Shown here piece after piece: positions 1-64,000 of a stretch of DNA of 64,000 nucleotides. A program made the translations under genes and the position numbers. Every line of letters starts with the position of its first letter. The stretch's first letter is position 1. This stretch comes from Levilactobacillus wangkuiensis (GTDB taxonomy: Bacteria > Bacillota > Bacilli > Lactobacillales > Lactobacillaceae), in the NCBI RefSeq assembly GCF_016861605.1, contig NZ_BOLM01000006.1, forward strand, positions 1 through 64,000, written 5' to 3'. Under the pieces are notes generated by a model. That model saw only the letters and a program-made list of their open reading frames with translations. It searched no databases and had not been told where the DNA came from.

Positions 1-66
1 GCGGGCTTTTTGCATACTATTTGATTTGATTCAAGATTCTATCCAGCAAATATTACACGACTAGCA

Positions 67-3000
67 CTACGCGTTATCTAGTCTGTTCACCTCTCTAAAC
101 AATCCAGTTGGTGATTCGTGGATAACTTCTGCATCCAAAGTTAATTGGATACCTTTCCCACTTTGTAAAAATCCAAAGGGGGTATTTATTTGAATGGGCT
201 TTAAATCACTACGACTTGCATTTGCATGTAGCCCCACCATGATTCGTTGCAAGATAACCTTTTGACCAACCTGAACAATTTTCCCTTTCTCATCCACTTG
301 ATTCTCTCTTGGCAAGCCAACAAAGTTGTCACGATGATCCACTAGTGATTGACGGAATTTATTACGGTCATAAAGAGAAAAGTATCCCATAGCCTGAGTA
401 CAAATCTCATCATAGACTTTCACCAATTCATCACTCGAAGATCTCGGGCTAAGGAGAACTTGTTGACTACCCAACGGCAAAACTAGTTGCTGTAAGTTTC
501 GGTAATATGTGTTCGTTCCCAAAGCAAATTCATGCTTTTTTCCATAAACAACATCACGAATTCTCTGATGCAAGTATATGTGGGAGTCCAACATCTCAAA
601 ATCCGTAGTTTTACCTGATTTCTTAGTAAACTCAGGCAAGAATATCTTTTTCAGCAAATCCTTCTCTGCTTGTTTTCCTTGCTGCCGGGCAGCTTTTAAA
701 TCCGTTAAGCAGCGAATTGGGACACCCATGACTTTCAAGTAATCTGTCTTTTCATGGACTTTAACAATAGCCAGGTAAGCAATATTTTGACCTGAATACC
801 CACCATAAATCTCAGTTGGTCGATTCTGCTTGGCCGGTAACAACTTTCGTTTGCCACCTACATTACTGTTGTCTTCCTTAGCCTTATAGATTGTCTGGTT
901 AAACAAAGCCCCACGATTCTCAAGCACTTCATGTGTAACCAAGAGATGCTTCAGACTAAGAAAGTGCTTCATGTAATTGATATCCTTAGACCGGTCCCAT
1001 AAAATTTCACCAGTTTCTTGGTTCACAATTCTATCCTGCTTACCGGCAACTAAATCATGAATAAAGTTAAACTGTCGCAAATTTAATTGCGGGGCAACCT
1101 TGTACTGACCAAAGACAAAGAATCGTTCCAACTTTGGATAACGCTTTAACAAATAAGTTCCAATTCGAGCTGCTAAGAAAGCATCAAACGCATGATGATA
1201 ATCATTAAGATTTCGCAGTTTAGGTAATTTCAGCTCTTGCCGCAACTGGTGAGACAGCCCCGCTTTAACCGAAATAAGTTTCGTTTTCTGTGGGTCGTAT
1301 TCCGTGCTCAAAATATCCGTCACTAACTTAATCACTTGCCGTGTCTCAACTAATTGGCGATTAACAAACCCGGTAGCATACTTATCAATCTCATCAGGCC
1401 GCATTAGTAAATGCTTAAGCTTACGGGCGCTGATCATCCCTGCAGAACGCCAAACATTCCAGGTTCCACGCATACTGTTCGCATATAACTCAGAGGCGAA
1501 GACATCATTTTTTTCACGATTGATTCTTTGATTAACCAATACTCGGTTATCCAGAGAATCATCTTTAATCAACGATTGTGGCAAGATATGGTCAATATCG
1601 TACATTGATAATCGATCAATATCTATCCGGTCGCCTGTATACATATCTCGACCATTCTGTAAGAAATACAGCATCAACCGATCCGTAAACGCTGCCTTAT
1701 CATCAATCTTACTTTTCAGCTCGTCGACAACCGTGTCATCAACGATTGCCTTGGCACGGTCAGCAAATAAGTCTGATAATTGTTTCTGCCGTTGACGAGA
1801 ACGTTGTGGATTTTGGTCTGCACCCCTGGCCGCTTCAATGAATATGCGACTCGGCGCCTGTCCATGATGAGCCTTCTGAATATCCCGTACAACTAACAAA
1901 ATCTGCCGTAAGGCCTTTTTATTTTGTGGTGACGTATACATCTCGTTGATAGTGTCGAAGACGTCTTGCTTAGCCATCCCCGCAGCATTAACCTTCTCGA
2001 CGGCTTTAGCATAGTCTGGTTCATGAACAATTTGCATGAAGTTATGTTGTGTTCGCCACAGCTGGTCCATGATTGACAAACCTTGTTCATCTTTAATTTC
2101 CGTCAACAGACGCTGTGACAACCGTCCCCAGCCACGATAACGCTTGTTACTAATCCGTTGTCGTTGATTATCGGTTAGCCACGAAATTTCTTGTAGCTTT
2201 GCTTTAAAGATTTCAGCGTCTTCAAAAATCGTCGACCAGTTGATAATCTTTTCAATGTCTGCGCGACGGTCTTCTCGGTCAATATCTTTCGGTAAAAACT
2301 TCCGAAAGTCACGATACGTGGTCAATGCACTATTGAAATGCTTCGGGTCTGCAAGGCCTTCAATCTTTGGGGTCGTTGCAACGTCGCTATTGTCTATCAA
2401 GTTGTCCTGTAAGGCCTTCACACTAACTGTGCCATGTCCTTTAAATACTTGATTATAGATTCGTTGTTTTTGGTCACGACTAAGTAATGCCTCATTGACT
2501 CGAACATTATTCAACTCATTTAGGACCATAAACCGTTGGTACGTTAGGCTCTGCAAGGGTAAAACGTCTTCCCCAATTAAATACGTATCTGTTGTCTTCA
2601 TACGTTGGATAAAGTTGGTAGCTGAAGCCGTTCGGTCAACCTTATCATCGAAATTCCAAGGCGTAATCTCACCGGTATCTTCGGTATCTTTTCTGACCAT
2701 CCAGGAGAACTTGCCTTCTGTTGTTTGGTCACTAGCCGTCACCATTGGCCCCACGTAATAGGGAACACGGAAACTCACCAATTCATCTAACTGATACCGT
2801 TGCGTTTTCAGATGAGCTGTTACCGGATTTTTTGTTCCTAAAAACGAGTAGTATTCTTTTTGATTATTAATAATTAAATCCAGTTCCTGTTGATGTACCT
2901 GGTACGGAATGACACCATTTCCCTTAGTCCGTTGTTTGGGCATGAAATGTTCCAAGTCAATCTCACGACTAATCTTAGTCGCTAATTCCGATGAATCTCC

Positions 3001-4146
3001 TTTTAAGACTTTATTCAAATCTTTATAGAAATCAGCTGCAGTCTCAGCTTTGCCCTTCTCATTAACTGTAACGTAATGATCATAAGCCAGCCGAATCGCC
3101 TGTTTTTTCTTGTCATCGGTCTGTTGCTTAGCGTAGTCCTTCAACCATTGCAAGTGCTTGGCATGGGTCTCATAACTTTGAACCATACTCTGTGAGAAAT
3201 ACTGACCACTGGGCATAATTTCAGTCAGCTGAACGGCGGCCTGTAGATCAACCAGTTTCTCAATCAGTACTAGACTAGTATCATCGAACGCCGCTTCTAA
3301 ATCCGCGCGATGATCTTCGATATCATTTAAGCTAAAGGTCCAAGTCTTCTCGTCTGCCTTAGCGACTTCATTACCCGTCAGTAAGAACAACTTAGTCTTT
3401 AAACCAAGAATAGCTTTAGCAACTTCTGTCAGATATGGCTTCCAAGCTTGATGTTCATCTGTTGCGGCCATCAACAATTTCACCAATTTCCGTTGACGGT
3501 CCAAGCGACTACGTGAAGTATCTAGCACTAGGGTTTCAATTTCGTTCAAATTATCCTTAGGTAGCTGTGGCGCAAGCTCGTGAAAAATAGCCCGCCAGCT
3601 CTCGTTAATTGCCGCAAACTGCTTGCCAAAATTCAAGTCACTTGGTTTGAACTTCTCTGGATTTCCTTTGCGTAAGAAATTCCCACGATATTTTACGATG
3701 TGGTGAACAGCCAAGTAAATTTCTCGCAAATCAAATTTTCTGTGCTCAGTCATCAATGCCCAACGTAAATGATAAATAGTCGGATATTTTGTATAAAACT
3801 CTTGGTCACTCAAATCGCTAAAGAGTTGGTAAGTGGCTCTAAATCGCTGATCCTTTGGTGAGAGGTTTGAGGCCTTTTGCCGCGCAAAGAAGTTGGGGTC
3901 AAGACTTGAAATTGGTTCATCGAAAATTTCTCGCAATAACCGTAACCGCCAACGACGGCGACTCAAGCGACGACGAGTGGTTCGGAACCCCCGACGTTCT
4001 TCTGCGGCTTGACCTTCTTCAAATAGACGGACACCCAATCCCGTCTGTCCTTTCACACGAGAAATATACCCGTCCATGTCGGTATTGGCCCACCCTAAGG
4101 AACTGGTCCCGATATCTAACCCAATGGCATATGGTTCATTTTTCAC
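67..4146 (-). CDS. cas9: CRISPR-associated endonuclease Cas9, type II-A
   Basis: RNA-guided DNA endonuclease of type II-A CRISPR immunity. Visible parts in order: RuvC-I with GLDIGTSSLGWA (Asp11), an arginine-rich bridge helix near residues 50-75, a long REC region, RuvC-II FIEAARG (Glu771), the HNH core DIDHILPQS (His853) and RuvC-III YHHAFDAFLA (His985, Asp988); all nuclease residues are present, so the protein looks intact. The open frame extends nine codons upstream to 4173, but AAGGAGG lies inside those codons ten bases before a GTG at 4146, so GTG is the better start (1359 aa, typical for II-A). The gene reads toward the window edge; cas1, cas2, csn2 and the repeat array are expected beyond position 1. 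No repeat array and no convincing tracrRNA is visible inside the window. Confidence 0.96.
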   Translation of the reverse strand: MKNEPYAIGLDIGTSSLGWANTDMDGYISRVKGQTGLGVRLFEEGQAAEERRGFRTTRRRLSRRRWRLRLLREIFDEPISSLDPNFFARQKASNLSPKDQRFRATYQLFSDLSDQEFYTKYPTIYHLRWALMTEHRKFDLREIYLAVHHIVKYRGNFLRKGNPEKFKPSDLNFGKQFAAINESWRAIFHELAPQLPKDNLNEIETLVLDTSRSRLDRQRKLVKLLMAATDEHQAWKPYLTEVAKAILGLKTKLFLLTGNEVAKADEKTWTFSLNDIEDHRADLEAAFDDTSLVLIEKLVDLQAAVQLTEIMPSGQYFSQSMVQSYETHAKHLQWLKDYAKQQTDDKKKQAIRLAYDHYVTVNEKGKAETAADFYKDLNKVLKGDSSELATKISREIDLEHFMPKQRTKGNGVIPYQVHQQELDLIINNQKEYYSFLGTKNPVTAHLKTQRYQLDELVSFRVPYYVGPMVTASDQTTEGKFSWMVRKDTEDTGEITPWNFDDKVDRTASATNFIQRMKTTDTYLIGEDVLPLQSLTYQRFMVLNELNNVRVNEALLSRDQKQRIYNQVFKGHGTVSVKALQDNLIDNSDVATTPKIEGLADPKHFNSALTTYRDFRKFLPKDIDREDRRADIEKIINWSTIFEDAEIFKAKLQEISWLTDNQRQRISNKRYRGWGRLSQRLLTEIKDEQGLSIMDQLWRTQHNFMQIVHEPDYAKAVEKVNAAGMAKQDVFDTINEMYTSPQNKKALRQILLVVRDIQKAHHGQAPSRIFIEAARGADQNPQRSRQRQKQLSDLFADRAKAIVDDTVVDELKSKIDDKAAFTDRLMLYFLQNGRDMYTGDRIDIDRLSMYDIDHILPQSLIKDDSLDNRVLVNQRINREKNDVFASELYANSMRGTWNVWRSAGMISARKLKHLLMRPDEIDKYATGFVNRQLVETRQVIKLVTDILSTEYDPQKTKLISVKAGLSHQLRQELKLPKLRNLNDYHHAFDAFLAARIGTYLLKRYPKLERFFVFGQYKVAPQLNLRQFNFIHDLVAGKQDRIVNQETGEILWDRSKDINYMKHFLSLKHLLVTHEVLENRGALFNQTIYKAKEDNSNVGGKRKLLPAKQNRPTEIYGGYSGQNIAYLAIVKVHEKTDYLKVMGVPIRCLTDLKAARQQGKQAEKDLLKKIFLPEFTKKSGKTTDFEMLDSHIYLHQRIRDVVYGKKHEFALGTNTYYRNLQQLVLPLGSQQVLLSPRSSSDELVKVYDEICTQAMGYFSLYDRNKFRQSLVDHRDNFVGLPRENQVDEKGKIVQVGQKVILQRIMVGLHANASRSDLKPIQINTPFGFLQSGKGIQLTLDAEVIHESPTGLFREVNRLDNA

Positions 4147-4462
4147 GGCGATAACGCCTCCTTGTGTAGTCACTGATGGCTTCTATTCCTAGACTCAAAC
4201 TGAGCTAGCTTTCCCATCAGTTGTCCTCATTCTATGCTGACTTATGCACAATGTCCATGGCTTTTCTGCCAGTTAATTATTTATAAAAAGTACCAAAATA
4301 ACTCTATTCAAGTACCACGTTTTACCTCGCATAAATACCCAAAACTCAAAATGTGAAATCCATGATAAAAATAATTATATTTACCAACCACTCAACTCCA
4401 TTTCTTCTATATACCTCCACAATCCCCGTCACCACGCCTTTAAATTAATTGAATTTCCCCTG
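4147..4462. other. cas9 upstream region with a nested inverted repeat
   Basis: Intergenic stretch between cas9 and the divergent T-box transcript. Just upstream of the cas9 start is a nested inverted repeat: CTGATGG (4173-4179) with CCATCAG (4214-4220), and inside it CTAG-A-CTCA (4189-4197) with TGAG-CTAG (4201-4208). It would form a hairpin in the cas9 leader or an operator. I looked for an anti-repeat followed by terminator hairpins (a tracrRNA) on both strands and did not find one; the rest is A+T-rich without further structure. Confidence 0.5.
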
Positions 4463-4491
4463 TTGACAAACCATCCCCAGCTCGTTATTAT
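4463..4491 (+). promoter_or_regulatory. sigma-A promoter of the T-box transcript
   Basis: TTGACA at 4463-4468, a 17-base spacer and TATTAT at 4486-4491, close to a perfect housekeeping promoter. It points at the T-box leader that begins a few bases downstream. Confidence 0.85.
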
Positions 4492-4497
4492 TAGAGC

Positions 4498-4779
4498 CAT
4501 ATTAGAAATACACGAACGCATCACCAGGAAGAGTAGCCGTTCCCGCTAAGTTCAGAGACCACCGGTAGCTGAAAAGGTGGCTTACAACGGAGCAGCGAAG
4601 ATGAGCCTGGTAGCTGATAATTAGTGAAAGCTGATTGTCCGAGTTGAAGCCCGTTACCGCTTCCGACTTTTGGCAACAGAAGTTACGGAGATGGTGGATG
4701 TGAGTCCCCCATAAAACAAGGTGGTACCGCGAGTGAAATCGTCCTTATGTAGCAATTACATAAGGACGATTTTTATTTT
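4498..4779 (+). promoter_or_regulatory. T-box leader, probably tRNA-Met responsive
   Basis: tRNA-sensing leader that lets transcription continue when the cognate tRNA is uncharged. The diagnostic T-box AAGGTGGTACCGCG is at 4718-4731. Stem I is closed by ACCAGG (4523-4528) with CCTGGT (4606-4611) and carries an AGTA on its 5' side. The 3' side of the specifier loop reads GCGAAGATGAG, giving ATG (4601-4603) or, one base earlier, GAT as specifier. The base after TGG in the T-box is T, which pairs with an A discriminator; tRNA-Met has A73 whereas tRNA-Asp has G73, so Met fits better. The antiterminator competes with the terminator at 4738-4779. Confidence 0.9.
4738..4779 (+). terminator. regulated intrinsic terminator of the T-box
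   Basis: A 14-bp perfect stem (4738-4751 with 4757-4770), five-base loop, followed by TTTTATTTT. It sits immediately downstream of the T-box sequence as expected for the terminator conformation. Confidence 0.92.
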
Positions 4780-4794
4780 GAGGAGATGTTTGGA

Positions 4795-6444
4795 ATGAAG
4801 AAAAAGGGAACGATCTTAACGGTGGCGGCTTTGAGCCTCTTAACATTAGCAGGGTGTGGCAGTCAGTCCAGCTCCAGCAGCAGTAACGGCAGCAATAAGT
4901 ACGCGGACAAGCAGGAACTGAACTGGACGGAATCCTCCGAACTGGCGACCAACGATTTAGCCAAGGCCACGGATACCCTGAGTTTCACAGTCCTGCAGAA
5001 CACGCAGGAAGGTCTGTACCGTCTGAACAGCAAGGGCACGCCAGCCAACGCGCTGACCACCAAGACCGAGCTGACCAACGGCGGCAAGACCTACACGTTT
5101 AACCTCCGTAAGGGGGCCAAGTGGTCCAACGGCGACGAGGTCACGGCCAAGGACTTCGTTTATTCCTGGCAACGGACGCTCGATCCCAAGACCGCTTCGC
5201 AAGACGCCTTTTACTTCTTCCAAGTGAAGAACGCCGAGGCCGTCAACAGTGGCAAGAAGCCGCTCAGCTCTCTGGGAATCAAGGCCGATGGCAAATACAA
5301 GCTGACGGTGCACCTCACCAAGCCCGTTTCCTACTTTAAGAAACTCCTCGCTTGGCCCCTCTTCTACCCGGTTAACCAAAAGGCCGTCCAAAAATACGGC
5401 AAGAAATACGGCACCACGTCCGCCACGACCGTTTACAACGGGCCATTCCGTCTGACCAAGTGGAACGGGACCAGCACCACCTGGACGTTGGCCAAGAACA
5501 AGACGTACTGGGACAAGCAAGCCGTGCATCTCGACAAGATCAACGAAGTCGTGACCAAGAGCACCACGACCAGCTACAATTTATTTAATGCCAAAAAGAC
5601 CGACGAGACCTTACTCGACGGCCAACAAGTGAAGAACAACAAGAACAATGAAAACTTTGTTAAACGCCTCCCAACCGGGACGCAACGTCTGAGCTTGAAC
5701 CAAAAGACCGTTCCCGCCTTTAAGAACGTGAACGTCCGCAAGGCCTTCTCCCTGGCCATCGACCGGAAACAACTGGTCAACGACGTGCTCCAAGATGGCT
5801 CAACGGTTTCCAAAGGCTTCGTACCAGCCGGCATGGGCAACAATCCTAAGACTGGCGAAGGTTTCGACAAAGAAGCTGAAGTAAAATCCGCCGTTTCCTA
5901 CAACTTGAAGGAAGCCAAGGCGCTGCTGGCCAAGGGCTTCAAACAGACCGGTAAGAAGTCGCTCGACGTTTCCCTGTTAGTTTCCGACACCGACGCCAGC
6001 AAGCAAACGGCCGAATTCCTCCAGAGTTCGCTGCAGAAGCTGCCAAACGTGAAGGTCTCCATCAACACGATTCCTTACGTTCAACTGATTACGCGTCAAC
6101 ACAACAAGAACTACGACCTGACCTTGAGCGGCTGGCAATCCGTCTTCGCCGACCCCATCAACTTCCTCGACGTTTACGAATCCAACTCCAGCTACAACAC
6201 GTCCAGCTGGTCCAACAAGCAATACGACCAACTGCTCGACGAATCCGAAAACAAGGATGGGAACCAAGCATCCAAGCGTTGGAGCAAGCTGGTCGAAGCC
6301 GAAAAGGTCTTGATGAACGATCAAGGGACGATTCCCCTGTACCAAGCTGCGAAGTCCCAACTGTTGCGCAAGAACGTGAAGAACATCAACTACAACCCAG
6401 CTGGTGTGCCTTACGACTTCAAGACGACCTACATTGCTAAATAA
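4795..6444 (+). CDS. peptide ABC transporter substrate-binding lipoprotein (OppA/SBP family 5)
   Basis: Extracellular oligopeptide-binding protein anchored by a lipid. The N-terminus MKKKGTILTVAALSL is followed by the lipobox LAGC (Cys21), then a Ser-rich linker and a family-5 solute-binding domain (NGDEVTAKDFVYSWQRT region, VRKAFSLAIDRKQL region, both typical of OppA). Length 549 aa is normal. An upstream in-frame ATG at 4786 abuts AGGAG directly, so the ATG at 4795, nine bases after AGGAG, is chosen. No permease or ATPase genes flank it, so it is an orphan binding protein that must use a transporter encoded elsewhere. Control by the T-box suggests it imports peptides as an amino-acid (probably methionine) source. 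Confidence 0.9.
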   Translation: MKKKGTILTVAALSLLTLAGCGSQSSSSSSNGSNKYADKQELNWTESSELATNDLAKATDTLSFTVLQNTQEGLYRLNSKGTPANALTTKTELTNGGKTYTFNLRKGAKWSNGDEVTAKDFVYSWQRTLDPKTASQDAFYFFQVKNAEAVNSGKKPLSSLGIKADGKYKLTVHLTKPVSYFKKLLAWPLFYPVNQKAVQKYGKKYGTTSATTVYNGPFRLTKWNGTSTTWTLAKNKTYWDKQAVHLDKINEVVTKSTTTSYNLFNAKKTDETLLDGQQVKNNKNNENFVKRLPTGTQRLSLNQKTVPAFKNVNVRKAFSLAIDRKQLVNDVLQDGSTVSKGFVPAGMGNNPKTGEGFDKEAEVKSAVSYNLKEAKALLAKGFKQTGKKSLDVSLLVSDTDASKQTAEFLQSSLQKLPNVKVSINTIPYVQLITRQHNKNYDLTLSGWQSVFADPINFLDVYESNSSYNTSSWSNKQYDQLLDESENKDGNQASKRWSKLVEAEKVLMNDQGTIPLYQAAKSQLLRKNVKNINYNPAGVPYDFKTTYIAK

Positions 6445-6463
6445 CGATTGCTTAATTCCTAGT

Positions 6464-6499
6464 CCAACCAAGCCACGACCCCCCTCGTAGCTTGGTTGG
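6464..6499 (+). other. inverted repeat after the peptide-binding gene
   Basis: Perfect 10-bp stem CCAACCAAGC (6464-6473) with GCTTGGTTGG (6490-6499), not followed by a T-run. It lies between the stop codon and the proper terminator at 6558 and may stabilise the mRNA 3' end. Confidence 0.5.
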
Positions 6500-6557
6500 C
6501 AGGCCTCATCAGCCAGCACCACCTGTCAGACTTATCTATGTCTCCTTTATATAGTAG

Positions 6558-6608
6558 AAACAGGTTCCAACCGGCGTTTGAAGTGCGCCCCGGTTGGAAC
6601 CTGTTTTT
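6558..6608 (+). terminator. intrinsic terminator after the peptide-binding gene
   Basis: Long perfect stem beginning AAACAGGTTCCAACCGG (6558-6574) with its complement at 6590-6606, ending in TTTTT. Confidence 0.85.
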
Positions 6609-6758
6609 GCGTTTATTGTAATCTGTAAAAATCTGTTGGATGGCTGGCAACCGTGTGACGAAAGGGGGTCATCCCCGTGATCATTTTTTCATCACGCTTC
6701 GACTCCTGTTTAATCAAGGACCTTATTCCAATTACTAATAACGCTCTAGTATCACTCT

Positions 6759-7271
6759 TTAGAAATCAAAATATCCGGTTGAAAACCGTGCTCTTGGTTT
6801 ACGAAAACCAATGGCATGAACGTAATCAAACTTTTCATCATAAGAGTAGTTACCAGGCATCAATTTCATCTTCAAAGCGACAACACGACGACCATTAATC
6901 TTAACTGTTGTCCGTTTCAACGTCCCTAAATTGCTTTTATCCCAAAACATCTTGTAACCACCCGTTGATAATTTCTTGTAAGCAACCGGTGAGCCTTCAG
7001 CAAACCATCTTTTCAGTGATTTCAACGATTTGTTCTTCGCTTTAAAATCCATCGTATGGGTTTGATCTTGTTGAAAGTCAAAACGTTTAACGCTGTAGAA
7101 ATGCTTACTATATCGTTTGATGTACCCATTATAAACGTACCAATAACCAGCATATGTATCTGGTAATGTGACTGACTTATTAGCTGCCTGCGCCGTAGCC
7201 ACATTACTAAAAAATACTAACCCTAAACTAGCTAAAAATAACGCTAAACCTGTAAATAATTTATGCATCAT
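6759..7271 (-). CDS. small secreted protein, LP-x2-Y-x-G-x-WY family
   Basis: Function unknown. Signal peptide (MMHKLFTGLALFLASLGLVF, then an A-rich region ending AQAA), then about 140 residues of basic, aromatic-rich sequence starting SVTLPDTYAGYWYVYNG. The LP-x2-Y-x-G-x-WY opening is shared with the four proteins encoded just upstream, marking one paralogous family; this member is the most diverged. The frame extends to 7298, but AGGATGAGG precedes the double ATG at 7271, which is chosen. It is separated from the other four by 187 bases that include an extended -10 like sequence (TGGTATATC), so it probably has its own promoter. Probably a beta-rich cell-surface or secreted protein. Confidence 0.75.
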   Translation of the reverse strand: MMHKLFTGLALFLASLGLVFFSNVATAQAANKSVTLPDTYAGYWYVYNGYIKRYSKHFYSVKRFDFQQDQTHTMDFKAKNKSLKSLKRWFAEGSPVAYKKLSTGGYKMFWDKSNLGTLKRTTVKINGRRVVALKMKLMPGNYSYDEKFDYVHAIGFRKPRARFSTGYFDF

Positions 7272-7458
7272 TACCTCATCCTTTCTACTAATCATCAATT
7301 GACCTCAATAGTTCCTAAAGGTAACCACCTTAAAGATATACCAGATACACTAAGGTAGCAAGGTCCTTTAATTAATAAAAAATTCAAGAATAACTAATGA
7401 ATGCCCAATTATAAGTAACTCAAAATTGGCCAAGCCGGAACAGCTAGATAGTAAGTAT

Positions 7459-7974
7459 CTACATTAACATTAGCTCACTTGAACTCTCAATATATGTTCC
7501 CCAGGCTTCAGCTCGCTTCGGCGTTTTAAATGCATAAACTTCATCTGAATGATCCCATGAAATAACGGGTGTCTCAATGCCTTTAAGCTTAATCGTCGTT
7601 AACTTAAATTCACCAGTATCATATCCATCAGGAATTGACCGCGATTTATAGTAAACCCGCTGCTTCTTAGAAACTTTTTTCTGATAGGTCACAAAAGCCT
7701 TTTTGGTTGCCACTGAGGTTACGTGCGTTAAATCCGCATGCGTCGTGATACCAAGATTAAGTTCAAACCTATCCTTAAACAACGTTAACTTACACGTGTA
7801 GTAATAGCGAACATGATGCCGACGTGCACTACCCAGATAACCATACCATGCCCGCTGATAGCTGGCTGGTAGGTCATCAATAGTCGTATCGGCCTTTGCT
7901 GTTTGTACTGTCGTCACCATACCCAGCCCTAATACCGTCAATGCCAATACCAGTCTACGAATAATTATTTTCAT
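7459..7974 (-). CDS. small secreted protein, LP-x2-Y-x-G-x-WY family
   Basis: Last gene of a four-gene operon of paralogues. Signal peptide MKIIIRRLVLALTVLGLGMV with cleavage near AKA-DT, then DLPASYQRAWYGYLG, a His/Tyr-rich patch (RRHHVRYYYTCK) and a C-terminal VYAFKTP motif. It aligns over its whole length with the next gene upstream. One cysteine only, so no disulfide is predicted. Start ATG follows GAGGTGATGTA. Gap to the upstream gene is 15 bases. No function is known to me. Confidence 0.78.
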   Translation of the reverse strand: MKIIIRRLVLALTVLGLGMVTTVQTAKADTTIDDLPASYQRAWYGYLGSARRHHVRYYYTCKLTLFKDRFELNLGITTHADLTHVTSVATKKAFVTYQKKVSKKQRVYYKSRSIPDGYDTGEFKLTTIKLKGIETPVISWDHSDEVYAFKTPKRAEAWGTYIESSSELMLM

Positions 7975-7989
7975 TACATCACCTCGTTC

Positions 7990-8496
7990 TCAAACACACC
8001 AATAGTAAATTTCCCAGGGAGCACGACGGACTGGCGTTCTAAAGGCATATACTGGATCATCGCCAGCATCTGGGCCCCAAGACAGCGCAGTCTTTGGGAC
8101 ACCCTTTACCTTAACCGTTGCTAGCCTCAAAACACCCATCAATAAGTTATCCTTTTTACGTATCACATTGTAACTTACCCGACCACGCTTATTAACCCGT
8201 CGCTGGTAGGTCACTTGCTCTTGCATTTCCGATTGTGGCGTAATATCCGTTAATTTCGAACTGGTCGTAATCCCCAAAACCGTTGATACTTTTTTGGCCG
8301 AATAGGCTACCTGACACGTATAGTAGTAGTTAACATGGTGATGCGGTGTAGTTCCTAAGTAACCATACCAGGTTCCGCGATAGGCTGACGGTAGCGCTGT
8401 CCTACTAGCAGCTTGCGCACTAACAGGTGTACCCATTCCCACGAATCCAAGACTAACTAAGAATAAGGCCAACGTCAGCCAAAATTTCATTTTCAT
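7990..8496 (-). CDS. small secreted protein, LP-x2-Y-x-G-x-WY family
   Basis: Third gene of the paralogue operon. Signal peptide MKMKFWLTLALFLVSLGFVG ending AQAA, mature part beginning ALPSAYRGTWYGYLG followed by HHHVNYYYTCQ and, near the end, VYAFRTP. Closest relative in the window is the 7459-7974 product. AGAGAGGG precedes the start by eight bases. Function unknown; family conservation of WYGYLG, the His cluster and YAF-x-P suggests a compact beta fold. Confidence 0.78.
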   Translation of the reverse strand: MKMKFWLTLALFLVSLGFVGMGTPVSAQAASRTALPSAYRGTWYGYLGTTPHHHVNYYYTCQVAYSAKKVSTVLGITTSSKLTDITPQSEMQEQVTYQRRVNKRGRVSYNVIRKKDNLLMGVLRLATVKVKGVPKTALSWGPDAGDDPVYAFRTPVRRAPWEIYYWCV

Positions 8497-8519
8497 ATCT
8501 AAATCCCTCTCTGACCAGT

Positions 8520-9032
8520 CTACTCCAACAAGTCACCAACGGAATGACTAGGTAGTGGTTGGCGGAAGGCGTAAAATTTTGTTCCAGATATTTTAACCTG
8601 CAAAGCCTGCACCTTTTTGCCCAAAATTTTGACCTTAACCTTGGTCTTGCTTAACGTGATTGCCGGCGTGCCGGACGTCATGCGCAGAACCATCCGATAA
8701 CTAACCTTGTGGGTCTTCTTGGCAACCTTTTTCGTGTAGATCAGGGGTGCCACAAAACTCACTTGCCAGGTTGGTTTCTTCAGAGTCGGTGCAGTCGAGG
8801 TGCAGATGCTATACGTCACTTTCTTAGGCGCCAATTTCACGCGCGCGTAGGAAAAGACGGGAGCTTTCTTTTTGCTGACGGCTTCTGCGCCACCATAGAG
8901 GTACCAGCTACCGCGGTAGCTCTTTGGTAAGGCAACCGCCTTGCTGGCAGCGTGTACGGGCACGGTGCTGGCCACGCCAAAGAAGCTGACGCTGGCTAAA
9001 CTGACAATTAACCCTTTAACCCATTTGTTCAT
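8520..9032 (-). CDS. small secreted protein, LP-x2-Y-x-G-x-WY family
   Basis: Second gene of the paralogue operon. Signal peptide MNKWVKGLIVSLASVSFFG ending VHAA, then ALPKSYRGSWYLYGG. It has lost the His/Tyr patch seen in its neighbours and is Lys-rich (several KKV and KVK runs), but keeps the C-terminal FYAFRQP motif, so it is a diverged copy. GAGAGGATG precedes the ATG. Spacing of 18 and 23 bases to its neighbours supports one transcript. Function unknown. Confidence 0.76.
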   Translation of the reverse strand: MNKWVKGLIVSLASVSFFGVASTVPVHAASKAVALPKSYRGSWYLYGGAEAVSKKKAPVFSYARVKLAPKKVTYSICTSTAPTLKKPTWQVSFVAPLIYTKKVAKKTHKVSYRMVLRMTSGTPAITLSKTKVKVKILGKKVQALQVKISGTKFYAFRQPLPSHSVGDLLE

Positions 9033-9050
9033 CAGAAAACATCCTCTCCG

Positions 9051-9533
9051 CTAGTCCATCATATCCCAGGACCGTGCCTTCGTAGCCTTACTAAAGGCAT
9101 AGTTCGTGTCGCCATCCTGGTCCCAAGCCAATGCTGGGGTCTTCACACCCTTGACCTTGACCGATGTCAGCCGAAATTTCCCTAAATTACTCTGGTCGCC
9201 TAAAGCTCGGGCCTGATAGAAGGTTTGGTTGTGCTTCGTTTTGACACTGAATGTCACCTTGGCCTCGGAGGTTATAAATGACGTCAAATCTGACAGATCA
9301 GCGTTCTTAGTCGAACTGATGTCACTATCGATGCCAGAATCCGTTAACGCAATCTGCTCCACGTAGTAGTACTTCGTGTGATGATGACGCGCATTGCCCA
9401 GGTACCCATACCAATTTCCCTGCAGGTTATCTGGCAACGTCGCAGCGTGTGCCGTGGTACTCTGACTAGCCACTGCCCCAAACGCCACAACGGCCAACCC
9501 AGCGATGATTTCTTGAATAAGTTTTCGACTCAT
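9051..9533 (-). CDS. small secreted protein, LP-x2-Y-x-G-x-WY family
   Basis: First gene of the operon of four paralogues. Signal peptide with core IIAGLAVVAFGAVA ending AHAA, mature part TLPDNLQGNWYGYLG, then ARHHHTKYYYVEQ and a C-terminal NYAF motif. TAGGGG lies six bases before the ATG. Upstream, the sequence TTGGACTATCTTTAGG resembles the region before the 7271 gene, so promoter and gene seem to have been duplicated together. Function unknown. Confidence 0.77.
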   Translation of the reverse strand: MSRKLIQEIIAGLAVVAFGAVASQSTTAHAATLPDNLQGNWYGYLGNARHHHTKYYYVEQIALTDSGIDSDISSTKNADLSDLTSFITSEAKVTFSVKTKHNQTFYQARALGDQSNLGKFRLTSVKVKGVKTPALAWDQDGDTNYAFSKATKARSWDMMD

Positions 9534-9718
9534 CTGAATCCCCTACTTTCTCCTCAAAATAGTTATTCCAACTAACTATCCTAAAGATAGTCCAACCGGG
9601 TTAATAATACAAGACGTTTTTGTTCTGTCATAAATATTAATGATGCATACTGCTGTTGAGCCAATTTATCAGGACTCACGATTTTTAACTCTTGTAACAA
9701 ATTTTGCTAAAATGGATG

Positions 9719-9755
9719 TAAAAAAGACGCCGGAATTTTACTTTTCCGGCGCCAC
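9719..9755 (-). terminator. terminator of the LacI-type regulator gene
   Basis: On the minus strand, GGCGCCGGAA pairs with TTCCGGCGTC and is followed by TTTTTT, just after the regulator stop codon. Confidence 0.85.
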
Positions 9756-9767
9756 AATTCAACTTAT

Positions 9768-10775
9768 TTATTCTGGACTCAGCATCCGCACACTCTGACG
9801 GTTGACTAACTTGATTGGCGTAATTTTCTGCGGCAACGTCTCGGTTGACCGCAATTGTTGAACGCCCGCAATCCCCATTTCATAGAAGTTTTGCGACACG
9901 CTGGTTAGTTGCGGTTGGACTAGGCTACACAGTTCCGTGCCGTCAATCGCCACGATGGAGAGGTCCACGGGCACCAACAGACCCAGGTCCCGTGCCTGAT
10001 TCATCACGCCAATGGCCGCCATGTCACTAGCGCCCACAATGGCGGTCAGTTCGGTCTGCGCGCCGTACGCCTGCATCGCTGTCTGCCCGGCATCATAGCT
10101 GTAATTTCCCAGCTGAACCCACTCGTCCTCAGGTGTGATGCCAGCATCCTTCAAGGCTTGCGTATACCCGAGCACCCGTTGGCGGCCAGTATGAAAGTCA
10201 CTATCGACGCCAGCCAAGCCAATTCGCCGATGCCCTTGTTTGATCAATGCTTGCGTCGCTTGGTAGCCGACCTGCCAGTCATCCGAGGTGATGTATGGCA
10301 AACGTTCCCCGTCAAACGAGATGGATAGGAAACAATACGGTACCTGTGAGCTTTGGAGTAGCGTCAAATTTTCCGGTGCCAAGTCGACAGATAGTAGTAG
10401 AATGCCCATCACCGGTCGCTCAATCACCGTCATCAATGCCCGCCGCTGCTGGACGGGATCAGCATCCCCCGCGTATAAAATAATCACGTTCAAATCATGT
10501 TGGTGGGCTTCTGCTTGAATGCCTTCAATGATTTGACTGGCAAAGTTGGTCTTGGTCGAATTGACCACGGCCGCAATCACATTGCTGTGGCGTGTCACCA
10601 ACTCGGCCGCCGCCGTATTCTTCTGGTAGCCCAGCTCAGTCGCCGCCGCATGCACCTTGGTGGCCGTCGCTTCACTAAAAAACGCCGACTTGTTGGCCAA
10701 AACGCGCGACACGGTGGCCGTGGAGACCCCCGCTAATTTCGCAATATCCTTAATCGTTGCGGCCATCACGACCAC
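9768..10775 (-). CDS. LacI-family sugar-responsive repressor
   Basis: DNA-binding repressor of the adjacent sugar-uptake genes. N-terminal helix-turn-helix ATIKDIAKLAGVSTATVSRV and hinge, then a periplasmic-binding-protein-like effector domain; 335 aa is the usual length. AGAGG precedes a GTG at 10775 by seven bases; the ATG three codons later is less well spaced. It is divergent from the permease/glucosidase genes, and two AAACGTTT-centred palindromes in the shared region are its likely operators. The effector is probably a gluco-oligosaccharide such as isomaltose or maltose, inferred from the glucosidase. Confidence 0.88.
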   Translation of the reverse strand: MVVMAATIKDIAKLAGVSTATVSRVLANKSAFFSEATATKVHAAATELGYQKNTAAAELVTRHSNVIAAVVNSTKTNFASQIIEGIQAEAHQHDLNVIILYAGDADPVQQRRALMTVIERPVMGILLLSVDLAPENLTLLQSSQVPYCFLSISFDGERLPYITSDDWQVGYQATQALIKQGHRRIGLAGVDSDFHTGRQRVLGYTQALKDAGITPEDEWVQLGNYSYDAGQTAMQAYGAQTELTAIVGASDMAAIGVMNQARDLGLLVPVDLSIVAIDGTELCSLVQPQLTSVSQNFYEMGIAGVQQLRSTETLPQKITPIKLVNRQSVRMLSPE

Positions 10776-10857
10776 CCACTTTCCTCTAATTTTCTACTAC
10801 CAGCTCCGCCCGGTCGTTGCTCTATACCTGGCCTTTGCGTTTTCATATCTACGTCCT

Positions 10858-10886
10858 ATTCTACCGTTAATAGCGTGAAATAACAA
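10858..10886 (-). promoter_or_regulatory. promoter of the LacI-type regulator gene
   Basis: On the minus strand TTGTTA (10886-10881), 17 bases, TAGAAT (10863-10858). Confidence 0.6.
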
Positions 10887-10912
10887 AGTCATTTGCCATG
10901 AATTCGGTAATT

Positions 10913-10928
10913 TTACACAAACGTTTGC
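10913..10928. promoter_or_regulatory. LacI-type operator, distal copy
   Basis: TTACACAAACGTTTGC contains the palindrome CAAACGTTTG typical of LacI-family sites. The same TTTACACAAACGTTT string occurs in opposite orientation at the proximal site about 33 bases away. Confidence 0.7.
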
Positions 10929-10945
10929 TTTTCTTATTTAAAGCC

Positions 10946-10963
10946 ATTGTAAACGTTTGTGTA
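10946..10963. promoter_or_regulatory. LacI-type operator, proximal copy
   Basis: GTAAACGTTTGTGTAAA lies between the -35 and -10 of the permease promoter, so a bound repressor would block RNA polymerase directly. Confidence 0.75.
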
Positions 10964-10975
10964 AAGTGATAGAAT
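10947..10975 (+). promoter_or_regulatory. promoter of the sugar permease/glucosidase operon
   Basis: TTGTAA (10947-10952), 17 bases containing the operator, TAGAAT (10970-10975). Confidence 0.75.
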
Positions 10976-10980
10976 TCATC

Positions 10981-10995
10981 TTGTAAGCGGTTACT
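10981..10995 (+). promoter_or_regulatory. cre site (CcpA catabolite control)
   Basis: TTGTAAGCGGTTACT matches the cre consensus WTGNAANCGNWNNCW at every defined position and lies just after the predicted transcription start, where CcpA represses. Confidence 0.75.
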
Positions 10996-11054
10996 TAATT
11001 AATTCAACCGATGATAGCAATTATTCAACTTTCATTTTTTAAGGAGGAATCACT

Positions 11055-12452
11055 ATGGCTCAAAATACAGCCTTAGAAAGTGAGCAAGCCCCGACGACCG
11101 CAACCACGACCGCCAGTGAAAACTCACTACCGAAACTACCCTTGAAGACCATCTTCGCGATGACGTTTGGTTTCTTCGGGGTCAACATGGCCTTTTCCTT
11201 ACAGTCCTCACAAATGGGCCGGATTTTCCAAACGATTGGGGCCGACCCAACCAAGCTGGGCTTCTTCTTCCTGTTGCCCCCACTGGCCGGCATGGTCGTC
11301 CAACCCTTGATTGGGAAGTATTCCGATATCACTTGGAACCGGTTCGGCCGGCGGATGCCCTACCTCATGATTGGGGCGCCCATCGCCGCATTGGTCATGA
11401 TTCTATTGCCTAATGCCGGGTCGTTTGGCTTCGGTTACGCCTCACTTGCCGCCTTATTATTCGGCGCCATCGCCATTCTTTTCATGGACCTATCCTCTAA
11501 CGTCTGCATGCAACCGTTCAAGATGATCATTGGGGACATGGTCAACGAAGACCAAAAGGATTTGGCCTGGTCTTGGCAACAATCCTACTCCAACTTGGGT
11601 GGGGTGCTGGCAACGATTTTCCCATTCGTGTTAACTTGGTTTGGGGTGTCCAACGTGGCTTCTAAAGGCACCGTGCCCCTGTCCGTACGGATGGCCTTCT
11701 ACATTGGCGCCGCGATCCTTTTGTTAACCTCAATCTACACGATCGTTTCCGTTAAAGAATACGACCCCGAAACCTATAACCGGTTCCACCACGTCAAGGC
11801 TGAGACCAAGCAAAAGACGGCCAGCCTGTGGCACTTAGTGAAGACCGCACCACGGGCCTTCTGGGAAATTTCCTTCGTGCAGCTGTTTGACTGGTTTGCC
11901 ATTCAATACTTATGGACTTATGGGACTGGTGCCATCGCCGACAACGTTTGGCACACGGCCAACGCCGCTTCCGCCGGTTACCAAGCTGCTGGGAACTGGT
12001 TCGGGATTCTTTCCTGCATCCAGTCACTAGCCGCCGTTGTTTGGGGCTTTGCCGTTCTGTCTCACACCAAGCCGAACCAACGGAAATTCTGGTTCCGGGT
12101 TAGCCTGATCATGGGTGGTCTTGGGATGATCTGGATCTACTTTATCCACTCTCAATGGCTGTTAATCTTGCCATTCTGCCTGATTGGGATCTGCTACCTG
12201 ACCATGCAAACGCAAGCCATGTCCCTCTTCACCGAATCACTCAACGGGAAAAATGAAGGGGCCTACCTGGGACTCTTCAACTGCGGCATCTGCTTGCCAC
12301 AAATCACCGCTTCCCTGGCCAGCTTCGCCATTTTCCCAGCCATCGGCCAATCCATGCCCGGCATGTTAGTCATCGCCGGCATCGCCTTTCTCTTAGGGGC
12401 CGTCGCTGTGAGTGTTATTCACCCTAAATTATCTGAAAATTCTGTAAACTAG
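11055..12452 (+). CDS. MFS disaccharide/oligosaccharide permease (GPH/SLC45-like)
   Basis: Cation-coupled sugar importer with about twelve membrane spans. A soluble Thr/Ser-rich N-terminus (residues 1-25) precedes the first span; PLIGKYSDITWNRFGRRMPY is the cytoplasmic loop signature of sucrose/maltose-type MFS carriers, and FMDLSSNVCMQPFKMIIGDM is a second conserved block. AGGAGG stands before the ATG. The gene is first in an operon with the glucosidase 30 bases downstream, so its substrate is likely an alpha-glucoside that is hydrolysed inside the cell without phosphorylation. Confidence 0.85.
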   Translation: MAQNTALESEQAPTTATTTASENSLPKLPLKTIFAMTFGFFGVNMAFSLQSSQMGRIFQTIGADPTKLGFFFLLPPLAGMVVQPLIGKYSDITWNRFGRRMPYLMIGAPIAALVMILLPNAGSFGFGYASLAALLFGAIAILFMDLSSNVCMQPFKMIIGDMVNEDQKDLAWSWQQSYSNLGGVLATIFPFVLTWFGVSNVASKGTVPLSVRMAFYIGAAILLLTSIYTIVSVKEYDPETYNRFHHVKAETKQKTASLWHLVKTAPRAFWEISFVQLFDWFAIQYLWTYGTGAIADNVWHTANAASAGYQAAGNWFGILSCIQSLAAVVWGFAVLSHTKPNQRKFWFRVSLIMGGLGMIWIYFIHSQWLLILPFCLIGICYLTMQTQAMSLFTESLNGKNEGAYLGLFNCGICLPQITASLASFAIFPAIGQSMPGMLVIAGIAFLLGAVAVSVIHPKLSENSVN

Positions 12453-12482
12453 AGTTAGCAATTTCTATAGGAGGTTTTATCT

Positions 12483-14156
12483 ATGTCTAAGCAATGGTGG
12501 AAAAACGCCGTCGTCTATCAAGTTTACCCACGCAGTTACCAAGACAGTAACAACGATGGGATTGGGGATCTCCCCGGTCTGACCCAGCGCCTACCTTACA
12601 TTAAAAAATTAGGCGCCGACGTCATTTGGCTGAACCCCATTTACAAGTCCCCCGACAAGGATAACGGTTACGACATCAGTGATTACCGCAATATCCAGGA
12701 TGCTTATGGTACCATGGCCGACTTCGACAAATTATTAGCCAGTGCCCACCACCAAGACCTGAAGATTTTAATGGACTTAGTGGTCAACCACACGTCTGAT
12801 CAACATGAGTGGTTCCAACAAAGTCGGCAGTCAAAGGACAATCCTTATTCTGACTACTACATTTGGCGTGACCCGGTTGATGGCCACGAGCCGAACAACT
12901 GGGGGTCCTACTTCAGTGGGTCCGCTTGGACGTTTGAACCCAAGCGTGGTCAGTACTACCTGCACCTCTTCGCACCTGGTCAACCCGATTTGAATTGGGA
13001 AAATCCAAAGGTTCGCCAAGAAATCTGGAGTCTCATGAAGTTCTGGCTGGACAAGGGGATCGATGGCTTCCGGATGGACGTTATCAACTTAATTTCCAAG
13101 CCAGCCGGCTTGCCGGATGCACCCCAAGCACCGGGTGCCCCTTACGGTAACGTGGAACCACTGGTCTCCGATGGCCCTAAGCTCAACGACTACCTGCGGG
13201 AAATGAACGACGAGGTCTTATCCCACTACGACGTCATGACGGTGGGCGAAATGCCCGGTTCCACGCCAGAAGACGCCATCACCTACACCGGGCTTGAAGC
13301 TAACGAATTGAACATGGTCTTCCAGTTCCAGCACGTCAGTCTATCCCCCAACACTGATCCTCGTCTGGGCAAGTGGAACGACGCCCCGGTCAAATTGACC
13401 GAATTAAAGGGCGCCCTCTCCCGTTGGCAAAAGGCCTTGGATGGCAAGGGTTGGAACAGCCTTTACTGGAACAACCACGACCAACCCCGTGCCGTTTCTC
13501 GTTTTGGTAATGATACGCCAGCCTACCGGGAACTCTCCGCGAAGATGCTGGGCACCACGCTCCACATGCTTCAAGGCACCCCTTACGTTTACGAGGGCGA
13601 AGAGCTAGGTGAAACCAACGTGCACTACACCTCACTCGACCAGTATGAAGACCTGGAAAGCCTGAACGCCTACCGGCAAAACGTCGAGGAAGAAAAGATC
13701 ATCGACCAACCAACGATGTTGAAATACCTGTCCCACATGTCCCGGGATAATGCCCGGACACCCATGCAGTGGGATGATTCCAAGAACGCCGGTTTCTCCA
13801 AGGGTCAACCATGGTTCGCTTTAAACCCGAACTACACCAAGATCAACGCGGCAGCCGAAGTCGACGATGACCAATCCGTCTTCAACTACTACCGGCAGTT
13901 GATTGCCTTGCGCCACAGCAGTGACCTGATTGTTCACGGTACCTTTGAAGAATTAGACGCCGACGACGAGCAAGTCTTCGCCTACAAGCGTCACTATCAA
14001 GGGCAAACCCTGTTGGTCATCAGCAACTTCACCGACCAGACCGTCACCCGTGACTACGACCAGGCCAACGCCAGTGAAAAGCTCATCGGCAACTACGCCG
14101 ACGACCAAGGCACCACGCTCCGGCCTTACGAATCCAAAGTTTACTTGTTCAAATAA
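12483..14156 (+). CDS. oligo-1,6-glucosidase (GH13 subfamily 31)
   Basis: Cytoplasmic alpha-glucosidase releasing glucose from short alpha-glucosides. GH13 motifs in order: DLVVNHTSDQHEWF, GFRMDVIN (nucleophile Asp199), VGEMPG (acid/base Glu256) and NNHDQPR (Asp333). Val200 directly after the nucleophile is the residue associated with alpha-1,6 preference in this subfamily, so isomaltose-type sugars are the best guess. 557 aa is standard. Partner of the permease upstream and under the same LacI operator and cre site. AGGAGG precedes the ATG. Confidence 0.92.
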   Translation: MSKQWWKNAVVYQVYPRSYQDSNNDGIGDLPGLTQRLPYIKKLGADVIWLNPIYKSPDKDNGYDISDYRNIQDAYGTMADFDKLLASAHHQDLKILMDLVVNHTSDQHEWFQQSRQSKDNPYSDYYIWRDPVDGHEPNNWGSYFSGSAWTFEPKRGQYYLHLFAPGQPDLNWENPKVRQEIWSLMKFWLDKGIDGFRMDVINLISKPAGLPDAPQAPGAPYGNVEPLVSDGPKLNDYLREMNDEVLSHYDVMTVGEMPGSTPEDAITYTGLEANELNMVFQFQHVSLSPNTDPRLGKWNDAPVKLTELKGALSRWQKALDGKGWNSLYWNNHDQPRAVSRFGNDTPAYRELSAKMLGTTLHMLQGTPYVYEGEELGETNVHYTSLDQYEDLESLNAYRQNVEEEKIIDQPTMLKYLSHMSRDNARTPMQWDDSKNAGFSKGQPWFALNPNYTKINAAAEVDDDQSVFNYYRQLIALRHSSDLIVHGTFEELDADDEQVFAYKRHYQGQTLLVISNFTDQTVTRDYDQANASEKLIGNYADDQGTTLRPYESKVYLFK

Positions 14157-14184
14157 AACCTCTGACTGACATCAAGGTAAATTA

Positions 14185-14238
14185 AAAACCACCTAGGTCC
14201 AATGACGACTGCGAGCGTTGTTGAACCTAGGTGGTTTT
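14185..14238. terminator. bidirectional terminator
   Basis: AAAACCACCTAGGT (14185-14198) with ACCTAGGTGGTTTT (14225-14238). T-runs follow on both strands, so it serves the glucosidase on the plus strand and, after repeat R1, the phosphoribosyltransferase on the minus strand. Confidence 0.8.
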
Positions 14239-14318
14239 GTGTGTAATGAGGTTTTGTGTGTAATGAGATTTAATGTTAATTAAGTTTATTCCCAGATAGC
14301 TTGGACGACAACTGATAA

Positions 14319-14537
14319 ATGGGTTAAACCCATATCAGCCGCAGGGAAGGTGAAAATGAGCCCAGCCGTGGGAATTGCCTTAGTGGCGTGAGCCGCTTAG
14401 GCAATTGATACCTTTGAGACTCGCTTTTCAGAGGCTCAAAGTAAGTCCGGAGACCGCTCTTTGGCTCCAGGCGTTCGCCCACAGCGGACCGGTCTCATTT
14501 TCACCTTCCCGGAGGCGCTGGCAAAAACAGTTTAACC
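14319..14537 (+). repeat. R1: structured interspersed element, short form
   Basis: Closing stem of 17 perfect pairs (14343-14359 with 14493-14509). Outer arms GGGTTAAAC (14320-14328) and GTTTAACCC (14529-14537). Inside: CCGTGGG with CCCACAG; hairpin AATTGCCTTAG/CTTAGGCAATT; hairpin TTTGAG/CTCAAA; hairpin CCGGAG/CTCCAG-like. It ends four bases before the stop codon of the convergent phosphoribosyltransferase gene and lies between that stop and its terminator. Confidence 0.85.
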
Positions 14538-14540
14538 CGT

Positions 14541-15089
14541 TTAATCGATGGGAAACAAGGGGAGCTTGGCCAAGTACTGAATGTCCGGCCGGTCCGCCGC
14601 AGCGCCCTCAGCCAAGATGGCCATCTGGCCCACAATGGTGGCGCCCGCCCGCTTCAATAGCTCCTGGGCGGCATTCAATGAACCCCCGCTGCTAATGACA
14701 TCATCGACAATGACGACCTTCTTCGCCACCAGCCGGTCGGCATCGGTGCCATCCAGCACCAATTCCTGCGGTGCACTGGTCGTGATGGCCGTCACGGGGA
14801 CCTTGAGGGGCGCACGCATGTAATCCTTGGTGGCCTTTCGCAGAACCACGAATTGCGGGTGATCGGTCAGCCGGCTAAGCTCCTGGGCCAACGGAATGCC
14901 CTTACTCTCTAACGTGACAAAATAATCGAACTTCTTAGGCACTAACTGAGCCAATTGTTCCGCAGCATAATCGGTTAACTCGGCATCCCCTAATAGCACA
15001 AATGAGGCAATCGCTAAATCTTGACTGATGGGCACCACGGGCAACTGCCGCGTGATGGGTCCCACTTTTAATTCATATGTTTTCAACAT
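14541..15089 (-). CDS. adenine/xanthine-type phosphoribosyltransferase
   Basis: Type I PRTase converting a purine base and PRPP to a nucleotide. The PRPP-binding motif VVIVDDVISSGGS is at about residues 123-135, and FDYFVTLESKGIPLAQEL resembles adenine/xanthine PRTs. 182 aa is normal. The start lies three bases after the stop of the permease gene, so the two are translationally coupled; the permease would bring in the base that this enzyme traps. Exact base specificity cannot be told from sequence. Repeat R1 begins four bases after the stop. Confidence 0.82.
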   Translation of the reverse strand: MLKTYELKVGPITRQLPVVPISQDLAIASFVLLGDAELTDYAAEQLAQLVPKKFDYFVTLESKGIPLAQELSRLTDHPQFVVLRKATKDYMRAPLKVPVTAITTSAPQELVLDGTDADRLVAKKVVIVDDVISSGGSLNAAQELLKRAGATIVGQMAILAEGAAADRPDIQYLAKLPLFPID

Positions 15090-15092
15090 CGT

Positions 15093-16166
15093 TTAGACCC
15101 CCAGTCCAACTAGTAACAACCCTTTCAACAGGCCCCCGGTTAAGAGACCAGCAAACGGATCGGCCACGGCCGTCACCACCAAGGTAATCGCCGCCACGGT
15201 CGCGTCCTTCCCCTGCAAGGCCGTCGCCGCATCCGCCGGAAAGATCACGACGGCCCCCAAAATAAACAGGAAACCAGCAATCGAGGCGCTCGGCACGTAT
15301 TTTCCCAGTCGGGGTAACCAACCCACCGCTAGAATCGCCGCCATGATCAGCATCATCAGAATCCCGGCAATGACCGGTTCAGGCGCACTGGCCGTCGCGG
15401 AAATAATCGTTTCAACCGGCGCGCCACCAAGCAGGCTGGTTCCCATATCGGCCAACGACTGCGTAATCGTCAGCAGGTTCAGGTTGACCGGATTGGGCTT
15501 AAGCCCCGTCATCTCCCCCGTAATCAGTCCATAGGAAATGTTGGCCCCAATGTTCAGACAGGCCAGGCTCAACGCCCCACGGACCACGCGGGGATTAATC
15601 GTCGGTTTCGTAAAGACAAATCGGCGAGCCGTCACGTGTTCCGGGAGTTCGGCACGGTAATGGGTCACAAAGACGGCGGCCAAACTCGACCCGACCACGG
15701 ACAACACAATCGTCCAAACTAAGTCTTTGGTCACTAAATAGGTCACGGCGGCCAGCCCGACCGAGGTCCATCCCGTCAAGCGTTCCTGCTTAGCCATACT
15801 CAACGCAATCTTTGCCAGCATGACCCCCACACCGGCCATCATCCCCGCCATGATGCCGTTGCCTAGCAGTGCGACAATCTTGGTGAGGGTCCCGGTCACC
15901 CCAATCAGGAGCATGACCAGGGAACCCCCTAAGATAATCGACGTTCGCTCGCGTAAGTCCCTACCAAGCTTTCCCGTCAGCGCTAAGGATTCGGCCTGAA
16001 AGGATAAGGGGGCCACGGCGCCAAACGCCCCGTTGACCGCCGAAGCAAATAGAAACGAAAACATCGTCGGAAATATCGCGAAGCCTAGTGACATCGCCAT
16101 GATTCCCTGAGGAATCCCATTTAACACGACTCCGATTGCCGCCAACAGATCCGCTACCCAATGCAT
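15093..16166 (-). CDS. NCS2-family purine/xanthine permease
   Basis: Membrane carrier with about ten hydrophobic segments; family features include the AINGAFGAVAPLSFQAES-like opening region and repeated glycine-rich spans (LLGNGIMAGMMAGVGV). About 357 aa, shorter than classical NCS2 proteins (~430) but complete. The frame runs to 16184, yet GGAGGGTGG lies seven bases before the ATG at 16166, which is chosen. Operon with the PRTase downstream supports purine-base salvage. No purine riboswitch is visible upstream. Confidence 0.75.
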   Translation of the reverse strand: MHWVADLLAAIGVVLNGIPQGIMAMSLGFAIFPTMFSFLFASAVNGAFGAVAPLSFQAESLALTGKLGRDLRERTSIILGGSLVMLLIGVTGTLTKIVALLGNGIMAGMMAGVGVMLAKIALSMAKQERLTGWTSVGLAAVTYLVTKDLVWTIVLSVVGSSLAAVFVTHYRAELPEHVTARRFVFTKPTINPRVVRGALSLACLNIGANISYGLITGEMTGLKPNPVNLNLLTITQSLADMGTSLLGGAPVETIISATASAPEPVIAGILMMLIMAAILAVGWLPRLGKYVPSASIAGFLFILGAVVIFPADAATALQGKDATVAAITLVVTAVADPFAGLLTGGLLKGLLLVGLGV

Positions 16167-16322
16167 CAGATGTCCACCCTCCACGGTTTCCTTGTTTGCT
16201 CTTCATTCTTCGTTTTCTTTCTACAGAATACGTTAATCAAACGAAATTGTCCACCTATTTTTCTGATTTTACGAACATTTGATATAAATACCGTTGTTAT
16301 TTTCGTGTATATTTCAGGGAAT

Positions 16323-16356
16323 AAAAAAGTGCGACCCACCATTCGTTGAGTCGCAC
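16323..16356 (-). terminator. terminator after the 16370-17050 gene
   Basis: Minus strand GTGCGAC...GTCGCAC followed by TTTTTT. Confidence 0.82.
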
Positions 16357-16369
16357 AACCATTATTGCG

Positions 16370-17050
16370 TTAAGAATTTTTCAACTGCCGTTCCTCCACC
16401 GCAACTCGCAACAACCGCCACGAATCCGGTAACTGCAACGTCTCCAGCTGGCCATGCGCCAACGCCACCGCCTCCTGCACAAGTTGGCCCGCATGCGTGT
16501 CACAACCTGCTGGGGCGTAGGCATCGTACTGGCGATTCTGCGTGAGCAGTTGGGTCAGGAGTTTTCGCAAAATCGTGACCCCCGCCGGTAGGAGCAGTTG
16601 ATGCGCCGTCACGCCGATCTCTTGTAACCAGCACTGCGCCTGACTGGCGATTCCCGCCAACCTGGCTGGCGTTGCTGGACCACCCGACTGTTGGACCACG
16701 ACCAGCCCGACCAACGCGCCCATTGTCGCCAACACCGTGGCATGACTCACCTGAGTCAGGTCCAGCAATAGGTAATTGGCGACGGTCGGTTGCCACGCTG
16801 GCGGCGAAACTGGTAGTGCCGCTAACAGCTGATTGCCGAGACGGCCGTAGACGGAGCGCCCCAATTTTTCAATCAATTCTTCCAACGACACCTGGGGGAC
16901 GATGGTGAGCTCGTCGGTTGCTGTATCCTGCAGTAACAGGTCGCGCGGCTCCGGTCCCAATAGCGCAGCCAGGCTGGCACTAGGGTCAATCGACCATGGT
17001 AACCGCGGCACAAAGTCCGCCCCCGCAGACTGAACATTAAATTGTCTCAC
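16370..17050 (-). CDS. uncharacterised protein
   Basis: No family recognised. About 226 aa, no signal peptide, two moderately hydrophobic stretches (TVLATMGALVGLVVVQ near the middle is the strongest) and a Leu/Gln-rich C-terminal half. AGGAGGGG stands seven bases before a GTG at 17050; an upstream in-frame GTG overlaps that ribosome site and is rejected. It has its own terminator and is divergent from the MerR gene. It could be an enzyme subunit or regulator; nothing in the sequence decides. Confidence 0.6.
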   Translation of the reverse strand: MRQFNVQSAGADFVPRLPWSIDPSASLAALLGPEPRDLLLQDTATDELTIVPQVSLEELIEKLGRSVYGRLGNQLLAALPVSPPAWQPTVANYLLLDLTQVSHATVLATMGALVGLVVVQQSGGPATPARLAGIASQAQCWLQEIGVTAHQLLLPAGVTILRKLLTQLLTQNRQYDAYAPAGCDTHAGQLVQEAVALAHGQLETLQLPDSWRLLRVAVEERQLKNS

Positions 17051-17143
17051 ACCATCACCCCTCCTCACCTACCAGCAGTGTACCCCCTTCGACCTACTTG
17101 AAGGCAACCCCTTTGTGCCTAAATTTTAAATCGAGGCAAACGC

Positions 17144-17172
17144 TTGCGCAAACGTCAGCAAACGTGTATGAT
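17144..17172 (+). promoter_or_regulatory. promoter of the MerR gene with CAAACG repeats
   Basis: TTGCGC (17144-17149), 17 bases, TATGAT (17167-17172). Three CAAACG copies at 17137, 17149 and 17159 overlap it and may bind a regulator. Confidence 0.6.
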
Positions 17173-17225
17173 TGAAAACATTGCTTAGAGTTAGTCGAAC
17201 GCGAACCTTTTGAGGAGGGACCCAG

Positions 17226-17648
17226 ATGTCTTATACCATCCACGAAGTTGCTCAGAAACTGGGCATTTCAACCTATAGTATTCGCTATTACCACGATCAC
17301 GGCATGTTGCCCAACGTCAAACGGGACGCCAACAACAACCGCGTGTTTAACGACGTCGACTTGGAAGGGTTACATATCATCCTGTGCTTACGCGGGACGG
17401 GGATGCCCGTCGAACGAATTCAGCACTACCTCGATCTCGTCCAACAAGGGGAATGCACCGTGCCTGAACGCTACGAAATGATGCAAGCGCAACAGGAACG
17501 GACGCTCCGCGAAATCGCTGACCTTAAGAACCATCTGTCGACCATCAACTTCAAGGTTGATCACTACGCAGAAATTATGAAGACTCACCAGCCCGATAGT
17601 TTTGTGCCCGCAAGTATGCGCGACACGGCCACCAACCAAACGGCTTAA
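17226..17648 (+). CDS. MerR-family transcriptional regulator
   Basis: Winged-helix regulator: YTIHEVAQKLGISTYSIRYY at the N-terminus, RVFNDVDLEGL wing, then a long dimerisation helix. 140 aa, without a metal-binding cysteine pair at the C-terminus, so it belongs with the AdhR/NmlR-like or multidrug group rather than the mercury sensors. A terminator separates it from the MFS gene downstream, so the regulatory link to that exporter is only by neighbourhood. Confidence 0.85.
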   Translation: MSYTIHEVAQKLGISTYSIRYYHDHGMLPNVKRDANNNRVFNDVDLEGLHIILCLRGTGMPVERIQHYLDLVQQGECTVPERYEMMQAQQERTLREIADLKNHLSTINFKVDHYAEIMKTHQPDSFVPASMRDTATNQTA

Positions 17649-17698
17649 ACTTGACCGGCTCCCACTAGCATTAACCACAGTTTCATCAACCAAATCAG

Positions 17699-17732
17699 CC
17701 ATCTCTCACCGTTGTGTGCGAGGTGGTTTTTT
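17699..17732 (+). terminator. terminator of the MerR gene
   Basis: CCATCTCTCAC pairs with GTGCGAGGTGG (G-U pairs allowed), followed by TTTTTT. Confidence 0.7.
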
Positions 17733-17826
17733 GTTGAGTCAACTTTCTTGCACCCCCTTAACCAATATGCTACGCTTAACCACCTGTGAGCCATTTATTA
17801 AATATTTTATGAGGGGGGTCCGCTCC

Positions 17827-19104
17827 TTGGAAACCACACACTTGCCGCACTGGCGGCGCAACATCTATCTCTTCTTAACCAGTCAGTTCCTGTCGGGAAT
17901 CACCAGCATGGTGGTCCAGTACGCCATCATCTGGTACTTGACCAAGCAAACGGGCTCGGCAACGGTCCTCAGCCTGGCGACGCTGCTGGGGATGCTCCCG
18001 ATGGTGCTCCTCAGTCCTTTCGTGGGGCCATTCGTTGACCGTCTCAACAAGAAGGCCCTGCTGATTGTCCCAGACATCGTGGCCGCCATCTTCGCCATTA
18101 TTTTATCGATTGCCGGTACGCTCCAGTCGACCTTTCCCCTGTGGCTGATTTTCATTTCGCTACTGGTCCGGTCGATTGCGCAGACCTTTCAGATGCCAAC
18201 GATTCAGTCGATTCTGCCGACCATGGTGCCGACCGATGAGCTCACGCGCATCAACGGGCAGCTGGGGATGGTCCAGTCGGCCAACATGATTATTTCACCG
18301 GCGCTGGGCGCATTTCTCTTTGCCATCGTCCCCATGAATTTCTTAATTTTAATCGATGTGCTGGGCGCCATCATTGGGATTAGCCTGTTGACGTTCGTGC
18401 GGATTCCCGAGCATCCCGTGATTGACGAAAAGGTTCACGTTCTGGCCGATGCCAAATTTGGGCTGATGAAGCTCCGCAACACGCGGGGTCTCTGGGCTAT
18501 CACCATGATTGGTGCGGCCTTCACGCTGATGTTCATGCCCGCCGCCAGCCTGTACCCGCTGATGACCATGGGCTACTTCCACGGCACGGTCGGCCAGGCT
18601 GGCCTGATCGAAGTCATTTACTCTGTCGGCATGCTCGCCGGGGGCGCCATCATTGGCCTCTTTGGTAATTGGCGCGACCGGATGAAACCCATCTTCTGGG
18701 CGACCGTCGCCATGGGCGTGACCTTCGGCGGTAGCGGCTTTCTGCCGGGCAACCAAACCGGCTTCGTCTGGTTCGTGGTCTTAAACGCCTTAGCCGGTGC
18801 CATGACGCCGTTCTATAGCACCCTGTTGATGGCGATGATCCAACAGAGTTTCCCCGCCGACCAACTCGGCCGCGTGCTGGGCGTGCTCAACTCCTTGACC
18901 AGTGTTGCTGGCCCAGTCGGCCTGATATTTGCGGGTCCCCTGGCCGACAGCCTTGGCGTCGAAAAACTGTTTATCATCGGCGGCCTCGGCTCCCTAATCT
19001 GTGGTCTCGCCATGTGGCTGTTGCCGAGCGCTCGCGCTTACGACCAACAGTTACAGGCGCGCCTAGCAACTGAGGCGTTAGCTCAACCCGATTTAGACGA
19101 TTAA
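17827..19104 (+). CDS. MFS efflux transporter (MFS_3/EntS-like)
   Basis: Twelve-span exporter of drug or siderophore type; LTSQFLSGITSMVVQYAIIW is the typical first span and PFVGPFVDRLNKK the loop 2-3 motif. The open frame starts far upstream at 17602, overlapping the MerR gene and its terminator. A run GAGGGGGG at 17811-17818 stands eight bases before TTG at 17827 (reading LETTHLPHWRRN), so TTG is taken as start, giving 425 aa, the usual length. Confidence 0.82.
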   Translation: METTHLPHWRRNIYLFLTSQFLSGITSMVVQYAIIWYLTKQTGSATVLSLATLLGMLPMVLLSPFVGPFVDRLNKKALLIVPDIVAAIFAIILSIAGTLQSTFPLWLIFISLLVRSIAQTFQMPTIQSILPTMVPTDELTRINGQLGMVQSANMIISPALGAFLFAIVPMNFLILIDVLGAIIGISLLTFVRIPEHPVIDEKVHVLADAKFGLMKLRNTRGLWAITMIGAAFTLMFMPAASLYPLMTMGYFHGTVGQAGLIEVIYSVGMLAGGAIIGLFGNWRDRMKPIFWATVAMGVTFGGSGFLPGNQTGFVWFVVLNALAGAMTPFYSTLLMAMIQQSFPADQLGRVLGVLNSLTSVAGPVGLIFAGPLADSLGVEKLFIIGGLGSLICGLAMWLLPSARAYDQQLQARLATEALAQPDLDD

Positions 19105-19109
19105 TCCTA

Positions 19110-19139
19110 AGGACCTGTTTCCGGACAGGTCCTTTTTTA
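19110..19139 (+). terminator. terminator of the MFS gene
   Basis: AGGACCTGT-TTCCGG-ACAGGTCCT followed by TTTTTT. Confidence 0.88.
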
Positions 19140-19140
19140 C

Positions 19141-19185
19141 TTGACTTACTGAATGAATTAAATTAATATTCATTCAGTAAGTCAA
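19141..19185. promoter_or_regulatory. TetR operator 1 (autoregulatory palindrome)
   Basis: Perfect 18-bp inverted repeat (19141-19158 with 19168-19185, nine-base centre) just before the TetR gene. Its core TGAATGAAT-N9-ATTCATTCA recurs at 19797-19823. Confidence 0.82.
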
Positions 19186-19201
19186 GGAGGTCGCTTAATC
19201 T

Positions 19202-19768
19202 ATGGATGACAAACAGCAACGCCTATTCACTGCCGCTCGGGACTTGTTCCTAGCACAGGGCTTCAAGGCCACTAGTATCGCGGATATCGCGGCCAAAGCG
19301 GATGTCGCGGTCGGGACCTTTTACAATTTCTATCAATCTAAAACAGCCATCTTTATCACCGTCTATAACCAAGAAAATGAGTGGATCAAGCAGGCTATCA
19401 TTAGCCAAATTGACCTGACGGCGGACCCCGCAACGGTCGTCCAAGCTGTTCTCCAACAAATCTTCACCCAATCCACTAACAATCGCATTCTCCAGGAATG
19501 GTTTAGCAACCCCAAGCTCAACGCGATTATCGCTAAGACCAACCAGGACATTGCCGCCGATAGCGTGGTCTACGCGACCCTCATGGTGCTGATCACCGAC
19601 TGGCAACAGCGCGGCTTACTCGCGCCCGGCATGACCCAGGACCGAATTCTCAGCCTGTTCAACGCCCTCACCGTGGTTGATTTTCACCAGAGTGAAGTCC
19701 AAACGGCCGACTATTTCCAACTGGTCAGCGACCTGATCACCGGTATTCTTCATGTCATTCTAAAATAG
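19202..19768 (+). CDS. TetR-family repressor
   Basis: N-terminal helix-turn-helix (FKATSIADIAAKADVAVGTF, then YNFYQSK), 188 aa, ligand domain variable. GGAGG precedes the ATG. Two copies of the same spaced palindrome, one before this gene and one before the DUF4097-like gene downstream, indicate autoregulation and control of that neighbour. Confidence 0.88.
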   Translation: MDDKQQRLFTAARDLFLAQGFKATSIADIAAKADVAVGTFYNFYQSKTAIFITVYNQENEWIKQAIISQIDLTADPATVVQAVLQQIFTQSTNNRILQEWFSNPKLNAIIAKTNQDIAADSVVYATLMVLITDWQQRGLLAPGMTQDRILSLFNALTVVDFHQSEVQTADYFQLVSDLITGILHVILK

Positions 19769-19796
19769 CCACAACGGTTATTTTTTTCAATCAAAA

Positions 19797-19823
19797 TGAA
19801 TGAATTAAAAATATATTCATTCA
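19797..19823. promoter_or_regulatory. TetR operator 2
   Basis: TGAATGAAT (19797-19805), nine bases, ATTCATTCA (19815-19823): same half-sites and spacing as operator 1, immediately before the 19839 gene. Confidence 0.8.
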
Positions 19824-19838
19824 AAAAAGGAGCCCATT

Positions 19839-20531
19839 ATGAAAAAAATTCTACTTACTTTGTTAGTTCTCATCATTGTCCTTGTCTTAATCCTAGGCGG
19901 CTTAGTTCTCTGGACCACCAGTACCAACCGGCGTTTCACCGTCAATTCATTGACCACCACGCCACTCACGACTAAATCCGTTGACCTAGACACGGTCCCC
20001 AAGAACCTGACGCTCACCCTCCGGACCGCCAAATTGATTATTAAACCCGGACAACAGAATCGTCTGACTCTTAGTAATGTCGCCACCAACCAGTACGTCA
20101 TCTCGACGACCAACAATCAGCTAGACGTTAAAGAGTCTAACTTGTCCAGCCATCCCTTTGAAATTGGTCACTCGCCCGTCTTAATACTCAACCTAACCGA
20201 CGCCCACGTGTTGCGGAATTTAACCATCGACCAATTCAACGGCACGCTCAAGTTGAACGACCTTACCACCCAGCACCTCAAAATCCATCACCACAATGGC
20301 ACAACCATCGCGCACCACCTAACCGTCACGGCCGGTGGCACGCTGGTCAAGGATAATGGCAGTACCACCCTCAACCAGCTGTCCAGTGACGGTCTCCAGG
20401 TCGCCTTTAAGACCGGTCAAGTCCACGTGAACGGCAAAAAAGCCGCCCACAACAGCCACCACTACACCCAAGCGGGCCAGCATCCCCTGACCATCACCAG
20501 CGGGTCGGGCCAGGTCCGCATCACAAACTAA
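19839..20531 (+). CDS. membrane-anchored DUF4097-like beta-repeat protein
   Basis: One N-terminal membrane segment (residues 4-26, LLTLLVLIIVLVLILGGLVL) followed by about 200 extracellular residues rich in Thr, Asn, Leu and His with a repeating pattern suggestive of a right-handed beta-helix (ANLTIDQFNG-like turns). This fits the DUF4097/DUF4098 family often found with envelope-stress or PadR/TetR regulators. Controlled by TetR operator 2, so it is probably induced when the TetR ligand is present. Function unknown. Confidence 0.7.
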   Translation: MKKILLTLLVLIIVLVLILGGLVLWTTSTNRRFTVNSLTTTPLTTKSVDLDTVPKNLTLTLRTAKLIIKPGQQNRLTLSNVATNQYVISTTNNQLDVKESNLSSHPFEIGHSPVLILNLTDAHVLRNLTIDQFNGTLKLNDLTTQHLKIHHHNGTTIAHHLTVTAGGTLVKDNGSTTLNQLSSDGLQVAFKTGQVHVNGKKAAHNSHHYTQAGQHPLTITSGSGQVRITN

Positions 20532-20571
20532 AAAGACACGGCCAAGGGGCAAACCTCCTGGCCGTGTCTTT
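20532..20571. terminator. bidirectional terminator
   Basis: AAAGACACGGCCA (20532-20544) with TGGCCGTGTCTTT (20559-20571). Confidence 0.8.
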
Positions 20572-20620
20572 ACTTGCTAAAACAAGTATTTTCTATTCGC
20601 GAAATTAATAATTGGTGGGG

Positions 20621-21808
20621 CTACATCTTCTTTTCGAAACCTTCCATTGGGGCCGCTTCGTTTTGGTAATCGGCCGCAACAGCGGGGTCCGTGGTGAAGT
20701 GCATCACGGAGTAGAAGGCGCCCTTCAGGTAGTACTGCATAGCCACCGGAATCTTCAGTTCGGTCATTTCAGATGGTGAAAGTTGGTAACGGATGCTGGC
20801 TTCATCCCCGTCCAGCACCTTTTCCATCCATTGGGGTTCGCGAATCATTTCGCGGCCCATGGCCACCAAATCAGCCCCCATGGCGAGAACAGCATCGGCG
20901 TCAGCTGGCGTTTCCACGGAACCGACACCAATCAGTGGCTTGCGGCCAGCTAACTGGGCAACAAACTTCTTGATCAACGGTTCGTGGTCGCTCTTGTCGT
21001 TCAAAGACGTCCGTTGCGCAGAACCCATGGACATGTGCACGTAATCCACGTCGGAATCGCCTAACATATCCAGGAAGGCTAAGCTATCAGCTAAACGAAT
21101 CCCTGGTGTTTCGATTTCCTCGGGTGAGATCCGGTAGCCCAACAGGAATGGGCGGTCGGCGTACTGGGTAATCGCCTCATGGGCGCTGGTGATCACGGCC
21201 TTGGCAAAGGCCATCCGGTCATCACGATTGCCACCCCACTTGTCCGTCCGACGATTTGAGTTAGGAGAGAAGAACTGCTGCAACAGGTAGGTGTTGGCCC
21301 CATGCAGTTCGACCCCGTCAAAACCAGCGGCAATGGCCCGCCGCGTGGCTTCGCCAAAGGCAACGATCAACTCATCAATTTCCGCCGCCGTCATTTCTCG
21401 AGGCGTCTGCGAATCGGCTGGAAAGGCGGCCTTGACGGCACTAGCACTGACTGGTTGGGTGCCACGGAGAATGCTGTCGTTAGACTTCCGGCCAGCGTGG
21501 AAAATCTGCAGGACGGCCTTGGTACCATTGCGCTTCATGGCGTTGGCCAAGCGACTCAATCCCTCGATGTCGGTATCATCGGCAATTGACAGTTCGCCTT
21601 CGAAGCCCTTGCCGCCAGCAATCACGTTGGCCACTTCACCAATGATCATGCCAACGCCACCGGCCCGAGCGCCGTAGAAGTCGATTTCATCGTTGGTCAC
21701 GTGGCCGTCGTAGAAACTCGACATGGTCGTGGTTGGGGACATGATTACCCGGTTCTTTAACGTAATCCCGTTCTTAAAGCTAAAGTCCTGTTGAAAATTA
21801 TAAGTCAT
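20621..21808 (-). CDS. NADH:flavin oxidoreductase, Old Yellow Enzyme family
   Basis: FMN-dependent ene-reductase. TIM-barrel signatures: NRVIMSPTTTM near residue 20, QIFHAGRKS, FDGVELHGANTYLLQQFFSP, NRRTDKWGG and the phosphate-binding GVGSVETPADADAVL. About 395 aa. AAAGGTGG lies eight bases before the ATG at 21808. Its start overlaps the end of the small HxlR-like gene by 11 bases, so the two are co-translated and the regulator may sense the substrate or redox state. Confidence 0.9.
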   Translation of the reverse strand: MTYNFQQDFSFKNGITLKNRVIMSPTTTMSSFYDGHVTNDEIDFYGARAGGVGMIIGEVANVIAGGKGFEGELSIADDTDIEGLSRLANAMKRNGTKAVLQIFHAGRKSNDSILRGTQPVSASAVKAAFPADSQTPREMTAAEIDELIVAFGEATRRAIAAGFDGVELHGANTYLLQQFFSPNSNRRTDKWGGNRDDRMAFAKAVITSAHEAITQYADRPFLLGYRISPEEIETPGIRLADSLAFLDMLGDSDVDYVHMSMGSAQRTSLNDKSDHEPLIKKFVAQLAGRKPLIGVGSVETPADADAVLAMGADLVAMGREMIREPQWMEKVLDGDEASIRYQLSPSEMTELKIPVAMQYYLKGAFYSVMHFTTDPAVAADYQNEAAPMEGFEKKM

Positions 21809-22106
21809 CTGATTTTCCACCTTTCTGAATTGCGGTACATTTTTGAATTGCCGTTAAAATCGGTCGGAGGGTCTCGCCGGCTGGCGTCAGCGCCCAGCGC
21901 CGTTGTTTCACGTGAAACATCACGAGTTGGCAGCGCTGCAATCGCCACAAACCACACCAACAGCCCCACCGTTGCTTGCCATTTAGCCGCTGCCAGATCA
22001 TCCCCATGGATTGGGAACCCTCTGCCAGCAACAGGAGTAGTTGCCACTGCACGGGTTGCGTGACCACCGTTTGGGTCGTCTGTAACCCGCGAATCGAATG
22101 CGCCAT
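21798..22106 (-). CDS. small HxlR-like winged-helix protein
   Basis: 102 aa. WQLLLLLAEGSQSMGMIWQRL and WALTPAGETLRPILTAI match the start and the wing/helix end of HxlR regulators, with a diverged, Cys/Trp-rich middle. GAGGAGG lies seven bases before the ATG. It overlaps the OYE gene. It may be a genuine reduced regulator or one losing its middle part; a longer alternative frame from 22122 in another phase does not look like protein. Confidence 0.6.
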   Translation of the reverse strand: MAHSIRGLQTTQTVVTQPVQWQLLLLLAEGSQSMGMIWQRLNGKQRWGCWCGLWRLQRCQLVMFHVKQRRWALTPAGETLRPILTAIQKCTAIQKGGKSDDL

Positions 22107-22151
22107 CGCGCCACCTCCTCAACGAAACCTAGCATAACCGCTTGCTGGGCA

Positions 22152-22180
22152 GAAAAAAAGAAGGCACTTAAAAGTACCTC
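22152..22180 (-). terminator. terminator after the HxlR regulator
   Basis: Minus strand AGGTACTT/AAGTGCCT stem followed by a run of seven T. Confidence 0.7.
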
Positions 22181-22184
22181 CTGA

Positions 22185-22556
22185 TTAATTTTCTAAAATA
22201 TGGCTGAAGCCCCCGTGGTCGTTGGCAATTTCCATGTCGGGCACTTCACTGGCCCGACGTTCACCCCACACGGACATCTGTACCAAAATCTGGCCCAGAG
22301 AACGGCCCAGGTCGGTCAACGCGTAGGTGACTTTAAACGGTGCCCGCTCGCCAGAAATGTGGCGGACGATGATGCCGTCTTGTTCCAGCTCCCGCAGTTG
22401 TTGCGTCAGTACCTTTTGCGAGATGGCCGGCAACTCGCGGCGGAGGTCACACGTTCTTTGGGGCCGATTGCCCAAATGGCACAGCAGTTGTGGCTTCCAT
22501 TTCCCACTAATAATGCCCAGCGTTGCCTCGACCCCATTGTTATACGACTTTTTCAC
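22185..22556 (-). CDS. HxlR-family regulator
   Basis: 123 aa with the whole HxlR domain: GIISGKWKPQLLCHLGNRPQ, ISQKVLTQQLRELEQDGI, then a wing and YALTDLGRSL. Members often respond to electrophiles or oxidants and control nearby oxidoreductases, which fits the OYE gene downstream. Its own terminator separates it from that operon. Confidence 0.88.
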   Translation of the reverse strand: MKKSYNNGVEATLGIISGKWKPQLLCHLGNRPQRTCDLRRELPAISQKVLTQQLRELEQDGIIVRHISGERAPFKVTYALTDLGRSLGQILVQMSVWGERRASEVPDMEIANDHGGFSHILEN

Positions 22557-22708
22557 GTGATGACCTCCTCAATAGTTTTACTCATTATAGCGCCTAAGTG
22601 ACCTTTGGGGGAGTAGGCACCTTTTAGTAACCATGGAATTAATCTCCTTTTCCATCCTTAGAAGTGTAAAATGAGATTAATTTTAAATAGAGAGGTAAGT
22701 GTTTGTAA

Positions 22709-23137
22709 TTGTATGATCTTAAATTTCGAATTCTAGCTAGTTGTATGGCGGTCGTGCCTACAGCAATCATCGGTGCAGAATGGTATATTAACTTATCAAT
22801 GAATGAAACACCCTTAGAGTTTGCAGTTGCAATCCTATTGCTGGCTTGGGTTTGGCTAGCATCATTGGTTAGTAGCATAGTTCTTTTAAGACTGATTTCG
22901 ATCTTCTTATATCAAAAATCAGTTCAACAGCTTTTAAAAACGCCTAATCTTAATTACATGCTAGAATCCAGAGATTTGCAGGATCTGTATAAAATTTTTC
23001 AAGCACTCGATTTCAGCTACTCTAGAAAACTCAGAAAGGTTGCGAAAAAAGAGAGTATGGATCAAAAACGTAAACGCTTAATCGAAGCCATTATCCATCG
23101 TAAAAGTTTACTGGAAATGGACGAGAATAAGTTGTAA
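22709..23137 (+). CDS. uncharacterised two-span membrane protein
   Basis: 142 aa, unrecognised. Two hydrophobic segments (about residues 8-28 and 36-62) then a basic, Lys/Arg-rich cytoplasmic tail with a predicted coil. A TTG start (22709) follows AGAGG at 22691-22695, a rather long spacing. The gene is clearly more A+T-rich than its neighbours, so it was probably acquired. Confidence 0.55.
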   Translation: MYDLKFRILASCMAVVPTAIIGAEWYINLSMNETPLEFAVAILLLAWVWLASLVSSIVLLRLISIFLYQKSVQQLLKTPNLNYMLESRDLQDLYKIFQALDFSYSRKLRKVAKKESMDQKRKRLIEAIIHRKSLLEMDENKL

Positions 23138-23176
23138 TTGCTAGAATTGATTCTATCGCGAACGTAATAGCACTGC

Positions 23177-23220
23177 AGAGAGACCAAGCAACCGTTTTTC
23201 GACGGGGCTTGGCCTCTTTG
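23177..23220 (+). terminator. terminator of the 22709 gene
   Basis: AGAG-A-CCAAGC with GCTTGG-CCTCT, followed by TTGATTT. Confidence 0.6.
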
Positions 23221-23363
23221 ATTTGTCATGTATATTGTGCCATGGAGCCCACGGAACGTCGTGCAGATTCGGCCCGGCCATAACGTCAAACGGGATGGAA
23301 ACTTACGGCAAAGAACCATCAAATTATTAATTAATAATCAAAAATAGTAATTATTAATAATTA

Positions 23364-23393
23364 AAGGAGCCGCCATATTAGCGACCCCTTTTT
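23364..23393 (-). terminator. terminator after repeat R2
   Basis: Minus strand GGGGTCGC with GCGGCTCC (two G-T pairs) then TTTAATT. It would end the CDF transcript after R2. Confidence 0.5.
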
Positions 23394-23470
23394 GTTCAAA
23401 CAACTTGTTTTTTAGTTTTAAAAACTCATATCGCCTGAAAGGCCTAAGAAACACCGTGCTGGCTTCCAAC

Positions 23471-23750
23471 GGGGTTAAACCCATGTCAGCCGCAGGGCTG
23501 GGAAAAATGAGCCAGTCGTGGAAGTGACCAGAGGCGAGCCAAGATGCCCGGCTGTGTCGATGGCCTTGGCTGGGGTACTTTCTCAGCCTAGCCCATGGGG
23601 CAACCTTTGAGACCGCCCTTTGGCTCAAAGTTGAGGTGGAAGCCCGCTTCTCAGGCTGGAACCGACCCCACAGCAGGGTATCTTGAGCGCGCCGCCGAGA
23701 ACGAACGCGACCAGGCTCAGTTTTCACCGAAGTCAACATCAGTCTAACCC
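23471..23750 (+). repeat. R2: structured interspersed element, long form
   Basis: Begins GGGTTAAACCC and ends GTCTAACCC. Shares the CAGCCGCAGGG entry, CTTTGAG-loop-CTCAAAG hairpin and CCCCACAGC block with all copies, but has the longer middle (GTGACCAGAGGCG) of the R2/R3/R5/R6 subtype. Its last bases overlap the stop codon (23744-23746) of the CDF gene. Confidence 0.82.
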
Positions 23751-24721
23751 GCTGGGACAGCCATCACGTTGGTGTCGACGACGCCGAACTCGTGGCGCAT
23801 CGCCGCCTCAATCTCCTCGCCCAACCGGTAACTATCCTGCACTTCCATGTGGGCGTCGACCGCAATCACCAGATCAACCGTGACCACGTTACCGTTGTAG
23901 TGGGCCTTGAGGTCTTCCACCCGTTTGACCCCGGCAAAGCCCGCGGCCATTTGCCGAAATTGTTCTTCAACTTCCGGGTCAAAGTAGTCGGCCAGGTTCA
24001 AGCTACTCTCACGGAAAATCTTGATGCCCGCCGTCAGAATATAGATACCGACCAACATACTGGCCACGCCATCAAGCCAGGTCAGTTTGAACGCCAGCGC
24101 ACCACCAATCGCAATCATGGTCGCGATACTGGTCATGGCGTCGCTCAAACTATCCAGCGCGGCGGCCGTCAATGCAGCGTTCTTTAATTTTCGACCGGCC
24201 CGCCGGTTCAGCCACCACACCCCTAGCATGACGACCGTGGCGATGCCGGCCCCCAGAATCGTAATCGGTTGGGGCACCTCCTGGTCGGCGGGATTCATGA
24301 GACTCTTGATGCCGCTGTAGATGACGCTGGCGGCGATGGCAATCATCACGATCCCGGTCAGCATGGTGAAGACCGTTTCGTAGTGAAACCGCGTCAATTG
24401 AAGGCGTTGGCCGCTGTGGCTGTAGTCCTCCGGTAGCGGCTGACCCATCAAATCATCGTCGTGAATATCACGGGCGATGTAGATGCCAATTAATAACAAA
24501 ATGGTGGAAATAATTCCGGATAAATTGTTAAACGCATCGGCCCGCAACGTTTGGGAGTGCCCGACAATGGCTAAGTAGAACTCGATCACGGAGATACTCA
24601 AGTAGGCCCCCACGTTTAAGTATAGGTGCCGCTGAGCGCCGCGTAACTTGGCCAACTCGGCCTGTTGCCGCGCCTGCCATTCGGCCTGTTCCTGTTGCCG
24701 ATGCTTGTCTAATTCTTTCAT
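23744..24721 (-). CDS. cation diffusion facilitator (Zn/Mn/Fe efflux)
   Basis: CDF exporter with six spans: ISVIEFYLAIVGHSQTLRADAF carries the first metal-site motif (H-x5-D) and ALDSLSDAMTSIATMI the second (D-x3-D). A cytoplasmic ferredoxin-like C-terminal domain follows. AGAGGGG stands six bases before the ATG at 24721. Metal specificity is not readable. Its stop codon overlaps repeat R2, which would form its mRNA 3' end. Confidence 0.88.
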   Translation of the reverse strand: MKELDKHRQQEQAEWQARQQAELAKLRGAQRHLYLNVGAYLSISVIEFYLAIVGHSQTLRADAFNNLSGIISTILLLIGIYIARDIHDDDLMGQPLPEDYSHSGQRLQLTRFHYETVFTMLTGIVMIAIAASVIYSGIKSLMNPADQEVPQPITILGAGIATVVMLGVWWLNRRAGRKLKNAALTAAALDSLSDAMTSIATMIAIGGALAFKLTWLDGVASMLVGIYILTAGIKIFRESSLNLADYFDPEVEEQFRQMAAGFAGVKRVEDLKAHYNGNVVTVDLVIAVDAHMEVQDSYRLGEEIEAAMRHEFGVVDTNVMAVPAG

Positions 24722-24814
24722 ACACAACCCCTCTTATCCGCTTAGATAGCTCCATTATAAGTCGTTTAACCGCTGCGTGATCAGTGAATTTCAGCGTTAA
24801 CTAAGTAACGATTC

Positions 24815-25789
24815 CTAACCAAACACGACGGCATCAATCTGCTTCCCCAGTTGATTCATCGCCGGAACCTGCTGGGAGAGCTCGCCATTTTGCGATAGCG
24901 CCACGACCACCACGGCCTGCTTGCCCCGAGCAAAAATGGCCGCGTCATTTTCCACGCCGTAGGTATCGAACTCACCGGTCTTGTTATAAATTTGACGACT
25001 GGCTGGCACCAATTTGGGTAGCTTGGTGTGATTGGTATTAGCCGCCATCAACTTTAAAATCGCCGTATCGGCGGCGCGTGAAATCAGCTGGTGCCGCCAG
25101 ATCTTCATTAACAGGTTTCCTAAATCGCGAGCAGAGGTTTCGTTGTCCCGTCCCGCTGCAAGCGCCTTTTGATCCATCATCTTTCGCCGAAGAACCGTTT
25201 GGGTGGCACCCAAGCGTTTAATCTCCTGATTGACGGCCGCCAAGCCCCCGACCTCGCGGATGATGATGTTGGTGGCGGTGTTATCGCTCACGGTCATCAT
25301 GTCCTTTAGCAAGTCGCGATTGGTGACCCGCGTTCCGGCGGCTTGCGCCTGTAGATTCCCGGTACCACCTACCTTATCCGCCTCACGGAGCGTATAGGTC
25401 GCGGCCAAATCAAACTTGCCAGCCGCAACCTGACGATAGACTGTCGCCAAAATAAATAGTTTAATATCACTCGCAGCCTTCTGTGAGCGGTTGTGCCAAC
25501 TCAGTGTCTGCCCCGCCGTCGTTTGAATATACACGGCATTTTGTCCCTTCAAGTGGCCCATCGTGCTCTGCGCAATTTGTTTGAATGGCGCGGTTTGAAC
25601 CGGCTTGGTCGTTTGGGACTTAGCCGGTTTTGCTTTAGGTGTTTTTGGCTTGGTTACGCTAGAACTGGCCGATGCCGAGCGGCTAGATGTCATCTTTTTC
25701 GCCGCCTGATGGGCTTGGCCACGCGACTGACAGCCGACCAATCCCAAACTCGCGACACCGACCAGTAACCACAATCCCCATTTTTTCAT
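24815..25789 (-). CDS. lipoprotein with class A beta-lactamase/serine-hydrolase fold
   Basis: Lipobox LVGC (Cys20), then a Ser/Lys/Pro-rich linker (residues 30-65) and a penicillin-binding-like domain. Catalytic motifs: SDIK (Ser107, Lys110), SDN (168-170) and KTG (270-272). AGGAGG precedes the ATG at 25789. Such proteins in lactobacilli are usually cell-wall-associated esterases/transpeptidase-like enzymes rather than resistance lactamases; activity cannot be assigned. Confidence 0.8.
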   Translation of the reverse strand: MKKWGLWLLVGVASLGLVGCQSRGQAHQAAKKMTSSRSASASSSVTKPKTPKAKPAKSQTTKPVQTAPFKQIAQSTMGHLKGQNAVYIQTTAGQTLSWHNRSQKAASDIKLFILATVYRQVAAGKFDLAATYTLREADKVGGTGNLQAQAAGTRVTNRDLLKDMMTVSDNTATNIIIREVGGLAAVNQEIKRLGATQTVLRRKMMDQKALAAGRDNETSARDLGNLLMKIWRHQLISRAADTAILKLMAANTNHTKLPKLVPASRQIYNKTGEFDTYGVENDAAIFARGKQAVVVVALSQNGELSQQVPAMNQLGKQIDAVVFG

Positions 25790-25805
25790 CAAAATTCCTC
25801 CTGAC

Positions 25806-25848
25806 CTAAAAATACACGGCGGCCGTCAGATGCGGGTTGCCGTGTATT
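25806..25848 (-). terminator. terminator after the 25861-26634 lipoprotein gene
   Basis: AATACACGGC (25811-25820) with GCCGTGTATT (25839-25848); minus-strand T-run follows. Confidence 0.72.
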
Positions 25849-25860
25849 GAAGATTCTGAT

Positions 25861-26634
25861 TTACTGCATCCAGACTTCGTTCACTAAATCACCATCGTAC
25901 GAGTTACCGTCCGTCAACACGATATCATCGTCGTAGGACGTGTAGCCGTAGTACGTTTCGTGCTCGCCGTTGCTCCAAACCACGTCGATTTCCACGTTAG
26001 CATCGATGGTCTTGGTATCGTTGGTGCCGGTCGTCACGTCATAGGACAAGACGCCGTGCGCGCCGGAATCCTTGATGGTCGCGGTCCCGTGGAAGGCAGA
26101 ACCATCGTTGTTGTTCTGCACGACCGAGCCGTTATCGTGAATCGTCAACGTCTCCTGTTGCCGGTCGCCATCGTCGTCATTATAGAAATAATAGTCGCCA
26201 ACGTACTTGCTGTACCCGTCAAAACTGTTGTTGGTAGTGGTCGTCGTGGTCGTGTTGCCCCCACTGGCCTGAGTCGTGGTCGCGCTATTGCCCTTGGACT
26301 GGGTCTTCTTCAACAGAAATTTGTCGTTGCTCTTTTGCAGACTGAAAAATTCCGTCTTCAGGGCGCCAAACCCCTTCTTGTTCAAGTCCGTCAGATTAAT
26401 GCTGCTCAGCTTTTTGTTCGACTGCTTGTATTTGCCATCGGCATTCAGGGATTGCGCTGCCGCGATAATTGACTCATCTTTGGCCGTTTTCCCCGATCCC
26501 TGTTTACTGCTAGATTGGCTTTGCTTAAACGCATTCTTGGCCTGCCGACTACTCATATTAGACGTACATCCCGCCAAGCTCCCCGCTGCCAACAACGCAA
26601 CAGCGACCGTTAGCCAGTGCTTTTTATGTGCCAT
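25861..26634 (-). CDS. uncharacterised lipoprotein
   Basis: Signal MAHKKHWLTVAVALLAAGS and lipobox LAGC (Cys23); a Ser/Lys-rich spacer, a helical region around residues 50-110, a Thr/Asn-rich linker and an acidic C-terminal beta-type domain with Tyr and Asp clusters (GDYYFYNDDDGDRQQ). 257 aa. Looks like a surface lipoprotein; no function known. Confidence 0.75.
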   Translation of the reverse strand: MAHKKHWLTVAVALLAAGSLAGCTSNMSSRQAKNAFKQSQSSSKQGSGKTAKDESIIAAAQSLNADGKYKQSNKKLSSINLTDLNKKGFGALKTEFFSLQKSNDKFLLKKTQSKGNSATTTQASGGNTTTTTTTNNSFDGYSKYVGDYYFYNDDDGDRQQETLTIHDNGSVVQNNNDGSAFHGTATIKDSGAHGVLSYDVTTGTNDTKTIDANVEIDVVWSNGEHETYYGYTSYDDDIVLTDGNSYDGDLVNEVWMQ

Positions 26635-26855
26635 TTTTCTGCCTCCGCAATTGATTTATGTACTTCTTATTGTCAATTTTAGGCCAACCCATCAACAACT
26701 ACAATGGCTAACACTAAATAGTGATTTGTCGATTAATAATCAAGATAAACGACAATTGTTGTCGCAAATTATCGGCTTAAATACGCTGCTGATTCCCTAT
26801 GTCTGTGGTAAATACCAGCCACAGTCAGGCCACGCTAACGGCAAGCCCCGTAACT
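26635..26855. other. upstream region of the lipoprotein gene
   Basis: A+T-rich sequence with likely minus-strand promoter elements; nothing else recognisable before repeat R3 begins. Confidence 0.3.
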
Positions 26856-27169
26856 ATGGGCTAAACCAGTGTCCGCCGCCGTAGGGATGGCGGAAATTGT
26901 GCCATTCACATGCCAAGTTGAGTGACCAGAGGCGGATCAAAATGACCAGCTGTGTCGGTGGTCTTAGCTGAGTGCCTTATTCTCAGCTTAGAGCACGGGG
27001 CGACCTTTGAGACCGCATCTCAGGCTCAAAGTCGAGGTGGAAGACTGCTCTTTAGTCTGGAACCGACCCCACAGCAGGGCGTTTTGAATCCGCCGTCGGG
27101 AACGGGAACGCTCAGCCGCGGTTCAATTTCCGCCACCCGGAGTCCATGACAACGACCAGTTTAACCCGC
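26856..27169 (+). repeat. R3: structured interspersed element, long form
   Basis: Closing stem GGATGGCGGAAATTG (26885-26899) with CAATTTCCGCCA (27124-27135). Other copies have GGTGAAAATG/CATTTTCACC here, so both arms changed together. Ends GTTTAACCCG. Placed between the divergent lipoprotein and alcohol dehydrogenase genes. Confidence 0.82.
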
Positions 27170-27292
27170 CCCAGGGAAATGCGTCAGGGGGTTCACGACC
27201 CAGTGAAACCTGACGCAAGCAGTTGTCTCCCCCGAAATTCACAGCAAAATGAGAACAATTTGTTTATCTTTTCATTAACCCGTTTCCGTTAT

Positions 27293-27306
27293 TGTAAGCG
27301 CTAAAT
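27293..27306 (+). promoter_or_regulatory. possible cre site upstream of the alcohol dehydrogenase
   Basis: TGTAAGCGCTAAAT matches cre except for the last two bases; about 100 bases before the promoter, a position of CcpA activation or none. Confidence 0.35.
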
Positions 27307-27394
27307 AAATTTTCTTTGGGCATGATGAACACCGTCAAATCGGTGATACACCCTGGTTTTCTCGGACAACTAACAAACTTTTACCCGAAAGCAG

Positions 27395-27423
27395 TTGCAA
27401 ACTGTAATTTTTTTAGTTATAAT
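27395..27423 (+). promoter_or_regulatory. promoter of the alcohol dehydrogenase gene
   Basis: TTGCAA (27395-27400), 17 bases, TATAAT (27418-27423). Confidence 0.78.
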
Positions 27424-27481
27424 TGCTTTGTGAAATTGGTACCAATGATTTTCAAAACTTCCGAAAGAAGGCATTTGTATA

Positions 27482-28654
27482 ATGGCTGAACGTAGTTATG
27501 ACTTTCTTATGCCCAGTGTCAATTTCTTTGGCCCTGGCGTAATTAGCAAGATTGGTGACCGTGCAAAGATGTTAGGGATGAAGAAGCCCGTCATCGTAAC
27601 GGATAAGTTCCTTGAAGGAATGGAAAACGGTGCGGTTGAACAGACCTTGAACTCCTTAAAGGCTGCTGGTGTTGACTACGTTGTTTACAACAACGTTGAA
27701 CCGAACCCTAAGATTCGCAACATCAAAGAAGTTAAGAAACTTTACTTGGATTCAGGCGCTGACTCCATCATCACTGTTGGTGGGGGTTCTGCTCATGATA
27801 CTGGTAAAGGTGCCGGCATTATCTTGACTAACGGTGATGACATCACCAAGTTAGCTGGGATCGAAACGCTCGACAAGGCTTTGCCACCACTGATTGCCGT
27901 TAACACGACTGCTGGGACGGGTTCAGAATTGACTCGTCACGCCGTTATCACGAACGAAGAAACCCACTTGAAGTTCGTTGTTGTTTCATGGCGGAACATT
28001 CCGTTGGTTTCCTACAACGACCCTACTTTGATGTTGGACGTTCCTAAGGGCTTAACCGCCGCTACTGGGATGGACGCTTTCGTTCAATCCATCGAACCAT
28101 ACGTTTCCGTTGACCACAACCCAATCACCGACTCACAATGTATCGAAGCCATCAAGTTGATTGAAACTTCCTTACGTGAAGCCGTTGCTAACGGCCACAA
28201 CCTTGAAGCTCGGACCAAGATGGTCGAAGCTGAAATGTTAGCCGGGATGGCCTTCAACAACGCTAACTTAGGTTACGTTCACGCCATGGCTCACCAATTG
28301 GGTGGTCAATACGACGCTCCTCATGGTGTTTGCTGTGCTTTGCTCTTGCCTTACGTTGAAGAATACAACATCATTGCTTGCCCAGAACGTTTCGCTGAAT
28401 TAGCTGAAATCATGGGTGAAAACACTGAAGGCTTATCAACGCGTGACGCTGCTGAATTGTCCATCAAGGCCATGAAGCAAATGTCACAAGACGTTGGTAT
28501 TCCTAAGTCCATCAAGGAAATCGGTGCAAAGCCAGAAGACTTTGAACTGATGGCTGAAAACGCCTTGAAGGATGGGAACGCCTTCTCTAACCCTCGTGTA
28601 GGGACTAAAGAAGATATCATCAAGATTTTCCAAGCAGCTTACGACGCAAAATAG
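27482..28654 (+). CDS. dhaT: iron-containing alcohol dehydrogenase, 1,3-propanediol dehydrogenase type
   Basis: NADH-dependent group III alcohol dehydrogenase, 390 aa. Nucleotide-binding GGGSAHDTGKG, NTTAGTGSELTRHAVIT, and iron ligands in GMDAF and HAMAHQLGGQYDAPHG. The overall sequence is of the DhaT type that reduces 3-hydroxypropionaldehyde and other aldehydes in heterofermentative lactobacilli, helping to reoxidise NADH. No glycerol dehydratase genes are in the window, so the substrate is open. Codon use is strongly biased to preferred codons, suggesting high expression. AGAAGG lies ten bases before the ATG. Confidence 0.88.
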   Translation: MAERSYDFLMPSVNFFGPGVISKIGDRAKMLGMKKPVIVTDKFLEGMENGAVEQTLNSLKAAGVDYVVYNNVEPNPKIRNIKEVKKLYLDSGADSIITVGGGSAHDTGKGAGIILTNGDDITKLAGIETLDKALPPLIAVNTTAGTGSELTRHAVITNEETHLKFVVVSWRNIPLVSYNDPTLMLDVPKGLTAATGMDAFVQSIEPYVSVDHNPITDSQCIEAIKLIETSLREAVANGHNLEARTKMVEAEMLAGMAFNNANLGYVHAMAHQLGGQYDAPHGVCCALLLPYVEEYNIIACPERFAELAEIMGENTEGLSTRDAAELSIKAMKQMSQDVGIPKSIKEIGAKPEDFELMAENALKDGNAFSNPRVGTKEDIIKIFQAAYDAK

Positions 28655-28980
28655 AGTGCGGAGAGAGCCGGTTAGACTCTGAGCATTAACGTAGCTAAGG
28701 GAATACCCCTGGTTTTGGGGTGTTTTCTTAGCTGGGTTAAGCGCAGGAGTCTGGCTCTCGGAGCACGTTTCAGAGGCCGCACGTCTCCGGAATCTAAAAT
28801 GCGTAGTGTCAGTCCCACCGGTTCCAGGGTCCAACAAAGAGGCCAGTCCCTCTGCGACACACCACCCCAGTAACCGCCAACAACGTTCACAACCAGACAG
28901 CCCCCCGCTATCCAGCTTGTGAACCACGTTACGGACTGACAACTGTGATTGGTTAGGATTAACCGCCTAACCAATCAGAA
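28655..28980 (+). ncRNA. structured non-coding block after the alcohol dehydrogenase
   Basis: No coding frame. Directly after the stop, GTGC and GAGAGCC pair with GGCTCTC and GCAC around an inner AGACTC/GAGTCT and AGCTAAG/CTTAGCT stem, giving a ~115-base hairpin (28656-28771). Next come GGAGCACGT/ACGTCTCC, an outer stem TGTCAGTCC (28806-28814) with GGACTGACA (28933-28941) enclosing AACGTTCACAA/TTGTGAAC, and a hairpin TGATTGGTTAGG/CCTAACCAATCA (28948-28979). A terminator follows at 29053. It may be a long 3' UTR structure or an independent small RNA; it is not clearly homologous to R1-R13. Confidence 0.5.
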
Positions 28981-29052
28981 AATTTCAGTGGCCACCTGGT
29001 TACCCCCTCTTGGTCACCACTAAAAATAGATTGATTGTGTATTACAGCTACG

Positions 29053-29083
29053 AAAAGCCACCTTTGCGGGTGGCTTTTTAGTT
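29053..29083 (+). terminator. intrinsic terminator
   Basis: AAAAGCCACC-TTTGCG-GGTGGCTTTT followed by T; ends the alcohol dehydrogenase/structured RNA transcript. Confidence 0.85.
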
Positions 29084-29103
29084 TGACTAAGGAAGTTCTT
29101 TTG

Positions 29104-29760
29104 ATGGAAAAATTTCTAACCTTTGACTGTTATGGCACCCTGCTACGGGAGGAAGGCACCTACGCTGAAATCGTCCGGGCCGCGCTTCAGCTGGGCGTTG
29201 ATGCCAAATTAGCCCGGCAACGGTTCATCACCTATCAGGGCGACCGCAACAACATGCATCCCTACCTGGACTATGATTTGCTGACCCGCAACAATTTACT
29301 CCACCTAGACGAACAATTTGGCCTCAAACATGGTTTCGAGCGCTACTATCCCGAGGTCTTAATGGCGCACCGTGCCCTGACACCGTTTCCCGAAGTCATT
29401 GCCACGCTCAAAACGCTACGTGAGCGCGGCTACCACCTGATTATGATGTCCAACTCCAGCTGGGACATCATCCCCGCCAATGCCGACAGCCTCCAGGTGC
29501 CCTTCGACATTTGGACTGCCGAGGACGTGCACGCCTACAAGCCGGATCACACCTTCTTCGATGCCGTGGGCAAGCATTACGGCTTCACCCCCGAGAATCA
29601 CTGGCACATCGCGCAAGGCTATGCCAGTGACATCATCCCCGCTGATCAGCTTGGCTGGCGGTCGATTTGGGTCAACCGGGAAAACGTAAAACCCACAGCC
29701 ACCGCTCGACCAACCCACACGGTGACCACCCTGGACAGCGTCCTACAGTGGCTCCCGTAA
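29104..29760 (+). CDS. HAD-superfamily hydrolase, haloacid dehalogenase type II-like
   Basis: 218 aa. Motif I FDCYGTLL (nucleophile Asp8), motif II MMSNSS, motif III lysine in HAYKPDHTFF and motif IV QGYASDIIPADQLGW, all present. Substrate unknown; such proteins are usually small-molecule phosphatases or dehalogenases. The frame extends to 29035 across the terminator, so the ATG at 29104 is chosen. Confidence 0.83.
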   Translation: MEKFLTFDCYGTLLREEGTYAEIVRAALQLGVDAKLARQRFITYQGDRNNMHPYLDYDLLTRNNLLHLDEQFGLKHGFERYYPEVLMAHRALTPFPEVIATLKTLRERGYHLIMMSNSSWDIIPANADSLQVPFDIWTAEDVHAYKPDHTFFDAVGKHYGFTPENHWHIAQGYASDIIPADQLGWRSIWVNRENVKPTATARPTHTVTTLDSVLQWLP

Positions 29761-29771
29761 TCTAATCGCAT

Positions 29772-29811
29772 CAAAAAAGTCGTCCGACAAGTTGCCAGGC
29801 GACTTTTTGAT
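29772..29811. terminator. bidirectional terminator between convergent genes
   Basis: AAAAAGTCG (29774-29782) with CGACTTTTT (29800-29808). Confidence 0.78.
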
Positions 29812-30438
29812 TTACTTCGGTTGAACCCGGTAACGTAGCAGGGTTTTCGCCCTTTCCGGCGCGGTCCGACGGGCATCCGTCAGGTAAATTTCGCGGTGCC
29901 AGTAGTCACCCATGGTGGGGATGACCTGCAAGTTCTGCTCGGTCACGACCGTCTGGAGCTGGGCAAATGTGGCCGGCTCATCGTCAAACGGCCCCTGATG
30001 GATGGTCTGGAGCACCTGTCCCTCCGCGTAGGTTTCCCAGGTTAATTGGTCGAAGTAGGGATTGGTCTTCTTCGCTTGAACGGTAGCCAAGGCCTGGTCA
30101 AAATCCGTGGCCGTCAACCGGTCTGGCTGACGCAACATGATTTTATATTTCAAAGCCGCCTTGTTCAGGTCGGCCCCGCGTGAGCCATCAGTCGTCGTCC
30201 AGACGCCCTCCAGCGGGTAAACCGTATACTCGTAGGGTTCGCCCAGTTCACCGCGTTTCAGCGCCATTCGTAGCTGATAGGCCACCGGATACAGGGCGGC
30301 AACGTGCTCTCCGAAGTCCGGCTGATTGGGATCACCCTGCCCCTCAATCGTGATGAAATTCAATGCCGGCAACGTTAACAGCGTCGGTTGCTTGGATAAG
30401 TACCAGTCCTTCTCTGCCTTGCGCCATTCGTGTTTCAT
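29812..30438 (-). CDS. GyrI-like small-molecule-binding protein
   Basis: 208 aa, with LPALNFITIEGQGDPNQ near the start, typical for the GyrI-like/YdhM group, and GEPYEYTVYPLEGVW. This SHS2-type domain binds hydrophobic ligands and is found alone or fused to AraC/MerR regulators. It is one of two such proteins here, on either side of a short gap upstream of the WYL regulator. Confidence 0.8.
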   Translation of the reverse strand: MKHEWRKAEKDWYLSKQPTLLTLPALNFITIEGQGDPNQPDFGEHVAALYPVAYQLRMALKRGELGEPYEYTVYPLEGVWTTTDGSRGADLNKAALKYKIMLRQPDRLTATDFDQALATVQAKKTNPYFDQLTWETYAEGQVLQTIHQGPFDDEPATFAQLQTVVTEQNLQVIPTMGDYWHREIYLTDARRTAPERAKTLLRYRVQPK

Positions 30439-30509
30439 GGAAACCCCTCCTCGTTATTATCTCCATTATACAAAAAATCGTCAGCCACCTACACTGACGA
30501 TTCACGAAC

Positions 30510-30980
30510 CTATTTTTCGACTAAAGGAACCAGCATTTCGCCGTGAACACCGGCGTCATCGCTCCCGGTCACGTAAGACGTGTTGGGACCACCCACGTAG
30601 GCGTAGTCGGTCAATTGGGGTAAGATTTCGCCGAATGCGGAACCTTCGAGTGCGTTGTACAGCCCCATTTGATCCGCAGCCGTGCCGGTAATGACCAGGT
30701 ATTTGCCAGCGGGAAATTCAATCAGCCGTTGGCCCGCTGCGGGCGTCGCAGCCGTCGTCACTTGTCGGCCGGCGTAGTAGTGAAATTCACCGTTGATGGC
30801 TTCGTTAACGGCGAAGGGATAATCGTTGATGCCGTCCAGCTTGGCCAGCGCTTGGTCCGCGTTGATTTTTTGCCAGAAGTTCGCCTTCTGCTGACCCATT
30901 TCGGGGAAGTTGCCGGTCAGCACCGTGTCGATGCCTAAAACAGTGAATGCGGGTTTCGTTTCAATCGTGTAATTTGCCAT
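30510..30980 (-). CDS. GyrI/AraC-effector-binding-domain protein
   Basis: 156 aa single-domain protein: TIETKPAFTVLGIDTVLTGN, then FHYYAGRQV and FPAGKYLVITGTA, the hallmarks of the GyrI/Rob effector domain. AAAGGAGG precedes the ATG at 30980; the longer frame upstream overlaps the divergent WYL gene and is rejected. In lactobacilli and bacilli this pairing with a DeoR/WYL regulator in divergent orientation is common; the regulator probably controls this gene. Confidence 0.85.
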   Translation of the reverse strand: MANYTIETKPAFTVLGIDTVLTGNFPEMGQQKANFWQKINADQALAKLDGINDYPFAVNEAINGEFHYYAGRQVTTAATPAAGQRLIEFPAGKYLVITGTAADQMGLYNALEGSAFGEILPQLTDYAYVGGPNTSYVTGSDDAGVHGEMLVPLVEK

Positions 30981-31059
30981 ATTGTGATGGCCTCCTTTAG
31001 ATGATAGACTCAGTATAGTCACTAATGGTTTCAAAAACTGACACTGTTGGGAGAAAATC

Positions 31060-32025
31060 ATGACAAAAACGGAACGGGTCAATACCATGATGCGGTACAT
31101 CAATAATCGCCAATTTTTTACGATTCGCGAATTGATGGCCCACTTTCGGGTATCGCGAAGCACGGTCATTCGTGATCTTGAAAATATTCAGGAGCTGGGG
31201 ATGCCCCTGACGTCGAGCGTGGGTCGCGATGGCGGTTATGCCGTTCTCCAGAATACCCTGTTGCCCGCCGTCCAGTTCAACAACGACGAACTGAAGGCCC
31301 TATTTGTCAGTTTCCTGGCCACGCTAAATACCCAGCTTCCCTACCTGCAGAACCGCAATACCTTAACGGAGAAGCTCGTGGCCATCGCCTCGCAGACCCA
31401 GCAGGATGACCTTCTGACGCTACAGGAGCTGCTAGTTTTCAGTCACACCAATCCAGCTAACACCAAACTGACCGAGCTGACCGACTTTGCCCCACCCATG
31501 CTGCGTACACTACTAAATGACTGTCTGACCAGTCGCCAGCTCTATCTCAAACTGACGACGACCACCCGTACCGTTTGGGTTCGCCACGTCTACAATCGTC
31601 AGGCTATCTGGTACGTCGACGCCTGGGACCTGAATGCCAGTCGCTTCTACGAACTAAAAATCACGGACATCGTGGGAATCACCCCGGTCGCTCAGGAACA
31701 GACACTGGACCCGGACACCATCACCGCGGCTATCAAGGCAGCCCGGCCGCAGCCCAACGTTTGCTTGAAATTGACGACCGACGCCATTCAACAATTTAAA
31801 CAGCATCCCCATCCCACGGCGCCGCTTCAGTACCGTGCCCAGTTCCATCAGAAGGCCATATTGGAATGCTACCTGGACCCAACCTCGCCAGAACAGCTCC
31901 AGGACTTTGCCCGCTGGTTTCTTTACCTGGGTCACGCAGCCACGCTTCAGACGGCACCAACCGAATTGATTGCTGCCATCCGCACTGAATGTCAGGAGCA
32001 GTTGGACCAACTACCTACAGAATAA
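31060..32025 (+). CDS. DeoR-type HTH regulator with WYL domain
   Basis: 321 aa. HTH FFTIRELMAHFRVSRSTVIRDL, linker GRDGGYAVL, then a WYL-type ligand domain (IWYVDAWDL) and a C-terminal extension. Divergent from the GyrI-like gene with 79 bases between starts. WYL proteins sense ligands such as nucleic-acid fragments or small molecules; ligand unknown here. Confidence 0.87.
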   Translation: MTKTERVNTMMRYINNRQFFTIRELMAHFRVSRSTVIRDLENIQELGMPLTSSVGRDGGYAVLQNTLLPAVQFNNDELKALFVSFLATLNTQLPYLQNRNTLTEKLVAIASQTQQDDLLTLQELLVFSHTNPANTKLTELTDFAPPMLRTLLNDCLTSRQLYLKLTTTTRTVWVRHVYNRQAIWYVDAWDLNASRFYELKITDIVGITPVAQEQTLDPDTITAAIKAARPQPNVCLKLTTDAIQQFKQHPHPTAPLQYRAQFHQKAILECYLDPTSPEQLQDFARWFLYLGHAATLQTAPTELIAAIRTECQEQLDQLPTE

Positions 32026-32033
32026 TTGTCGTC

Positions 32034-32060
32034 ATCCACCGAATTTTGGTGGATTTTTTT
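32034..32060 (+). terminator. terminator of the WYL regulator gene
   Basis: ATCCACC-GAATTTT-GGTGGAT then TTTTTT. Confidence 0.88.
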
Positions 32061-32315
32061 GCTTTTCAGGGCATATGTAAAAAATTTTATCTTTTTTTAA
32101 ATTGAGGTTAGCTTCTCCCAAAAATGACATTGATCAAAATTAAGCACCTATTGCCTTGGATTAAATTGCACTTGGATGCCTTCAAAACGCCGGTATAACG
32201 GCATTTACAAGCTTGCAAGTCTCTGTCTTCCGTGATAACCTTAATTCTGTTAACAAGTTACCACTTCAACGGCGCTGTTGAAAAATTATAAAAAATAAAA
32301 TACGAAGAGGTTACA
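32061..32315. other. long A+T-rich leader before the paralogue pair
   Basis: 255 bases with low G+C. No convincing -35/-10 pair, riboswitch or terminator recognised; CGCCGGTATAACGGC is a short imperfect inverted repeat near 32190. Confidence 0.3.
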
Positions 32316-32813
32316 ATGATGAACAATTTAAATGAAATCATTTTAGACATGTTAGCAAAATTTCAAGCCAAGCACCCCAACAGTACCGTTTCCCCTATTC
32401 GATTAATCAAACGGGCCATCTACAATTATGAAAACCGGCGTTGGTCCTACGACCACGAGTTTTTAGCCGCAGCCCTCGTCATGGTCGGGCCCCAAGCGTT
32501 TAACTTTGACGACCTGAAGCGGGTAGCCACGGACCTCTCCGGCGTGCAATATGAAGCCATTAATATCACGGCGGACCTCGATGCCTTCATTCGGGTCTGT
32601 GCGGATGTGTGTGGCGTCACGCCCACTGCCTTTGCGGCTCGGATGAGCAACTGTGATTTTGCCTTCGCTGACTTAGACCAAACCACCACCATTCCTATGC
32701 GTGACCGCGGTTACGATCACTACGCCAAGCAAACTGAAATCGTCTGTGGCCTGCTCAAGGGCAAGTCCCTGGCCGAGGTGCAAGCACTGATTGCCACCAT
32801 TCTTAGCAAATAA
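32316..32813 (+). CDS. uncharacterised protein, first of a tandem paralogue pair
   Basis: 165 aa, soluble, no signal or membrane segment. Shares with the next protein the block R-x-W-x2-D-x2-FL-x-A-x-L-x3-G, a mid-region Cys before a GV motif (CADVCGVTP) and AFADL near residue 120. GAAGAGG precedes the ATG. Not a family I know; the two probably form a heterodimer or arose by local duplication. Confidence 0.68.
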   Translation: MMNNLNEIILDMLAKFQAKHPNSTVSPIRLIKRAIYNYENRRWSYDHEFLAAALVMVGPQAFNFDDLKRVATDLSGVQYEAINITADLDAFIRVCADVCGVTPTAFAARMSNCDFAFADLDQTTTIPMRDRGYDHYAKQTEIVCGLLKGKSLAEVQALIATILSK

Positions 32814-32824
32814 GGCGGTGCCCA

Positions 32825-33337
32825 ATGACCTTACACCTCCTGACCCCAGAAACCCTAACCGTTCTCACGCACCACAATGCCGATCCACAAACGACCTACA
32901 TTGACGGACGAGCCGCCGCTAACTACGGCGTACGCCACCGGGTTTACCGACCGTGGACGTTTGATACCGACTTCCTCGTCGCAAGCCTGCTCTACTACGG
33001 CACACCGATTCTGCCGCCAGCGCTACTCAACCAGCGCGTTCGCCAGTTTACTAGCCAGCAACACGGTCGCTACTTTTTCACCAATCAAACCGACAACATC
33101 ACGCAAGGGTGCGCCCAAATTGCCGGGGTCTCAAACGACGACTTTCACCTGCGACTGGCACAGGCCCGCCTCGCCTTCAAGGACCTAGAGTTGACTCCCA
33201 AATTTCCGCTGGACCCCGTCGCGGATGTGCGTTATCCCCAACAACTCTGGCTGCTCTGCCAGCTCGTTGCCGATGCCGACCGCGCTACTATTCAACAATT
33301 TATGACACTTCTCCTGGGTGGCCCCGACGCCGCCTAG
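32825..33337 (+). CDS. uncharacterised protein, second of a tandem paralogue pair
   Basis: 170 aa, eleven bases downstream of its paralogue and so in the same transcript. RPWTFDTDFLVASLLYYG, CAQIAGVS and LAFKDL align with RRWSYDHEFLAAALVMVG, CADVCGVT and FAFADL of the first protein, while the rest is highly diverged. Soluble, function unknown. Confidence 0.68.
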   Translation: MTLHLLTPETLTVLTHHNADPQTTYIDGRAAANYGVRHRVYRPWTFDTDFLVASLLYYGTPILPPALLNQRVRQFTSQQHGRYFFTNQTDNITQGCAQIAGVSNDDFHLRLAQARLAFKDLELTPKFPLDPVADVRYPQQLWLLCQLVADADRATIQQFMTLLLGGPDAA

Positions 33338-33344
33338 GAGAACG

Positions 33345-33372
33345 AAAAGCCGTCTAACTCAGGCGGCTTTTT
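33345..33372 (+). terminator. terminator of the paralogue pair
   Basis: AAAAGCCG (33345-33352) with CGGCTTTTT (33364-33372). Confidence 0.82.
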
Positions 33373-33429
33373 GACTGCTATTTTTTCAGCATATGATAAC
33401 CAACATTTTCTATCTCTCATCCCAAACGA

Positions 33430-33458
33430 AAAAGGCTTGGACCAACGCCCAAACCTTC
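33430..33458 (-). terminator. terminator of the sugar porter gene
   Basis: Minus strand AAGGTTTGG with CCAAGCCTT, then TTTTT. Confidence 0.75.
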
Positions 33459-33471
33459 CTTAATTAACACG

Positions 33472-34854
33472 CTATTTATCTGACATTTCAGCTTTCTTAT
33501 CATGATGCCGCAATTCCATTTCGATTTCTTCCAGTGACTTGCCCCGCGTTTCGGGAACTAAGTAGTGGACGAAGAACATGGATAAGACAGCGAACACGGC
33601 AAAGACGGCGAATGGGCCACCGACGTTGTTGTGGAAGTAGGCCAGCATGACCAGGAAGAACTGGGAAACCAAGAAGTTCCCAATCCAGTTGGCCGCGGAC
33701 CCGATGGAAGAGCCGATTCCCCGGACACTCAATGGGAAGATTTCCCCAATCGTGACCCAGGCAATGGGCCCCCAAGAAATGGCGAACCCGAAGATGTAAA
33801 TGGCAATCAGAATCATGGTTGGCACGGCCGTCGTGTGGATGTCCATGGTGAAGTTCATTACGGCCAAAATCCCTAAGGAAACGGCCATCACGATTGACCC
33901 AAACATCAGGAAGGTCTTCCGGTTGAACTTGTCCATAATAAACGTGGCCAGCACCGTGACCACAAAGTTCACGATCCCAATCCCCACGGAAATCCAGATG
34001 GCACTGCCTTCCGCGAAGCCAAATCCTTTAATGAAGACTTGGGGCAGGAAGTAAATCACGGAGTTGATCCCAACTAATTGTTGTAGCAACATGATACCGA
34101 CCGCCACGACCACGGCTGGCCGGGCAATTGTGAACAGTTCCTTGACGCCACCCTTAGGTTGATGGGCAACGGTTTCAATTTCGGCCAATTCCTTTTCAGG
34201 ATCATCGGTCGTATTCTTCCGTAACATTTTCAACACGCTTAAGGCTTGTTCGCTGTCACCCTTTTCGGCCAAGAACCGTGGGGATTCGGGTAACAACAGG
34301 CCACCGATCAACAGTAAGGCCGCTGGAATCAGAGCTGACCCCAACATCCACCGCCAGTCACGGATGCCCAACAGGTTGTGGTTCAAGAATCCCAGGTTAG
34401 ACACGTAGGCCAACAGAATCCCTAAGGTGATCATCAATTGGAACAAGGTCCCCAGAGACCCCCGACGTTCAGCGGGAGCCAATTCGGCCAGGTAAGCTGG
34501 CGTCAAAGCGGACGCGGAACCCACGGCAAAACCCAAGATGATCCGGGCGATAACCATGGACCAGAAGCCCACGGCCACCATGGACAGCGATGACCCTAAC
34601 AGAAACAGGATGGCGGCCAAAATCAGCAGCCGCTTCCGCCCGTATTTATCGGCCAACGGACCCACGCCCAGTGCCCCGACGGAAGACCCAATCAGCACGG
34701 ACGACGTGATGAACCCCGTCTGCCCAATCCCTAAATTAAAGTTATTTTCGATCAGTGGTGAGGCCCCAGAAATAATACCTGTATCAAACCCGAATAAGAG
34801 GCCACCTAATGCACCGAATGTGAAAATAAAAAACGTACTCAAATGTCGATTCAT
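33472..34854 (-). CDS. MFS sugar:H+ symporter (sugar porter family)
   Basis: Twelve-span sugar importer. Signatures GGLLFGFDTGIISGA, GPLADKYGRKR, PAYLAELAPAERRG, LPESPRFLAEKG, VPETRGKSLEEIE are those of XylT/AraE/GalP-type proteins; the substrate is a hexose or pentose. About 460 aa. GAGGAAAG precedes the ATG at 34854. A perfect cre site 62 bases upstream indicates catabolite control. No catabolic genes adjoin it. Confidence 0.9.
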   Translation of the reverse strand: MNRHLSTFFIFTFGALGGLLFGFDTGIISGASPLIENNFNLGIGQTGFITSSVLIGSSVGALGVGPLADKYGRKRLLILAAILFLLGSSLSMVAVGFWSMVIARIILGFAVGSASALTPAYLAELAPAERRGSLGTLFQLMITLGILLAYVSNLGFLNHNLLGIRDWRWMLGSALIPAALLLIGGLLLPESPRFLAEKGDSEQALSVLKMLRKNTTDDPEKELAEIETVAHQPKGGVKELFTIARPAVVVAVGIMLLQQLVGINSVIYFLPQVFIKGFGFAEGSAIWISVGIGIVNFVVTVLATFIMDKFNRKTFLMFGSIVMAVSLGILAVMNFTMDIHTTAVPTMILIAIYIFGFAISWGPIAWVTIGEIFPLSVRGIGSSIGSAANWIGNFLVSQFFLVMLAYFHNNVGGPFAVFAVFAVLSMFFVHYLVPETRGKSLEEIEMELRHHDKKAEMSDK

Positions 34855-34915
34855 ATTAACTTTCCTCACCCTTCATAAATAATCAGCAAATACATGATAC
34901 TGCTGGTTGGTTGTG

Positions 34916-34930
34916 TTGTAAACGCTTACT
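34916..34930 (-). promoter_or_regulatory. cre site before the sugar porter gene
   Basis: TTGTAAACGCTTACT fits the cre consensus WTGNAANCGNWNNCW exactly, and reads as a cre on either strand. Confidence 0.8.
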
Positions 34931-35003
34931 CCGGCGCTAAATCACTCTTTTGATGTTCACAAAGTCTGAAACTGCTCTAGACCAAATCCGCATCTAACCC
35001 AAT

Positions 35004-35036
35004 AGAAAAAGGGCCGCCAGTCAGGCAGTCCTTCTC
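35004..35036 (-). terminator. terminator of the hrtRBA operon
   Basis: Minus strand AAGG-A-CTGCC with GGCGG-C-CCTT, then TTTTTC. Confidence 0.62.
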
Positions 35037-35100
35037 GATGGTGTAGACCAATTTTGCTTATCTTCGCACAAAATCCGTCTACCCTTTTATAAAAATATTT

Positions 35101-35772
35101 TTAAGCAAGAGTCATCCGCCCATCCATAATCGCGTAAGTCTTATCCGCAAACTCCTGGAGCCGCAAATCATGGGTCACGACCACGATGGCCTTGTTGTGC
35201 TGCTTGGCCAGGTCGTGGAGCAGTTGCCCAACCACCTTGACCCGGTCACTGTCGAGCGCCGCCGTGGGTTCGTCCGCTAAAATGATGTCGGGGTTCTGGT
35301 ACAGTGCCCGCGCAATGGCGACCCGTTGCGTTTGACCACCGGACAGTTCACCCGGATACTGCTTCATCAGATTGGCAATGCCCAACTGATCCAACAGATT
35401 AGCGAGTTGTTCCGCCGTCAGGTTGCCGTGGGGCTTGACCCGGTCGACCAGGGTAAATTGGTCCTGAACCGACAGATACGGAATCAGGTTGTAGGCCTGT
35501 AAGATGAAGCCAATCTTGTTTAACCGCAGGGCATCCCGCGCCTTCCCGGCCAACTGCTGGAGTGACTGGTCCTGCACGTGAACCTCACCGGCCGTGGGCG
35601 TTTGAATGCCGCCCGCAATCGTCAAAAACGTGCTCTTCCCGGAACCCGAAGGCCCAATCACCAGACTGACCTGGCCGGCCTCCGCCTCGAAGTTCACGTC
35701 CTTTAAGACCGTGACCTGGTTGGTGTCGTGCCCAAATTGCTTACTTACGTGTGCTAACGTCAATGCTGGCAT
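35101..35772 (-). CDS. hrtA: heme-efflux ABC transporter ATPase HrtA
   Basis: 223 aa ATPase of the LolD/MacB class: Walker A GPSGSGKST, signature LSGGQTQR, Walker B IILADEPTAALD, H-loop VTHD. Three bases downstream of the permease gene. Assignment as HrtA rests on operon order (TetR-permease-ATPase) and the regulator's operators. The complex exports excess heme from the cell membrane. Confidence 0.82.
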   Translation of the reverse strand: MPALTLAHVSKQFGHDTNQVTVLKDVNFEAEAGQVSLVIGPSGSGKSTFLTIAGGIQTPTAGEVHVQDQSLQQLAGKARDALRLNKIGFILQAYNLIPYLSVQDQFTLVDRVKPHGNLTAEQLANLLDQLGIANLMKQYPGELSGGQTQRVAIARALYQNPDIILADEPTAALDSDRVKVVGQLLHDLAKQHNKAIVVVTHDLRLQEFADKTYAIMDGRMTLA

Positions 35773-35775
35773 GGT

Positions 35776-36837
35776 TTAACCTCCAATCACGCTGACGGGG
35801 TCAACGTGTAAAATAATCCGAACGGGAATCAAGGCGCCTAGCACACCGGTCAGGAGAATTCCCCCGGTCACGCCGGCAAGCAGCGGCACGTTAAAGCTCA
35901 TCGGCAACCCGGCTGGCAGGACCAGCACCGTCGCCACGGTCAAGGCGGCCCCGATAACCAGGCCGCCAACCACCAGGATCAGCGCCTGACTGATGGTCGT
36001 CGTGACCAACACCTTTGCCGGAATCCCCTGCGCCCGCAAAACCGCATAGTTGGGTAACTTTTGCATGGTTAAAATATAGAGGAACACGGCAATGACGACC
36101 ATCGCAATCACCATCAAGAAGGCAATCATAAAGGTAAAGGTCGTGTTCTGGGCCGAATAACCCGGTAACTTATTAATGAACTGGCTCATAGTGAGGGTCT
36201 TCAGGTCGCTGGTCTTAGGCTTAAAATTAGACCGGTTCGACACAATCCCGCCAGCCTTAAAATCACTGGTGACGTGGCTCAACGTCCGCCAGGTCCTCAG
36301 CGTCCCGTAAATGACCGGGGCCACGCTCAGCTTGGCGTTGTGGGTGAACCCGACAATTTTAAATTTGCCGCCGGTGGCCCCTAAGCTCACCTGGTCGCCC
36401 AGGTGGTAGCCGTTGGTCTTGAAGCTATCGTCGACCAAGATTTGACGGGCCGTCGTCGGCTTGTGCCCGCTCGTTACGGCCAGTTTACGGTAAATAAACT
36501 GGTCGCGGTTGATTCCTAGGAATTGGGCGGACAGCTTCGGTTGGCCCTTGGCCTTGGCGACGACGCCCGCCTGGCCGATGTAGGCTTCATGGCTAGTCAG
36601 GGTCACCTTATTAGCCGTTTGCTTGGTCATCAGTGACTGGGCCAGGCTATCGTTGGCATCACTGGTCACCGCAATTTTCTGGGCGTCCCAGGTCGCAATC
36701 GCCTGCGTGTTTTGTTGGGCCAGGCCATACGCCAGGCCGCTCAACACGAAGACCAGGTAGCTGACCAGGACGACCATCCCGACGATTAGCCCGTAACGCA
36801 GCTTCTCGTGGCGAATCTCCTTGAGTGCTAAAAACAT
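35776..36837 (-). CDS. hrtB: heme-efflux ABC transporter permease HrtB
   Basis: 353 aa FtsX/DevC-type permease: one N-terminal span (LIVGMVVLVSYLVFVLSGLA), a large extracellular domain of about 190 residues, then three C-terminal spans. This four-span MacB-like topology is that of HrtB. Eleven bases after the TetR gene and three before the ATPase gene. Confidence 0.8.
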   Translation of the reverse strand: MFLALKEIRHEKLRYGLIVGMVVLVSYLVFVLSGLAYGLAQQNTQAIATWDAQKIAVTSDANDSLAQSLMTKQTANKVTLTSHEAYIGQAGVVAKAKGQPKLSAQFLGINRDQFIYRKLAVTSGHKPTTARQILVDDSFKTNGYHLGDQVSLGATGGKFKIVGFTHNAKLSVAPVIYGTLRTWRTLSHVTSDFKAGGIVSNRSNFKPKTSDLKTLTMSQFINKLPGYSAQNTTFTFMIAFLMVIAMVVIAVFLYILTMQKLPNYAVLRAQGIPAKVLVTTTISQALILVVGGLVIGAALTVATVLVLPAGLPMSFNVPLLAGVTGGILLTGVLGALIPVRIILHVDPVSVIGG

Positions 36838-36848
36838 GGTGGTGCCTC

Positions 36849-37358
36849 CTATTCTGCCAGTAACTGTAGGGCTTGCTGGAAGCGCGTCAACGCCGCATCC
36901 TGGTTAGCTGGTCGTAACATAATTTCTTTGATTGTCGCGTGGCTCAGCACCATCGCCGCCCAATCCGCCGCCGGCAAACTCACGGGCACGGGATGGTCGG
37001 GCAACAGACTTTCATTTTCACTGTAGTGCCGTCGAATCAACTCATCATATTGACTATTATTGAACTGATCCACGAAGGCCACCACGGCATCATAATAGGT
37101 CGCCGGCGTAAACACCCCACTCGGCGTCGTCTCAACGTCCCGGTGAACGGCGGCCAAGGCCTCGTGATACACGGTTTGGTAGGCATCCGTCAGGTCATCA
37201 AAGTATTTATAAAAGGCTCCCCGGGCAATCCCAGCAGCCGTCACGATCCGTGCAACCTGCGCATCGGCCAAGCTATGATTAGAAAATTCCGTCAGTAAGG
37301 CCGCCATCACGCGCGCCTTTTTTTCAGGATTCAAATTTTTAAAAGTCGTGGAAGGCAT
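36849..37358 (-). CDS. hrtR: TetR-family heme-responsive repressor HrtR
   Basis: About 169 aa. The N-terminus MPSTTFKNLNPEKKARVMAA and the HTH with GIARGAFYKYFDDLTDAY strongly resemble HrtR of Lactococcus, and a His (AAVHRD) lies where the heme-ligating His is expected. Both operators near its promoter contain TGACAC-N-GTGTCA, the core of the published HrtR operator ATGACACAGTGTCAT. The frame starts at 37376, but the ATG at 37358 (after AAAGGAG) is chosen. Heme would release the repressor and induce efflux. Confidence 0.82.
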   Translation of the reverse strand: MPSTTFKNLNPEKKARVMAALLTEFSNHSLADAQVARIVTAAGIARGAFYKYFDDLTDAYQTVYHEALAAVHRDVETTPSGVFTPATYYDAVVAFVDQFNNSQYDELIRRHYSENESLLPDHPVPVSLPAADWAAMVLSHATIKEIMLRPANQDAALTRFQQALQLLAE

Positions 37359-37383
37359 GTAAAAGACTCCTTTCAAGTTAAAA

Positions 37384-37398
37384 GTGACACCGTGTCAC
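37384..37398. promoter_or_regulatory. HrtR operator 2
   Basis: Perfect palindrome GTGACAC-C-GTGTCAC between the predicted transcription start and the hrtR start codon. Confidence 0.8.
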
Positions 37399-37413
37399 CT
37401 TATTACGCGTATC

Positions 37414-37442
37414 AGCATACCATGCGGGTGACACGGTGTCAA
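37414..37442 (-). promoter_or_regulatory. hrtRBA promoter
   Basis: Minus strand TTGACA (37442-37437), 17 bases, TATGCT (37419-37414). Confidence 0.82.
37428..37442. promoter_or_regulatory. HrtR operator 1
   Basis: GTGACAC-G-GTGTCAA overlaps the -35 box and spacer of the hrtRBA promoter. Confidence 0.8.
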
Positions 37443-37451
37443 CTTTGTTGT

Positions 37452-37484
37452 AAAAAAAGAACTCGGCTAGGTTTCGCCGAGTTC
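37452..37484 (-). terminator. terminator after repeat R4
   Basis: Minus strand GAACTCGGC with GCCGAGTTC then seven T. It would end the MFS (37826-39010) transcript after passing through R4. Confidence 0.85.
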
Positions 37485-37596
37485 TAACGCTTCTATATCT
37501 ATAGCTAAGTTAACGGTTGCTAGAAAATAATTTCAGAAGACTACCCCTCGAATAAGTGAGTGGCGCTCGCCTAAATTAGCCAGACCAACTTGATGG

Positions 37597-37820
37597 CGGG
37601 CTAAACCCGTGTCAGCCGCAGGGATGGTGAAAATGGACCAAGCCGTGGGAGTTGCCTTAGCGGGTTCCCCGCTTAGGCAACTGCTATCTTTGAGACGCGT
37701 TTCTCAGCGGCTCAAAGTAAGTCTGGAGACCGCCCTTTGGCTCCAGACGCGCGCCCACAGCGTCACGGCCCATTTTCACCATCCCGGAGGCGATGTCAAA
37801 AACAAGTTTCCCCCGCCAAT
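37597..37820 (+). repeat. R4: structured interspersed element, short form
   Basis: Closing stem of 16 perfect pairs (37621-37636 with 37770-37785). Hairpins: TTGCCTTAGCGG/CCGCTTAGGCAA, TTTGAG/CTCAAA and CTGGAG/CTCCAG; inner stem GTGGG/CCCAC, extended by CCGTG/CACGG. Outer arms GGCGGG-CT-AAAC and GTTT-CC-CCCGCC. Lies between the MFS stop (37826) and its terminator. Confidence 0.87.
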
Positions 37821-37825
37821 TCAAG

Positions 37826-39010
37826 CTAGTCGGTGGCTAATTTTTGCGGCTCGCCAATCACGAAGTGGCCCGCCACCGCAATAACCAGGAACACCAAAGC
37901 CACCAAGCAAACGCCCAGCCAGCCGGCGTGACTCCACGCCCAGGTGGCGGACAAGGTCCCAATCGACCCGCCCAAGAAATAGCTAAACATGAAGACGGAA
38001 TTGTTCCGACTACTCTGTTGGCGATTCAACGACTGCACGATGGCCTGGCAGGACACCTGACTGAACTGGGTTCCCAAGTCGAGGAGAACGATGCCCACGA
38101 TGAGCCCCAGTAGCCAGTGGCCAGCCAGCCAAAAGATCAGGAAGGCGACGCCGGAGAAGACCATCCCTAGGCCCACCGTCAACCGGGGTGACCGCTGATC
38201 GACCAGCGTGCCAATCATGGGCGCGGCCAACACCCCCGCGATTCCTAGCAGGCCAAGCAATCCGGCCACGCTACTGCCCAGGTGATACTGCGCAGCGAGG
38301 TAAAAGGCTAGCGTGGACCACAGGACGTTGGACATGCCAAACAGGCAAAAACCATTAATGGCCGCACCGCGTAACGGCTTTTGACTCACAAATAACTTGG
38401 GTAGCGTGCGAATGACCGGCCAGTATTTCAAATCCTGATGACCCCGTTCGTCGTGGGGCAACTGAAAATGCACGATGACCAGGAAAACCAGATCAATGGC
38501 CGCCGCTACCAGGTAGATGTCCTGCCAGGGCATGATGCTCCCTAGCAATCCGCTAAAGGACCGCGACAGGAGAATCCCCGTCAACAGGCCACTCAAGACG
38601 ATGCCTAAAACTTTCCCCCGTTGAAGTCCCGGCGCCAAGTACCCGGCATACGGGATGATGATCTGGGGCGCCACTGAGGTGATGCCGACCAGCCCCGTGG
38701 CAATCGCAAAAACGCCGGCATTTGGCGCCCAATGCGCTAATAATAAGGAAAGAATGGATAACACCATCATGAATTGAATCAACCGATACCGGTCGAAAAT
38801 GTCACCCAGTGGCACAATCAGTAATAGGCCAAAGGCATACCCCAGCTGCGTGACCATCGCCAGCATGCCGACGACTGCCTTGGACAGGTTGAAGTCCGCC
38901 GCAATTAGATTTTCAATCGGTTGAATGAAGTTCAGGTTGGCCACAATGACCCCCGTCACGACTGCCATCAACAAGATGGTCTTTTTTGACAACTTTGCTT
39001 GCTCTTTCAC
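37826..39010 (-). CDS. MFS transporter (drug/arabinose-efflux type)
   Basis: 394 aa, twelve spans; opening TGVIVANLNFIQPIENLIAA and MVTQLGYAFGLLLIVPLGDI are typical of the CynX/YceJ-like DHA efflux group. Start is GTG at 39010 after AGGAGG. A symmetric AAAAGTTT-A-AAACTTTT palindrome upstream probably binds an unlinked regulator. Substrate unknown. Confidence 0.83.
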   Translation of the reverse strand: MKEQAKLSKKTILLMAVVTGVIVANLNFIQPIENLIAADFNLSKAVVGMLAMVTQLGYAFGLLLIVPLGDIFDRYRLIQFMMVLSILSLLLAHWAPNAGVFAIATGLVGITSVAPQIIIPYAGYLAPGLQRGKVLGIVLSGLLTGILLSRSFSGLLGSIMPWQDIYLVAAAIDLVFLVIVHFQLPHDERGHQDLKYWPVIRTLPKLFVSQKPLRGAAINGFCLFGMSNVLWSTLAFYLAAQYHLGSSVAGLLGLLGIAGVLAAPMIGTLVDQRSPRLTVGLGMVFSGVAFLIFWLAGHWLLGLIVGIVLLDLGTQFSQVSCQAIVQSLNRQQSSRNNSVFMFSYFLGGSIGTLSATWAWSHAGWLGVCLVALVFLVIAVAGHFVIGEPQKLATD

Positions 39011-39029
39011 TCCGCAAAACCTCCTACGT

Positions 39030-39046
39030 AAAAGTTTAAAACTTTT
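39030..39046. promoter_or_regulatory. palindrome upstream of the MFS gene
   Basis: AAAAGTTT-A-AAACTTTT, perfect, directly before the ribosome site; resembles operators of MarR/LysR/HxlR type. Confidence 0.5.
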
Positions 39047-39127
39047 GCGCGGAAAAGACCACCATCCCTCATATTCCCGGTTAATCAGCCATTCTGGTAT
39101 AATAGGCGGTATCGGAGGGGATTATTT

Positions 39128-39607
39128 ATGAACAAATTTATAACAGGAGCCATCGTTGTCTTGGGGCTAGCGCTCGGTTGCGGGGAAGCCACCATGGCGC
39201 AAGCTCAGGCCAAAGCCAAATGGACGCCCGGCACACCGAAACAACTGCGCGGTGTCTGGTACGCCAAGCCACGCGTGCAACACATGGGGCACGATACCAC
39301 GGAGATCACAAACAACGCGATGATTTTGATTCCCAAGTGGTTGTATGTGATGTACGACTACGGCACCCACGATTATGGCGGCAATCGCCTGGCCTACAAG
39401 AAAGTCGGTCAGGCCTACCGCTTGCGGTCCTACGACAGCGTTGAGAAAACGTGGGCCTACACCAAACTCCAGCGTCAGGGGAAGACGTTGAAGCTACAAA
39501 AGTACGGGACGCGTAAGGCCGGGAAAGCCTTTAAGTCTCGCGCCGGCCACACCTATCAACTGCAATACAAACCAAAATTAAGTGTCAGCGTCTTAACCCG
39601 CAAGTAA
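39128..39607 (+). CDS. small secreted protein, distant member of the LP-x2-Y-x-G-x-WY family
   Basis: 159 aa. Signal peptide (FITGAIVVLGLALG, cleavage near AQA), then PKQLRGVWYAKP, which matches the P-x-x-[YL]-RG-x-W opening of the cluster at 6.7-9.5 kb. Basic, Tyr-rich mature part. A TGGTATAATAGGC extended -10 stands 35 bases before the ATG, similar to the one before the 40969 gene. Function unknown. Confidence 0.72.
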   Translation: MNKFITGAIVVLGLALGCGEATMAQAQAKAKWTPGTPKQLRGVWYAKPRVQHMGHDTTEITNNAMILIPKWLYVMYDYGTHDYGGNRLAYKKVGQAYRLRSYDSVEKTWAYTKLQRQGKTLKLQKYGTRKAGKAFKSRAGHTYQLQYKPKLSVSVLTRK

Positions 39608-39646
39608 GCGAAGGGGGCTGGGACAAAACTCCTAACTCATGTATTG

Positions 39647-39695
39647 AAAAGGACTGTTCCGAGAAATCAATGATTTCTCGGAACAGTCCTTTTTT
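39647..39695 (+). terminator. strong terminator
   Basis: A 23-base inverted repeat (39647-39669 with 39671-39693) ending in T6. Confidence 0.9.
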
Positions 39696-39775
39696 GAATC
39701 TTATGTATACACAGAGAAGATAATCCCTGGTATTCTTTAGGTGCTGAACCCAAAACGAAAAGAGATTATTAACTC

Positions 39776-39924
39776 TATGTAAGTCAATTGCCCCTGAATG
39801 AATTCAGAGGCTTGTCGCTCACGTGTCTGGCGACACAGTAGTCCAACATGCCCTGTTAAGACACTCCTACTTGTAGTGGCAACATCATCGGGTAATTGAC
39901 GGCTACCCGTTTAACTATCAGGAT
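39776..39924 (-). mobile_element. right end of a degraded IS200/IS605-type element
   Basis: Sequence following the tnpB remnant contains the hairpin CCTCTGAATTCATTCAGGGG (39792-39811) and a second stem GTCGCCAGACACGTGAGCGAC, as in IS605 right ends, where the reRNA (omega RNA) that guides TnpB is encoded. The left end and tnpA are absent. Confidence 0.55.
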
Positions 39925-40157
39925 CTACCCAATAGCTGTTAGCTTCTTAATTTTTGGGTGCTTGACGCCACTCAACCACTCTTGACCCAACATCTCGATG
40001 TTCATTGCTCCTAATCGGTCATCGTTACAACGATACTGGCATTGTTGACACCAATACTCATGTGCATCGTGATGCCGGTTGGTTTTCTCAACCATCCCAC
40101 ACTTGGGACAACGTTGTGAGGTGAATGCTGGACTCACTTTTACAACTTTGTACCCAT
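39925..40157 (-). pseudogene. tnpB C-terminal fragment
   Basis: Last ~75 residues of an IS605 TnpB: SQRCPKCG zinc knuckle, WCQQCQYRCNDD second knuckle and RuvC-III aspartate in NDDRLGAMNIE. The catalytic N-terminal two thirds are missing; the frame begins exactly at the thiW stop codon, so a deletion or recombination joined the two. Not expected to be active. Confidence 0.85.
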
Positions 40158-40667
40158 TTACTTGCCCTGAAGCTTATCCAATCGTGGCGCAATCACGGTC
40201 GACCACATGCTCTTCAGGAGCGCGTAGGCCAAGATAACCCCGACCAAGGCACTCATAAAGAAACTCGGTAGAAACAGCCAGACGGCCCCGGTCGTGCCCA
40301 TCAACCAGGCGGCCACGGGATAGGCCACAAAGGCGCCAATCACGCCCGACCCCAGCAGTTCGCCGCAGACGCCGGCCAGGAGCTTTCCGGTTTTCTGGAA
40401 GAGCCAGCCGCTTAGAAACGCGCCAATCATACTGCCGGGAAAGGCCAGCACCGTGCCCGTCCCCATGATATTGCGAATCACCGAGGTCAAAAAGGCTTGG
40501 GCCAAGGCCCACCACGGCCCCAATAAGACGCCGGAGACCACGTCAATCAAATGCTGAACCGGGGCAACCTTGGCGACTCCAATCGTAAAGGAAAACACAC
40601 TCCCGCCGATCACGGCCAACGCCACCAACATGGCGGTCAGCGTCATTGGATACACTTTCTTGGACAT
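40158..40667 (-). CDS. thiW: ThiW, thiazole-uptake ECF S-component
   Basis: Membrane substrate-binding subunit of an energy-coupling-factor transporter, about 169 aa with five or six spans. VAPVQHLIDVVSGVLLGPWW and FPGSMIGAFLSGW are ThiW signatures; the ligand is hydroxyethylthiazole, the thiamine precursor. The TPP riboswitch in front supports this strongly. TAGGAG lies ten bases before the ATG at 40667. The shared EcfAAT module is not in the window. Its 3' end adjoins the tnpB remnant but the protein looks complete. Confidence 0.88.
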   Translation of the reverse strand: MSKKVYPMTLTAMLVALAVIGGSVFSFTIGVAKVAPVQHLIDVVSGVLLGPWWALAQAFLTSVIRNIMGTGTVLAFPGSMIGAFLSGWLFQKTGKLLAGVCGELLGSGVIGAFVAYPVAAWLMGTTGAVWLFLPSFFMSALVGVILAYALLKSMWSTVIAPRLDKLQGK

Positions 40668-40695
40668 TCTCGTCACACTCCTACTGCAAATTCAC

Positions 40696-40726
40696 CAAAA
40701 AAGCCCCGTTCCCCACGACGACAGCT
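40696..40726 (-). terminator. riboswitch expression-platform terminator
   Basis: Minus strand AGCT-G-TCGT with ACGGGGCT, then TTTTTT, between the TPP aptamer and thiW. Confidence 0.65.
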
Positions 40727-40749
40727 CCCCTGGCATTTCCAGCAGACCG

Positions 40750-40833
40750 ACCACTTTCCTACGCGAGTCTTAGCTCAACAGGTTCAAAGGGATTGGCACG
40801 TGTCCATCTCAGCCGACTGGCACCCCTAGTGTC
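40750..40833 (-). promoter_or_regulatory. TPP riboswitch (THI box)
   Basis: Minus strand shows CACTAGGGGTGCC, GGCTGAGATGG, CCCTTTGAACCTG, GAGCTAAGACTCGCGTAGGAAAGTGG in the conserved order (the last quoted in pieces: GAGCTAAGAC, TCGCGTAGGAAAGTGG). TPP binding would stop transcription of thiW at the terminator downstream. Confidence 0.93.
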
Positions 40834-40968
40834 TTTTTCAGTTAATCCCGACTATACCGGGTGTGAAATTTAAAAGCAACTCATAATATGCTGGACTGAT
40901 TGAACGTTAATTGAATTATCTCTCACATCAAACGACAGACTGGTATACTAGGCAGTGGAGGGGATTAT

Positions 40969-41772
40969 ATGTTCAAAAAGATCGTTATCTTAACCGTTTT
41001 AACACTGTCTGCTATCCTACTATTGCCAACCGCGGCGCACGCGAGCCAGTACGTGACGACCGACAGCTACAGCCTGTCGCGGCCATCCTACTACCATAAC
41101 CGGGATACCCAGACGCATTATTTGTGGAATCAACAGCACACGGCCAAACTACATAATACGAAATACTTTCCGCACACGACCTGGGTCGCCCAAAAGACGG
41201 CGCTACTCCAGCATGGCACCCACGTGGCCCGTTACTACTACGTGGTCAGTAAGAACAAACGGACCGCGGGCTGGATTTGGCACGGCTTTCTAAAGTCCGG
41301 AACTTACCGCAAGCAGGTGCTCACCACCGATGGACTCAGCCTCTCAACGGCCCTGAACGCCACCGACCAGAATCAGCTCGAGGTTTTTGCCATTAAGCAG
41401 TTGCAAAAGGATGGTTATGAAAACAATAACCACCTCGCAATGATGTACGATTACTACATGTCCAATCACCTGACGCCCGACCAGATGTCCATGGCTGCCG
41501 TCATCCAGCTTGTGCGGATCAAGAACTTAGACGCCGATAAAATTACGACGGTCAATCTCCCAGCTATCACAAATCTAGCAGCGGCGATTGACCCGCAGCA
41601 CCACAACGCCAAATTGGAAACGATGGGCCAGGGCCAACTGGGCCTCAAAATTGTCGCCAACGTTGAGAAGGCGCTAGTTGCCAACCACGATACAACCTAC
41701 GTTTTATACCCAACGGCTAGCGGTAACCTGACAAATGGCCAGATTTCCTTCACGCTATACCTTTACGAATAA
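40969..41772 (+). CDS. uncharacterised secreted protein
   Basis: 267 aa. Signal peptide (IVILTVLTLSAILLLP, cleavage near AHA-SQ). First 100 residues are Tyr/His/Thr-rich with SH3-like surface-domain flavour (ARYYYVVSKNKRTAGWIWHG resembles GW/SLAP-type repeats); the rest is mainly helical with no known motif. Own promoter TGGTATACT. Role probably at the cell surface. Confidence 0.7.
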   Translation: MFKKIVILTVLTLSAILLLPTAAHASQYVTTDSYSLSRPSYYHNRDTQTHYLWNQQHTAKLHNTKYFPHTTWVAQKTALLQHGTHVARYYYVVSKNKRTAGWIWHGFLKSGTYRKQVLTTDGLSLSTALNATDQNQLEVFAIKQLQKDGYENNNHLAMMYDYYMSNHLTPDQMSMAAVIQLVRIKNLDADKITTVNLPAITNLAAAIDPQHHNAKLETMGQGQLGLKIVANVEKALVANHDTTYVLYPTASGNLTNGQISFTLYLYE

Positions 41773-41791
41773 CGACTAACTAAACACACAC

Positions 41792-41821
41792 AAGGCCTCG
41801 AGAAAATTCTCGGGGCCTTTA
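41792..41821 (+). terminator. terminator of the 40969 gene
   Basis: AAGGCCTCGAGAA with TTCTCGGGGCCTT, then T. Confidence 0.8.
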
Positions 41822-41936
41822 CGTTTGTAAAAGATTCTAACCTTATTGACGTAACCTTCAGCAAATCAGCGACTGTCACCACTAGTCTAGGACTATACTC
41901 TTCGTAACCTAGATAACTGCAGCGGGGGATCTTTAC

Positions 41937-42164
41937 ATGAAACCAGTTAACATTTTTGACACCTACTCTAAATGGTTTAAGCTGCTAAACGCACTCTTTA
42001 TCCCTTTTGCCATATTAGAGCTGGTAGCAATCAAGCTGAACATCTTAAGCCTAATCGCCTCAATACTCAGCGGCATTTACTTTAGTCTCTGGTTTGTGTC
42101 CCTTATTGGCGAGAGCATTTACAGAATCATTAAATATTTGATTCGGAATCGTCCTAAAAATTAA
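41937..42164 (+). CDS. small two-span membrane protein
   Basis: 75 aa with two hydrophobic segments (about residues 14-31 and 36-58) and a basic C-terminus. GCGGGGG precedes the ATG. Unrecognised. Confidence 0.55.
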   Translation: MKPVNIFDTYSKWFKLLNALFIPFAILELVAIKLNILSLIASILSGIYFSLWFVSLIGESIYRIIKYLIRNRPKN

Positions 42165-42197
42165 AGCGCACTCAGGCTCAAACCTGAACGCACTTTT
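42163..42197 (+). terminator. weak terminator
   Basis: TCAGG/CCTGA core extended by AAAG-GC and GC-CTTT with mismatches, then TTTTT. Confidence 0.5.
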
Positions 42198-42282
42198 TAC
42201 ATAGGTAGTTATTTTAAAATATTATTCTGTCTAATCCTACCAAACCAAAACCGACACCCTTAACCAGAACCACAAGTTTCAG

Positions 42283-42513
42283 TTCCAAACCCGTGTCAGC
42301 CGCAGGGCTGGGAAAACTGGACCGGTCGTGGGAGTGACCAGAGGCGTGCCAAGGTGCCCGGCTGTGGCGATGGTCTTGGCTGGAGTCTTTTCCCAGCCTA
42401 GCCCATGGGACAACCTTTGAGACCGCTCCTCAGGCTCAAAGTTGAGGTGGAAGCCCGCTCCTCGGCTGGAACCGACCCCACAGCAGGGCATCTTGAATCC
42501 GTGCTCAGTCTAA
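42283..42513 (+). repeat. R5: truncated long-form element
   Basis: Starts with AAACCCGTGTCAGCCGCAGGG and carries the CTTTGAG/CTCAAAG hairpin and CCCCACAGC block, but the 3' closing arm (expected CAGTTTTCCCAGCCC) is missing; the outer end TCTAACC follows directly. Confidence 0.8.
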
Positions 42514-42523
42514 CCTACACCAT

Positions 42524-42567
42524 TAAAAAATCCCCAACCAGAGTAACCACCCTGATTGAGGATTTTG
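42524..42567 (-). terminator. terminator after repeat R6
   Basis: Minus strand AATCCTCAATCAG with CTGGTTGGGGATT (G-T pairs), then TTTT. It would end the histidine kinase/response regulator mRNA after R6. Confidence 0.7.
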
Positions 42568-42611
42568 ATAGACACATTTAATTGAAGCTACCAACACAAA
42601 CGACAATCGTC

Positions 42612-42925
42612 AGTTTGTTCTAAAGCAGTGTCAGCCGCAGGACTGGTGAAAATGGACCAAGCGTGGTCAGTCTCAGTGACCAGAGGCGGATCAAGGTGAC
42701 CAGCTGTGTCGATGGACTTGGCTGGGGTTCTTTCCCAGCCTAGTTCCATGGGACAACCTTTGAGACCGCCCTCAGGCTCAAAGTTGAGGTGGAAGCCCGC
42801 TTCTCAGGCTGGAACCGGCCCCACAGCAGGGCACCTTGAATCCGCCGCCGGGAACGACAACTGCCCACAGCGACCAGGCCCAGTTTTCACCAGCCCGGAG
42901 GCGCCAGAAACGCCTGTTTAGAACT
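42612..42925 (+). repeat. R6: structured interspersed element, long form
   Basis: Closing stem GGACTGGTGAAAATGG near 42640 with CCAGTTTTCACCAGCCC near 42879-42895. Outer arms GTTCTAAA (42617-42624) and TTTAGAAC (42918-42925) are exactly complementary, and the right arm contains the stop codon and last codons of the response regulator gene. Confidence 0.85.
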
Positions 42926-43571
42926 CGATTAACTTGTGGTGGATGGCGTAGCGGACTAGCTCGACGTGCGACGTCAAATCTAATTTCCGCATAATACTAG
43001 CCTTATGTGCCTCCACCGTCTTGGTCGTGATATTCAGCTTAGCCGCCACTTCCTTGTTGGAGTAACCCAACGCCACCAGCGGCATGACTTCCCGCTCCCG
43101 TTTGGACAGCGGACTGTGGCCCCACAGATTGGTCTTATCCACGTCCGTGAGAATATTTTTGATGTCGGACTTTAGCAGAATCACGTTCTCATCCACGTAA
43201 TGCCGGCCGTTCACGATGGTCGTGATGGCATTGATGATCTCGCTATCCGGCGAACTCTTCAGGACGTAGCCGGACGCGCCGTTCTTAATGGCCTGGTCCA
43301 CGTAATCCTCTTCGCCGTGCATCGATAAAATTAAAATCCAAATTTTCGGGTACTGGCTGTGAATCCGTTTGGTCGTCACCAGGCCACTTTCACCCGGCGG
43401 CATGCTCAAATCCATGATAATCATATCAATATCGCCCTGACCGGCGCGCACAAAAGTATCATTACCATTGGCCGCCTCCGCGACGACTTGGTAATCCGGC
43501 TGATCATCCACGATAGCTTTCAGGCCCGACCGCACGATTGCGTGGTCGTCCGCTACTAAGACTTTATACAT
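42918..43571 (-). CDS. NarL/FixJ-type response regulator
   Basis: 217 aa. Receiver domain with phospho-acceptor Asp54 (IIMDLSMP) and DDH acidic pair, then a LuxR-type HTH (LSKREREVMPLVALGYSNKE, TTKTVEAHKASIMRKL). The ATG at 43571 overlaps the end of the kinase gene by eight bases, so both are translationally coupled. The 3' end is embedded in R6. Targets unknown. Confidence 0.92.
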   Translation of the reverse strand: MYKVLVADDHAIVRSGLKAIVDDQPDYQVVAEAANGNDTFVRAGQGDIDMIIMDLSMPPGESGLVTTKRIHSQYPKIWILILSMHGEEDYVDQAIKNGASGYVLKSSPDSEIINAITTIVNGRHYVDENVILLKSDIKNILTDVDKTNLWGHSPLSKREREVMPLVALGYSNKEVAAKLNITTKTVEAHKASIMRKLDLTSHVELVRYAIHHKLIEF

Positions 43572-44613
43572 GTTGAAGGCTCCCCTTACTCGTGCAGACT
43601 GGAAACTTAACCGACACCGTGGTCCCCACGCCCGGCGTAGATTCCAACTGGAAAATCCCACTCAATGACTTGATGCGTTCGTGCATATCACTCAAGCCTA
43701 GGGAGTGACCGTTAAATTGCGAATGTTTAGCCACGTCAAATCCGTCCCCGTCATCAATAATTTGGAGGGTAATGAAGTGGTTATGCTCAACTAATAGGAG
43801 CATAATCTCCTGCGGGTTGGCATGCTTCACGGCATTGTTGATGGCCTCCTGGGCGACCCGGTACATGGCACTTTGAATCGCCGACGATAGCTGTTCCGGC
43901 TTAGCGTTGCCGCCAACCGAAATCGCAATGCCGGTCGTGCTCTGCAGGCGGGTAGCCAGCGACCGCAACGCGGCGAACAAGCCAAAGTCGTCCATGACTG
44001 ACGGCCGCACCGCCAGCGCCATGTTCTTGACCTCGGCCAAGGTGGCCTGGAGTTGTTTAGTAATCGCTTCGGCCTGTTGTTGCCGTTCGGCCGGACTGAG
44101 GTCACAGTTGGCCAACCGTTTGACCCCGGTCGTCGCAAAGTACAAGCCTTGGGCCACGTTGTCGTGGAGGTCTGCCGAAATCTGATGACGGTCTTCCTCG
44201 TTGGCCTTGACCACGTAGCGACTGATTTCTTCATTTTGGGCCAGTCGGAGTCCCCGATTGACTGAACTACAGCTCTTTAACGTTAAGGAGGAGATATGTT
44301 GTCGCAGGTCCAAGGCCTTGTAAAACATCAAGTATCCCGCGTCCGCCGAGTCATCCTCAGCGGCCAGGACCGGCACCACGACTTCTCGTGCCTGTTTGGC
44401 GATTTCACAGGTTGGGCAATCCGTTACGGGTCGTCCCTGTTGATTGACCGCCGCGTGGCCAATTTCATATAAGTAATGTGGATCAAAATTCAATTTTTCT
44501 TTCAAACACCGCGCTGCCTGATTACACGCTAGCATCTCATCTTCTTGGAATAAAATAATGGCAACGGGGGCGTTTTCAAAGTAACGATCAATCCACTTTT
44601 CGTTCTCATTCAA
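43564..44613 (-). CDS. NarL-type sensor histidine kinase with Cys-bearing sensor domain
   Basis: 349 aa, cytoplasmic (no membrane segment). N-terminal PAS-like sensor with four cysteines, C30, C36, C66 and C69 (the last two in DCPTC); HisKA_3 domain with His150 in ISADLHDNVAQGL; HATPase with NNAVKHA and DDGDGFD. Soluble kinases of this class with sensor cysteines include NreB, an oxygen-sensing Fe-S kinase, but the spacing here differs. A redox or metal signal is plausible. Confidence 0.87.
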   Translation of the reverse strand: MNENEKWIDRYFENAPVAIILFQEDEMLACNQAARCLKEKLNFDPHYLYEIGHAAVNQQGRPVTDCPTCEIAKQAREVVVPVLAAEDDSADAGYLMFYKALDLRQHISSLTLKSCSSVNRGLRLAQNEEISRYVVKANEEDRHQISADLHDNVAQGLYFATTGVKRLANCDLSPAERQQQAEAITKQLQATLAEVKNMALAVRPSVMDDFGLFAALRSLATRLQSTTGIAISVGGNAKPEQLSSAIQSAMYRVAQEAINNAVKHANPQEIMLLLVEHNHFITLQIIDDGDGFDVAKHSQFNGHSLGLSDMHERIKSLSGIFQLESTPGVGTTVSVKFPVCTSKGSLQHV

Positions 44614-44775
44614 AGCCCATCCTCCTTGTCCTATTTTGGTTCAATCTTTAAATTATGTTCACTGCTGTTAATTGGTCATGGTCACAATCATTTAGCAGGA
44701 TACCTACTACAGTTGTAGTATAACATACTGTCAGTAAAGCGTTTTCAGTTTCCGGACAAACTTAATCTTCAGACA

Positions 44776-44811
44776 CCAAAAAGGCCGACTTTTCGCAAAA
44801 AGTCGACCTTC
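44776..44811 (-). terminator. terminator after the TPR regulator
   Basis: AAGGCCGACTTTT (44781-44793) with AAAAGTCGACCTT (44797-44810); minus-strand T-run. Confidence 0.72.
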
Positions 44812-44839
44812 CTTCGTTGGTTCTGACACCTAACCAACC

Positions 44840-45733
44840 CTATTTATTCTCCGCCAACTGCCGGTTGAATTGACACTTCAACGCCGCCAGCTTAACTTCG
44901 ATGACTTCATTTTGATTGATGCGGGTGAAGGCCAGCGTCTCATCCATGAGGCGTTGAATCGTCGCCGGTTGCTTGCCTTGGTTGACCGCGTTTTGCGTGG
45001 CCAAGAACTTCAGGCGGGGCAGGTAATACGTGACCCGCTCGTCGGAACACAGCTGCACGCCGGTGTCGATCAGCTGATTGCTCAGCCGATACTTTTCCTG
45101 GCCCGCATAGAAGTCCGCCGTGAAGAAGATCAGCGTCAACATCCGCAGGTAATACCGGTTGGGTTCATCCAGATGGTCGTCCGGGTGGTACGCCTTGATG
45201 TGCTGATAGACCTTGTCAAAGTAGAAGTCCGCCTGCTGGGTCTCCTGGTGCCGCGCGTACATAATGCCCGATCCCAGAAAGGCTAGCTGGGTAAAAATCG
45301 TTTGGTGACGTTCGTCCAGGTCGTTTAAAATCTGCGCGAAGTCGAAGAGAATCTTGTCCGGTTGTTGATTGACCAGCGCATTCACACACCCACGCAGGTA
45401 ACAGAACTGCATCTTTACGTTGATCTCATCAATTTGGTTGGGCTTGAATTTCGCCAACCGTTTCAAAACGCACTGATAATTCTCCATCATCAGTTCCTTT
45501 TCAATATTGTCCAGGTCGTGCCGCAACTGCACCGCAGTCTCCGCACTTTCCTGGTAGAGGTCATCCACCGTGAGCCCCAAGCGCACGCACAGCTTGCTGA
45601 GAATCGACAGCGACGGAACGCGGTTATTATTTTCAAATTTACTGAGCGTCGCCTGCGTGCAAATTCCCGTACACAGCTTGACCTGCGAAATCTTGAGGGC
45701 CTTGCGGCGAGCCACAAAGATGCCAATATTCAT
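44840..45733 (-). CDS. XRE-family regulator with TPR-like domain (Rgg/RRNPP-like)
   Basis: 297 aa. N-terminal XRE HTH (ISQVKLCTGICTQATLSKFE) then about 220 residues of helical repeats, as in Rgg/PlcR-type peptide-responsive regulators. It starts eleven bases after the sufT stop and no terminator is seen between them, so it is apparently the last gene of the suf operon. No small peptide gene is evident next to it. Confidence 0.82.
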   Translation of the reverse strand: MNIGIFVARRKALKISQVKLCTGICTQATLSKFENNNRVPSLSILSKLCVRLGLTVDDLYQESAETAVQLRHDLDNIEKELMMENYQCVLKRLAKFKPNQIDEINVKMQFCYLRGCVNALVNQQPDKILFDFAQILNDLDERHQTIFTQLAFLGSGIMYARHQETQQADFYFDKVYQHIKAYHPDDHLDEPNRYYLRMLTLIFFTADFYAGQEKYRLSNQLIDTGVQLCSDERVTYYLPRLKFLATQNAVNQGKQPATIQRLMDETLAFTRINQNEVIEVKLAALKCQFNRQLAENK

Positions 45734-45744
45734 ATCAACTCACC

Positions 45745-46068
45745 CTATTCATGAATGCCTAAAGCTACCTTGGCGTAGCGGGTCATCATGCCCATGTTCC
45801 ACGCCGGTTCCCAAATCAACTTAATGTCACAGTGTTCGATACCTTCAACGGCCGTGACCACCTGAATAATCGCTGCATCCAGCGCGTTACTCAGCGGACA
45901 GCCCATCGTGGTCAACGTCATGTCGACCTCACAAGAATCGCCATCGACGTGCACGCCGTAGATCAAGCCTAGGTTGACCAAATCAATGCCCAGTTCTGGG
46001 TCGATCACCATTTCCAAGGCCTGCATGACGCTGACCTCAGCCGGTGACAGTTGTTTTGCTTCATCCAT
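45745..46068 (-). CDS. sufT: SufT/MIP18-family Fe-S assembly factor
   Basis: 107 aa DUF59 protein: VIDPELGIDLVNLGLIYGV and TLTTMGCPL (the conserved Cys) are diagnostic. Such proteins help mature Fe-S proteins. Follows sufB by 32 bases. Confidence 0.88.
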   Translation of the reverse strand: MDEAKQLSPAEVSVMQALEMVIDPELGIDLVNLGLIYGVHVDGDSCEVDMTLTTMGCPLSNALDAAIIQVVTAVEGIEHCDIKLIWEPAWNMGMMTRYAKVALGIHE

Positions 46069-46100
46069 CTGTGGTGAACCTCCTTTGTTTGAGCTCCGGC

Positions 46101-47507
46101 CTAGCCGATAGCCCCTTCCATTTCAAAACTGATCAGGCGGTTCAATTCGACCGCGTATTCCATTGGTAATTGCTTGGTGAAGGGTTCCACGAAGCCCATG
46201 ACGATCATTTCCGTCGCCTTGGCTTCCGAAATGCCCCGACTCATCAGGTAGTACAGCTGTTCCTCAGAAATCTTCGACACCTTGGCTTCGTGTTCCATGG
46301 AAACGTTGGCATTAGAAATTTCATTGTACGGAATCGTATCGGACGAGGACTGGTCATCCATGATGATCGTGTCACATTCCACGTGAGCCTTGGACCCATC
46401 GGAGTGGCGGCCAAAGCGCACCGTTCCGCGGTAATCGGTCGAGCCCCCGGTCTTGGAAATGGACTTGGAGACAATGGTACTAGACGTGTTCTTGGCGTTG
46501 TGAATCATCCGCGCCCCGGAGTCCTGGTGAATGTTGTTGCTGGCAACGGCGATGGATAACATCGTCCCGCGAGCACCCTCACCGTTCAGGTAAACGGAGG
46601 GGTATTTCATGGTGACCTTGGAGCCTAAGTTACCGTCGACCCATTCCATCGTGGCGTTCTCGGCAGCGGCGGCCCGCTTGGTTTCCAGGCTGTAGACGTT
46701 GTTTGACCAGTTCTGAATGGTGGTGTAGCGGCAGTAAGCATCCTTTTCCACGTTCACTTCAACGACCGCGGCGTGCAGGCTATCCGACGAGTAGTTCGGA
46801 GCGGTACAGCCTTCCACGTAGTCCACGCGAGCGCCGGGTTCAACGATGATCAAGGTCCGTTCAAATTGCCCGGAGTTTTCGGAGTTTAACCGGAAGTAGG
46901 ACTGGATCGGCGTCTTCGTTTGCACACCCTTCGGCACGTAAATGAAGGAGCCACCGGACCAAACGGCGGCGTTCAAAGCGGCAAACTTGTTGTCGGTCGG
47001 CTTGACCAATTTGCCAAACCACTTCTTGAACAGTTCGGGGTATTCGCGCAAGGCCGTGTCGGTATCGGTGAAGATGATGCCGAGCTTGGCGAAGTCGTCG
47101 CGCATGTTGTGGTAGACCACTTCTGATTCGTACTGGGCAGAGGAGCCGGCCAGGTATTGGCGTTCGGCCTCGGGAACCCCTAACCGATCGAAGGTCTTTT
47201 TCAGGTCAGCGGGCACATCGTCCCAGTCCCGGTACTTCTTGTCGGTCATCTTTTGGTAGTACAGCATATCTTTCAAATCCAAGCCGGACAGGTCTGGCCC
47301 GTACTTGGGCATCGGCAGCTTCTTGTAGATCTCGTAAGCCTTCAGCCGGTAATCCAGCATCCACTTAGGTTCCTTTTTGGCAGCGGAAATGTCCCGCACG
47401 GTCTGTTCCGTCAGGCCCCGGCCCGTAGAATAGGCGGGCTTGATATCATCGTGGAATCCGAATTCATAGTCCTTATCATCGACCACTTCTTCTGGCATGT
47501 CTGACAT
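46101..47507 (-). CDS. sufB: Fe-S cluster scaffold SufB
   Basis: 468 aa Suf[21 protein letters not shown], beta-helix core, [14 protein letters not shown] (conserved Cys) and C-terminal [14 protein letters not shown]. Forms the SufBC2D complex in which new Fe-S clusters assemble. Its ATG overlaps the sufU stop. Confidence 0.96.
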
Positions 47508-47974
47508 TATGCTTCCTCCTCATCTGTGGGCGCGTCTTCTTCAAGTAATGCCCGTTGTAAGGCCCACCAAGCTAGCGTTGCGCACTTGATACGAGCCGGA
47601 AAACTCATGATACTGGATAAAATGGCGGCATCCCCTAGTTCATCGAGGTCTGCTTGCGGGTGCTTCGTGCCCATGACCATGTCGGAAAAGGTCTTGGCCA
47701 TGCGCAGCGCGGTTTCTTTGTCCTTACCCATGACGGCGTCGGTCATCATGCTGGCGGACGATTGGCTAATGGTACAGCCGTCGCCGCTGAAACCGATGTC
47801 CGCGATTTGATCTTGGTCATCCAATTTGATGGAAAGATTGATCACGTCCCCACAAGTGGGATTTTTTAAGGTAATCGTATTCGTACTCGTCTGTAAATCG
47901 TGTTTGTGACGCGGATGATCCGCGTGATCCAGGATAACTTCCCGGTATAAACTGTTAAGCTTTGACAGCCCCAT
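47507..47974 (-). CDS. sufU: Fe-S scaffold/sulfur acceptor SufU
   Basis: 155 aa IscU-like protein with the three Zn/Fe cysteines in [17 protein letters not shown] and [12 protein letters not shown]. Accepts sulfur from SufS. Overlaps sufS by 20 bases and sufB by one. Confidence 0.95.
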
Positions 47975-49199
47975 GGTTGAAGAACTCCTTTGTTTCGGCC
48001 AGGGCGACTAACAACCGGTCAGCGTCCTGCTGGGTATTGTAGAGATAGAAGCTAGCCCGGGCGGTCGCAACCAACCCGAGGTACGTCATCAACGGCTGTG
48101 CACAGTGGTGTCCGGCCCGAACGGCCACACCCTCCATGTCCAGCGCCGTAGCGATGTCGTGGGGATGAATGCCCTTCACGTTAAAGGCAATCACACCGGT
48201 ATGTTTAGCGGGATCGTGGGGACCGTAAACCTCGAGGTCGGGGTCCGCCACTAATTTCGGTAATAAGTAATCGACAATGGCTTGTTCGTGGGCTTCGACG
48301 TTGGTCATGCCCACGCTCGTCAGGTAATCTACCGCGGTGCCTAGGCCCACGGCGCCGGCGATATTTTGCGTGCCGGCTTCAAATTTGTAGGGTAACTGCG
48401 CCCAGGTACTATCCTGTTGGTGCACGAAGTCAATCATTTCCCCACCGTATTGATAAGGTGGCATGGCTTCGAGCAGCGCCCGTTTGCCATACAAGGCCCC
48501 AATCCCGGTTGGGCCCATCATCTTGTGGCCGGAGAACGCGTAGAAATCCACGTCCAGGGCTTGAACATCGACGGGCACATGTGGGGCGGCTTGGGCCCCG
48601 TCACCCACTATAATGGCGCCGTGTTGGTGGGCCAATTTTGCCAGCTCGGCCAACGGATTGATCACGCCCATCACGTTGCTAGCGTGGGCGATGGCCACAA
48701 TCTTGGTCTTGTCGGTAATCTGAGCGGCGGCATCGGCCATGTCGAGTTCGCCATCGGCCGTCAAGCCAATGTACTTCAGCGTGGCGTGTTTCTTGATGGC
48801 CAGCTGTTGCCACGGAATCAGGTTGCTATGATGCTCCATGATGGAAATCACGATTTCATCGCCTGCCTGAATGTTGGCCTCGCCATAGGTGCTGGCGACC
48901 AGGTTCAGGCCATCGGTCGTCCCCTTGGTGAAAATCACTTCTTCGGGTTCGGCGGCGTTGATAAATTTTTGCACCTTCCGCCGGGCATTTTCGTAGTCTT
49001 CCGTGGCCCGTTCGGCTAACGTGTGAACGCCACGGTGAACGTTGGCGTTGTCCGTTTGGTAGAAGTGCACCAGGCTATCGGTGACCGCCGTGGGGCGTTG
49101 GGCCGTCGCGGCATTGTCCAAATAAACCAGTTGTTCATCATTTACTTTTTGATCCAAGATGGGAAAATCTTGGCGTACATCTAAATTTTTAGCGGCCAT
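47955..49199 (-). CDS. sufS: cysteine desulfurase SufS
   Basis: PLP-dependent enzyme taking sulfur from cysteine; SGHKMMGPTGIGALYG carries the PLP lysine, and HHCAQPL the active-site Cys region. The frame reaches 49226, but the ATG at 49199 (MAAKNLDVRQDF) is the natural start, inside the end of sufD. Confidence 0.95.
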   Translation of the reverse strand: MAAKNLDVRQDFPILDQKVNDEQLVYLDNAATAQRPTAVTDSLVHFYQTDNANVHRGVHTLAERATEDYENARRKVQKFINAAEPEEVIFTKGTTDGLNLVASTYGEANIQAGDEIVISIMEHHSNLIPWQQLAIKKHATLKYIGLTADGELDMADAAAQITDKTKIVAIAHASNVMGVINPLAELAKLAHQHGAIIVGDGAQAAPHVPVDVQALDVDFYAFSGHKMMGPTGIGALYGKRALLEAMPPYQYGGEMIDFVHQQDSTWAQLPYKFEAGTQNIAGAVGLGTAVDYLTSVGMTNVEAHEQAIVDYLLPKLVADPDLEVYGPHDPAKHTGVIAFNVKGIHPHDIATALDMEGVAVRAGHHCAQPLMTYLGLVATARASFYLYNTQQDADRLLVALAETKEFFNHGAVKA

Positions 49200-50469
49200 T
49201 TTCAAGTTTCCTTTCAATGATATCAACTAACTGGCTCCGAACGGCCTTGGCCGGAATTGCGCTCAAGACGGCCCCCAGAAAGCCCCGGATAACCAAGCGT
49301 TCCGCGGTCTCCCGCCGAATGCCCCGACTCATCAAGTAGTAGAGTTGTTGTTCGTCGACCTGACCCACACTAGCGGCGTGGCCGGCCATGACGTCATTTT
49401 CATCGATCAAGAGAATCGGGTTGGCGTTCCCGTGGGCGTTGCTGGACATCATCAGTAAGCGATTTTCCTGTTCGGCTTCGGAGCCGGCAGCGCCGTGAAT
49501 GATGTCGCCGATCCCGTTGTAAACCAATTCGGAATCTTCCAGGATGACCCCGCGTTGCAGGATATTCCCGTTGGTGTGCTTCCCGCGGTTGGTGATTTTG
49601 GTGTTCACACCCATCCGTTGGTCGTGGTCGGTGATGGCTATTACCTTGGCATCCGCGCGGGAACCGACACCGTTCAATTCGGTATCAAAGTTCCCAATCG
49701 TGTTGCCTTCGTTCATGAAGCCGACCGCCCAGTTAACGGACGCGTTGTCGGCGGCGTAGGCCCGACGTTCCACGTAGGCCATCGTCTTGCGTCCCAGTTC
49801 ATCCAACGTGGCGACCGTGACGTGACTGTTCTCGTCGGCAATGACCTCCATCAGACAGTTGGCCAAGTTGGCGTTCTCACCAACTGTGGTCAGGTGTTGG
49901 CTGACGGAGACTTCCGTATTGCGGCCGGCAACGACCAGCACGTGCGAGTTCAACGGTTGGTCCAACGTGTTGTCTTGAATCAATTGGATGTCAATCGGTT
50001 CACTGATCACAACATTGTTGGGTACGTAGAGGAAGACCCCGGCGTTCAAGTAGGCCGTGTGGTAGCTGGCCAAGCGGTTTTCGTTAGCCTTCATGGCCTT
50101 GGTCATAAAGGCTTCCTGAACCAAGTCCGGGTAGTCCTTGACCGCCGTGAAGAAGTCGGTCAGCACCACGCCTTGTTCCTGGAGCTTCTCTGGTAAATTG
50201 ACCCGCACCGTGGTCTGGCCCACCTGCACGATTTGAACGGGTCCGTCTGCGACTTGCGCGAGGTCCCGTTTGGAATCGGCCCACTGCAGGTTACCGGGCA
50301 TCAATTCCCAGTCGCGGTAGTTGAACCGTTGGACCAATGGCATGGGTAAGTCGGCCATTTGGTCTAGTGCCGCCAACCGCTTGTTGATCAGCCAGCTGGG
50401 TTCATTGTGTTGCTGGGCAGCAGTTTGAACAGCCGTTGCCGCTTGCGTTTGCGTTTGCATGGTATCCAA
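49189..50469 (-). CDS. sufD: Fe-S cluster assembly protein SufD
   Basis: Paralogue of SufB: YLNAGVFLYVPNNVVISEPI, beta-helix core, and C-terminal [26 protein letters not shown] lies eight bases before TTG at 50469; the ATG at 50460 is 17 bases away, so TTG is preferred though uncertain. Twelve bases after sufC. Confidence 0.93.
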   Translation of the reverse strand: MDTMQTQTQAATAVQTAAQQHNEPSWLINKRLAALDQMADLPMPLVQRFNYRDWELMPGNLQWADSKRDLAQVADGPVQIVQVGQTTVRVNLPEKLQEQGVVLTDFFTAVKDYPDLVQEAFMTKAMKANENRLASYHTAYLNAGVFLYVPNNVVISEPIDIQLIQDNTLDQPLNSHVLVVAGRNTEVSVSQHLTTVGENANLANCLMEVIADENSHVTVATLDELGRKTMAYVERRAYAADNASVNWAVGFMNEGNTIGNFDTELNGVGSRADAKVIAITDHDQRMGVNTKITNRGKHTNGNILQRGVILEDSELVYNGIGDIIHGAAGSEAEQENRLLMMSSNAHGNANPILLIDENDVMAGHAASVGQVDEQQLYYLMSRGIRRETAERLVIRGFLGAVLSAIPAKAVRSQLVDIIERKLENGR

Positions 50470-50481
50470 TCTTGCCACCCC

Positions 50482-51276
50482 CTAGTTTTCATCCACGAGT
50501 GCCACGTCAATGTCCAAGTCGTCCCGCAAACCGGCGTAGCCTTCCTTTTCCAACCGCTTAGCCAATGAGGCATCCCCGGTCTTAACGATGCGGCCACCCA
50601 TCATGATGTGGACCACGTCAGGCACAATGTAGTTCAACAGGCGTTGGTAGTGGGTGATGATCATGGAACCGAAGTTGTCGCCGCGCATGGCGTTGACCCC
50701 TTTGGAAACGACCTTCAGGGCATCGATGTCCAGTCCGGAATCAATTTCATCCAGCAGGGCAAAGGATGGTTGAATCATCAAGAGTTGGAGAATTTCGTTC
50801 CGTTTCTTTTCCCCACCGGAGAAGCCTTCGTTCAAGTAACGTTCTGTCATGGCTTCACTCATGTCCAAAATCGCTAAGTTCTTATCTAACATCTTTAAGA
50901 AATCCATGACGGAAATCTGGTCGTCCTTGGCCCGCCGAGCGTTAACGGCGGCGCGCAGGAATTCAGCGTTCGTGACCCCTTGGATTTCAGCGGGGTATTG
51001 CATGCCTAAGAACAGGCCTTTACGTGCCCGCTCATCAACTGGCATGTCCACGATGCTCTCGCCGTTCAAGAGAATATCACCTTGGGTAACGTGGTAAGAT
51101 GGCTGGCCCATGATTGTCTGAGACAACGTTGATTTCCCGGTACCGTTAGGCCCCATGATGGCGTGGATTTCACCAGTCTTCATGGTTAAGTTAACCCCTT
51201 TTAAGATTTCCTTAGCCGTTTGATTTTCTTCATCGGTCACTTCAACGTGTAAGTCTTTAATTTCTAGTGTTGCCAT
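50482..51276 (-). CDS. sufC: Fe-S assembly ATPase SufC
   Basis: 264 aa ABC-type ATPase: Walker A GPNGTGKST, GFSGGEKKRNEILQ and Walker B FALLDEIDSGLD. First gene of sufCDSUB-sufT. It energises the SufBCD scaffold. Confidence 0.95.
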   Translation of the reverse strand: MATLEIKDLHVEVTDEENQTAKEILKGVNLTMKTGEIHAIMGPNGTGKSTLSQTIMGQPSYHVTQGDILLNGESIVDMPVDERARKGLFLGMQYPAEIQGVTNAEFLRAAVNARRAKDDQISVMDFLKMLDKNLAILDMSEAMTERYLNEGFSGGEKKRNEILQLLMIQPSFALLDEIDSGLDIDALKVVSKGVNAMRGDNFGSMIITHYQRLLNYIVPDVVHIMMGGRIVKTGDASLAKRLEKEGYAGLRDDLDIDVALVDEN

Positions 51277-51418
51277 TATCCATCAACCTCCGTTAGTTAT
51301 GAAATTCACTGTTGTGGCGTTTTTCATTGCGGTCTTGTGCGGTTTTCACAAATTATGCCCGCATATTCCGGAAAGTGTGCAATTTTATGCCTGGGGCTAT
51401 TCCGCTTTAGACCGCCCT

Positions 51419-51442
51419 TTGTAAGCGCTTGACATTATTATA
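51419..51442 (-). promoter_or_regulatory. suf operon promoter region with cre-like half
   Basis: Minus-strand TATAAT at 51442-51437 without a good -35; just downstream AAGCGCTTACA is a perfect cre half (51430-51420). A second near-cre, TGAAAGTGCTTACA, is at 51488-51501. Confidence 0.45.
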
Positions 51443-51542
51443 GGCAGAATATTCCTGGAATAATATTAGGAATTTCCCTAATATATGTGAAAGTGCTTAC
51501 ATGGTAAGCTAGACCCATCAAATGCATTAACCTGCTCTTGGT

Positions 51543-51766
51543 GTCTGGGTCAAAGTCTTTTAGCAGCGCCTCCGGGCTGGTGAAAATGGGCCGTGACGCT
51601 GTGGGCGCCCGTCCGGAGCCAAGAGGCGGTCTCCGAACTTACTTTGAGCCGCTGAGAACCGCGTCTCAAAGATAGCAATTGCCTAAGCGGCTAACGCCAC
51701 TAAGGCAATTCCCACGGCTGAGCCCATTTTCACCAGCCCTGCGGCTAAGACTAGTTTGGCCCGTCA
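51543..51766 (-). repeat. R7: structured interspersed element, short form, inverted
   Basis: Same element read on the minus strand. Closing stem GGGCTGGTGAAAATGGG (51574-51590) with CCCATTTTCACCAGCCC (51723-51739), 17 perfect pairs. Hairpins AATTGCCTTAG/CTAAGCGG-type, GAGAC..CTCAAAG and CCGGAG/CTCCG are present. Lies in the suf-feo gap. Confidence 0.83.
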
Positions 51767-52008
51767 CCAAGGCGGTTTCTGCAGTTGATGGGTAGCTGAC
51801 CATTCCATTGGTTGGCCGTGTTCCTTCCTCTATCACTTAACTATTATTCCGGCTGTGCGCTTCTATCACATAATTTGATGGCAGCTTAACCATCGCGCAG
51901 CTGGTTACTTAAATGATGAAAAACATAAGCTTGCTGATTAAACCTGTCTCACCTATATGATTGCGGCAGAACCGGAAAAACAGTGGCAAACAAATGACAC
52001 GCAACCCG
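51767..52008. other. suf-feo intergenic stretch between R7 and R8
   Basis: 242 bases without a gene. Probable location of the feo promoter, but no clear -35/-10 pair or Fur/DtxR box was recognised. Confidence 0.3.
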
Positions 52009-52220
52009 GTGCTGGTTAAACCAGTGTTAGCCGCAGGCAGGGTGAAAATGGCTTCAGCCGTGGGAATGTTCTTAGCCGCGCTCTTTGCGGGTTAGAACAT
52101 TGGTGTCTTTGAAACTCGCCCCTCAGAGGTTCAAAGCATCCCAGAGACCGCTCTTCGGCTCTGGGTGTCCGCCCACAGCGTTCCGAGCCAGCTTCAGCTT
52201 GTTGAAGGCGAAATCACTGG
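52009..52220 (+). repeat. R8: structured interspersed element, decayed 3' arm
   Basis: Starts CGGTGCTGGTTAAACCAGTG like R9. Hairpins AATGTTCTTAG/CTAGAACATT-type, CTTTGAAAC/GGTTCAAAG and CCAGAG/CTCTGG are intact; the 3' closing arm is replaced by CTTCAGCTTGTTGAAG. Confidence 0.8.
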
Positions 52221-52231
52221 CACACCAGTAT

Positions 52232-52470
52232 CAACCCGGTGCTGGTTAAACCAGTGTCAGCCGCAGGCAGGGTGAAAATGAGCTCAGCCGTGGGAGTTGC
52301 CTTAGCGGTTTACCGCTTAGGCAACTGATATCTTTGAGACTCGTACCTTGAGGCTCAAAGTAAGCCTGGATACCGCTCCCCAGGCTTCACGCGCTCGCCC
52401 ACAGCGTCACGGCTCAGTTTTCACCCTGCCGGAGGCGAAACCAACGACAATATTTAACCAGCAAAACCCG
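52232..52470 (+). repeat. R9: structured interspersed element, short form
   Basis: Direct repeat of R8. Closing stem 52266-52283 with 52412-52430; outer arms GCTGGTTAAA (52241-52250) with TTTAACCAGC (52453-52462). Ends 33 bases before the feoA start, so it may be in the feo 5' leader. Confidence 0.85.
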
Positions 52471-52502
52471 TTTAAAGACTTAATTTGAAAGGCCTGATGA
52501 TA

Positions 52503-52730
52503 ATGCAACTCCGTTATTCAGAATCAGCCTATCCAATCGTAACTGTCGAACAGATGGCGACCCTTGATGGCCAGACCGCTCACCGACTACATAACCTCGG
52601 CATTCACCCTGGCAGCCAGCTGACCGTGCTCCGGCAATATCCGTTTCACGGCCCCGTCATCGTTGAATTCGATCAGCAGAAAGTTGGGATTCGCTACGTT
52701 GTTTTCGAAGCACTCTTAGGGGGGCACTAG
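52503..52730 (+). CDS. feoA: ferrous iron transport protein FeoA
   Basis: 75 aa SH3-like cytoplasmic protein: HRLHNLGIHPGSQLTVLRQYP. GAAAGG lies ten bases before the ATG at 52503; the frame extends six codons upstream. Partner of FeoB, one base upstream of it. Confidence 0.93.
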   Translation: MQLRYSESAYPIVTVEQMATLDGQTAHRLHNLGIHPGSQLTVLRQYPFHGPVIVEFDQQKVGIRYVVFEALLGGH

Positions 52731-52731
52731 C

Positions 52732-54720
52732 ATGACAACCGTTGCCCTCTTAGGAAATCCAAATACTGGCAAGACCACGCTATTTAACGAACTGACCGAT
52801 AAATATGCCTACGTTGGTAATTGGGAAGGGGTCACCGTTGATAAGAAGATGGGAAAGATTCGCCACTCTGAAATGGTGGTGGTCGACCTCCCCGGCATCT
52901 ATTCCCTCACGCCAATCACCAAGGACGAGGCCGTCGCCTGCAACTATTTGCTAAACGACTCGCCCGACATGATTTTAAACGTCACCAACGCCAGTCAGCT
53001 GAAACGCAACCTGCTGCTCTCCATTGAGCTGTTGGAGTTCGGCCGCCCGGTGGTGCTCGCCTTAAACATGATTGATGATTTGAAAGCAAACGGGGTCACC
53101 TACGACTTCGACGAGCTGGCGAAACGCTTGGGCTGTCAGGTCCGCGCTACCAACGCTCGGAAGAAATCGGGGCTGGACCAACTCCGCCAAGAACTGTTGG
53201 CCACGCCGCCGGAAACGACCGCGCCGCTACACTTGGCCTATCCCGCCGCGGTTCAGGACGCCATCGCCACGGCCACCCAACAGCTGGTCGCCGACTATCA
53301 ACTGACGCCGACCTTTGCCAACTGGCTGGCCATTCAGTTCATGAACCGTAACCAAATCGTCCGCCGCTACGCCAGCAAGCACCAACTCAAGCCACTCCTG
53401 ACGCAACAGGACGCCTATGATAAACAGGACTTTGAGGAACAAATATTTCAAACGCGACTGGCCTTCATTGATGAAACGCTGACGGCCACGACCAAGTATC
53501 TACACGAGGTCTCCAACGCCAATTTGACGGCGAAGATTGACCGCATCGTTACCCATCCCCTGTTGGGGCTCCCCATTTTCGTGGGTATATTCCTGTTAAT
53601 GTTCAAGCTGTCCTTCGACTGGATTGGAACGCCACTGTCGGACGTGATGGACGCCTTTATCTCCGGGCCACTGTCCGCGACCGCCAGTCACTTTCTGACC
53701 AGCGTTGGGGCGATGCCCTTTCTGAAATCCCTAATCGTTGACGGCATCATCGCCGGCGTTGGGGGCGTGCTCAGCTTCATTCCCCAAATTTTCGTGTTGT
53801 TCGCGTGCATTTCCATTCTGGAAGATTCTGGGTACATGGCCCGCGCCGCGCTGGTGACCGACCGGCTGATGCAACTGATTGGGCTCAACGGTAAGGCCTT
53901 CATTCCGCTGATTATCGGCTTCGGCTGTAATGTCACGGGCATCATGGCCGCGCGCACGATTGAGCAACCCAAGGAACGGCTGGTCACCACGCTGATTTCG
54001 CCGTTTATGAGTTGCTCGGCCCGGCTCCCCATCTATGGGCTGTTCGTCGCCGCCTTCTTCGACCGGAACCAGGCGCTAATCGTGCTCTCCCTCTATTTCC
54101 TGGGGATTGCGCTGGCGCTGTTCATGGCCAAGATTTATCAGTGGGTGTTCAAAGTTAAAGAAAATTCCGTCTTCATTATTGAATTGCCCAAGTACCACAT
54201 GCCCCGGCCGGACATCATCGCCATGGGCACCTGGGAAAAGGGCAAGGGCTTCATCCGCAAGGCCGGCACCGTCATCTTTGGCGGGACCGTGCTCATCTGG
54301 CTGCTGTCCAACCTGGGACCGGCCGGCGTGGTGACCAACATCGACCAGAGTTTCTCCGCCATGATTGGCCGCTTCGTCCTGCCCGTCTTTGCCCCAATCG
54401 GCATCACCTCGTGGCAAACAATCAGCGCGCTCATGACTGGAATCCTGGCCAAGGAAGTCATCAGTTCCAGCATGATTGTGCTCTTTCATTTGAGTGGTCA
54501 AACCGGTTTGATCGCCACCTTCAGTTCCCTGTTCACCCCGTTGTCTGCCTACGCCGTCCTGGTCTTCATTCTGATTTACGCGCCCTGTTTCGCCACCTTG
54601 GCAACAATCAAGGCCGAAACCAATTCGACCAAGTGGGCCGTTTATTCCGTGGTCTCCAACACGGTGATTGCCTACCTGGTTGCGATGATCATCTTCCAGG
54701 TCGGGTCGCTATTCATTTAA
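52732..54720 (+). CDS. feoB: ferrous iron transporter FeoB
   Basis: 662 aa membrane Fe(II) importer. N-terminal GTPase: G1 GNPNTGKTT, G3 DLPGIYSL, G4 NMID; helical linker, then about eight to ten spans with GFGCNVTGIMAAR and MSCSARLPIY cysteine motifs. Full length. Supplies iron near the suf Fe-S genes. Confidence 0.96.
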   Translation: MTTVALLGNPNTGKTTLFNELTDKYAYVGNWEGVTVDKKMGKIRHSEMVVVDLPGIYSLTPITKDEAVACNYLLNDSPDMILNVTNASQLKRNLLLSIELLEFGRPVVLALNMIDDLKANGVTYDFDELAKRLGCQVRATNARKKSGLDQLRQELLATPPETTAPLHLAYPAAVQDAIATATQQLVADYQLTPTFANWLAIQFMNRNQIVRRYASKHQLKPLLTQQDAYDKQDFEEQIFQTRLAFIDETLTATTKYLHEVSNANLTAKIDRIVTHPLLGLPIFVGIFLLMFKLSFDWIGTPLSDVMDAFISGPLSATASHFLTSVGAMPFLKSLIVDGIIAGVGGVLSFIPQIFVLFACISILEDSGYMARAALVTDRLMQLIGLNGKAFIPLIIGFGCNVTGIMAARTIEQPKERLVTTLISPFMSCSARLPIYGLFVAAFFDRNQALIVLSLYFLGIALALFMAKIYQWVFKVKENSVFIIELPKYHMPRPDIIAMGTWEKGKGFIRKAGTVIFGGTVLIWLLSNLGPAGVVTNIDQSFSAMIGRFVLPVFAPIGITSWQTISALMTGILAKEVISSSMIVLFHLSGQTGLIATFSSLFTPLSAYAVLVFILIYAPCFATLATIKAETNSTKWAVYSVVSNTVIAYLVAMIIFQVGSLFI

Positions 54721-54736
54721 AAAGGAGCGCTTGTCC

Positions 54737-54907
54737 ATGTCAATCCTGATTAATAGCGTTATCGTCATTGCCATCATTGGTGGCGCCGGGTTCGTGTTGT
54801 ACCGGCATTTGAAAAAGTCCAGCCAGGGCAGCTGCCCCGCGTGCGAGTACGATTGCCCCGCCAAACAACAACTGAAAAAGCACCAAGCCGAAAAACACAT
54901 GTCGTAA
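54737..54907 (+). CDS. FeoB-associated Cys-rich membrane protein
   Basis: 56 aa: one N-terminal span (ILINSVIVIAIIGGAGFVL) then a short cytoplasmic tail with three cysteines (SCPACEYDCPAKQQ). Matches the FeoB-associated small protein family in Firmicutes in position, length and pattern. AAAGGAG precedes the ATG; 16 bases after feoB. Confidence 0.88.
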   Translation: MSILINSVIVIAIIGGAGFVLYRHLKKSSQGSCPACEYDCPAKQQLKKHQAEKHMS

Positions 54908-55096
54908 TACGCTCCGCCGGCGGACGACCGGTGCTCCCAGCCTATGGGGACCGCCCGAAGCCAGAGAAACGGTCTTCGCGCTCGCGCTAGAGCCTCAAAG
55001 TACGGAGTCTCCAGCACGTCCAGTGGCGTAAGCCGACCCAAAACGTCGACAAACGCCACGAACACAGGCTTCCGCACCGGTCGCCCGCCAGCTACG
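54908..55096 (+). repeat. R14: divergent structured element after feo
   Basis: Closing stem GGCGGACGACCGGTGC (54917-54932) with GCACCGGTCGCCCGCC (55073-55088), 16 pairs with one G-U. Inside, GAGCCTCAAAGTACGGAG resembles the CTCAAAGTAAGTCTGGAG block of R1/R4, and GGCG..CGCC hairpins follow. Begins right after the stop of the small Cys-rich gene and lies before the operon terminator. Confidence 0.6.
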
Positions 55097-55192
55097 CTAA
55101 CCCTAGTTTTTCGGTTGTGCCTTTTCATCGTTGGTGGTCAGTGCATTTGTGTTACTGTTATCATCACTTAATTTGTCTTCCTCCAAATAGTT

Positions 55193-55237
55193 ATAGGTCG
55201 TGATTCCTAATCAAATGGAATTACGACCTATTTTTTT
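55193..55237 (+). terminator. feo operon terminator
   Basis: ATAGGTCGTGATTCC (55193-55207) with GGAATTACGACCTAT (55217-55231), then T6. Confidence 0.88.
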
Positions 55238-55264
55238 AATTATCTCCTGTGTGTAAGCGTTTCA

Positions 55265-55455
55265 AATCAAAAAATCGGCAATTTTTCAATAAACAGCTAT
55301 GGTTTGACCCATATAAATCAAAAAATCCGCCTTTTTTCAATAAACAGCTACGGCTAGACCAATATAAATCAAAAAATCCGTCCTTTTTCAATAAACAGCT
55401 ACAGTTAGACCCGCGTAAACCAAAATCAACCGTTTTTCCATTAATGCTACGATTA
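55265..55455. repeat. 51-bp tandem repeat, three copies plus a degenerate fourth
   Basis: Units start at 55265, 55316, 55367 and 55418. Each contains AATCAAAAAATC, a TTTTTTCAATAAACAGCTA block and TAGACC. A6/T6 tracts in each unit can pair. The period is 17 codons and both strands stay open, but the predicted peptides are low-complexity and I see no gene. Confidence 0.85.
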
Positions 55456-55492
55456 ACCTGATACCCTATTTGACGACATTCTCCCAGACAGC

Positions 55493-55535
55493 AAAAGGTC
55501 GTGACCCCTAATTTTAGGGAATCACGACCTTTTCT
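55493..55535. terminator. bidirectional terminator after repeat R10
   Basis: AAAAGGTCGTGA with TCACGACCTTTT, inner CCCTAA/TTAGGG. On the minus strand it follows the GT8 gene and R10. Confidence 0.75.
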
Positions 55536-55613
55536 GTTAGTAATCAACATTCACGTAAAGTTTCTGTTCACACAATCAGCCTAGAAAACTGCCGAACTAG
55601 CAAACACTTTGCG

Positions 55614-55821
55614 ACCGGGCTAAATCCACGTCAGCCGCAGAGATGGTGAAAATGAGTTCAGCCGTGGGAGTGGTCTTAGCGGTTTCACCGCTTAGACCAC
55701 TGATATCTTTGAGACGTGACCTTCGGCTCAAAGTAAGCCTGGAGACCGCTCCTTGGCTCCAGGCGTGCGCCCACAGCGTCACGACTCATTTTCACCATCT
55801 CGGAGGCGACTATTTAGCCTC
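55614..55821 (+). repeat. R10: structured interspersed element, short form
   Basis: Closing stem GAGATGGTGAAAATGAG (55640-55656) with its exact complement (55785-55801). Hairpin GTGGTCTTAGCGG/CCGCTTAGACCAC. Outer arms GGCTAAAT (55618-55625) with ATTTAGCC (55812-55819); the right arm includes the GT8 stop codon. Confidence 0.87.
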
Positions 55822-56656
55822 GACCATTTAGCCGTTGGAGCTGCTGCTGGTAATTCAGGAATAAGCCGGTAAACTTACCGTCGCTGGCCGGGTCCCACGG
55901 CTTGGGCGTCCCGCAGTAATGCAGAATCACCGTATTGGCCATGACCCAGTGAATCTCGTGCTGATTCAGGCTGCGCGTCTGGTACATCAGGTATTTACGC
56001 GTGTCGTAGTTCCAGATTTCTTCGGAAATTTCCAAAATGTCTGGCCCATACAGGAAGTTCAAAATATCCTGATCCGGTAAAATTAGCTCGCTTTCATATT
56101 TTTCAATTGTTTGCGTGATGTCGCTCAGCTTAATTTTGGCCCGCGCTTGGTCCAAATCAATGACCAGCACACCCGAGTTGAAATAACTGGTCGTCGTGCC
56201 CAGCCGCAACTGATTGACGCTGTCCATGAGATTGGTCACGCCGCGGTGAACGGCCGCCGCTAACATGTGACCCGCTAAATCTAGCGTCCATAATGGCCGT
56301 AAATTGTTAATCACCAACAGGTCCGGGTCCAAATAGATGACCCGCTTCACTGATTTCGGCAAAATCTGACCGCTCAAAAGGCGGAAATACATTTCCCGCG
56401 GATAACGTTTGATCAAGGGCACCCCGGCCGTAAAGTCCGCCGTCACCCGTTCGGCGCTCAGCTCCCAGCCAAACGCCGTGGTCAGCTGCCGCACAGACGC
56501 CACCTCGTCAGGCGTCAGACTGGCATGCACCAACCACAAATGCATGCGCTCCCCAGGATTATTGGCGTGCGCCGAAAACAACATGACCTTTAAAGGCTCC
56601 AAGTATCCTGAATTGAGTGTGACCAGCAAATTAATTTCATCAGACAAAGCTTCCAC
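55814..56656 (-). CDS. glycosyltransferase family 8
   Basis: 280 aa. DxD in IYLDPDLLVINNL, YFNSGVLVIDL, DQDILNFLYG and the C-terminal HYCGTPKPW are GT8 hallmarks (LPS/teichoic-acid type galactosyl- or glucosyltransferases). A GTG start follows GGAAG. Acts on cell-wall glycans or glycolipids. No wall-synthesis genes adjoin it. Confidence 0.9.
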   Translation of the reverse strand: MEALSDEINLLVTLNSGYLEPLKVMLFSAHANNPGERMHLWLVHASLTPDEVASVRQLTTAFGWELSAERVTADFTAGVPLIKRYPREMYFRLLSGQILPKSVKRVIYLDPDLLVINNLRPLWTLDLAGHMLAAAVHRGVTNLMDSVNQLRLGTTTSYFNSGVLVIDLDQARAKIKLSDITQTIEKYESELILPDQDILNFLYGPDILEISEEIWNYDTRKYLMYQTRSLNQHEIHWVMANTVILHYCGTPKPWDPASDGKFTGLFLNYQQQLQRLNGRG

Positions 56657-56794
56657 CGACTTCCGTTTGATTTGGTTGATTCTATCTCCATTAAATCACG
56701 TTTACTGTCTATTTTTGATTCCGACGACTTACAAGTTACACGACAATCTGTGGTCGTAACTTATGACGCATAATTTTGCTCGGAACCCACCCAC
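56657..56794. other. upstream region of the GT8 gene
   Basis: 138 bases, presumably holding the GT8 promoter; no clear element recognised. Confidence 0.3.
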
Positions 56795-57020
56795 CACACC
56801 CGTGGCATAACTTGGGTTACGCGCCCTAACACAACCAAGCCGAGAGGGCGGTGAAAATGGGTTCAGCCATGGGAATTCTCTTAGTGGCGCTCTTTGCCGC
56901 TTAGAGAATTGGTGTCTTTGAAACTCGCTTCTCAGAGGTTCAAAGCATCCCGGAGACCGCCCTTCGGCTCCGGGTGTCCGCCCATAGCGTTCCGACCCAT
57001 TTTCACCGCCCAGCAGACCC
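56795..57020 (+). repeat. R11: structured interspersed element, short form
   Basis: Closing stem GGGCGGTGAAAATGGG (56846-56861) with CCCATTTTCACCGCCC (56996-57011). Inner stem is CATGGG/CCCATAG, changed on both sides from the usual GTGGG/CCCAC. Hairpins GAATTCTCTTAG/CTTAGAGAATT, CTTTGAAAC/GGTTCAAAG, CCGGAG/CTCCGG. Confidence 0.87.
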
Positions 57021-57058
57021 CCAACCATCAATACCCATGGCAAAATTGTGTTTGGGAC

Positions 57059-57215
57059 TCGATCCATCCCAGCCGTGAGGGCGACAAAAAATGGGTTCAG
57101 CCGTGGGATTTACTGAGCGGTCAGCTCAGTAAATGGCGACTTTGAAACTCGGGCTGTGAGGTTCAAAGCGAGGTCGAAGACCGCTCCTCTCCTGCTACCC
57201 AATTTTACAAAACCA
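57059..57215 (+). repeat. R12: truncated structured element
   Basis: Keeps ATTTACTGAGC/GCTCAGTAAAT and CTTTGAAAC/GGTTCAAAG hairpins and AAAAATGGGT/ACCCAATTTT closing pairs, but lacks the CCCACAG part. Confidence 0.72.
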
Positions 57216-57217
57216 AC

Positions 57218-57446
57218 ACCCACCACACCCGTGGCATGACTTGGGTTACGCGACCTAACACAACCAAGCCGAGAGGGCGGTGAAAATGGGTTCAGCCATG
57301 GGAATTCCCTTAGTGGCGCTCTTTGCCGCTTAGAGAATTGGTGTCTTTGAAACTCGCTTCCAAGAGGTTCAAAGCATCCCGGAGACCGCCTTTTGGCTCC
57401 GGGTGTCCGCCCATAGCGTTCCGACCCATTTTCACCGCCCGGCAGG
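57218..57446 (+). repeat. R13: structured interspersed element, near-identical to R11
   Basis: Differs from R11 at about ten positions, mostly in hairpin loops. Closing stem 57275-57290 with 57425-57440, perfect. Confidence 0.87.
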
Positions 57447-57892
57447 CACTGGCTTCCACTATCCTAGAGGAGCTAACCCAATTATGCCATCTGAGGGATT
57501 GGGGCGCATATTGGCGGGAATAATTTGCCGCCAGTATTTTATGCCAAAATAACATGGAAAAGTTTCGCCCCAGCACCATTAATTACCGCAATCGCTGGTA
57601 ATTCACGTTTTCTCACCGTTTTCGCCACCCCAACTATTAGGCAAAACCCTCAATTATGCCAAATGGTGGGTGTTTTTCCTATATACAAATGTATATAGAA
57701 ACCGCTCTCAAACACGAATATCGGCCAGAATTCCCGGGAATTTTTTACCGTCATCCCTGGACATGGTATTCTCTAGTTGTTCAAGACACGTGAAAGAAAT
57801 AACAAGGTACATAACCAGACTTATACCGACCATCACGCGTCTCATCATTATAGCAATCAACCAAATCAAAAAAAGATAGTGAGGGTATCAGC
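57447..57892 (+). promoter_or_regulatory. preTA control region with several palindromes
   Basis: Contains TGGCGG/CCGCCA (57513-57534), two copies of AATTATGCCA (about 57481 and 57653), CTATATAC-AAAT-GTATATAG (57679-57698) and AATTCCCGGGAATT (57729-57742). A possible promoter is TTTACC, 17 bases, TATTCT near 57744-57772. GAGGG precedes preT. Confidence 0.45.
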
Positions 57893-59155
57893 ATGACTAA
57901 AAAATACGAAACAGAAGCCCCAGGATACACTATGACTACGGTAATGGAAGAAGCAGCTCGTTGCTTGCTCTGCCACGACGCACCATGTTCCAAGGCCTGC
58001 CCCGCTGACACTGATCCAGCACGTTTCATCCGCAGCGTGCGCTTCAACAACGTTAAGGGTGCTGCCGAAACCATTCGGGAAAACAACGCCTTGGGTGCCA
58101 TTTGTGCCCGGGTTTGCCCAACTGAAAAGTACTGTGAACTGGCTTGCTCACGGACTGGCATTGACTGCCCGATCGATATCGGTGGGATTCAACGTTACGT
58201 CACCGACTTCGAACAAGCTGCCAAGATGGACATCCTGAAGCAAGGCAAGTCCAACGGCAAGCACATTGCCATCGTTGGTAGCGGCCCTGCTGGCTTGCAA
58301 GTTGCCACGACCATGTTGACCAAGGGTTACGCCGTTGACATTTACGAAAAGAATGAAAAGGCCGGCGGTTACTTAACCTACGGCATCCCAGAATACCGTT
58401 TACCAAACGATATCGTGGAATACGAAATCAAGCGGATCATCAACTTGGGTGCTAACATTCACTACAACACCACGGTTGGCGATGACATCATGATGGACGA
58501 CTTAAAGGCCAACAATGACGCCGTTGTCGTAGCCGTTGGTGCTAGCGAAAGTAAAGTTCTTCCTATGTTTGCTAACAACGAAAACGTTGAAACGGCCGTT
58601 GGTTTCCTGGCTCGCGTTAAAGAAGCCAAGGGGAACATCACCGACTTACCTGAAAACGCCGTTGTTATCGGTGGTGGGGACGTTGCGATGGATGTTGCTA
58701 CGACGTTACGCCGCTTAGACGTGAAGAACGTGACCGACATGGCTTACGAAGAATTTGACGAATTCAAAGCTTCCAAGAAGGAACTCAAAGGCACTCGTGA
58801 AGCTGGCGTTACGATCGTTGATGGCTACGTGCCAACCGCTGTTAACGGCAATGAAGTCACTTTCAAGCACCGTCACATCGACAGCGAAATGACCATTAAG
58901 TCCAACAAGATCATCCTCGCCGTTGGGCAACGCGTTAACGCTGCTAACCTGAACATCACCATCGACAAGCACGAAGAAGTTCCTTACGCTGGTTACGGCA
59001 CTGCCGATCCAAAGGTCTTCGTTACCGGTGATATCGCACAAGGCGACAAGACCGTTGTCTGGGCCGTTCGTAAAGGTAAAGAAGTCGCAGAACAAATCGA
59101 CAAAATGATTATGGACAAAGACAAAGAAGCAGACTTGGTAGGAGGTAACGAATAA
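57893..59155 (+). CDS. preT: NAD-dependent dihydropyrimidine dehydrogenase subunit PreT
   Basis: 420 aa. N-terminal Fe-S region with cysteines in [19 protein letters not shown] and [15 protein letters not shown] site [14 protein letters not shown] site [13 protein letters not shown]. With PreA it reduces uracil/thymine to the dihydro form using NADH (or the reverse). TAATG overlap couples it to preA. Confidence 0.92.
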
Positions 59156-60426
59156 TGATTAAAAAAGACTTATCCGTAGATTTCTTAGGCGTGCATTTTG
59201 AGAATCCTTTCCTCCTATCCTCTTCTCCCGTAGGCAACTGTTACGAAATGTGTGCCAAAGCCTTTGACGAAGGCTGGGCCGGCGTTGCCTTCAAGACGAT
59301 TGGACCAAAGCACTTTAAAGTTGACGAAGTTTCGCCACGGTTTGATGAATTAACCAAGGAAGGCACCCCATTCGTTGGGTTCAAGAACATGGAACAAATT
59401 GCCGAACATCCCTTGGAACAAAACCTGCATGACTTAAAGAAGTTAAAGGAAAACTACCCAACCAAGATCATCATCGCCTCCATCATGGGGACCAACGAAC
59501 AAGACTGGGAAGAATTAGCCCAATTAGTCACCGAAGCCAAAGCCGACATGATTGAAATGAACCTCTCTTGCCCACAGATGACCTCTCACGACATGGGTTC
59601 TGACGTTGGGACCAACCCTGAACTAGTTAAGAAGTACTGTGCCGCCGTTCGTCGCGGATCTGATTTACCAATCTTAGCGAAGATGACGCCAAACATCACC
59701 GACATGGTTCCTGCTGCTAAAGCCAGCATGGACGGTGGCGCTGACGGGATCGCCACGATCAACACGGTCAAGTCCATCGCCAACTTGGACATCGACCGCA
59801 AGACGGCCTTACCAACGGTTGACGGCAAGGGTTCCGTCTCCGGGTTCTCCGGGAAAGCCGTTAAGCCAATCGCCTTACGCTTCATTCAACAATTGCGTGA
59901 AGCCGCTGGCATGGAACAATTACCAATCTCTGGGATTGGTGGGATCGAAACTTGGCAAGACGCTGCCGAATTTCTCCTGTTAGGGGCAACCACCCTTCAA
60001 GTTACCACGTCCGTTATGCAATATGGTTACCGGATCGTTGAAGACATGAAGAACGGGTTAATGCACTACATGGAAGAACAAGGAATCGACCACCTGTCAG
60101 AAATCATCGGCGCTGCCAACAAGAGCATCGTACCCGTTGACTCTCTGAACCGGGACTACAAAGTTTACCCTAAGATTGACTGGGACAAGTGTATCGGTTG
60201 TGGCCGTTGCTACATTTCCTGCTTCGATGGTGCGCACCAAGCTATCCAATGGAATGAAGAAGCTCGCCGCCCAACAGTTGATATCGACAAGTGTGTCGGC
60301 TGCCACCTGTGCAACCTGGTCTGCCCGGTTGGCGCTATCTCGACTGGTGAAGTTGTGATGAAGCCTGGTCGGGAAGGTAATCCAGAAGACATTAAGATCG
60401 AGTCACCACGCTTGACTCATTTCTAA
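59155..60426 (+). CDS. preA: NAD-dependent dihydropyrimidine dehydrogenase subunit PreA
   Basis: 423 aa. FMN barrel with [27 protein letters not shown] and the active-site loop, then two 4Fe-4S motifs: [11 protein letters not shown] and [11 protein letters not shown]. Catalytic half of the PreTA enzyme. No dihydropyrimidinase or ureidopropionase follows, so the rest of the pathway is elsewhere or missing. Confidence 0.93.
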
Positions 60427-60506
60427 AAAATTAAGCGCGTCACGCCTGCTTGCCGGGGGATTTAAGAAAATGATTGAACGCGGGGCGTGACGAACCCCGA
60501 ATGAGG

Positions 60507-60546
60507 CTGGGCCAAAACGTTATGTTTGGGTTCGGCCCCATTTTGG
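60507..60546 (+). terminator. possible terminator of preTA
   Basis: GGGCC with GGCCC enclosing AAAC-GTTAT-GTTT, then CATTTT; weak. A GTCACGCC/GGCGTGAC pair precedes it (60443-60490). Confidence 0.4.
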
Positions 60547-60648
60547 GTTTAAACGTTTTACCTAAAGTCCTTGCGCGGTTCTGCGTAATTCTGTACACTA
60601 GAGCAATACGTAGAATGGAAGCGCTAACTAGCAAAGGGGATTACACTC

Positions 60649-61221
60649 ATGAAAATTAGTAAAAAAGTTTGGTTCGACTCCATTGGGGTCGGTGGCTTTA
60701 CCATCGTTTACAGTCTAATCATGACGGGCTTTTCACTGTGGATGGGTGCGGCAGCCTTCATTGCCGTTTCCTATTTCTTCGGTGCCGGCTTCCCTAAGGA
60801 TAAAATTTGGAATATTATGTTGAGCTTCTGCCTGGGTCTCATTTGGGGCCTGCTGGCGTTCTCACTGCTGCACGTGTCCTGGATTTCCGGCTTGGTCGCC
60901 TCCTCGGTAATGTTTGGGATTCTGACCTTCCTGGCACTCTTCCTGCAGGGAACCATCCTGCCATTCACGGAAGTCCCCGCTTGGCTGATTACTTGGGGAA
61001 CGACCATGCTGATCATCTCCAACATCACCATCAAGAGCTGGCCAATGTTCTGCTTTGAACTGTTGGCATCCATGTTCATGGGAATCTTCGTGATTGGGTA
61101 CGCGTCAGACTACTTTAACAAGATTATGTTCAAGTTCTTCCCGGAAAAGGAAGAGGACAAGAACGGTAAGCACCACGATGATACCGCGGATAAGAGTGAA
61201 CCTGAAGACCAGATGGGTTAA
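60649..61221 (+). CDS. DUF1097-family membrane protein
   Basis: 190 aa with five or six spans (FTIVYSLIMTGFSLWMGAA, FFGAGFPKDK loop, then GLIWGLLAFSLL) and a charged cytoplasmic tail from residue 160. DUF1097 pattern. Function unknown; Gly-rich spans suggest a channel or transporter. AAAGGGG precedes the ATG. Confidence 0.8.
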   Translation: MKISKKVWFDSIGVGGFTIVYSLIMTGFSLWMGAAAFIAVSYFFGAGFPKDKIWNIMLSFCLGLIWGLLAFSLLHVSWISGLVASSVMFGILTFLALFLQGTILPFTEVPAWLITWGTTMLIISNITIKSWPMFCFELLASMFMGIFVIGYASDYFNKIMFKFFPEKEEDKNGKHHDDTADKSEPEDQMG

Positions 61222-61266
61222 GCTTAGATGCTCAGTTTCTGCAACGTAAGTGAATTAGCTTAGACA

Positions 61267-61309
61267 AAGAAGGCCTGAGAACGTGTGTCACGTTCCCGGA
61301 CCTTCTTTT
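61267..61309 (+). terminator. terminator of the DUF1097 gene
   Basis: AGAAGG-CCTG-GAACGTG with CACGTTC-CGG-CCTTCT, then TTTTG. Confidence 0.8.
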
Positions 61310-61435
61310 GTTTGTTCTCAACACTCTAGGAGACGTCCAGTCGATGGACAACCCGGCTAAATACGTGTCTCTGGGCGTCCATTTCGTTAGGTGATTCGTT
61401 AGATGGTTGCCACGCTGAACGCCTGAGGATGGCTC

Positions 61436-61681
61436 TCAATGGTTAGCATAACTGTCATCTTCAGACAACTCACTCCCCACTGCATGACCCGCAAACGCCT
61501 CTTTTTGTGAAAAATCGTGTGTTGCCACAAACTTAGAATCTAAAAATGGATTAGTTCCTTTGGGCGTATAAATAATCTGACCCTCTTGTCCTTCATAGAC
61601 ATCGTATTCAGATACCGTTTCAATATTACTGGGTACCGTCAAAATGGTGGTACCTTTTAACTTTCGCGTCTTAATGATCAT
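61436..61681 (-). CDS. AbrB/MazE-like antitoxin, apparently without toxin
   Basis: 81 aa. IIKTRKLKGTTILTVPSNIE is a swapped-hairpin AbrB/PemI-like DNA-binding start, followed by an acidic tail (SELSEDDS) that in PemI/MazE-type antitoxins binds the toxin. GGAAGGAG precedes the ATG at 61681. No MazF/PemK-like frame lies downstream or upstream, so it looks orphan. Confidence 0.72.
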   Translation of the reverse strand: MIIKTRKLKGTTILTVPSNIETVSEYDVYEGQEGQIIYTPKGTNPFLDSKFVATHDFSQKEAFAGHAVGSELSEDDSYANH

Positions 61682-61801
61682 GGTGACCACTCCTTCCGGC
61701 TTATATTTATCAATATAGCTATCAGCTGCTACTTTGCAAGCACTACGCTTCAGCTATCCATATTAACGACAAATTATTTAGACTATCTCTCTTGCTGTAC
61801 G

Positions 61802-61832
61802 AAAAAAGCCGCCACCAACTGGCGACGACTTT
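61802..61832 (-). terminator. terminator of the NlpC/P60 gene
   Basis: Minus strand AGTCGTCGCCA with TGGCGGCTT, then T6. Confidence 0.78.
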
Positions 61833-61850
61833 CCTTAAATCTCATTCAAT

Positions 61851-62864
61851 TTAACCCACCAACCGGCGAACACTGCCGTTGAACCGGCTCTTCCAGTGGC
61901 TATCGTTTAAGCTAGAAATTCCGACACCACCAGTATCTGAGCTTGGTGAGTCGTGCAGGAAGACCTTGTTGCCCAAGTAAATGGCAACGTGACAGTTAGG
62001 CCCTTCCTCCTTGTCGTTGAAGAAGAAGATGTCCCCACGCTTCATATCCTTTGGCTTAATCTTCCGGCCCATGTGGATCAGCGTGTAGGTCGTGCAGCTG
62101 GACGTTGGTCCTAAGCGCACGCCAGACTTAGCGTAGATCCAGTGAATAAAGGATGAGCAGTCAAAGCGACGAGCTGCGATGCTGGAGCTCGTCCGGCCGC
62201 CGCCCCACAAGTACTTGGACTGACCAACCAATGCGGAACCCGTCTTGATGGCCTTTTCAACCTTCTTGATGTTCCCCTTGAGGGCCTTTTGGTCCATGGT
62301 CATGTACTTGGCACGAATCCAGTAATTCTTGTCGCCAACGTTGATCCGGTAGTACCCGGACTTGGATGGCGTGGTGTTTAATTCGACCCGCTTATCCACG
62401 TGGTACCAGTGGCCGACGAGGTTCTTAGTGCTGGTACTCCCAGTCACTTTAGCACCCTTCAGTCCCTTAGGCTTATTGTAGAGCAAAATGTGTTTCTTGT
62501 TGACCTTCATGGTGTAATCCATTTTGTTGGAATAACGAACCCACTTGTAAAAGGCATCTTGGCGAATCCACCCCCGGTTAGTCTTGTAGAAGACCCCGTG
62601 ACCGTTCTTAGCAATCCGGCTAACCTTGAAATGGTGCTTGTACTCGTATTTAGCCGAAGCGGATTTCTTCATCCCCGTCTTGTACATCTTCTTGTAGAAG
62701 CCGTACTTGGTGTGATACAACGTCTTGGTCTTGTTATAAACCTTGTTGTAAACGACTTTGTCCGCCGTATTGCTGGCTTGGGCTGTAACTGGTTGGGCCG
62801 CAAATCCCGTGACCATCAAGCCGAGCGCGAAGAAGCCGCTCAATATGTACTTCACTTTATGCAC
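61851..62864 (-). CDS. secreted NlpC/P60 peptidoglycan hydrolase
   Basis: 337 aa. Signal peptide (ILSGFFALGLMVTGF, cleavage near AQA-SN), about 200 Lys/Tyr-rich residues in SH3-like repeats that bind the wall, then an NlpC/P60 domain with catalytic Cys in RRFDCSSFIHW and His in NCHVAIYLG. Cuts stem peptides in peptidoglycan. GTG start after AGGAGGG. Confidence 0.9.
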   Translation of the reverse strand: MHKVKYILSGFFALGLMVTGFAAQPVTAQASNTADKVVYNKVYNKTKTLYHTKYGFYKKMYKTGMKKSASAKYEYKHHFKVSRIAKNGHGVFYKTNRGWIRQDAFYKWVRYSNKMDYTMKVNKKHILLYNKPKGLKGAKVTGSTSTKNLVGHWYHVDKRVELNTTPSKSGYYRINVGDKNYWIRAKYMTMDQKALKGNIKKVEKAIKTGSALVGQSKYLWGGGRTSSSIAARRFDCSSFIHWIYAKSGVRLGPTSSCTTYTLIHMGRKIKPKDMKRGDIFFFNDKEEGPNCHVAIYLGNKVFLHDSPSSDTGGVGISSLNDSHWKSRFNGSVRRLVG

Positions 62865-63153
62865 TGTGAATCCCTCCTGAATGGTTAACTATTTAGTTAT
62901 GAAACGATGAATACAGGGTAATCCTACTAAATATTCGGGTTTCGGGGTAATGCGGTTTACCTTGCAGAAATCAGGTGGGAATGCACGGGCAGACTGATTG
63001 GTAACGTCCATTTAGTTCCGGTAAACTCAAGTTAGCTCAGGTTGTATCGCCTCCAAGGTGATGAACGATTATGGGCGACCAACTTACTTAGCGTTTTATA
63101 TAAATTTAAAAAGCCGCCGACGAGTTCGCCAGCGACTCTAGGAGGATGATTTT
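62865..63153. other. intergenic region between divergent secreted-protein genes
   Basis: 289 bases that should carry both promoters; no operator, repeat or RNA structure stands out. Confidence 0.3.
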
Positions 63154-63576
63154 ATGCGGAAAATTACGAAACTAATGGCAGCAGGTTTAATCATTGCGAC
63201 TGTTGGGGCAGGCATGCCTGGTATTTCAGCTCAGGCGGCTTATAAACCGATACCTAAGTCACTTCGTGGAACCTGGAAGACTAAGGGCACTGCCACGTAT
63301 CGCCGGCAATTACATGTTAAAAGCCATTTTATTTACGAAACGTTTTCCTATAAAATTAGTAACCAATGGCAAGGTCTTGACTTGGGAATCGCTAAAGCGC
63401 ATCTGATTAAATCTAGTAAAAATACTTATTTAATCAAGGGCATCTCTACGAATTCTGGCAAAAACGGTGGTAATTTCAGTACTACCATTCACGTAAAAAA
63501 GAACGGAAAACACGTTTCGGTTAAGGGTATCGACGAAATAGGTACGGTTCATAAATATGTCTCATTCCATAAATAA
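63154..63576 (+). CDS. small secreted protein, distant member of the LP-x2-Y-x-G-x-WY family
   Basis: 140 aa. Signal peptide (LMAAGLIIATVGAGMPG, cleavage near AQAA), then PIPKSLRGTWKTKG, matching the P-x-x-[YL]-RG-x-W opening of the paralogue cluster at 6.7-9.5 kb. Very basic, Ser/Lys-rich. AGGAGGATG precedes the ATG. More A+T-rich than its surroundings. Confidence 0.7.
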   Translation: MRKITKLMAAGLIIATVGAGMPGISAQAAYKPIPKSLRGTWKTKGTATYRRQLHVKSHFIYETFSYKISNQWQGLDLGIAKAHLIKSSKNTYLIKGISTNSGKNGGNFSTTIHVKKNGKHVSVKGIDEIGTVHKYVSFHK

Positions 63577-63644
63577 TCCTTACACGAACCAAAAATATGT
63601 GGTACGCTAGCATCTCGTGGGAAATTTAAACGAGGAGCAACACA

Positions 63645-64000
63645 ATGCCTAAAAATTTCAAAGAAGAATTACTTTTCACAGCCGTTATGGCGGGACTCAT
63701 GGTCTTGGTCATGGCTGGCTACAACATCGCCCTAGCCGACGGATTTTCACACCACTTCATCCGTGAAGTCCTGACCGGCTACCCACTGGCCCTTATCGTC
63801 GCCGCCATTTGCGACCTGGGGATCATCGGCCCCGGCGTCAAATACATCTTTTTCCACTTTATCATTAACGATTACATGAAAAAGAAGCAGATTCGTATCG
63901 CCCTCACCATCTCAGTGATGATGGTTGCCGGCATGGTCACCCTGATGTCTCTGTTCGGGATGGTCGTTACCCAAAACTTCGGGAGCAACTTCTTCCTCAC
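63645..64000 (+). CDS. DUF2798-like membrane protein, cut by the window end
   Basis: At least 118 residues, too far to the edge to be complete. MPKNFKEELLFTAVMAGLMV then three hydrophobic segments, matching DUF2798-type small membrane proteins. GAGGAG precedes the ATG at 63645. Confidence 0.7.
   Translation, partial: MPKNFKEELLFTAVMAGLMVLVMAGYNIALADGFSHHFIREVLTGYPLALIVAAICDLGIIGPGVKYIFFHFIINDYMKKKQIRIALTISVMMVAGMVTLMSLFGMVVTQNFGSNFFL

Follow-up and report, generated by a model that had tools for sequence, protein, structure and literature searches.

A 64,000-nt stretch of Levilactobacillus wangkuiensis DNA (the window) carries a non-coding element, about 180–300 nt long, at 14 places. We searched it with a covariance model trained on 58 copies, which returned 16 rows: these 14 places and, for two strong copies, the opposite strand as well. 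Eight full-length copies, which we call type A, score 158–192 bits with this model: copy 1 (14337..14517, + strand, 179.9 bits), copy 4 (37614..37792, +, 191.3 bits), copy 7 (51567..51746, −, 191.7 bits), copy 8 (52029..52210, +, 158.2 bits), copy 9 (52259..52437, +, 168 bits), copy 11 (55633..55808, +, 185.9 bits), and copies 12 (56838..57019, +, 183.6 bits) and 14 (57267..57448, +, 181.4 bits), which share a tandem duplication. Four longer copies of type B score 39–50 bits and had their ends set separately: copy 2 (23475..23739, +, 38.9 bits), copy 3 (26861..27166, +, 50.2 bits), copy 5 (42286..42501, +, 40.5 bits), which lacks its 3’ part and covers profile positions 3–219 of 295, and copy 6 (42620..42923, +, 43.7 bits). 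Copy 13 (57071..57216, +, 53.5 bits) is partial, and copy 10 (54908..55098, −, 66 bits, E 2.8e-14) is the divergent partner of copy 11 within one intergenic region. Copies 7–9 lie in a stretch delimited by eye (about 51514..52482, no strand), and terminator-like hairpins, with approximate ends and no strand assigned, can be read upstream of copy 1 (14184..14239) and between copies 10 and 11 (55493..55533). The initial annotation had listed thirteen copies, R1–R13; the model recovers all of them, and copy 10 is the one that had been overlooked. Its description of a single fold holds for the architecture but not for every detail, as types A and B have the P1 ends and P4 in common and differ in the interior.

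The fold consists of a closing stem P1, followed by P2, P3, a probable short extra helix, and then P4 and P5. Across the 58-copy alignment 97.6% of cells in the proposed helices pair, and both sides change in 41 of 55 pairs. Two-sided changes amount to 507 cells, against a shuffle mean of 129 and with none of 500 shuffles reaching 507, while sliding one helix side by 1–3 columns as a control leaves only 34–51% paired. We tested covariation with a custom script applying a G-test with APC, with substitutions reshuffled on the tree and an exponential tail. With 72 copies, 8 pairs were significant at E<0.05, 7 of them within the structure; with 86 copies there were 13, of which 12 lay within the structure (four in P1, three in P3, two in P4, and three in P5). 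One further covarying pair suggests the extra short helix. P2 is nearly invariant, three of its seven pairs changing on both sides in five cells, and yields no significant pair. The selection on structure proposed in the initial annotation is supported by the paired-change counts and by covariation beyond what phylogeny explains, whereas the covariation it placed in every helix is significant in P1, P3, P4 and P5 and not in P2. The one copy tested folds 7.8 standard deviations below dinucleotide shuffles. No Rfam 15 family matched the window copies at the gathering cut-off, in agreement with the initial annotation, which knew of no named family with this fold; a TPP riboswitch elsewhere in the window was the only match. 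At nine loci from other genomes Rfam 15 matched tRNAs and rli28, none on the element, and permissive scans, run on a single copy of each type, turned up chance-level matches only.

On the + strand, P2–P5 contain 121 G.T against 20 A.C oppositions. Copies of a related repeat in another taxonomic family of the Lactobacillales (hereafter the second family) show 103 against 35, and those in other Lactobacillaceae genera a weak bias of 81 against 66. Since a cruciform should be symmetric, an excess of G.T over A.C on one strand points to a single folded strand, either RNA or single-stranded DNA, rather than to a symmetric cruciform, and narrows the earlier choice of RNA or cruciform DNA.

The element is abundant and widely distributed. 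There are at least 150 matches in the L. wangkuiensis genome and at least 150 in L. brevis, with 150 of 150 scored candidates matching in each, and within the genus 33 of 35 genomes have matches, the other two being G021 and G042. Matches occur in 13 of 40 Lactobacillaceae genera sampled, and the related repeat in 11 of 18 genomes of the second family, with 3–70 copies of about 168 nt each. Plasmids and phages are almost devoid of the element. Copies downstream of feoB recur in several genera, at a copy density too high for this to be telling.

Copies are intergenic, none of 182 reaching more than 50 nt into a predicted gene, and they occupy all four gene arrangements (44, 44, 42, and 36). Where copies share a region they face outward and are never convergent, with no exception in 111 regions. 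Of 16 second-family copies, 6 have a terminator in the 25 nt upstream of their 5’ end, compared with 20 of 320 shuffled flanks. No signal of an own promoter was seen upstream in 74 flanks (mean best score 8.72, against 8.81 when shuffled). At contig position 93826, as read by eye, a sense copy lies between a promoter-like sequence, also present in L. brevis, and a start codon.

Comparison between species reveals that the sites of the element differ. Across 34 gene pairs conserved between L. wangkuiensis and L. brevis, copies occur only in the former at nine, only in the latter at three, in both at none, and in neither at 22, so that each of the 12 occupied sites has no copy in the species compared. 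Between the two genes that flank copy 1, L. brevis carries a terminator-like hairpin but lacks the element, and the stretch holding copies 7–9 is missing upstream of feoA in both L. brevis and L. suantsaiihabitans. Near-identical copies stand at separate sites in L. wangkuiensis (96–97% over 189–208 nt) and in the second-family genome G024 (95–97.5% over about 282 nt). The G024 copies have imperfect 24-nt terminal inverted repeats agreeing at 19 of 24 positions, and an 8-bp target duplication that is exact in 6 of 8 copies, one of these being a run of A; of the other two, one is exact with a one-base shift and one matches at 6 of 8. Control sites matched at a mean of 3.0 of 8 positions; 3 of the 56 matched at 7 positions or more. 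The Levilactobacillus ends have only a short weak inverted repeat (GGGYTAAAC / GTTTARCCC), and no direct target duplication was seen there, the flanks being inverted repeats. The element is a dispersed mobile repeat, because its sites differ between species and copies in the second family have terminal inverted repeats and 8-bp duplications. With both terminal repeats and duplications, the G024 copies are miniature inverted-repeat transposable elements (MITEs); other traits of such elements, namely short, non-coding, dispersed copies and sites empty in relatives, are seen in Levilactobacillus. The initial annotation had held that a match to a known insertion-sequence family would overturn its reading, and this applies by half: the anatomy is that of a MITE, while a parent insertion sequence was not found.

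Interiors are also exchanged while flanks are kept, at three sites. At the site of copy 7, L. lanxiensis and L. mulengensis carry a type B interior and L. cerevisiae a type A one; at that of copy 11, L. mulengensis carries type B.

We consider it probable (about 0.7) that the element is a non-autonomous transposon family of the MITE type in Lactobacillales, whose spread depends on its fold and whose transposase comes from elsewhere. Such an enzyme would recognise the ends and place the element between genes, frequently at A/T tracts next to terminator hairpins and in Levilactobacillus rather inside palindromes. Copies would recombine, trading A or B interiors while P1 and the flanks stay. Selection on the fold would act mainly through the multiplication of copies, the folded single strand (RNA or single-stranded DNA) being needed for spread or making a copy tolerable. 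We infer a common transposition chemistry for the copies of Levilactobacillus and those of the second family; mobilisation in trans, and by which kind of enzyme, is likewise a presumption. Weighing against the MITE reading are the failure to find a parent insertion sequence or mobiliser, the lack of direct duplications in Levilactobacillus, the near-absence from plasmids and phages, the low divergence of shared copies, and the weak strand bias in other Lactobacillaceae genera. A parent with the G024 ends was not found in plasmids, and in phage-like contigs the search gave three chance matches with no element at any. Low-copy genomes were examined for a parent that carries genes, and ten neighbouring proteins scanned at seven loci were all ordinary, as were, by translation, the genes adjoining a 5’-end-like sequence that lacks the element (L209:5834).

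An unlikely alternative is that the element is a host-serving RNA at gene borders (a 5’ leader structure, an antisense barrier, or a termination aid) selected site by site, with mobility secondary. At nine unswapped sites common to L. wangkuiensis and L. lanxiensis the elements differ by 4.3%, compared with 13.4% and 8.3% for the flanks, 7.1% for other intergenic DNA, and 15.8% at fourfold sites, which suggests function in place; when swapped copies are counted too, the difference over all aligned positions of the element is 7.5%. One-strand covariation, the strictly outward orientation and the sense copy at 93826 favour such a role as well, and an energy test on shared copies gave a mean z of −2.0 over 16 values, although it scores reversions and so is biased towards this explanation. 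Of 46 single stem changes in shared copies, however, 15 preserve pairing, where 31% is expected without selection. The empty sites in L. brevis, the spread over all four gene arrangements and the absence of a promoter signal likewise argue against it.

We regard as quite improbable that the heritable core is the fold rather than the DNA ends, with the folded RNA helping to mobilise the element by recruiting or guiding an enzyme in trans in the manner of a SINE or bridge RNA. This reading is prompted by the second family and Levilactobacillus having different ends but a common interior fold. A cruciform signal recognised as double-stranded DNA is very improbable: the opposite strand of the tested copy folds nearly as well (z −6.2), but the G.T/A.C asymmetry disfavours it. 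BIMEs are structured, multicopy and intergenic and form inverted pairs, and the element resembles REP/BIME repeats in these respects; movement by a Y1 (RAYT-type) transposase is nonetheless highly improbable, as PF01797 had no matches in the L. wangkuiensis genome or in six copy-bearing second-family genomes and is present in the element-free G021 and G042, so that it does not track the element, and as the fold is far larger and second-family copies have 8-bp duplications. A SINE-like retroelement copied by reverse transcriptase would account for a structured one-strand fold in many copies, but is hardly credible, since PF00078, which does not track the element, is absent from seven copy-bearing genomes (Levilactobacillus G019, G043, G001 and G007, each with 75–76 of 76 scored candidates matching, and G024, G397 and G377), and terminal inverted repeats with 8-bp duplications mark a DNA transposon.

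The closest parallels are likenesses of description. ISL3-family insertion sequences make 8-bp target duplications and have ends starting with GG; the G024 copies fit them in these two features, on which the likeness rests, and no element with matching ends was found in plasmids or phage-like contigs. EFAR of Enterococcus faecalis are miniature insertion sequences of about 170 bp, with stem-loops as targets. Efa-1 of the same species, intergenic like the element, is 163 bp, close to second-family copies, and comprises 65 (18) sequences structured as two adjacent stem-loops, in the portion of the source available (PMC2267715). That portion mentions no five-helix interior, no A/B variants and no outward-facing pairs, features that would set the element apart. 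The bcr1 repeats of the Bacillus cereus group, a different taxon, are similar by description only, being intergenic and structured, 147–167 bp long and with mobile-element traits, again from partial text (PMC2267715). BOX, RUP and SPRITE of Streptococcus pneumoniae, a different genus, are likewise structured, clustered intergenic repeats termed MITE-like, SPRITE being terminator-like, in the accessible part of PMC10969869, and their likeness is also by description only. In the open-licence literature searched, with subscription papers outside our scope, nothing was listed that describes a comparable element in Lactobacillaceae.

In bacterial MITEs the interior is generally deemed disposable. 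In this element no other part is kept so well, which is unusual among its kind; four helices show compensatory changes and one strand is favoured, and why a transposon would keep an RNA-like fold becomes a testable question. Very many copies per genome, including those of common food bacteria such as L. brevis, mean that a family lacking from Rfam 15 makes up a sizeable share of intergenic DNA in such genomes, and anyone looking there for small RNAs, leaders or terminators can be misled by it.

Replication strand showed no clear bias among 150 L. brevis matches (43 +/27 − in the first half, 38/42 in the second; origin not located). Complementarity of 250-nt flanks exceeded the 99% control in 3 of 106 cases, in a test that neighbouring copies disturb. 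With short flanks, pairing to the partner flank is better than to 95% of other flanks in 41–44% of 71 copies, a share that falls to 21% once the first 20 nt are omitted.

All 13 copies of the structured repeat listed in the initial annotation are recovered in the window by a covariance model, which also finds a fourteenth, absent from that list, at 54908-55098 (-). The single fold ascribed to them holds as a general architecture but not throughout: 4 of the 13 are of the longer type B, which has the P1 ends and P4 in common with the shorter type A (~180 nt) and differs in its interior. In an alignment of 58 copies from 7 Levilactobacillus genomes, 97.6% of cells are paired and both sides have changed in 41 of 55 pairs, while sliding the partner columns lowers pairing to 34-51%. 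We assessed covariation against a tree-preserving null with our own script, using 40 null alignments for a 72-copy set and 30 for an 86-copy set. Eight pairs reached E<0.05 with 72 copies, 7 of them within the structure, and 13 did so with 86 copies, 12 within it (P1 4, P3 3, P4 2, P5 3). Covariation had been proposed for every helix; significant pairs bear this out in P1, P3, P4 and P5, whereas inner stem P2 is nearly invariant. The one significant pair that is not part of the fold joins columns 79-153 (numbered 81-153 in the first alignment, and taken to be identical). It takes the states G-C 59, C-G 14, A-T 7 and A-G 4 among the counts listed and implies a further short helix, predicted to lie behind P3 and enclose P4 and P5. 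By eye, GAGAC...GGCTC is mostly common to P4 and P5.

Either strand of a copy folds well, and folding energy therefore cannot decide which one is used. Wobble pairs narrow the earlier alternative of RNA or cruciform DNA toward one folded strand: G.T exceeds A.C on the + strand of 72 copies in P2 (38:2), P3 (36:7), P4 (15:6), P5 (32:5) and P1 (64:28), in counts whose cells are not independent of one another. The ratio is 103:35 in copies from a second family of the order Lactobacillales; the bias is weak outside Levilactobacillus within Lactobacillaceae, at only 81:66 in other genera, where the alignments were fitted to the model.

The host of the window is a Levilactobacillus with a genome of 3.14 Mb, and its FeoB is 99% identical to those of L. 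lanxiensis and L. mulengensis. This genome and that of L. brevis each yield at least 150 matches to the element (150 of 150 scored candidates, E 2e-23 or better), and within the genus matches occur in 33 of 35 genomes, that of the window included. Under strict filters and with at most 8 candidates per genome, 90 of 301 Lactobacillaceae genomes match, across 13 of 40 genera. At the level of the order 16 of 295 genomes match, 4 of them from one other family (E 5e-5 to 6e-4), and in a phylum-wide draw only the window genome does (1 of 299). A model of the second-family element, built from 6 copies in 4 genomes, matches 11 of the 18 second-family genomes, with 3 to 70 copies each, and yields 92 matches (E of 1 or less) in 28 Levilactobacillus sources. 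Because the best 20 of those 92 (E 1.2e-6 to 1.6e-4) all fall on known copies and in the same orientation, we treat the two elements as one putative superfamily.

The ends of the element are clearest in G024, a second-family genome in which near-identical copies (95-97.5% over about 282 nt) lie at different sites and end sharply in inverted repeats agreeing at 19 of 24 positions. Eight-bp direct repeats flank its 8 copies: 6 are exact, one of these being a run of A, 1 becomes exact when shifted by one base, and 1 matches at 6 of 8 bases. Flanks crossed between different copies agree on average at 3.0 of 8 positions, and 3 of 56 such crossings reach 7 or more. In 6 of 16 second-family copies a terminator ends no more than 25 nt upstream of the 5' end; shuffled flanks show this in 20 of 320. 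Copies of this genome that are 96-97% identical over 189-208 nt lie in flanking sequence unrelated from one to the next, and no direct target duplication was seen in the Levilactobacillus copies examined. The element there looks as if it had entered a palindrome, because in 41-44% of 71 Levilactobacillus copies the pairing between a copy's own two flanks exceeds 95% of the pairings with flanks of other copies. A single core would thus integrate in two different ways. Many Levilactobacillus copies, for example at 37560-37850, are flanked by inverted repeats that are particular to the locus and reach about 50 nt in length; these sometimes extend into the end of the adjoining gene and could be an insertion target or a product.

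Comparison of relatives reveals gain, loss and exchange. L. lanxiensis is ~94% identical, and all 13 sites that we paired up by reading along the aligned portion of the contig are in common, with copy number and type differing. At 51567-51746 the window copy, like that of L. cerevisiae, has interior A where L. lanxiensis and L. mulengensis have B, P1 and the flanks being retained; the copy at 55633-55808 is type B in L. mulengensis, and a third interior swap lies at position 93826 of the contig. These swaps look like recombination between copies. Among 34 gene pairs conserved with L. brevis, 9 carry the element in this genome alone, 3 in L. brevis alone, none in both and 22 in neither; neither L. 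brevis nor L. suantsaiihabitans has a copy in the stretch upstream of feoA. G336, from another genus, carries five units at different sites in which a B-like and an A copy stand head to head, 22-40 nt apart.

We catalogued 182 copies in 798 kb from 8 Levilactobacillus genomes, with our own gene caller and in stretches mostly picked for carrying copies. Overlap with a predicted gene never exceeds 50 nt; apart from 16 at stretch ends, the copies are distributed among the four gene arrangements as 44, 44, 42 and 36. Coding sequence is present 80 nt upstream in none of the 105 full copies, and a convergent gene lies 40 nt downstream in 34%. Neighboring copies separated by less than 600 nt form 32 divergent pairs, 29 tandem pairs and no convergent one (26, 3 and 0 in other genera), and in 111 copy-bearing intergenic regions a right-facing copy never lies left of a left-facing one. 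Terminator-like hairpins occupy the center, on + and - strands respectively, in 8/26 and 6/26 regions between convergent genes, 4/29 and 3/29 between ++ genes, 4/32 and 12/32 between -- genes and 0/24 and 1/24 between divergent genes, against 6/333 (+) for shuffled centers. Second-family copies face a gene end in 31 of 37 cases and a gene start in 6, and none lies between divergent genes. At L185 and L187, loci in two species of one genus, a lone copy flanked by two terminators sits in the same position, between ABC-2 transporter and Ldh genes.

Evidence that resident copies are maintained is mixed. The nine unswapped sites in common with L. lanxiensis diverge by 4.3% (85/1971), and all aligned element positions, swapped copies included, by 7.5%, compared with 13.4% and 8.3% in the 60-nt flanks, 7.1% in other intergenic DNA and 15.8% at fourfold sites. 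Among 46 single stem changes, however, 15 preserve the pair, where 31% would be expected in the absence of selection. Of the 50 two-sided changes that preserve it, 47 trace to four comparisons in which different copies were probably aligned with one another, and an energy test gave a mean z of -2.0 with reversions counted in the score. Constraint in place on the shared copies is likely, with the fold as a possible target of it.

As mobilizers, a Y1 transposase and a PF00078 reverse transcriptase fail to track the element across genomes. The 8-bp duplications and GG ends resemble those of the ISL3 family, a candidate mobilizer. Four element queries had no match among plasmids and phages, and a fifth matched a single fragment, covering 23% of the query, on a plasmid of L. 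plantarum close to insertion sequences; the collection holds at least 547 Lactiplantibacillus plasmids, and absence from Levilactobacillus plasmids is weak evidence. The structured repeat is real and widespread, and its best interpretation is a family of MITEs, short non-autonomous DNA transposons, with an unusually conserved interior. The nearest described elements, likened by description, are EFAR/Efa-1 and the pneumococcal repeats. Within Rfam 15 and the open-licence literature, as far as searched, the element is new as a family; it would be a new kind of element only if its RNA acts in its own movement.

A few further features were noted. The sole Rfam match within the window is a TPP riboswitch (40739-40837, -), and L074:1478-1651 (-), in another Lactobacillaceae genome, matches the Listeria sRNA family rli28 at 53 bits (cut-off 45). 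Between copies 10 and 11, intergenic positions 55264-55425 hold a 60-nt repeat three times at 51-nt spacing (82-88% alike), and a 229-nt tandem duplication (97% alike, 429 nt apart) surrounds partial copy 13 at 56788-57445. A 1368-aa Cas9 gene with five Cas9/HNH Pfam domains above cut-off lies at the window edge (67-4173, -), and five adjacent small open frames of 160-179 aa at 6759-9533 (-), without a Pfam match, are possibly paralogues.
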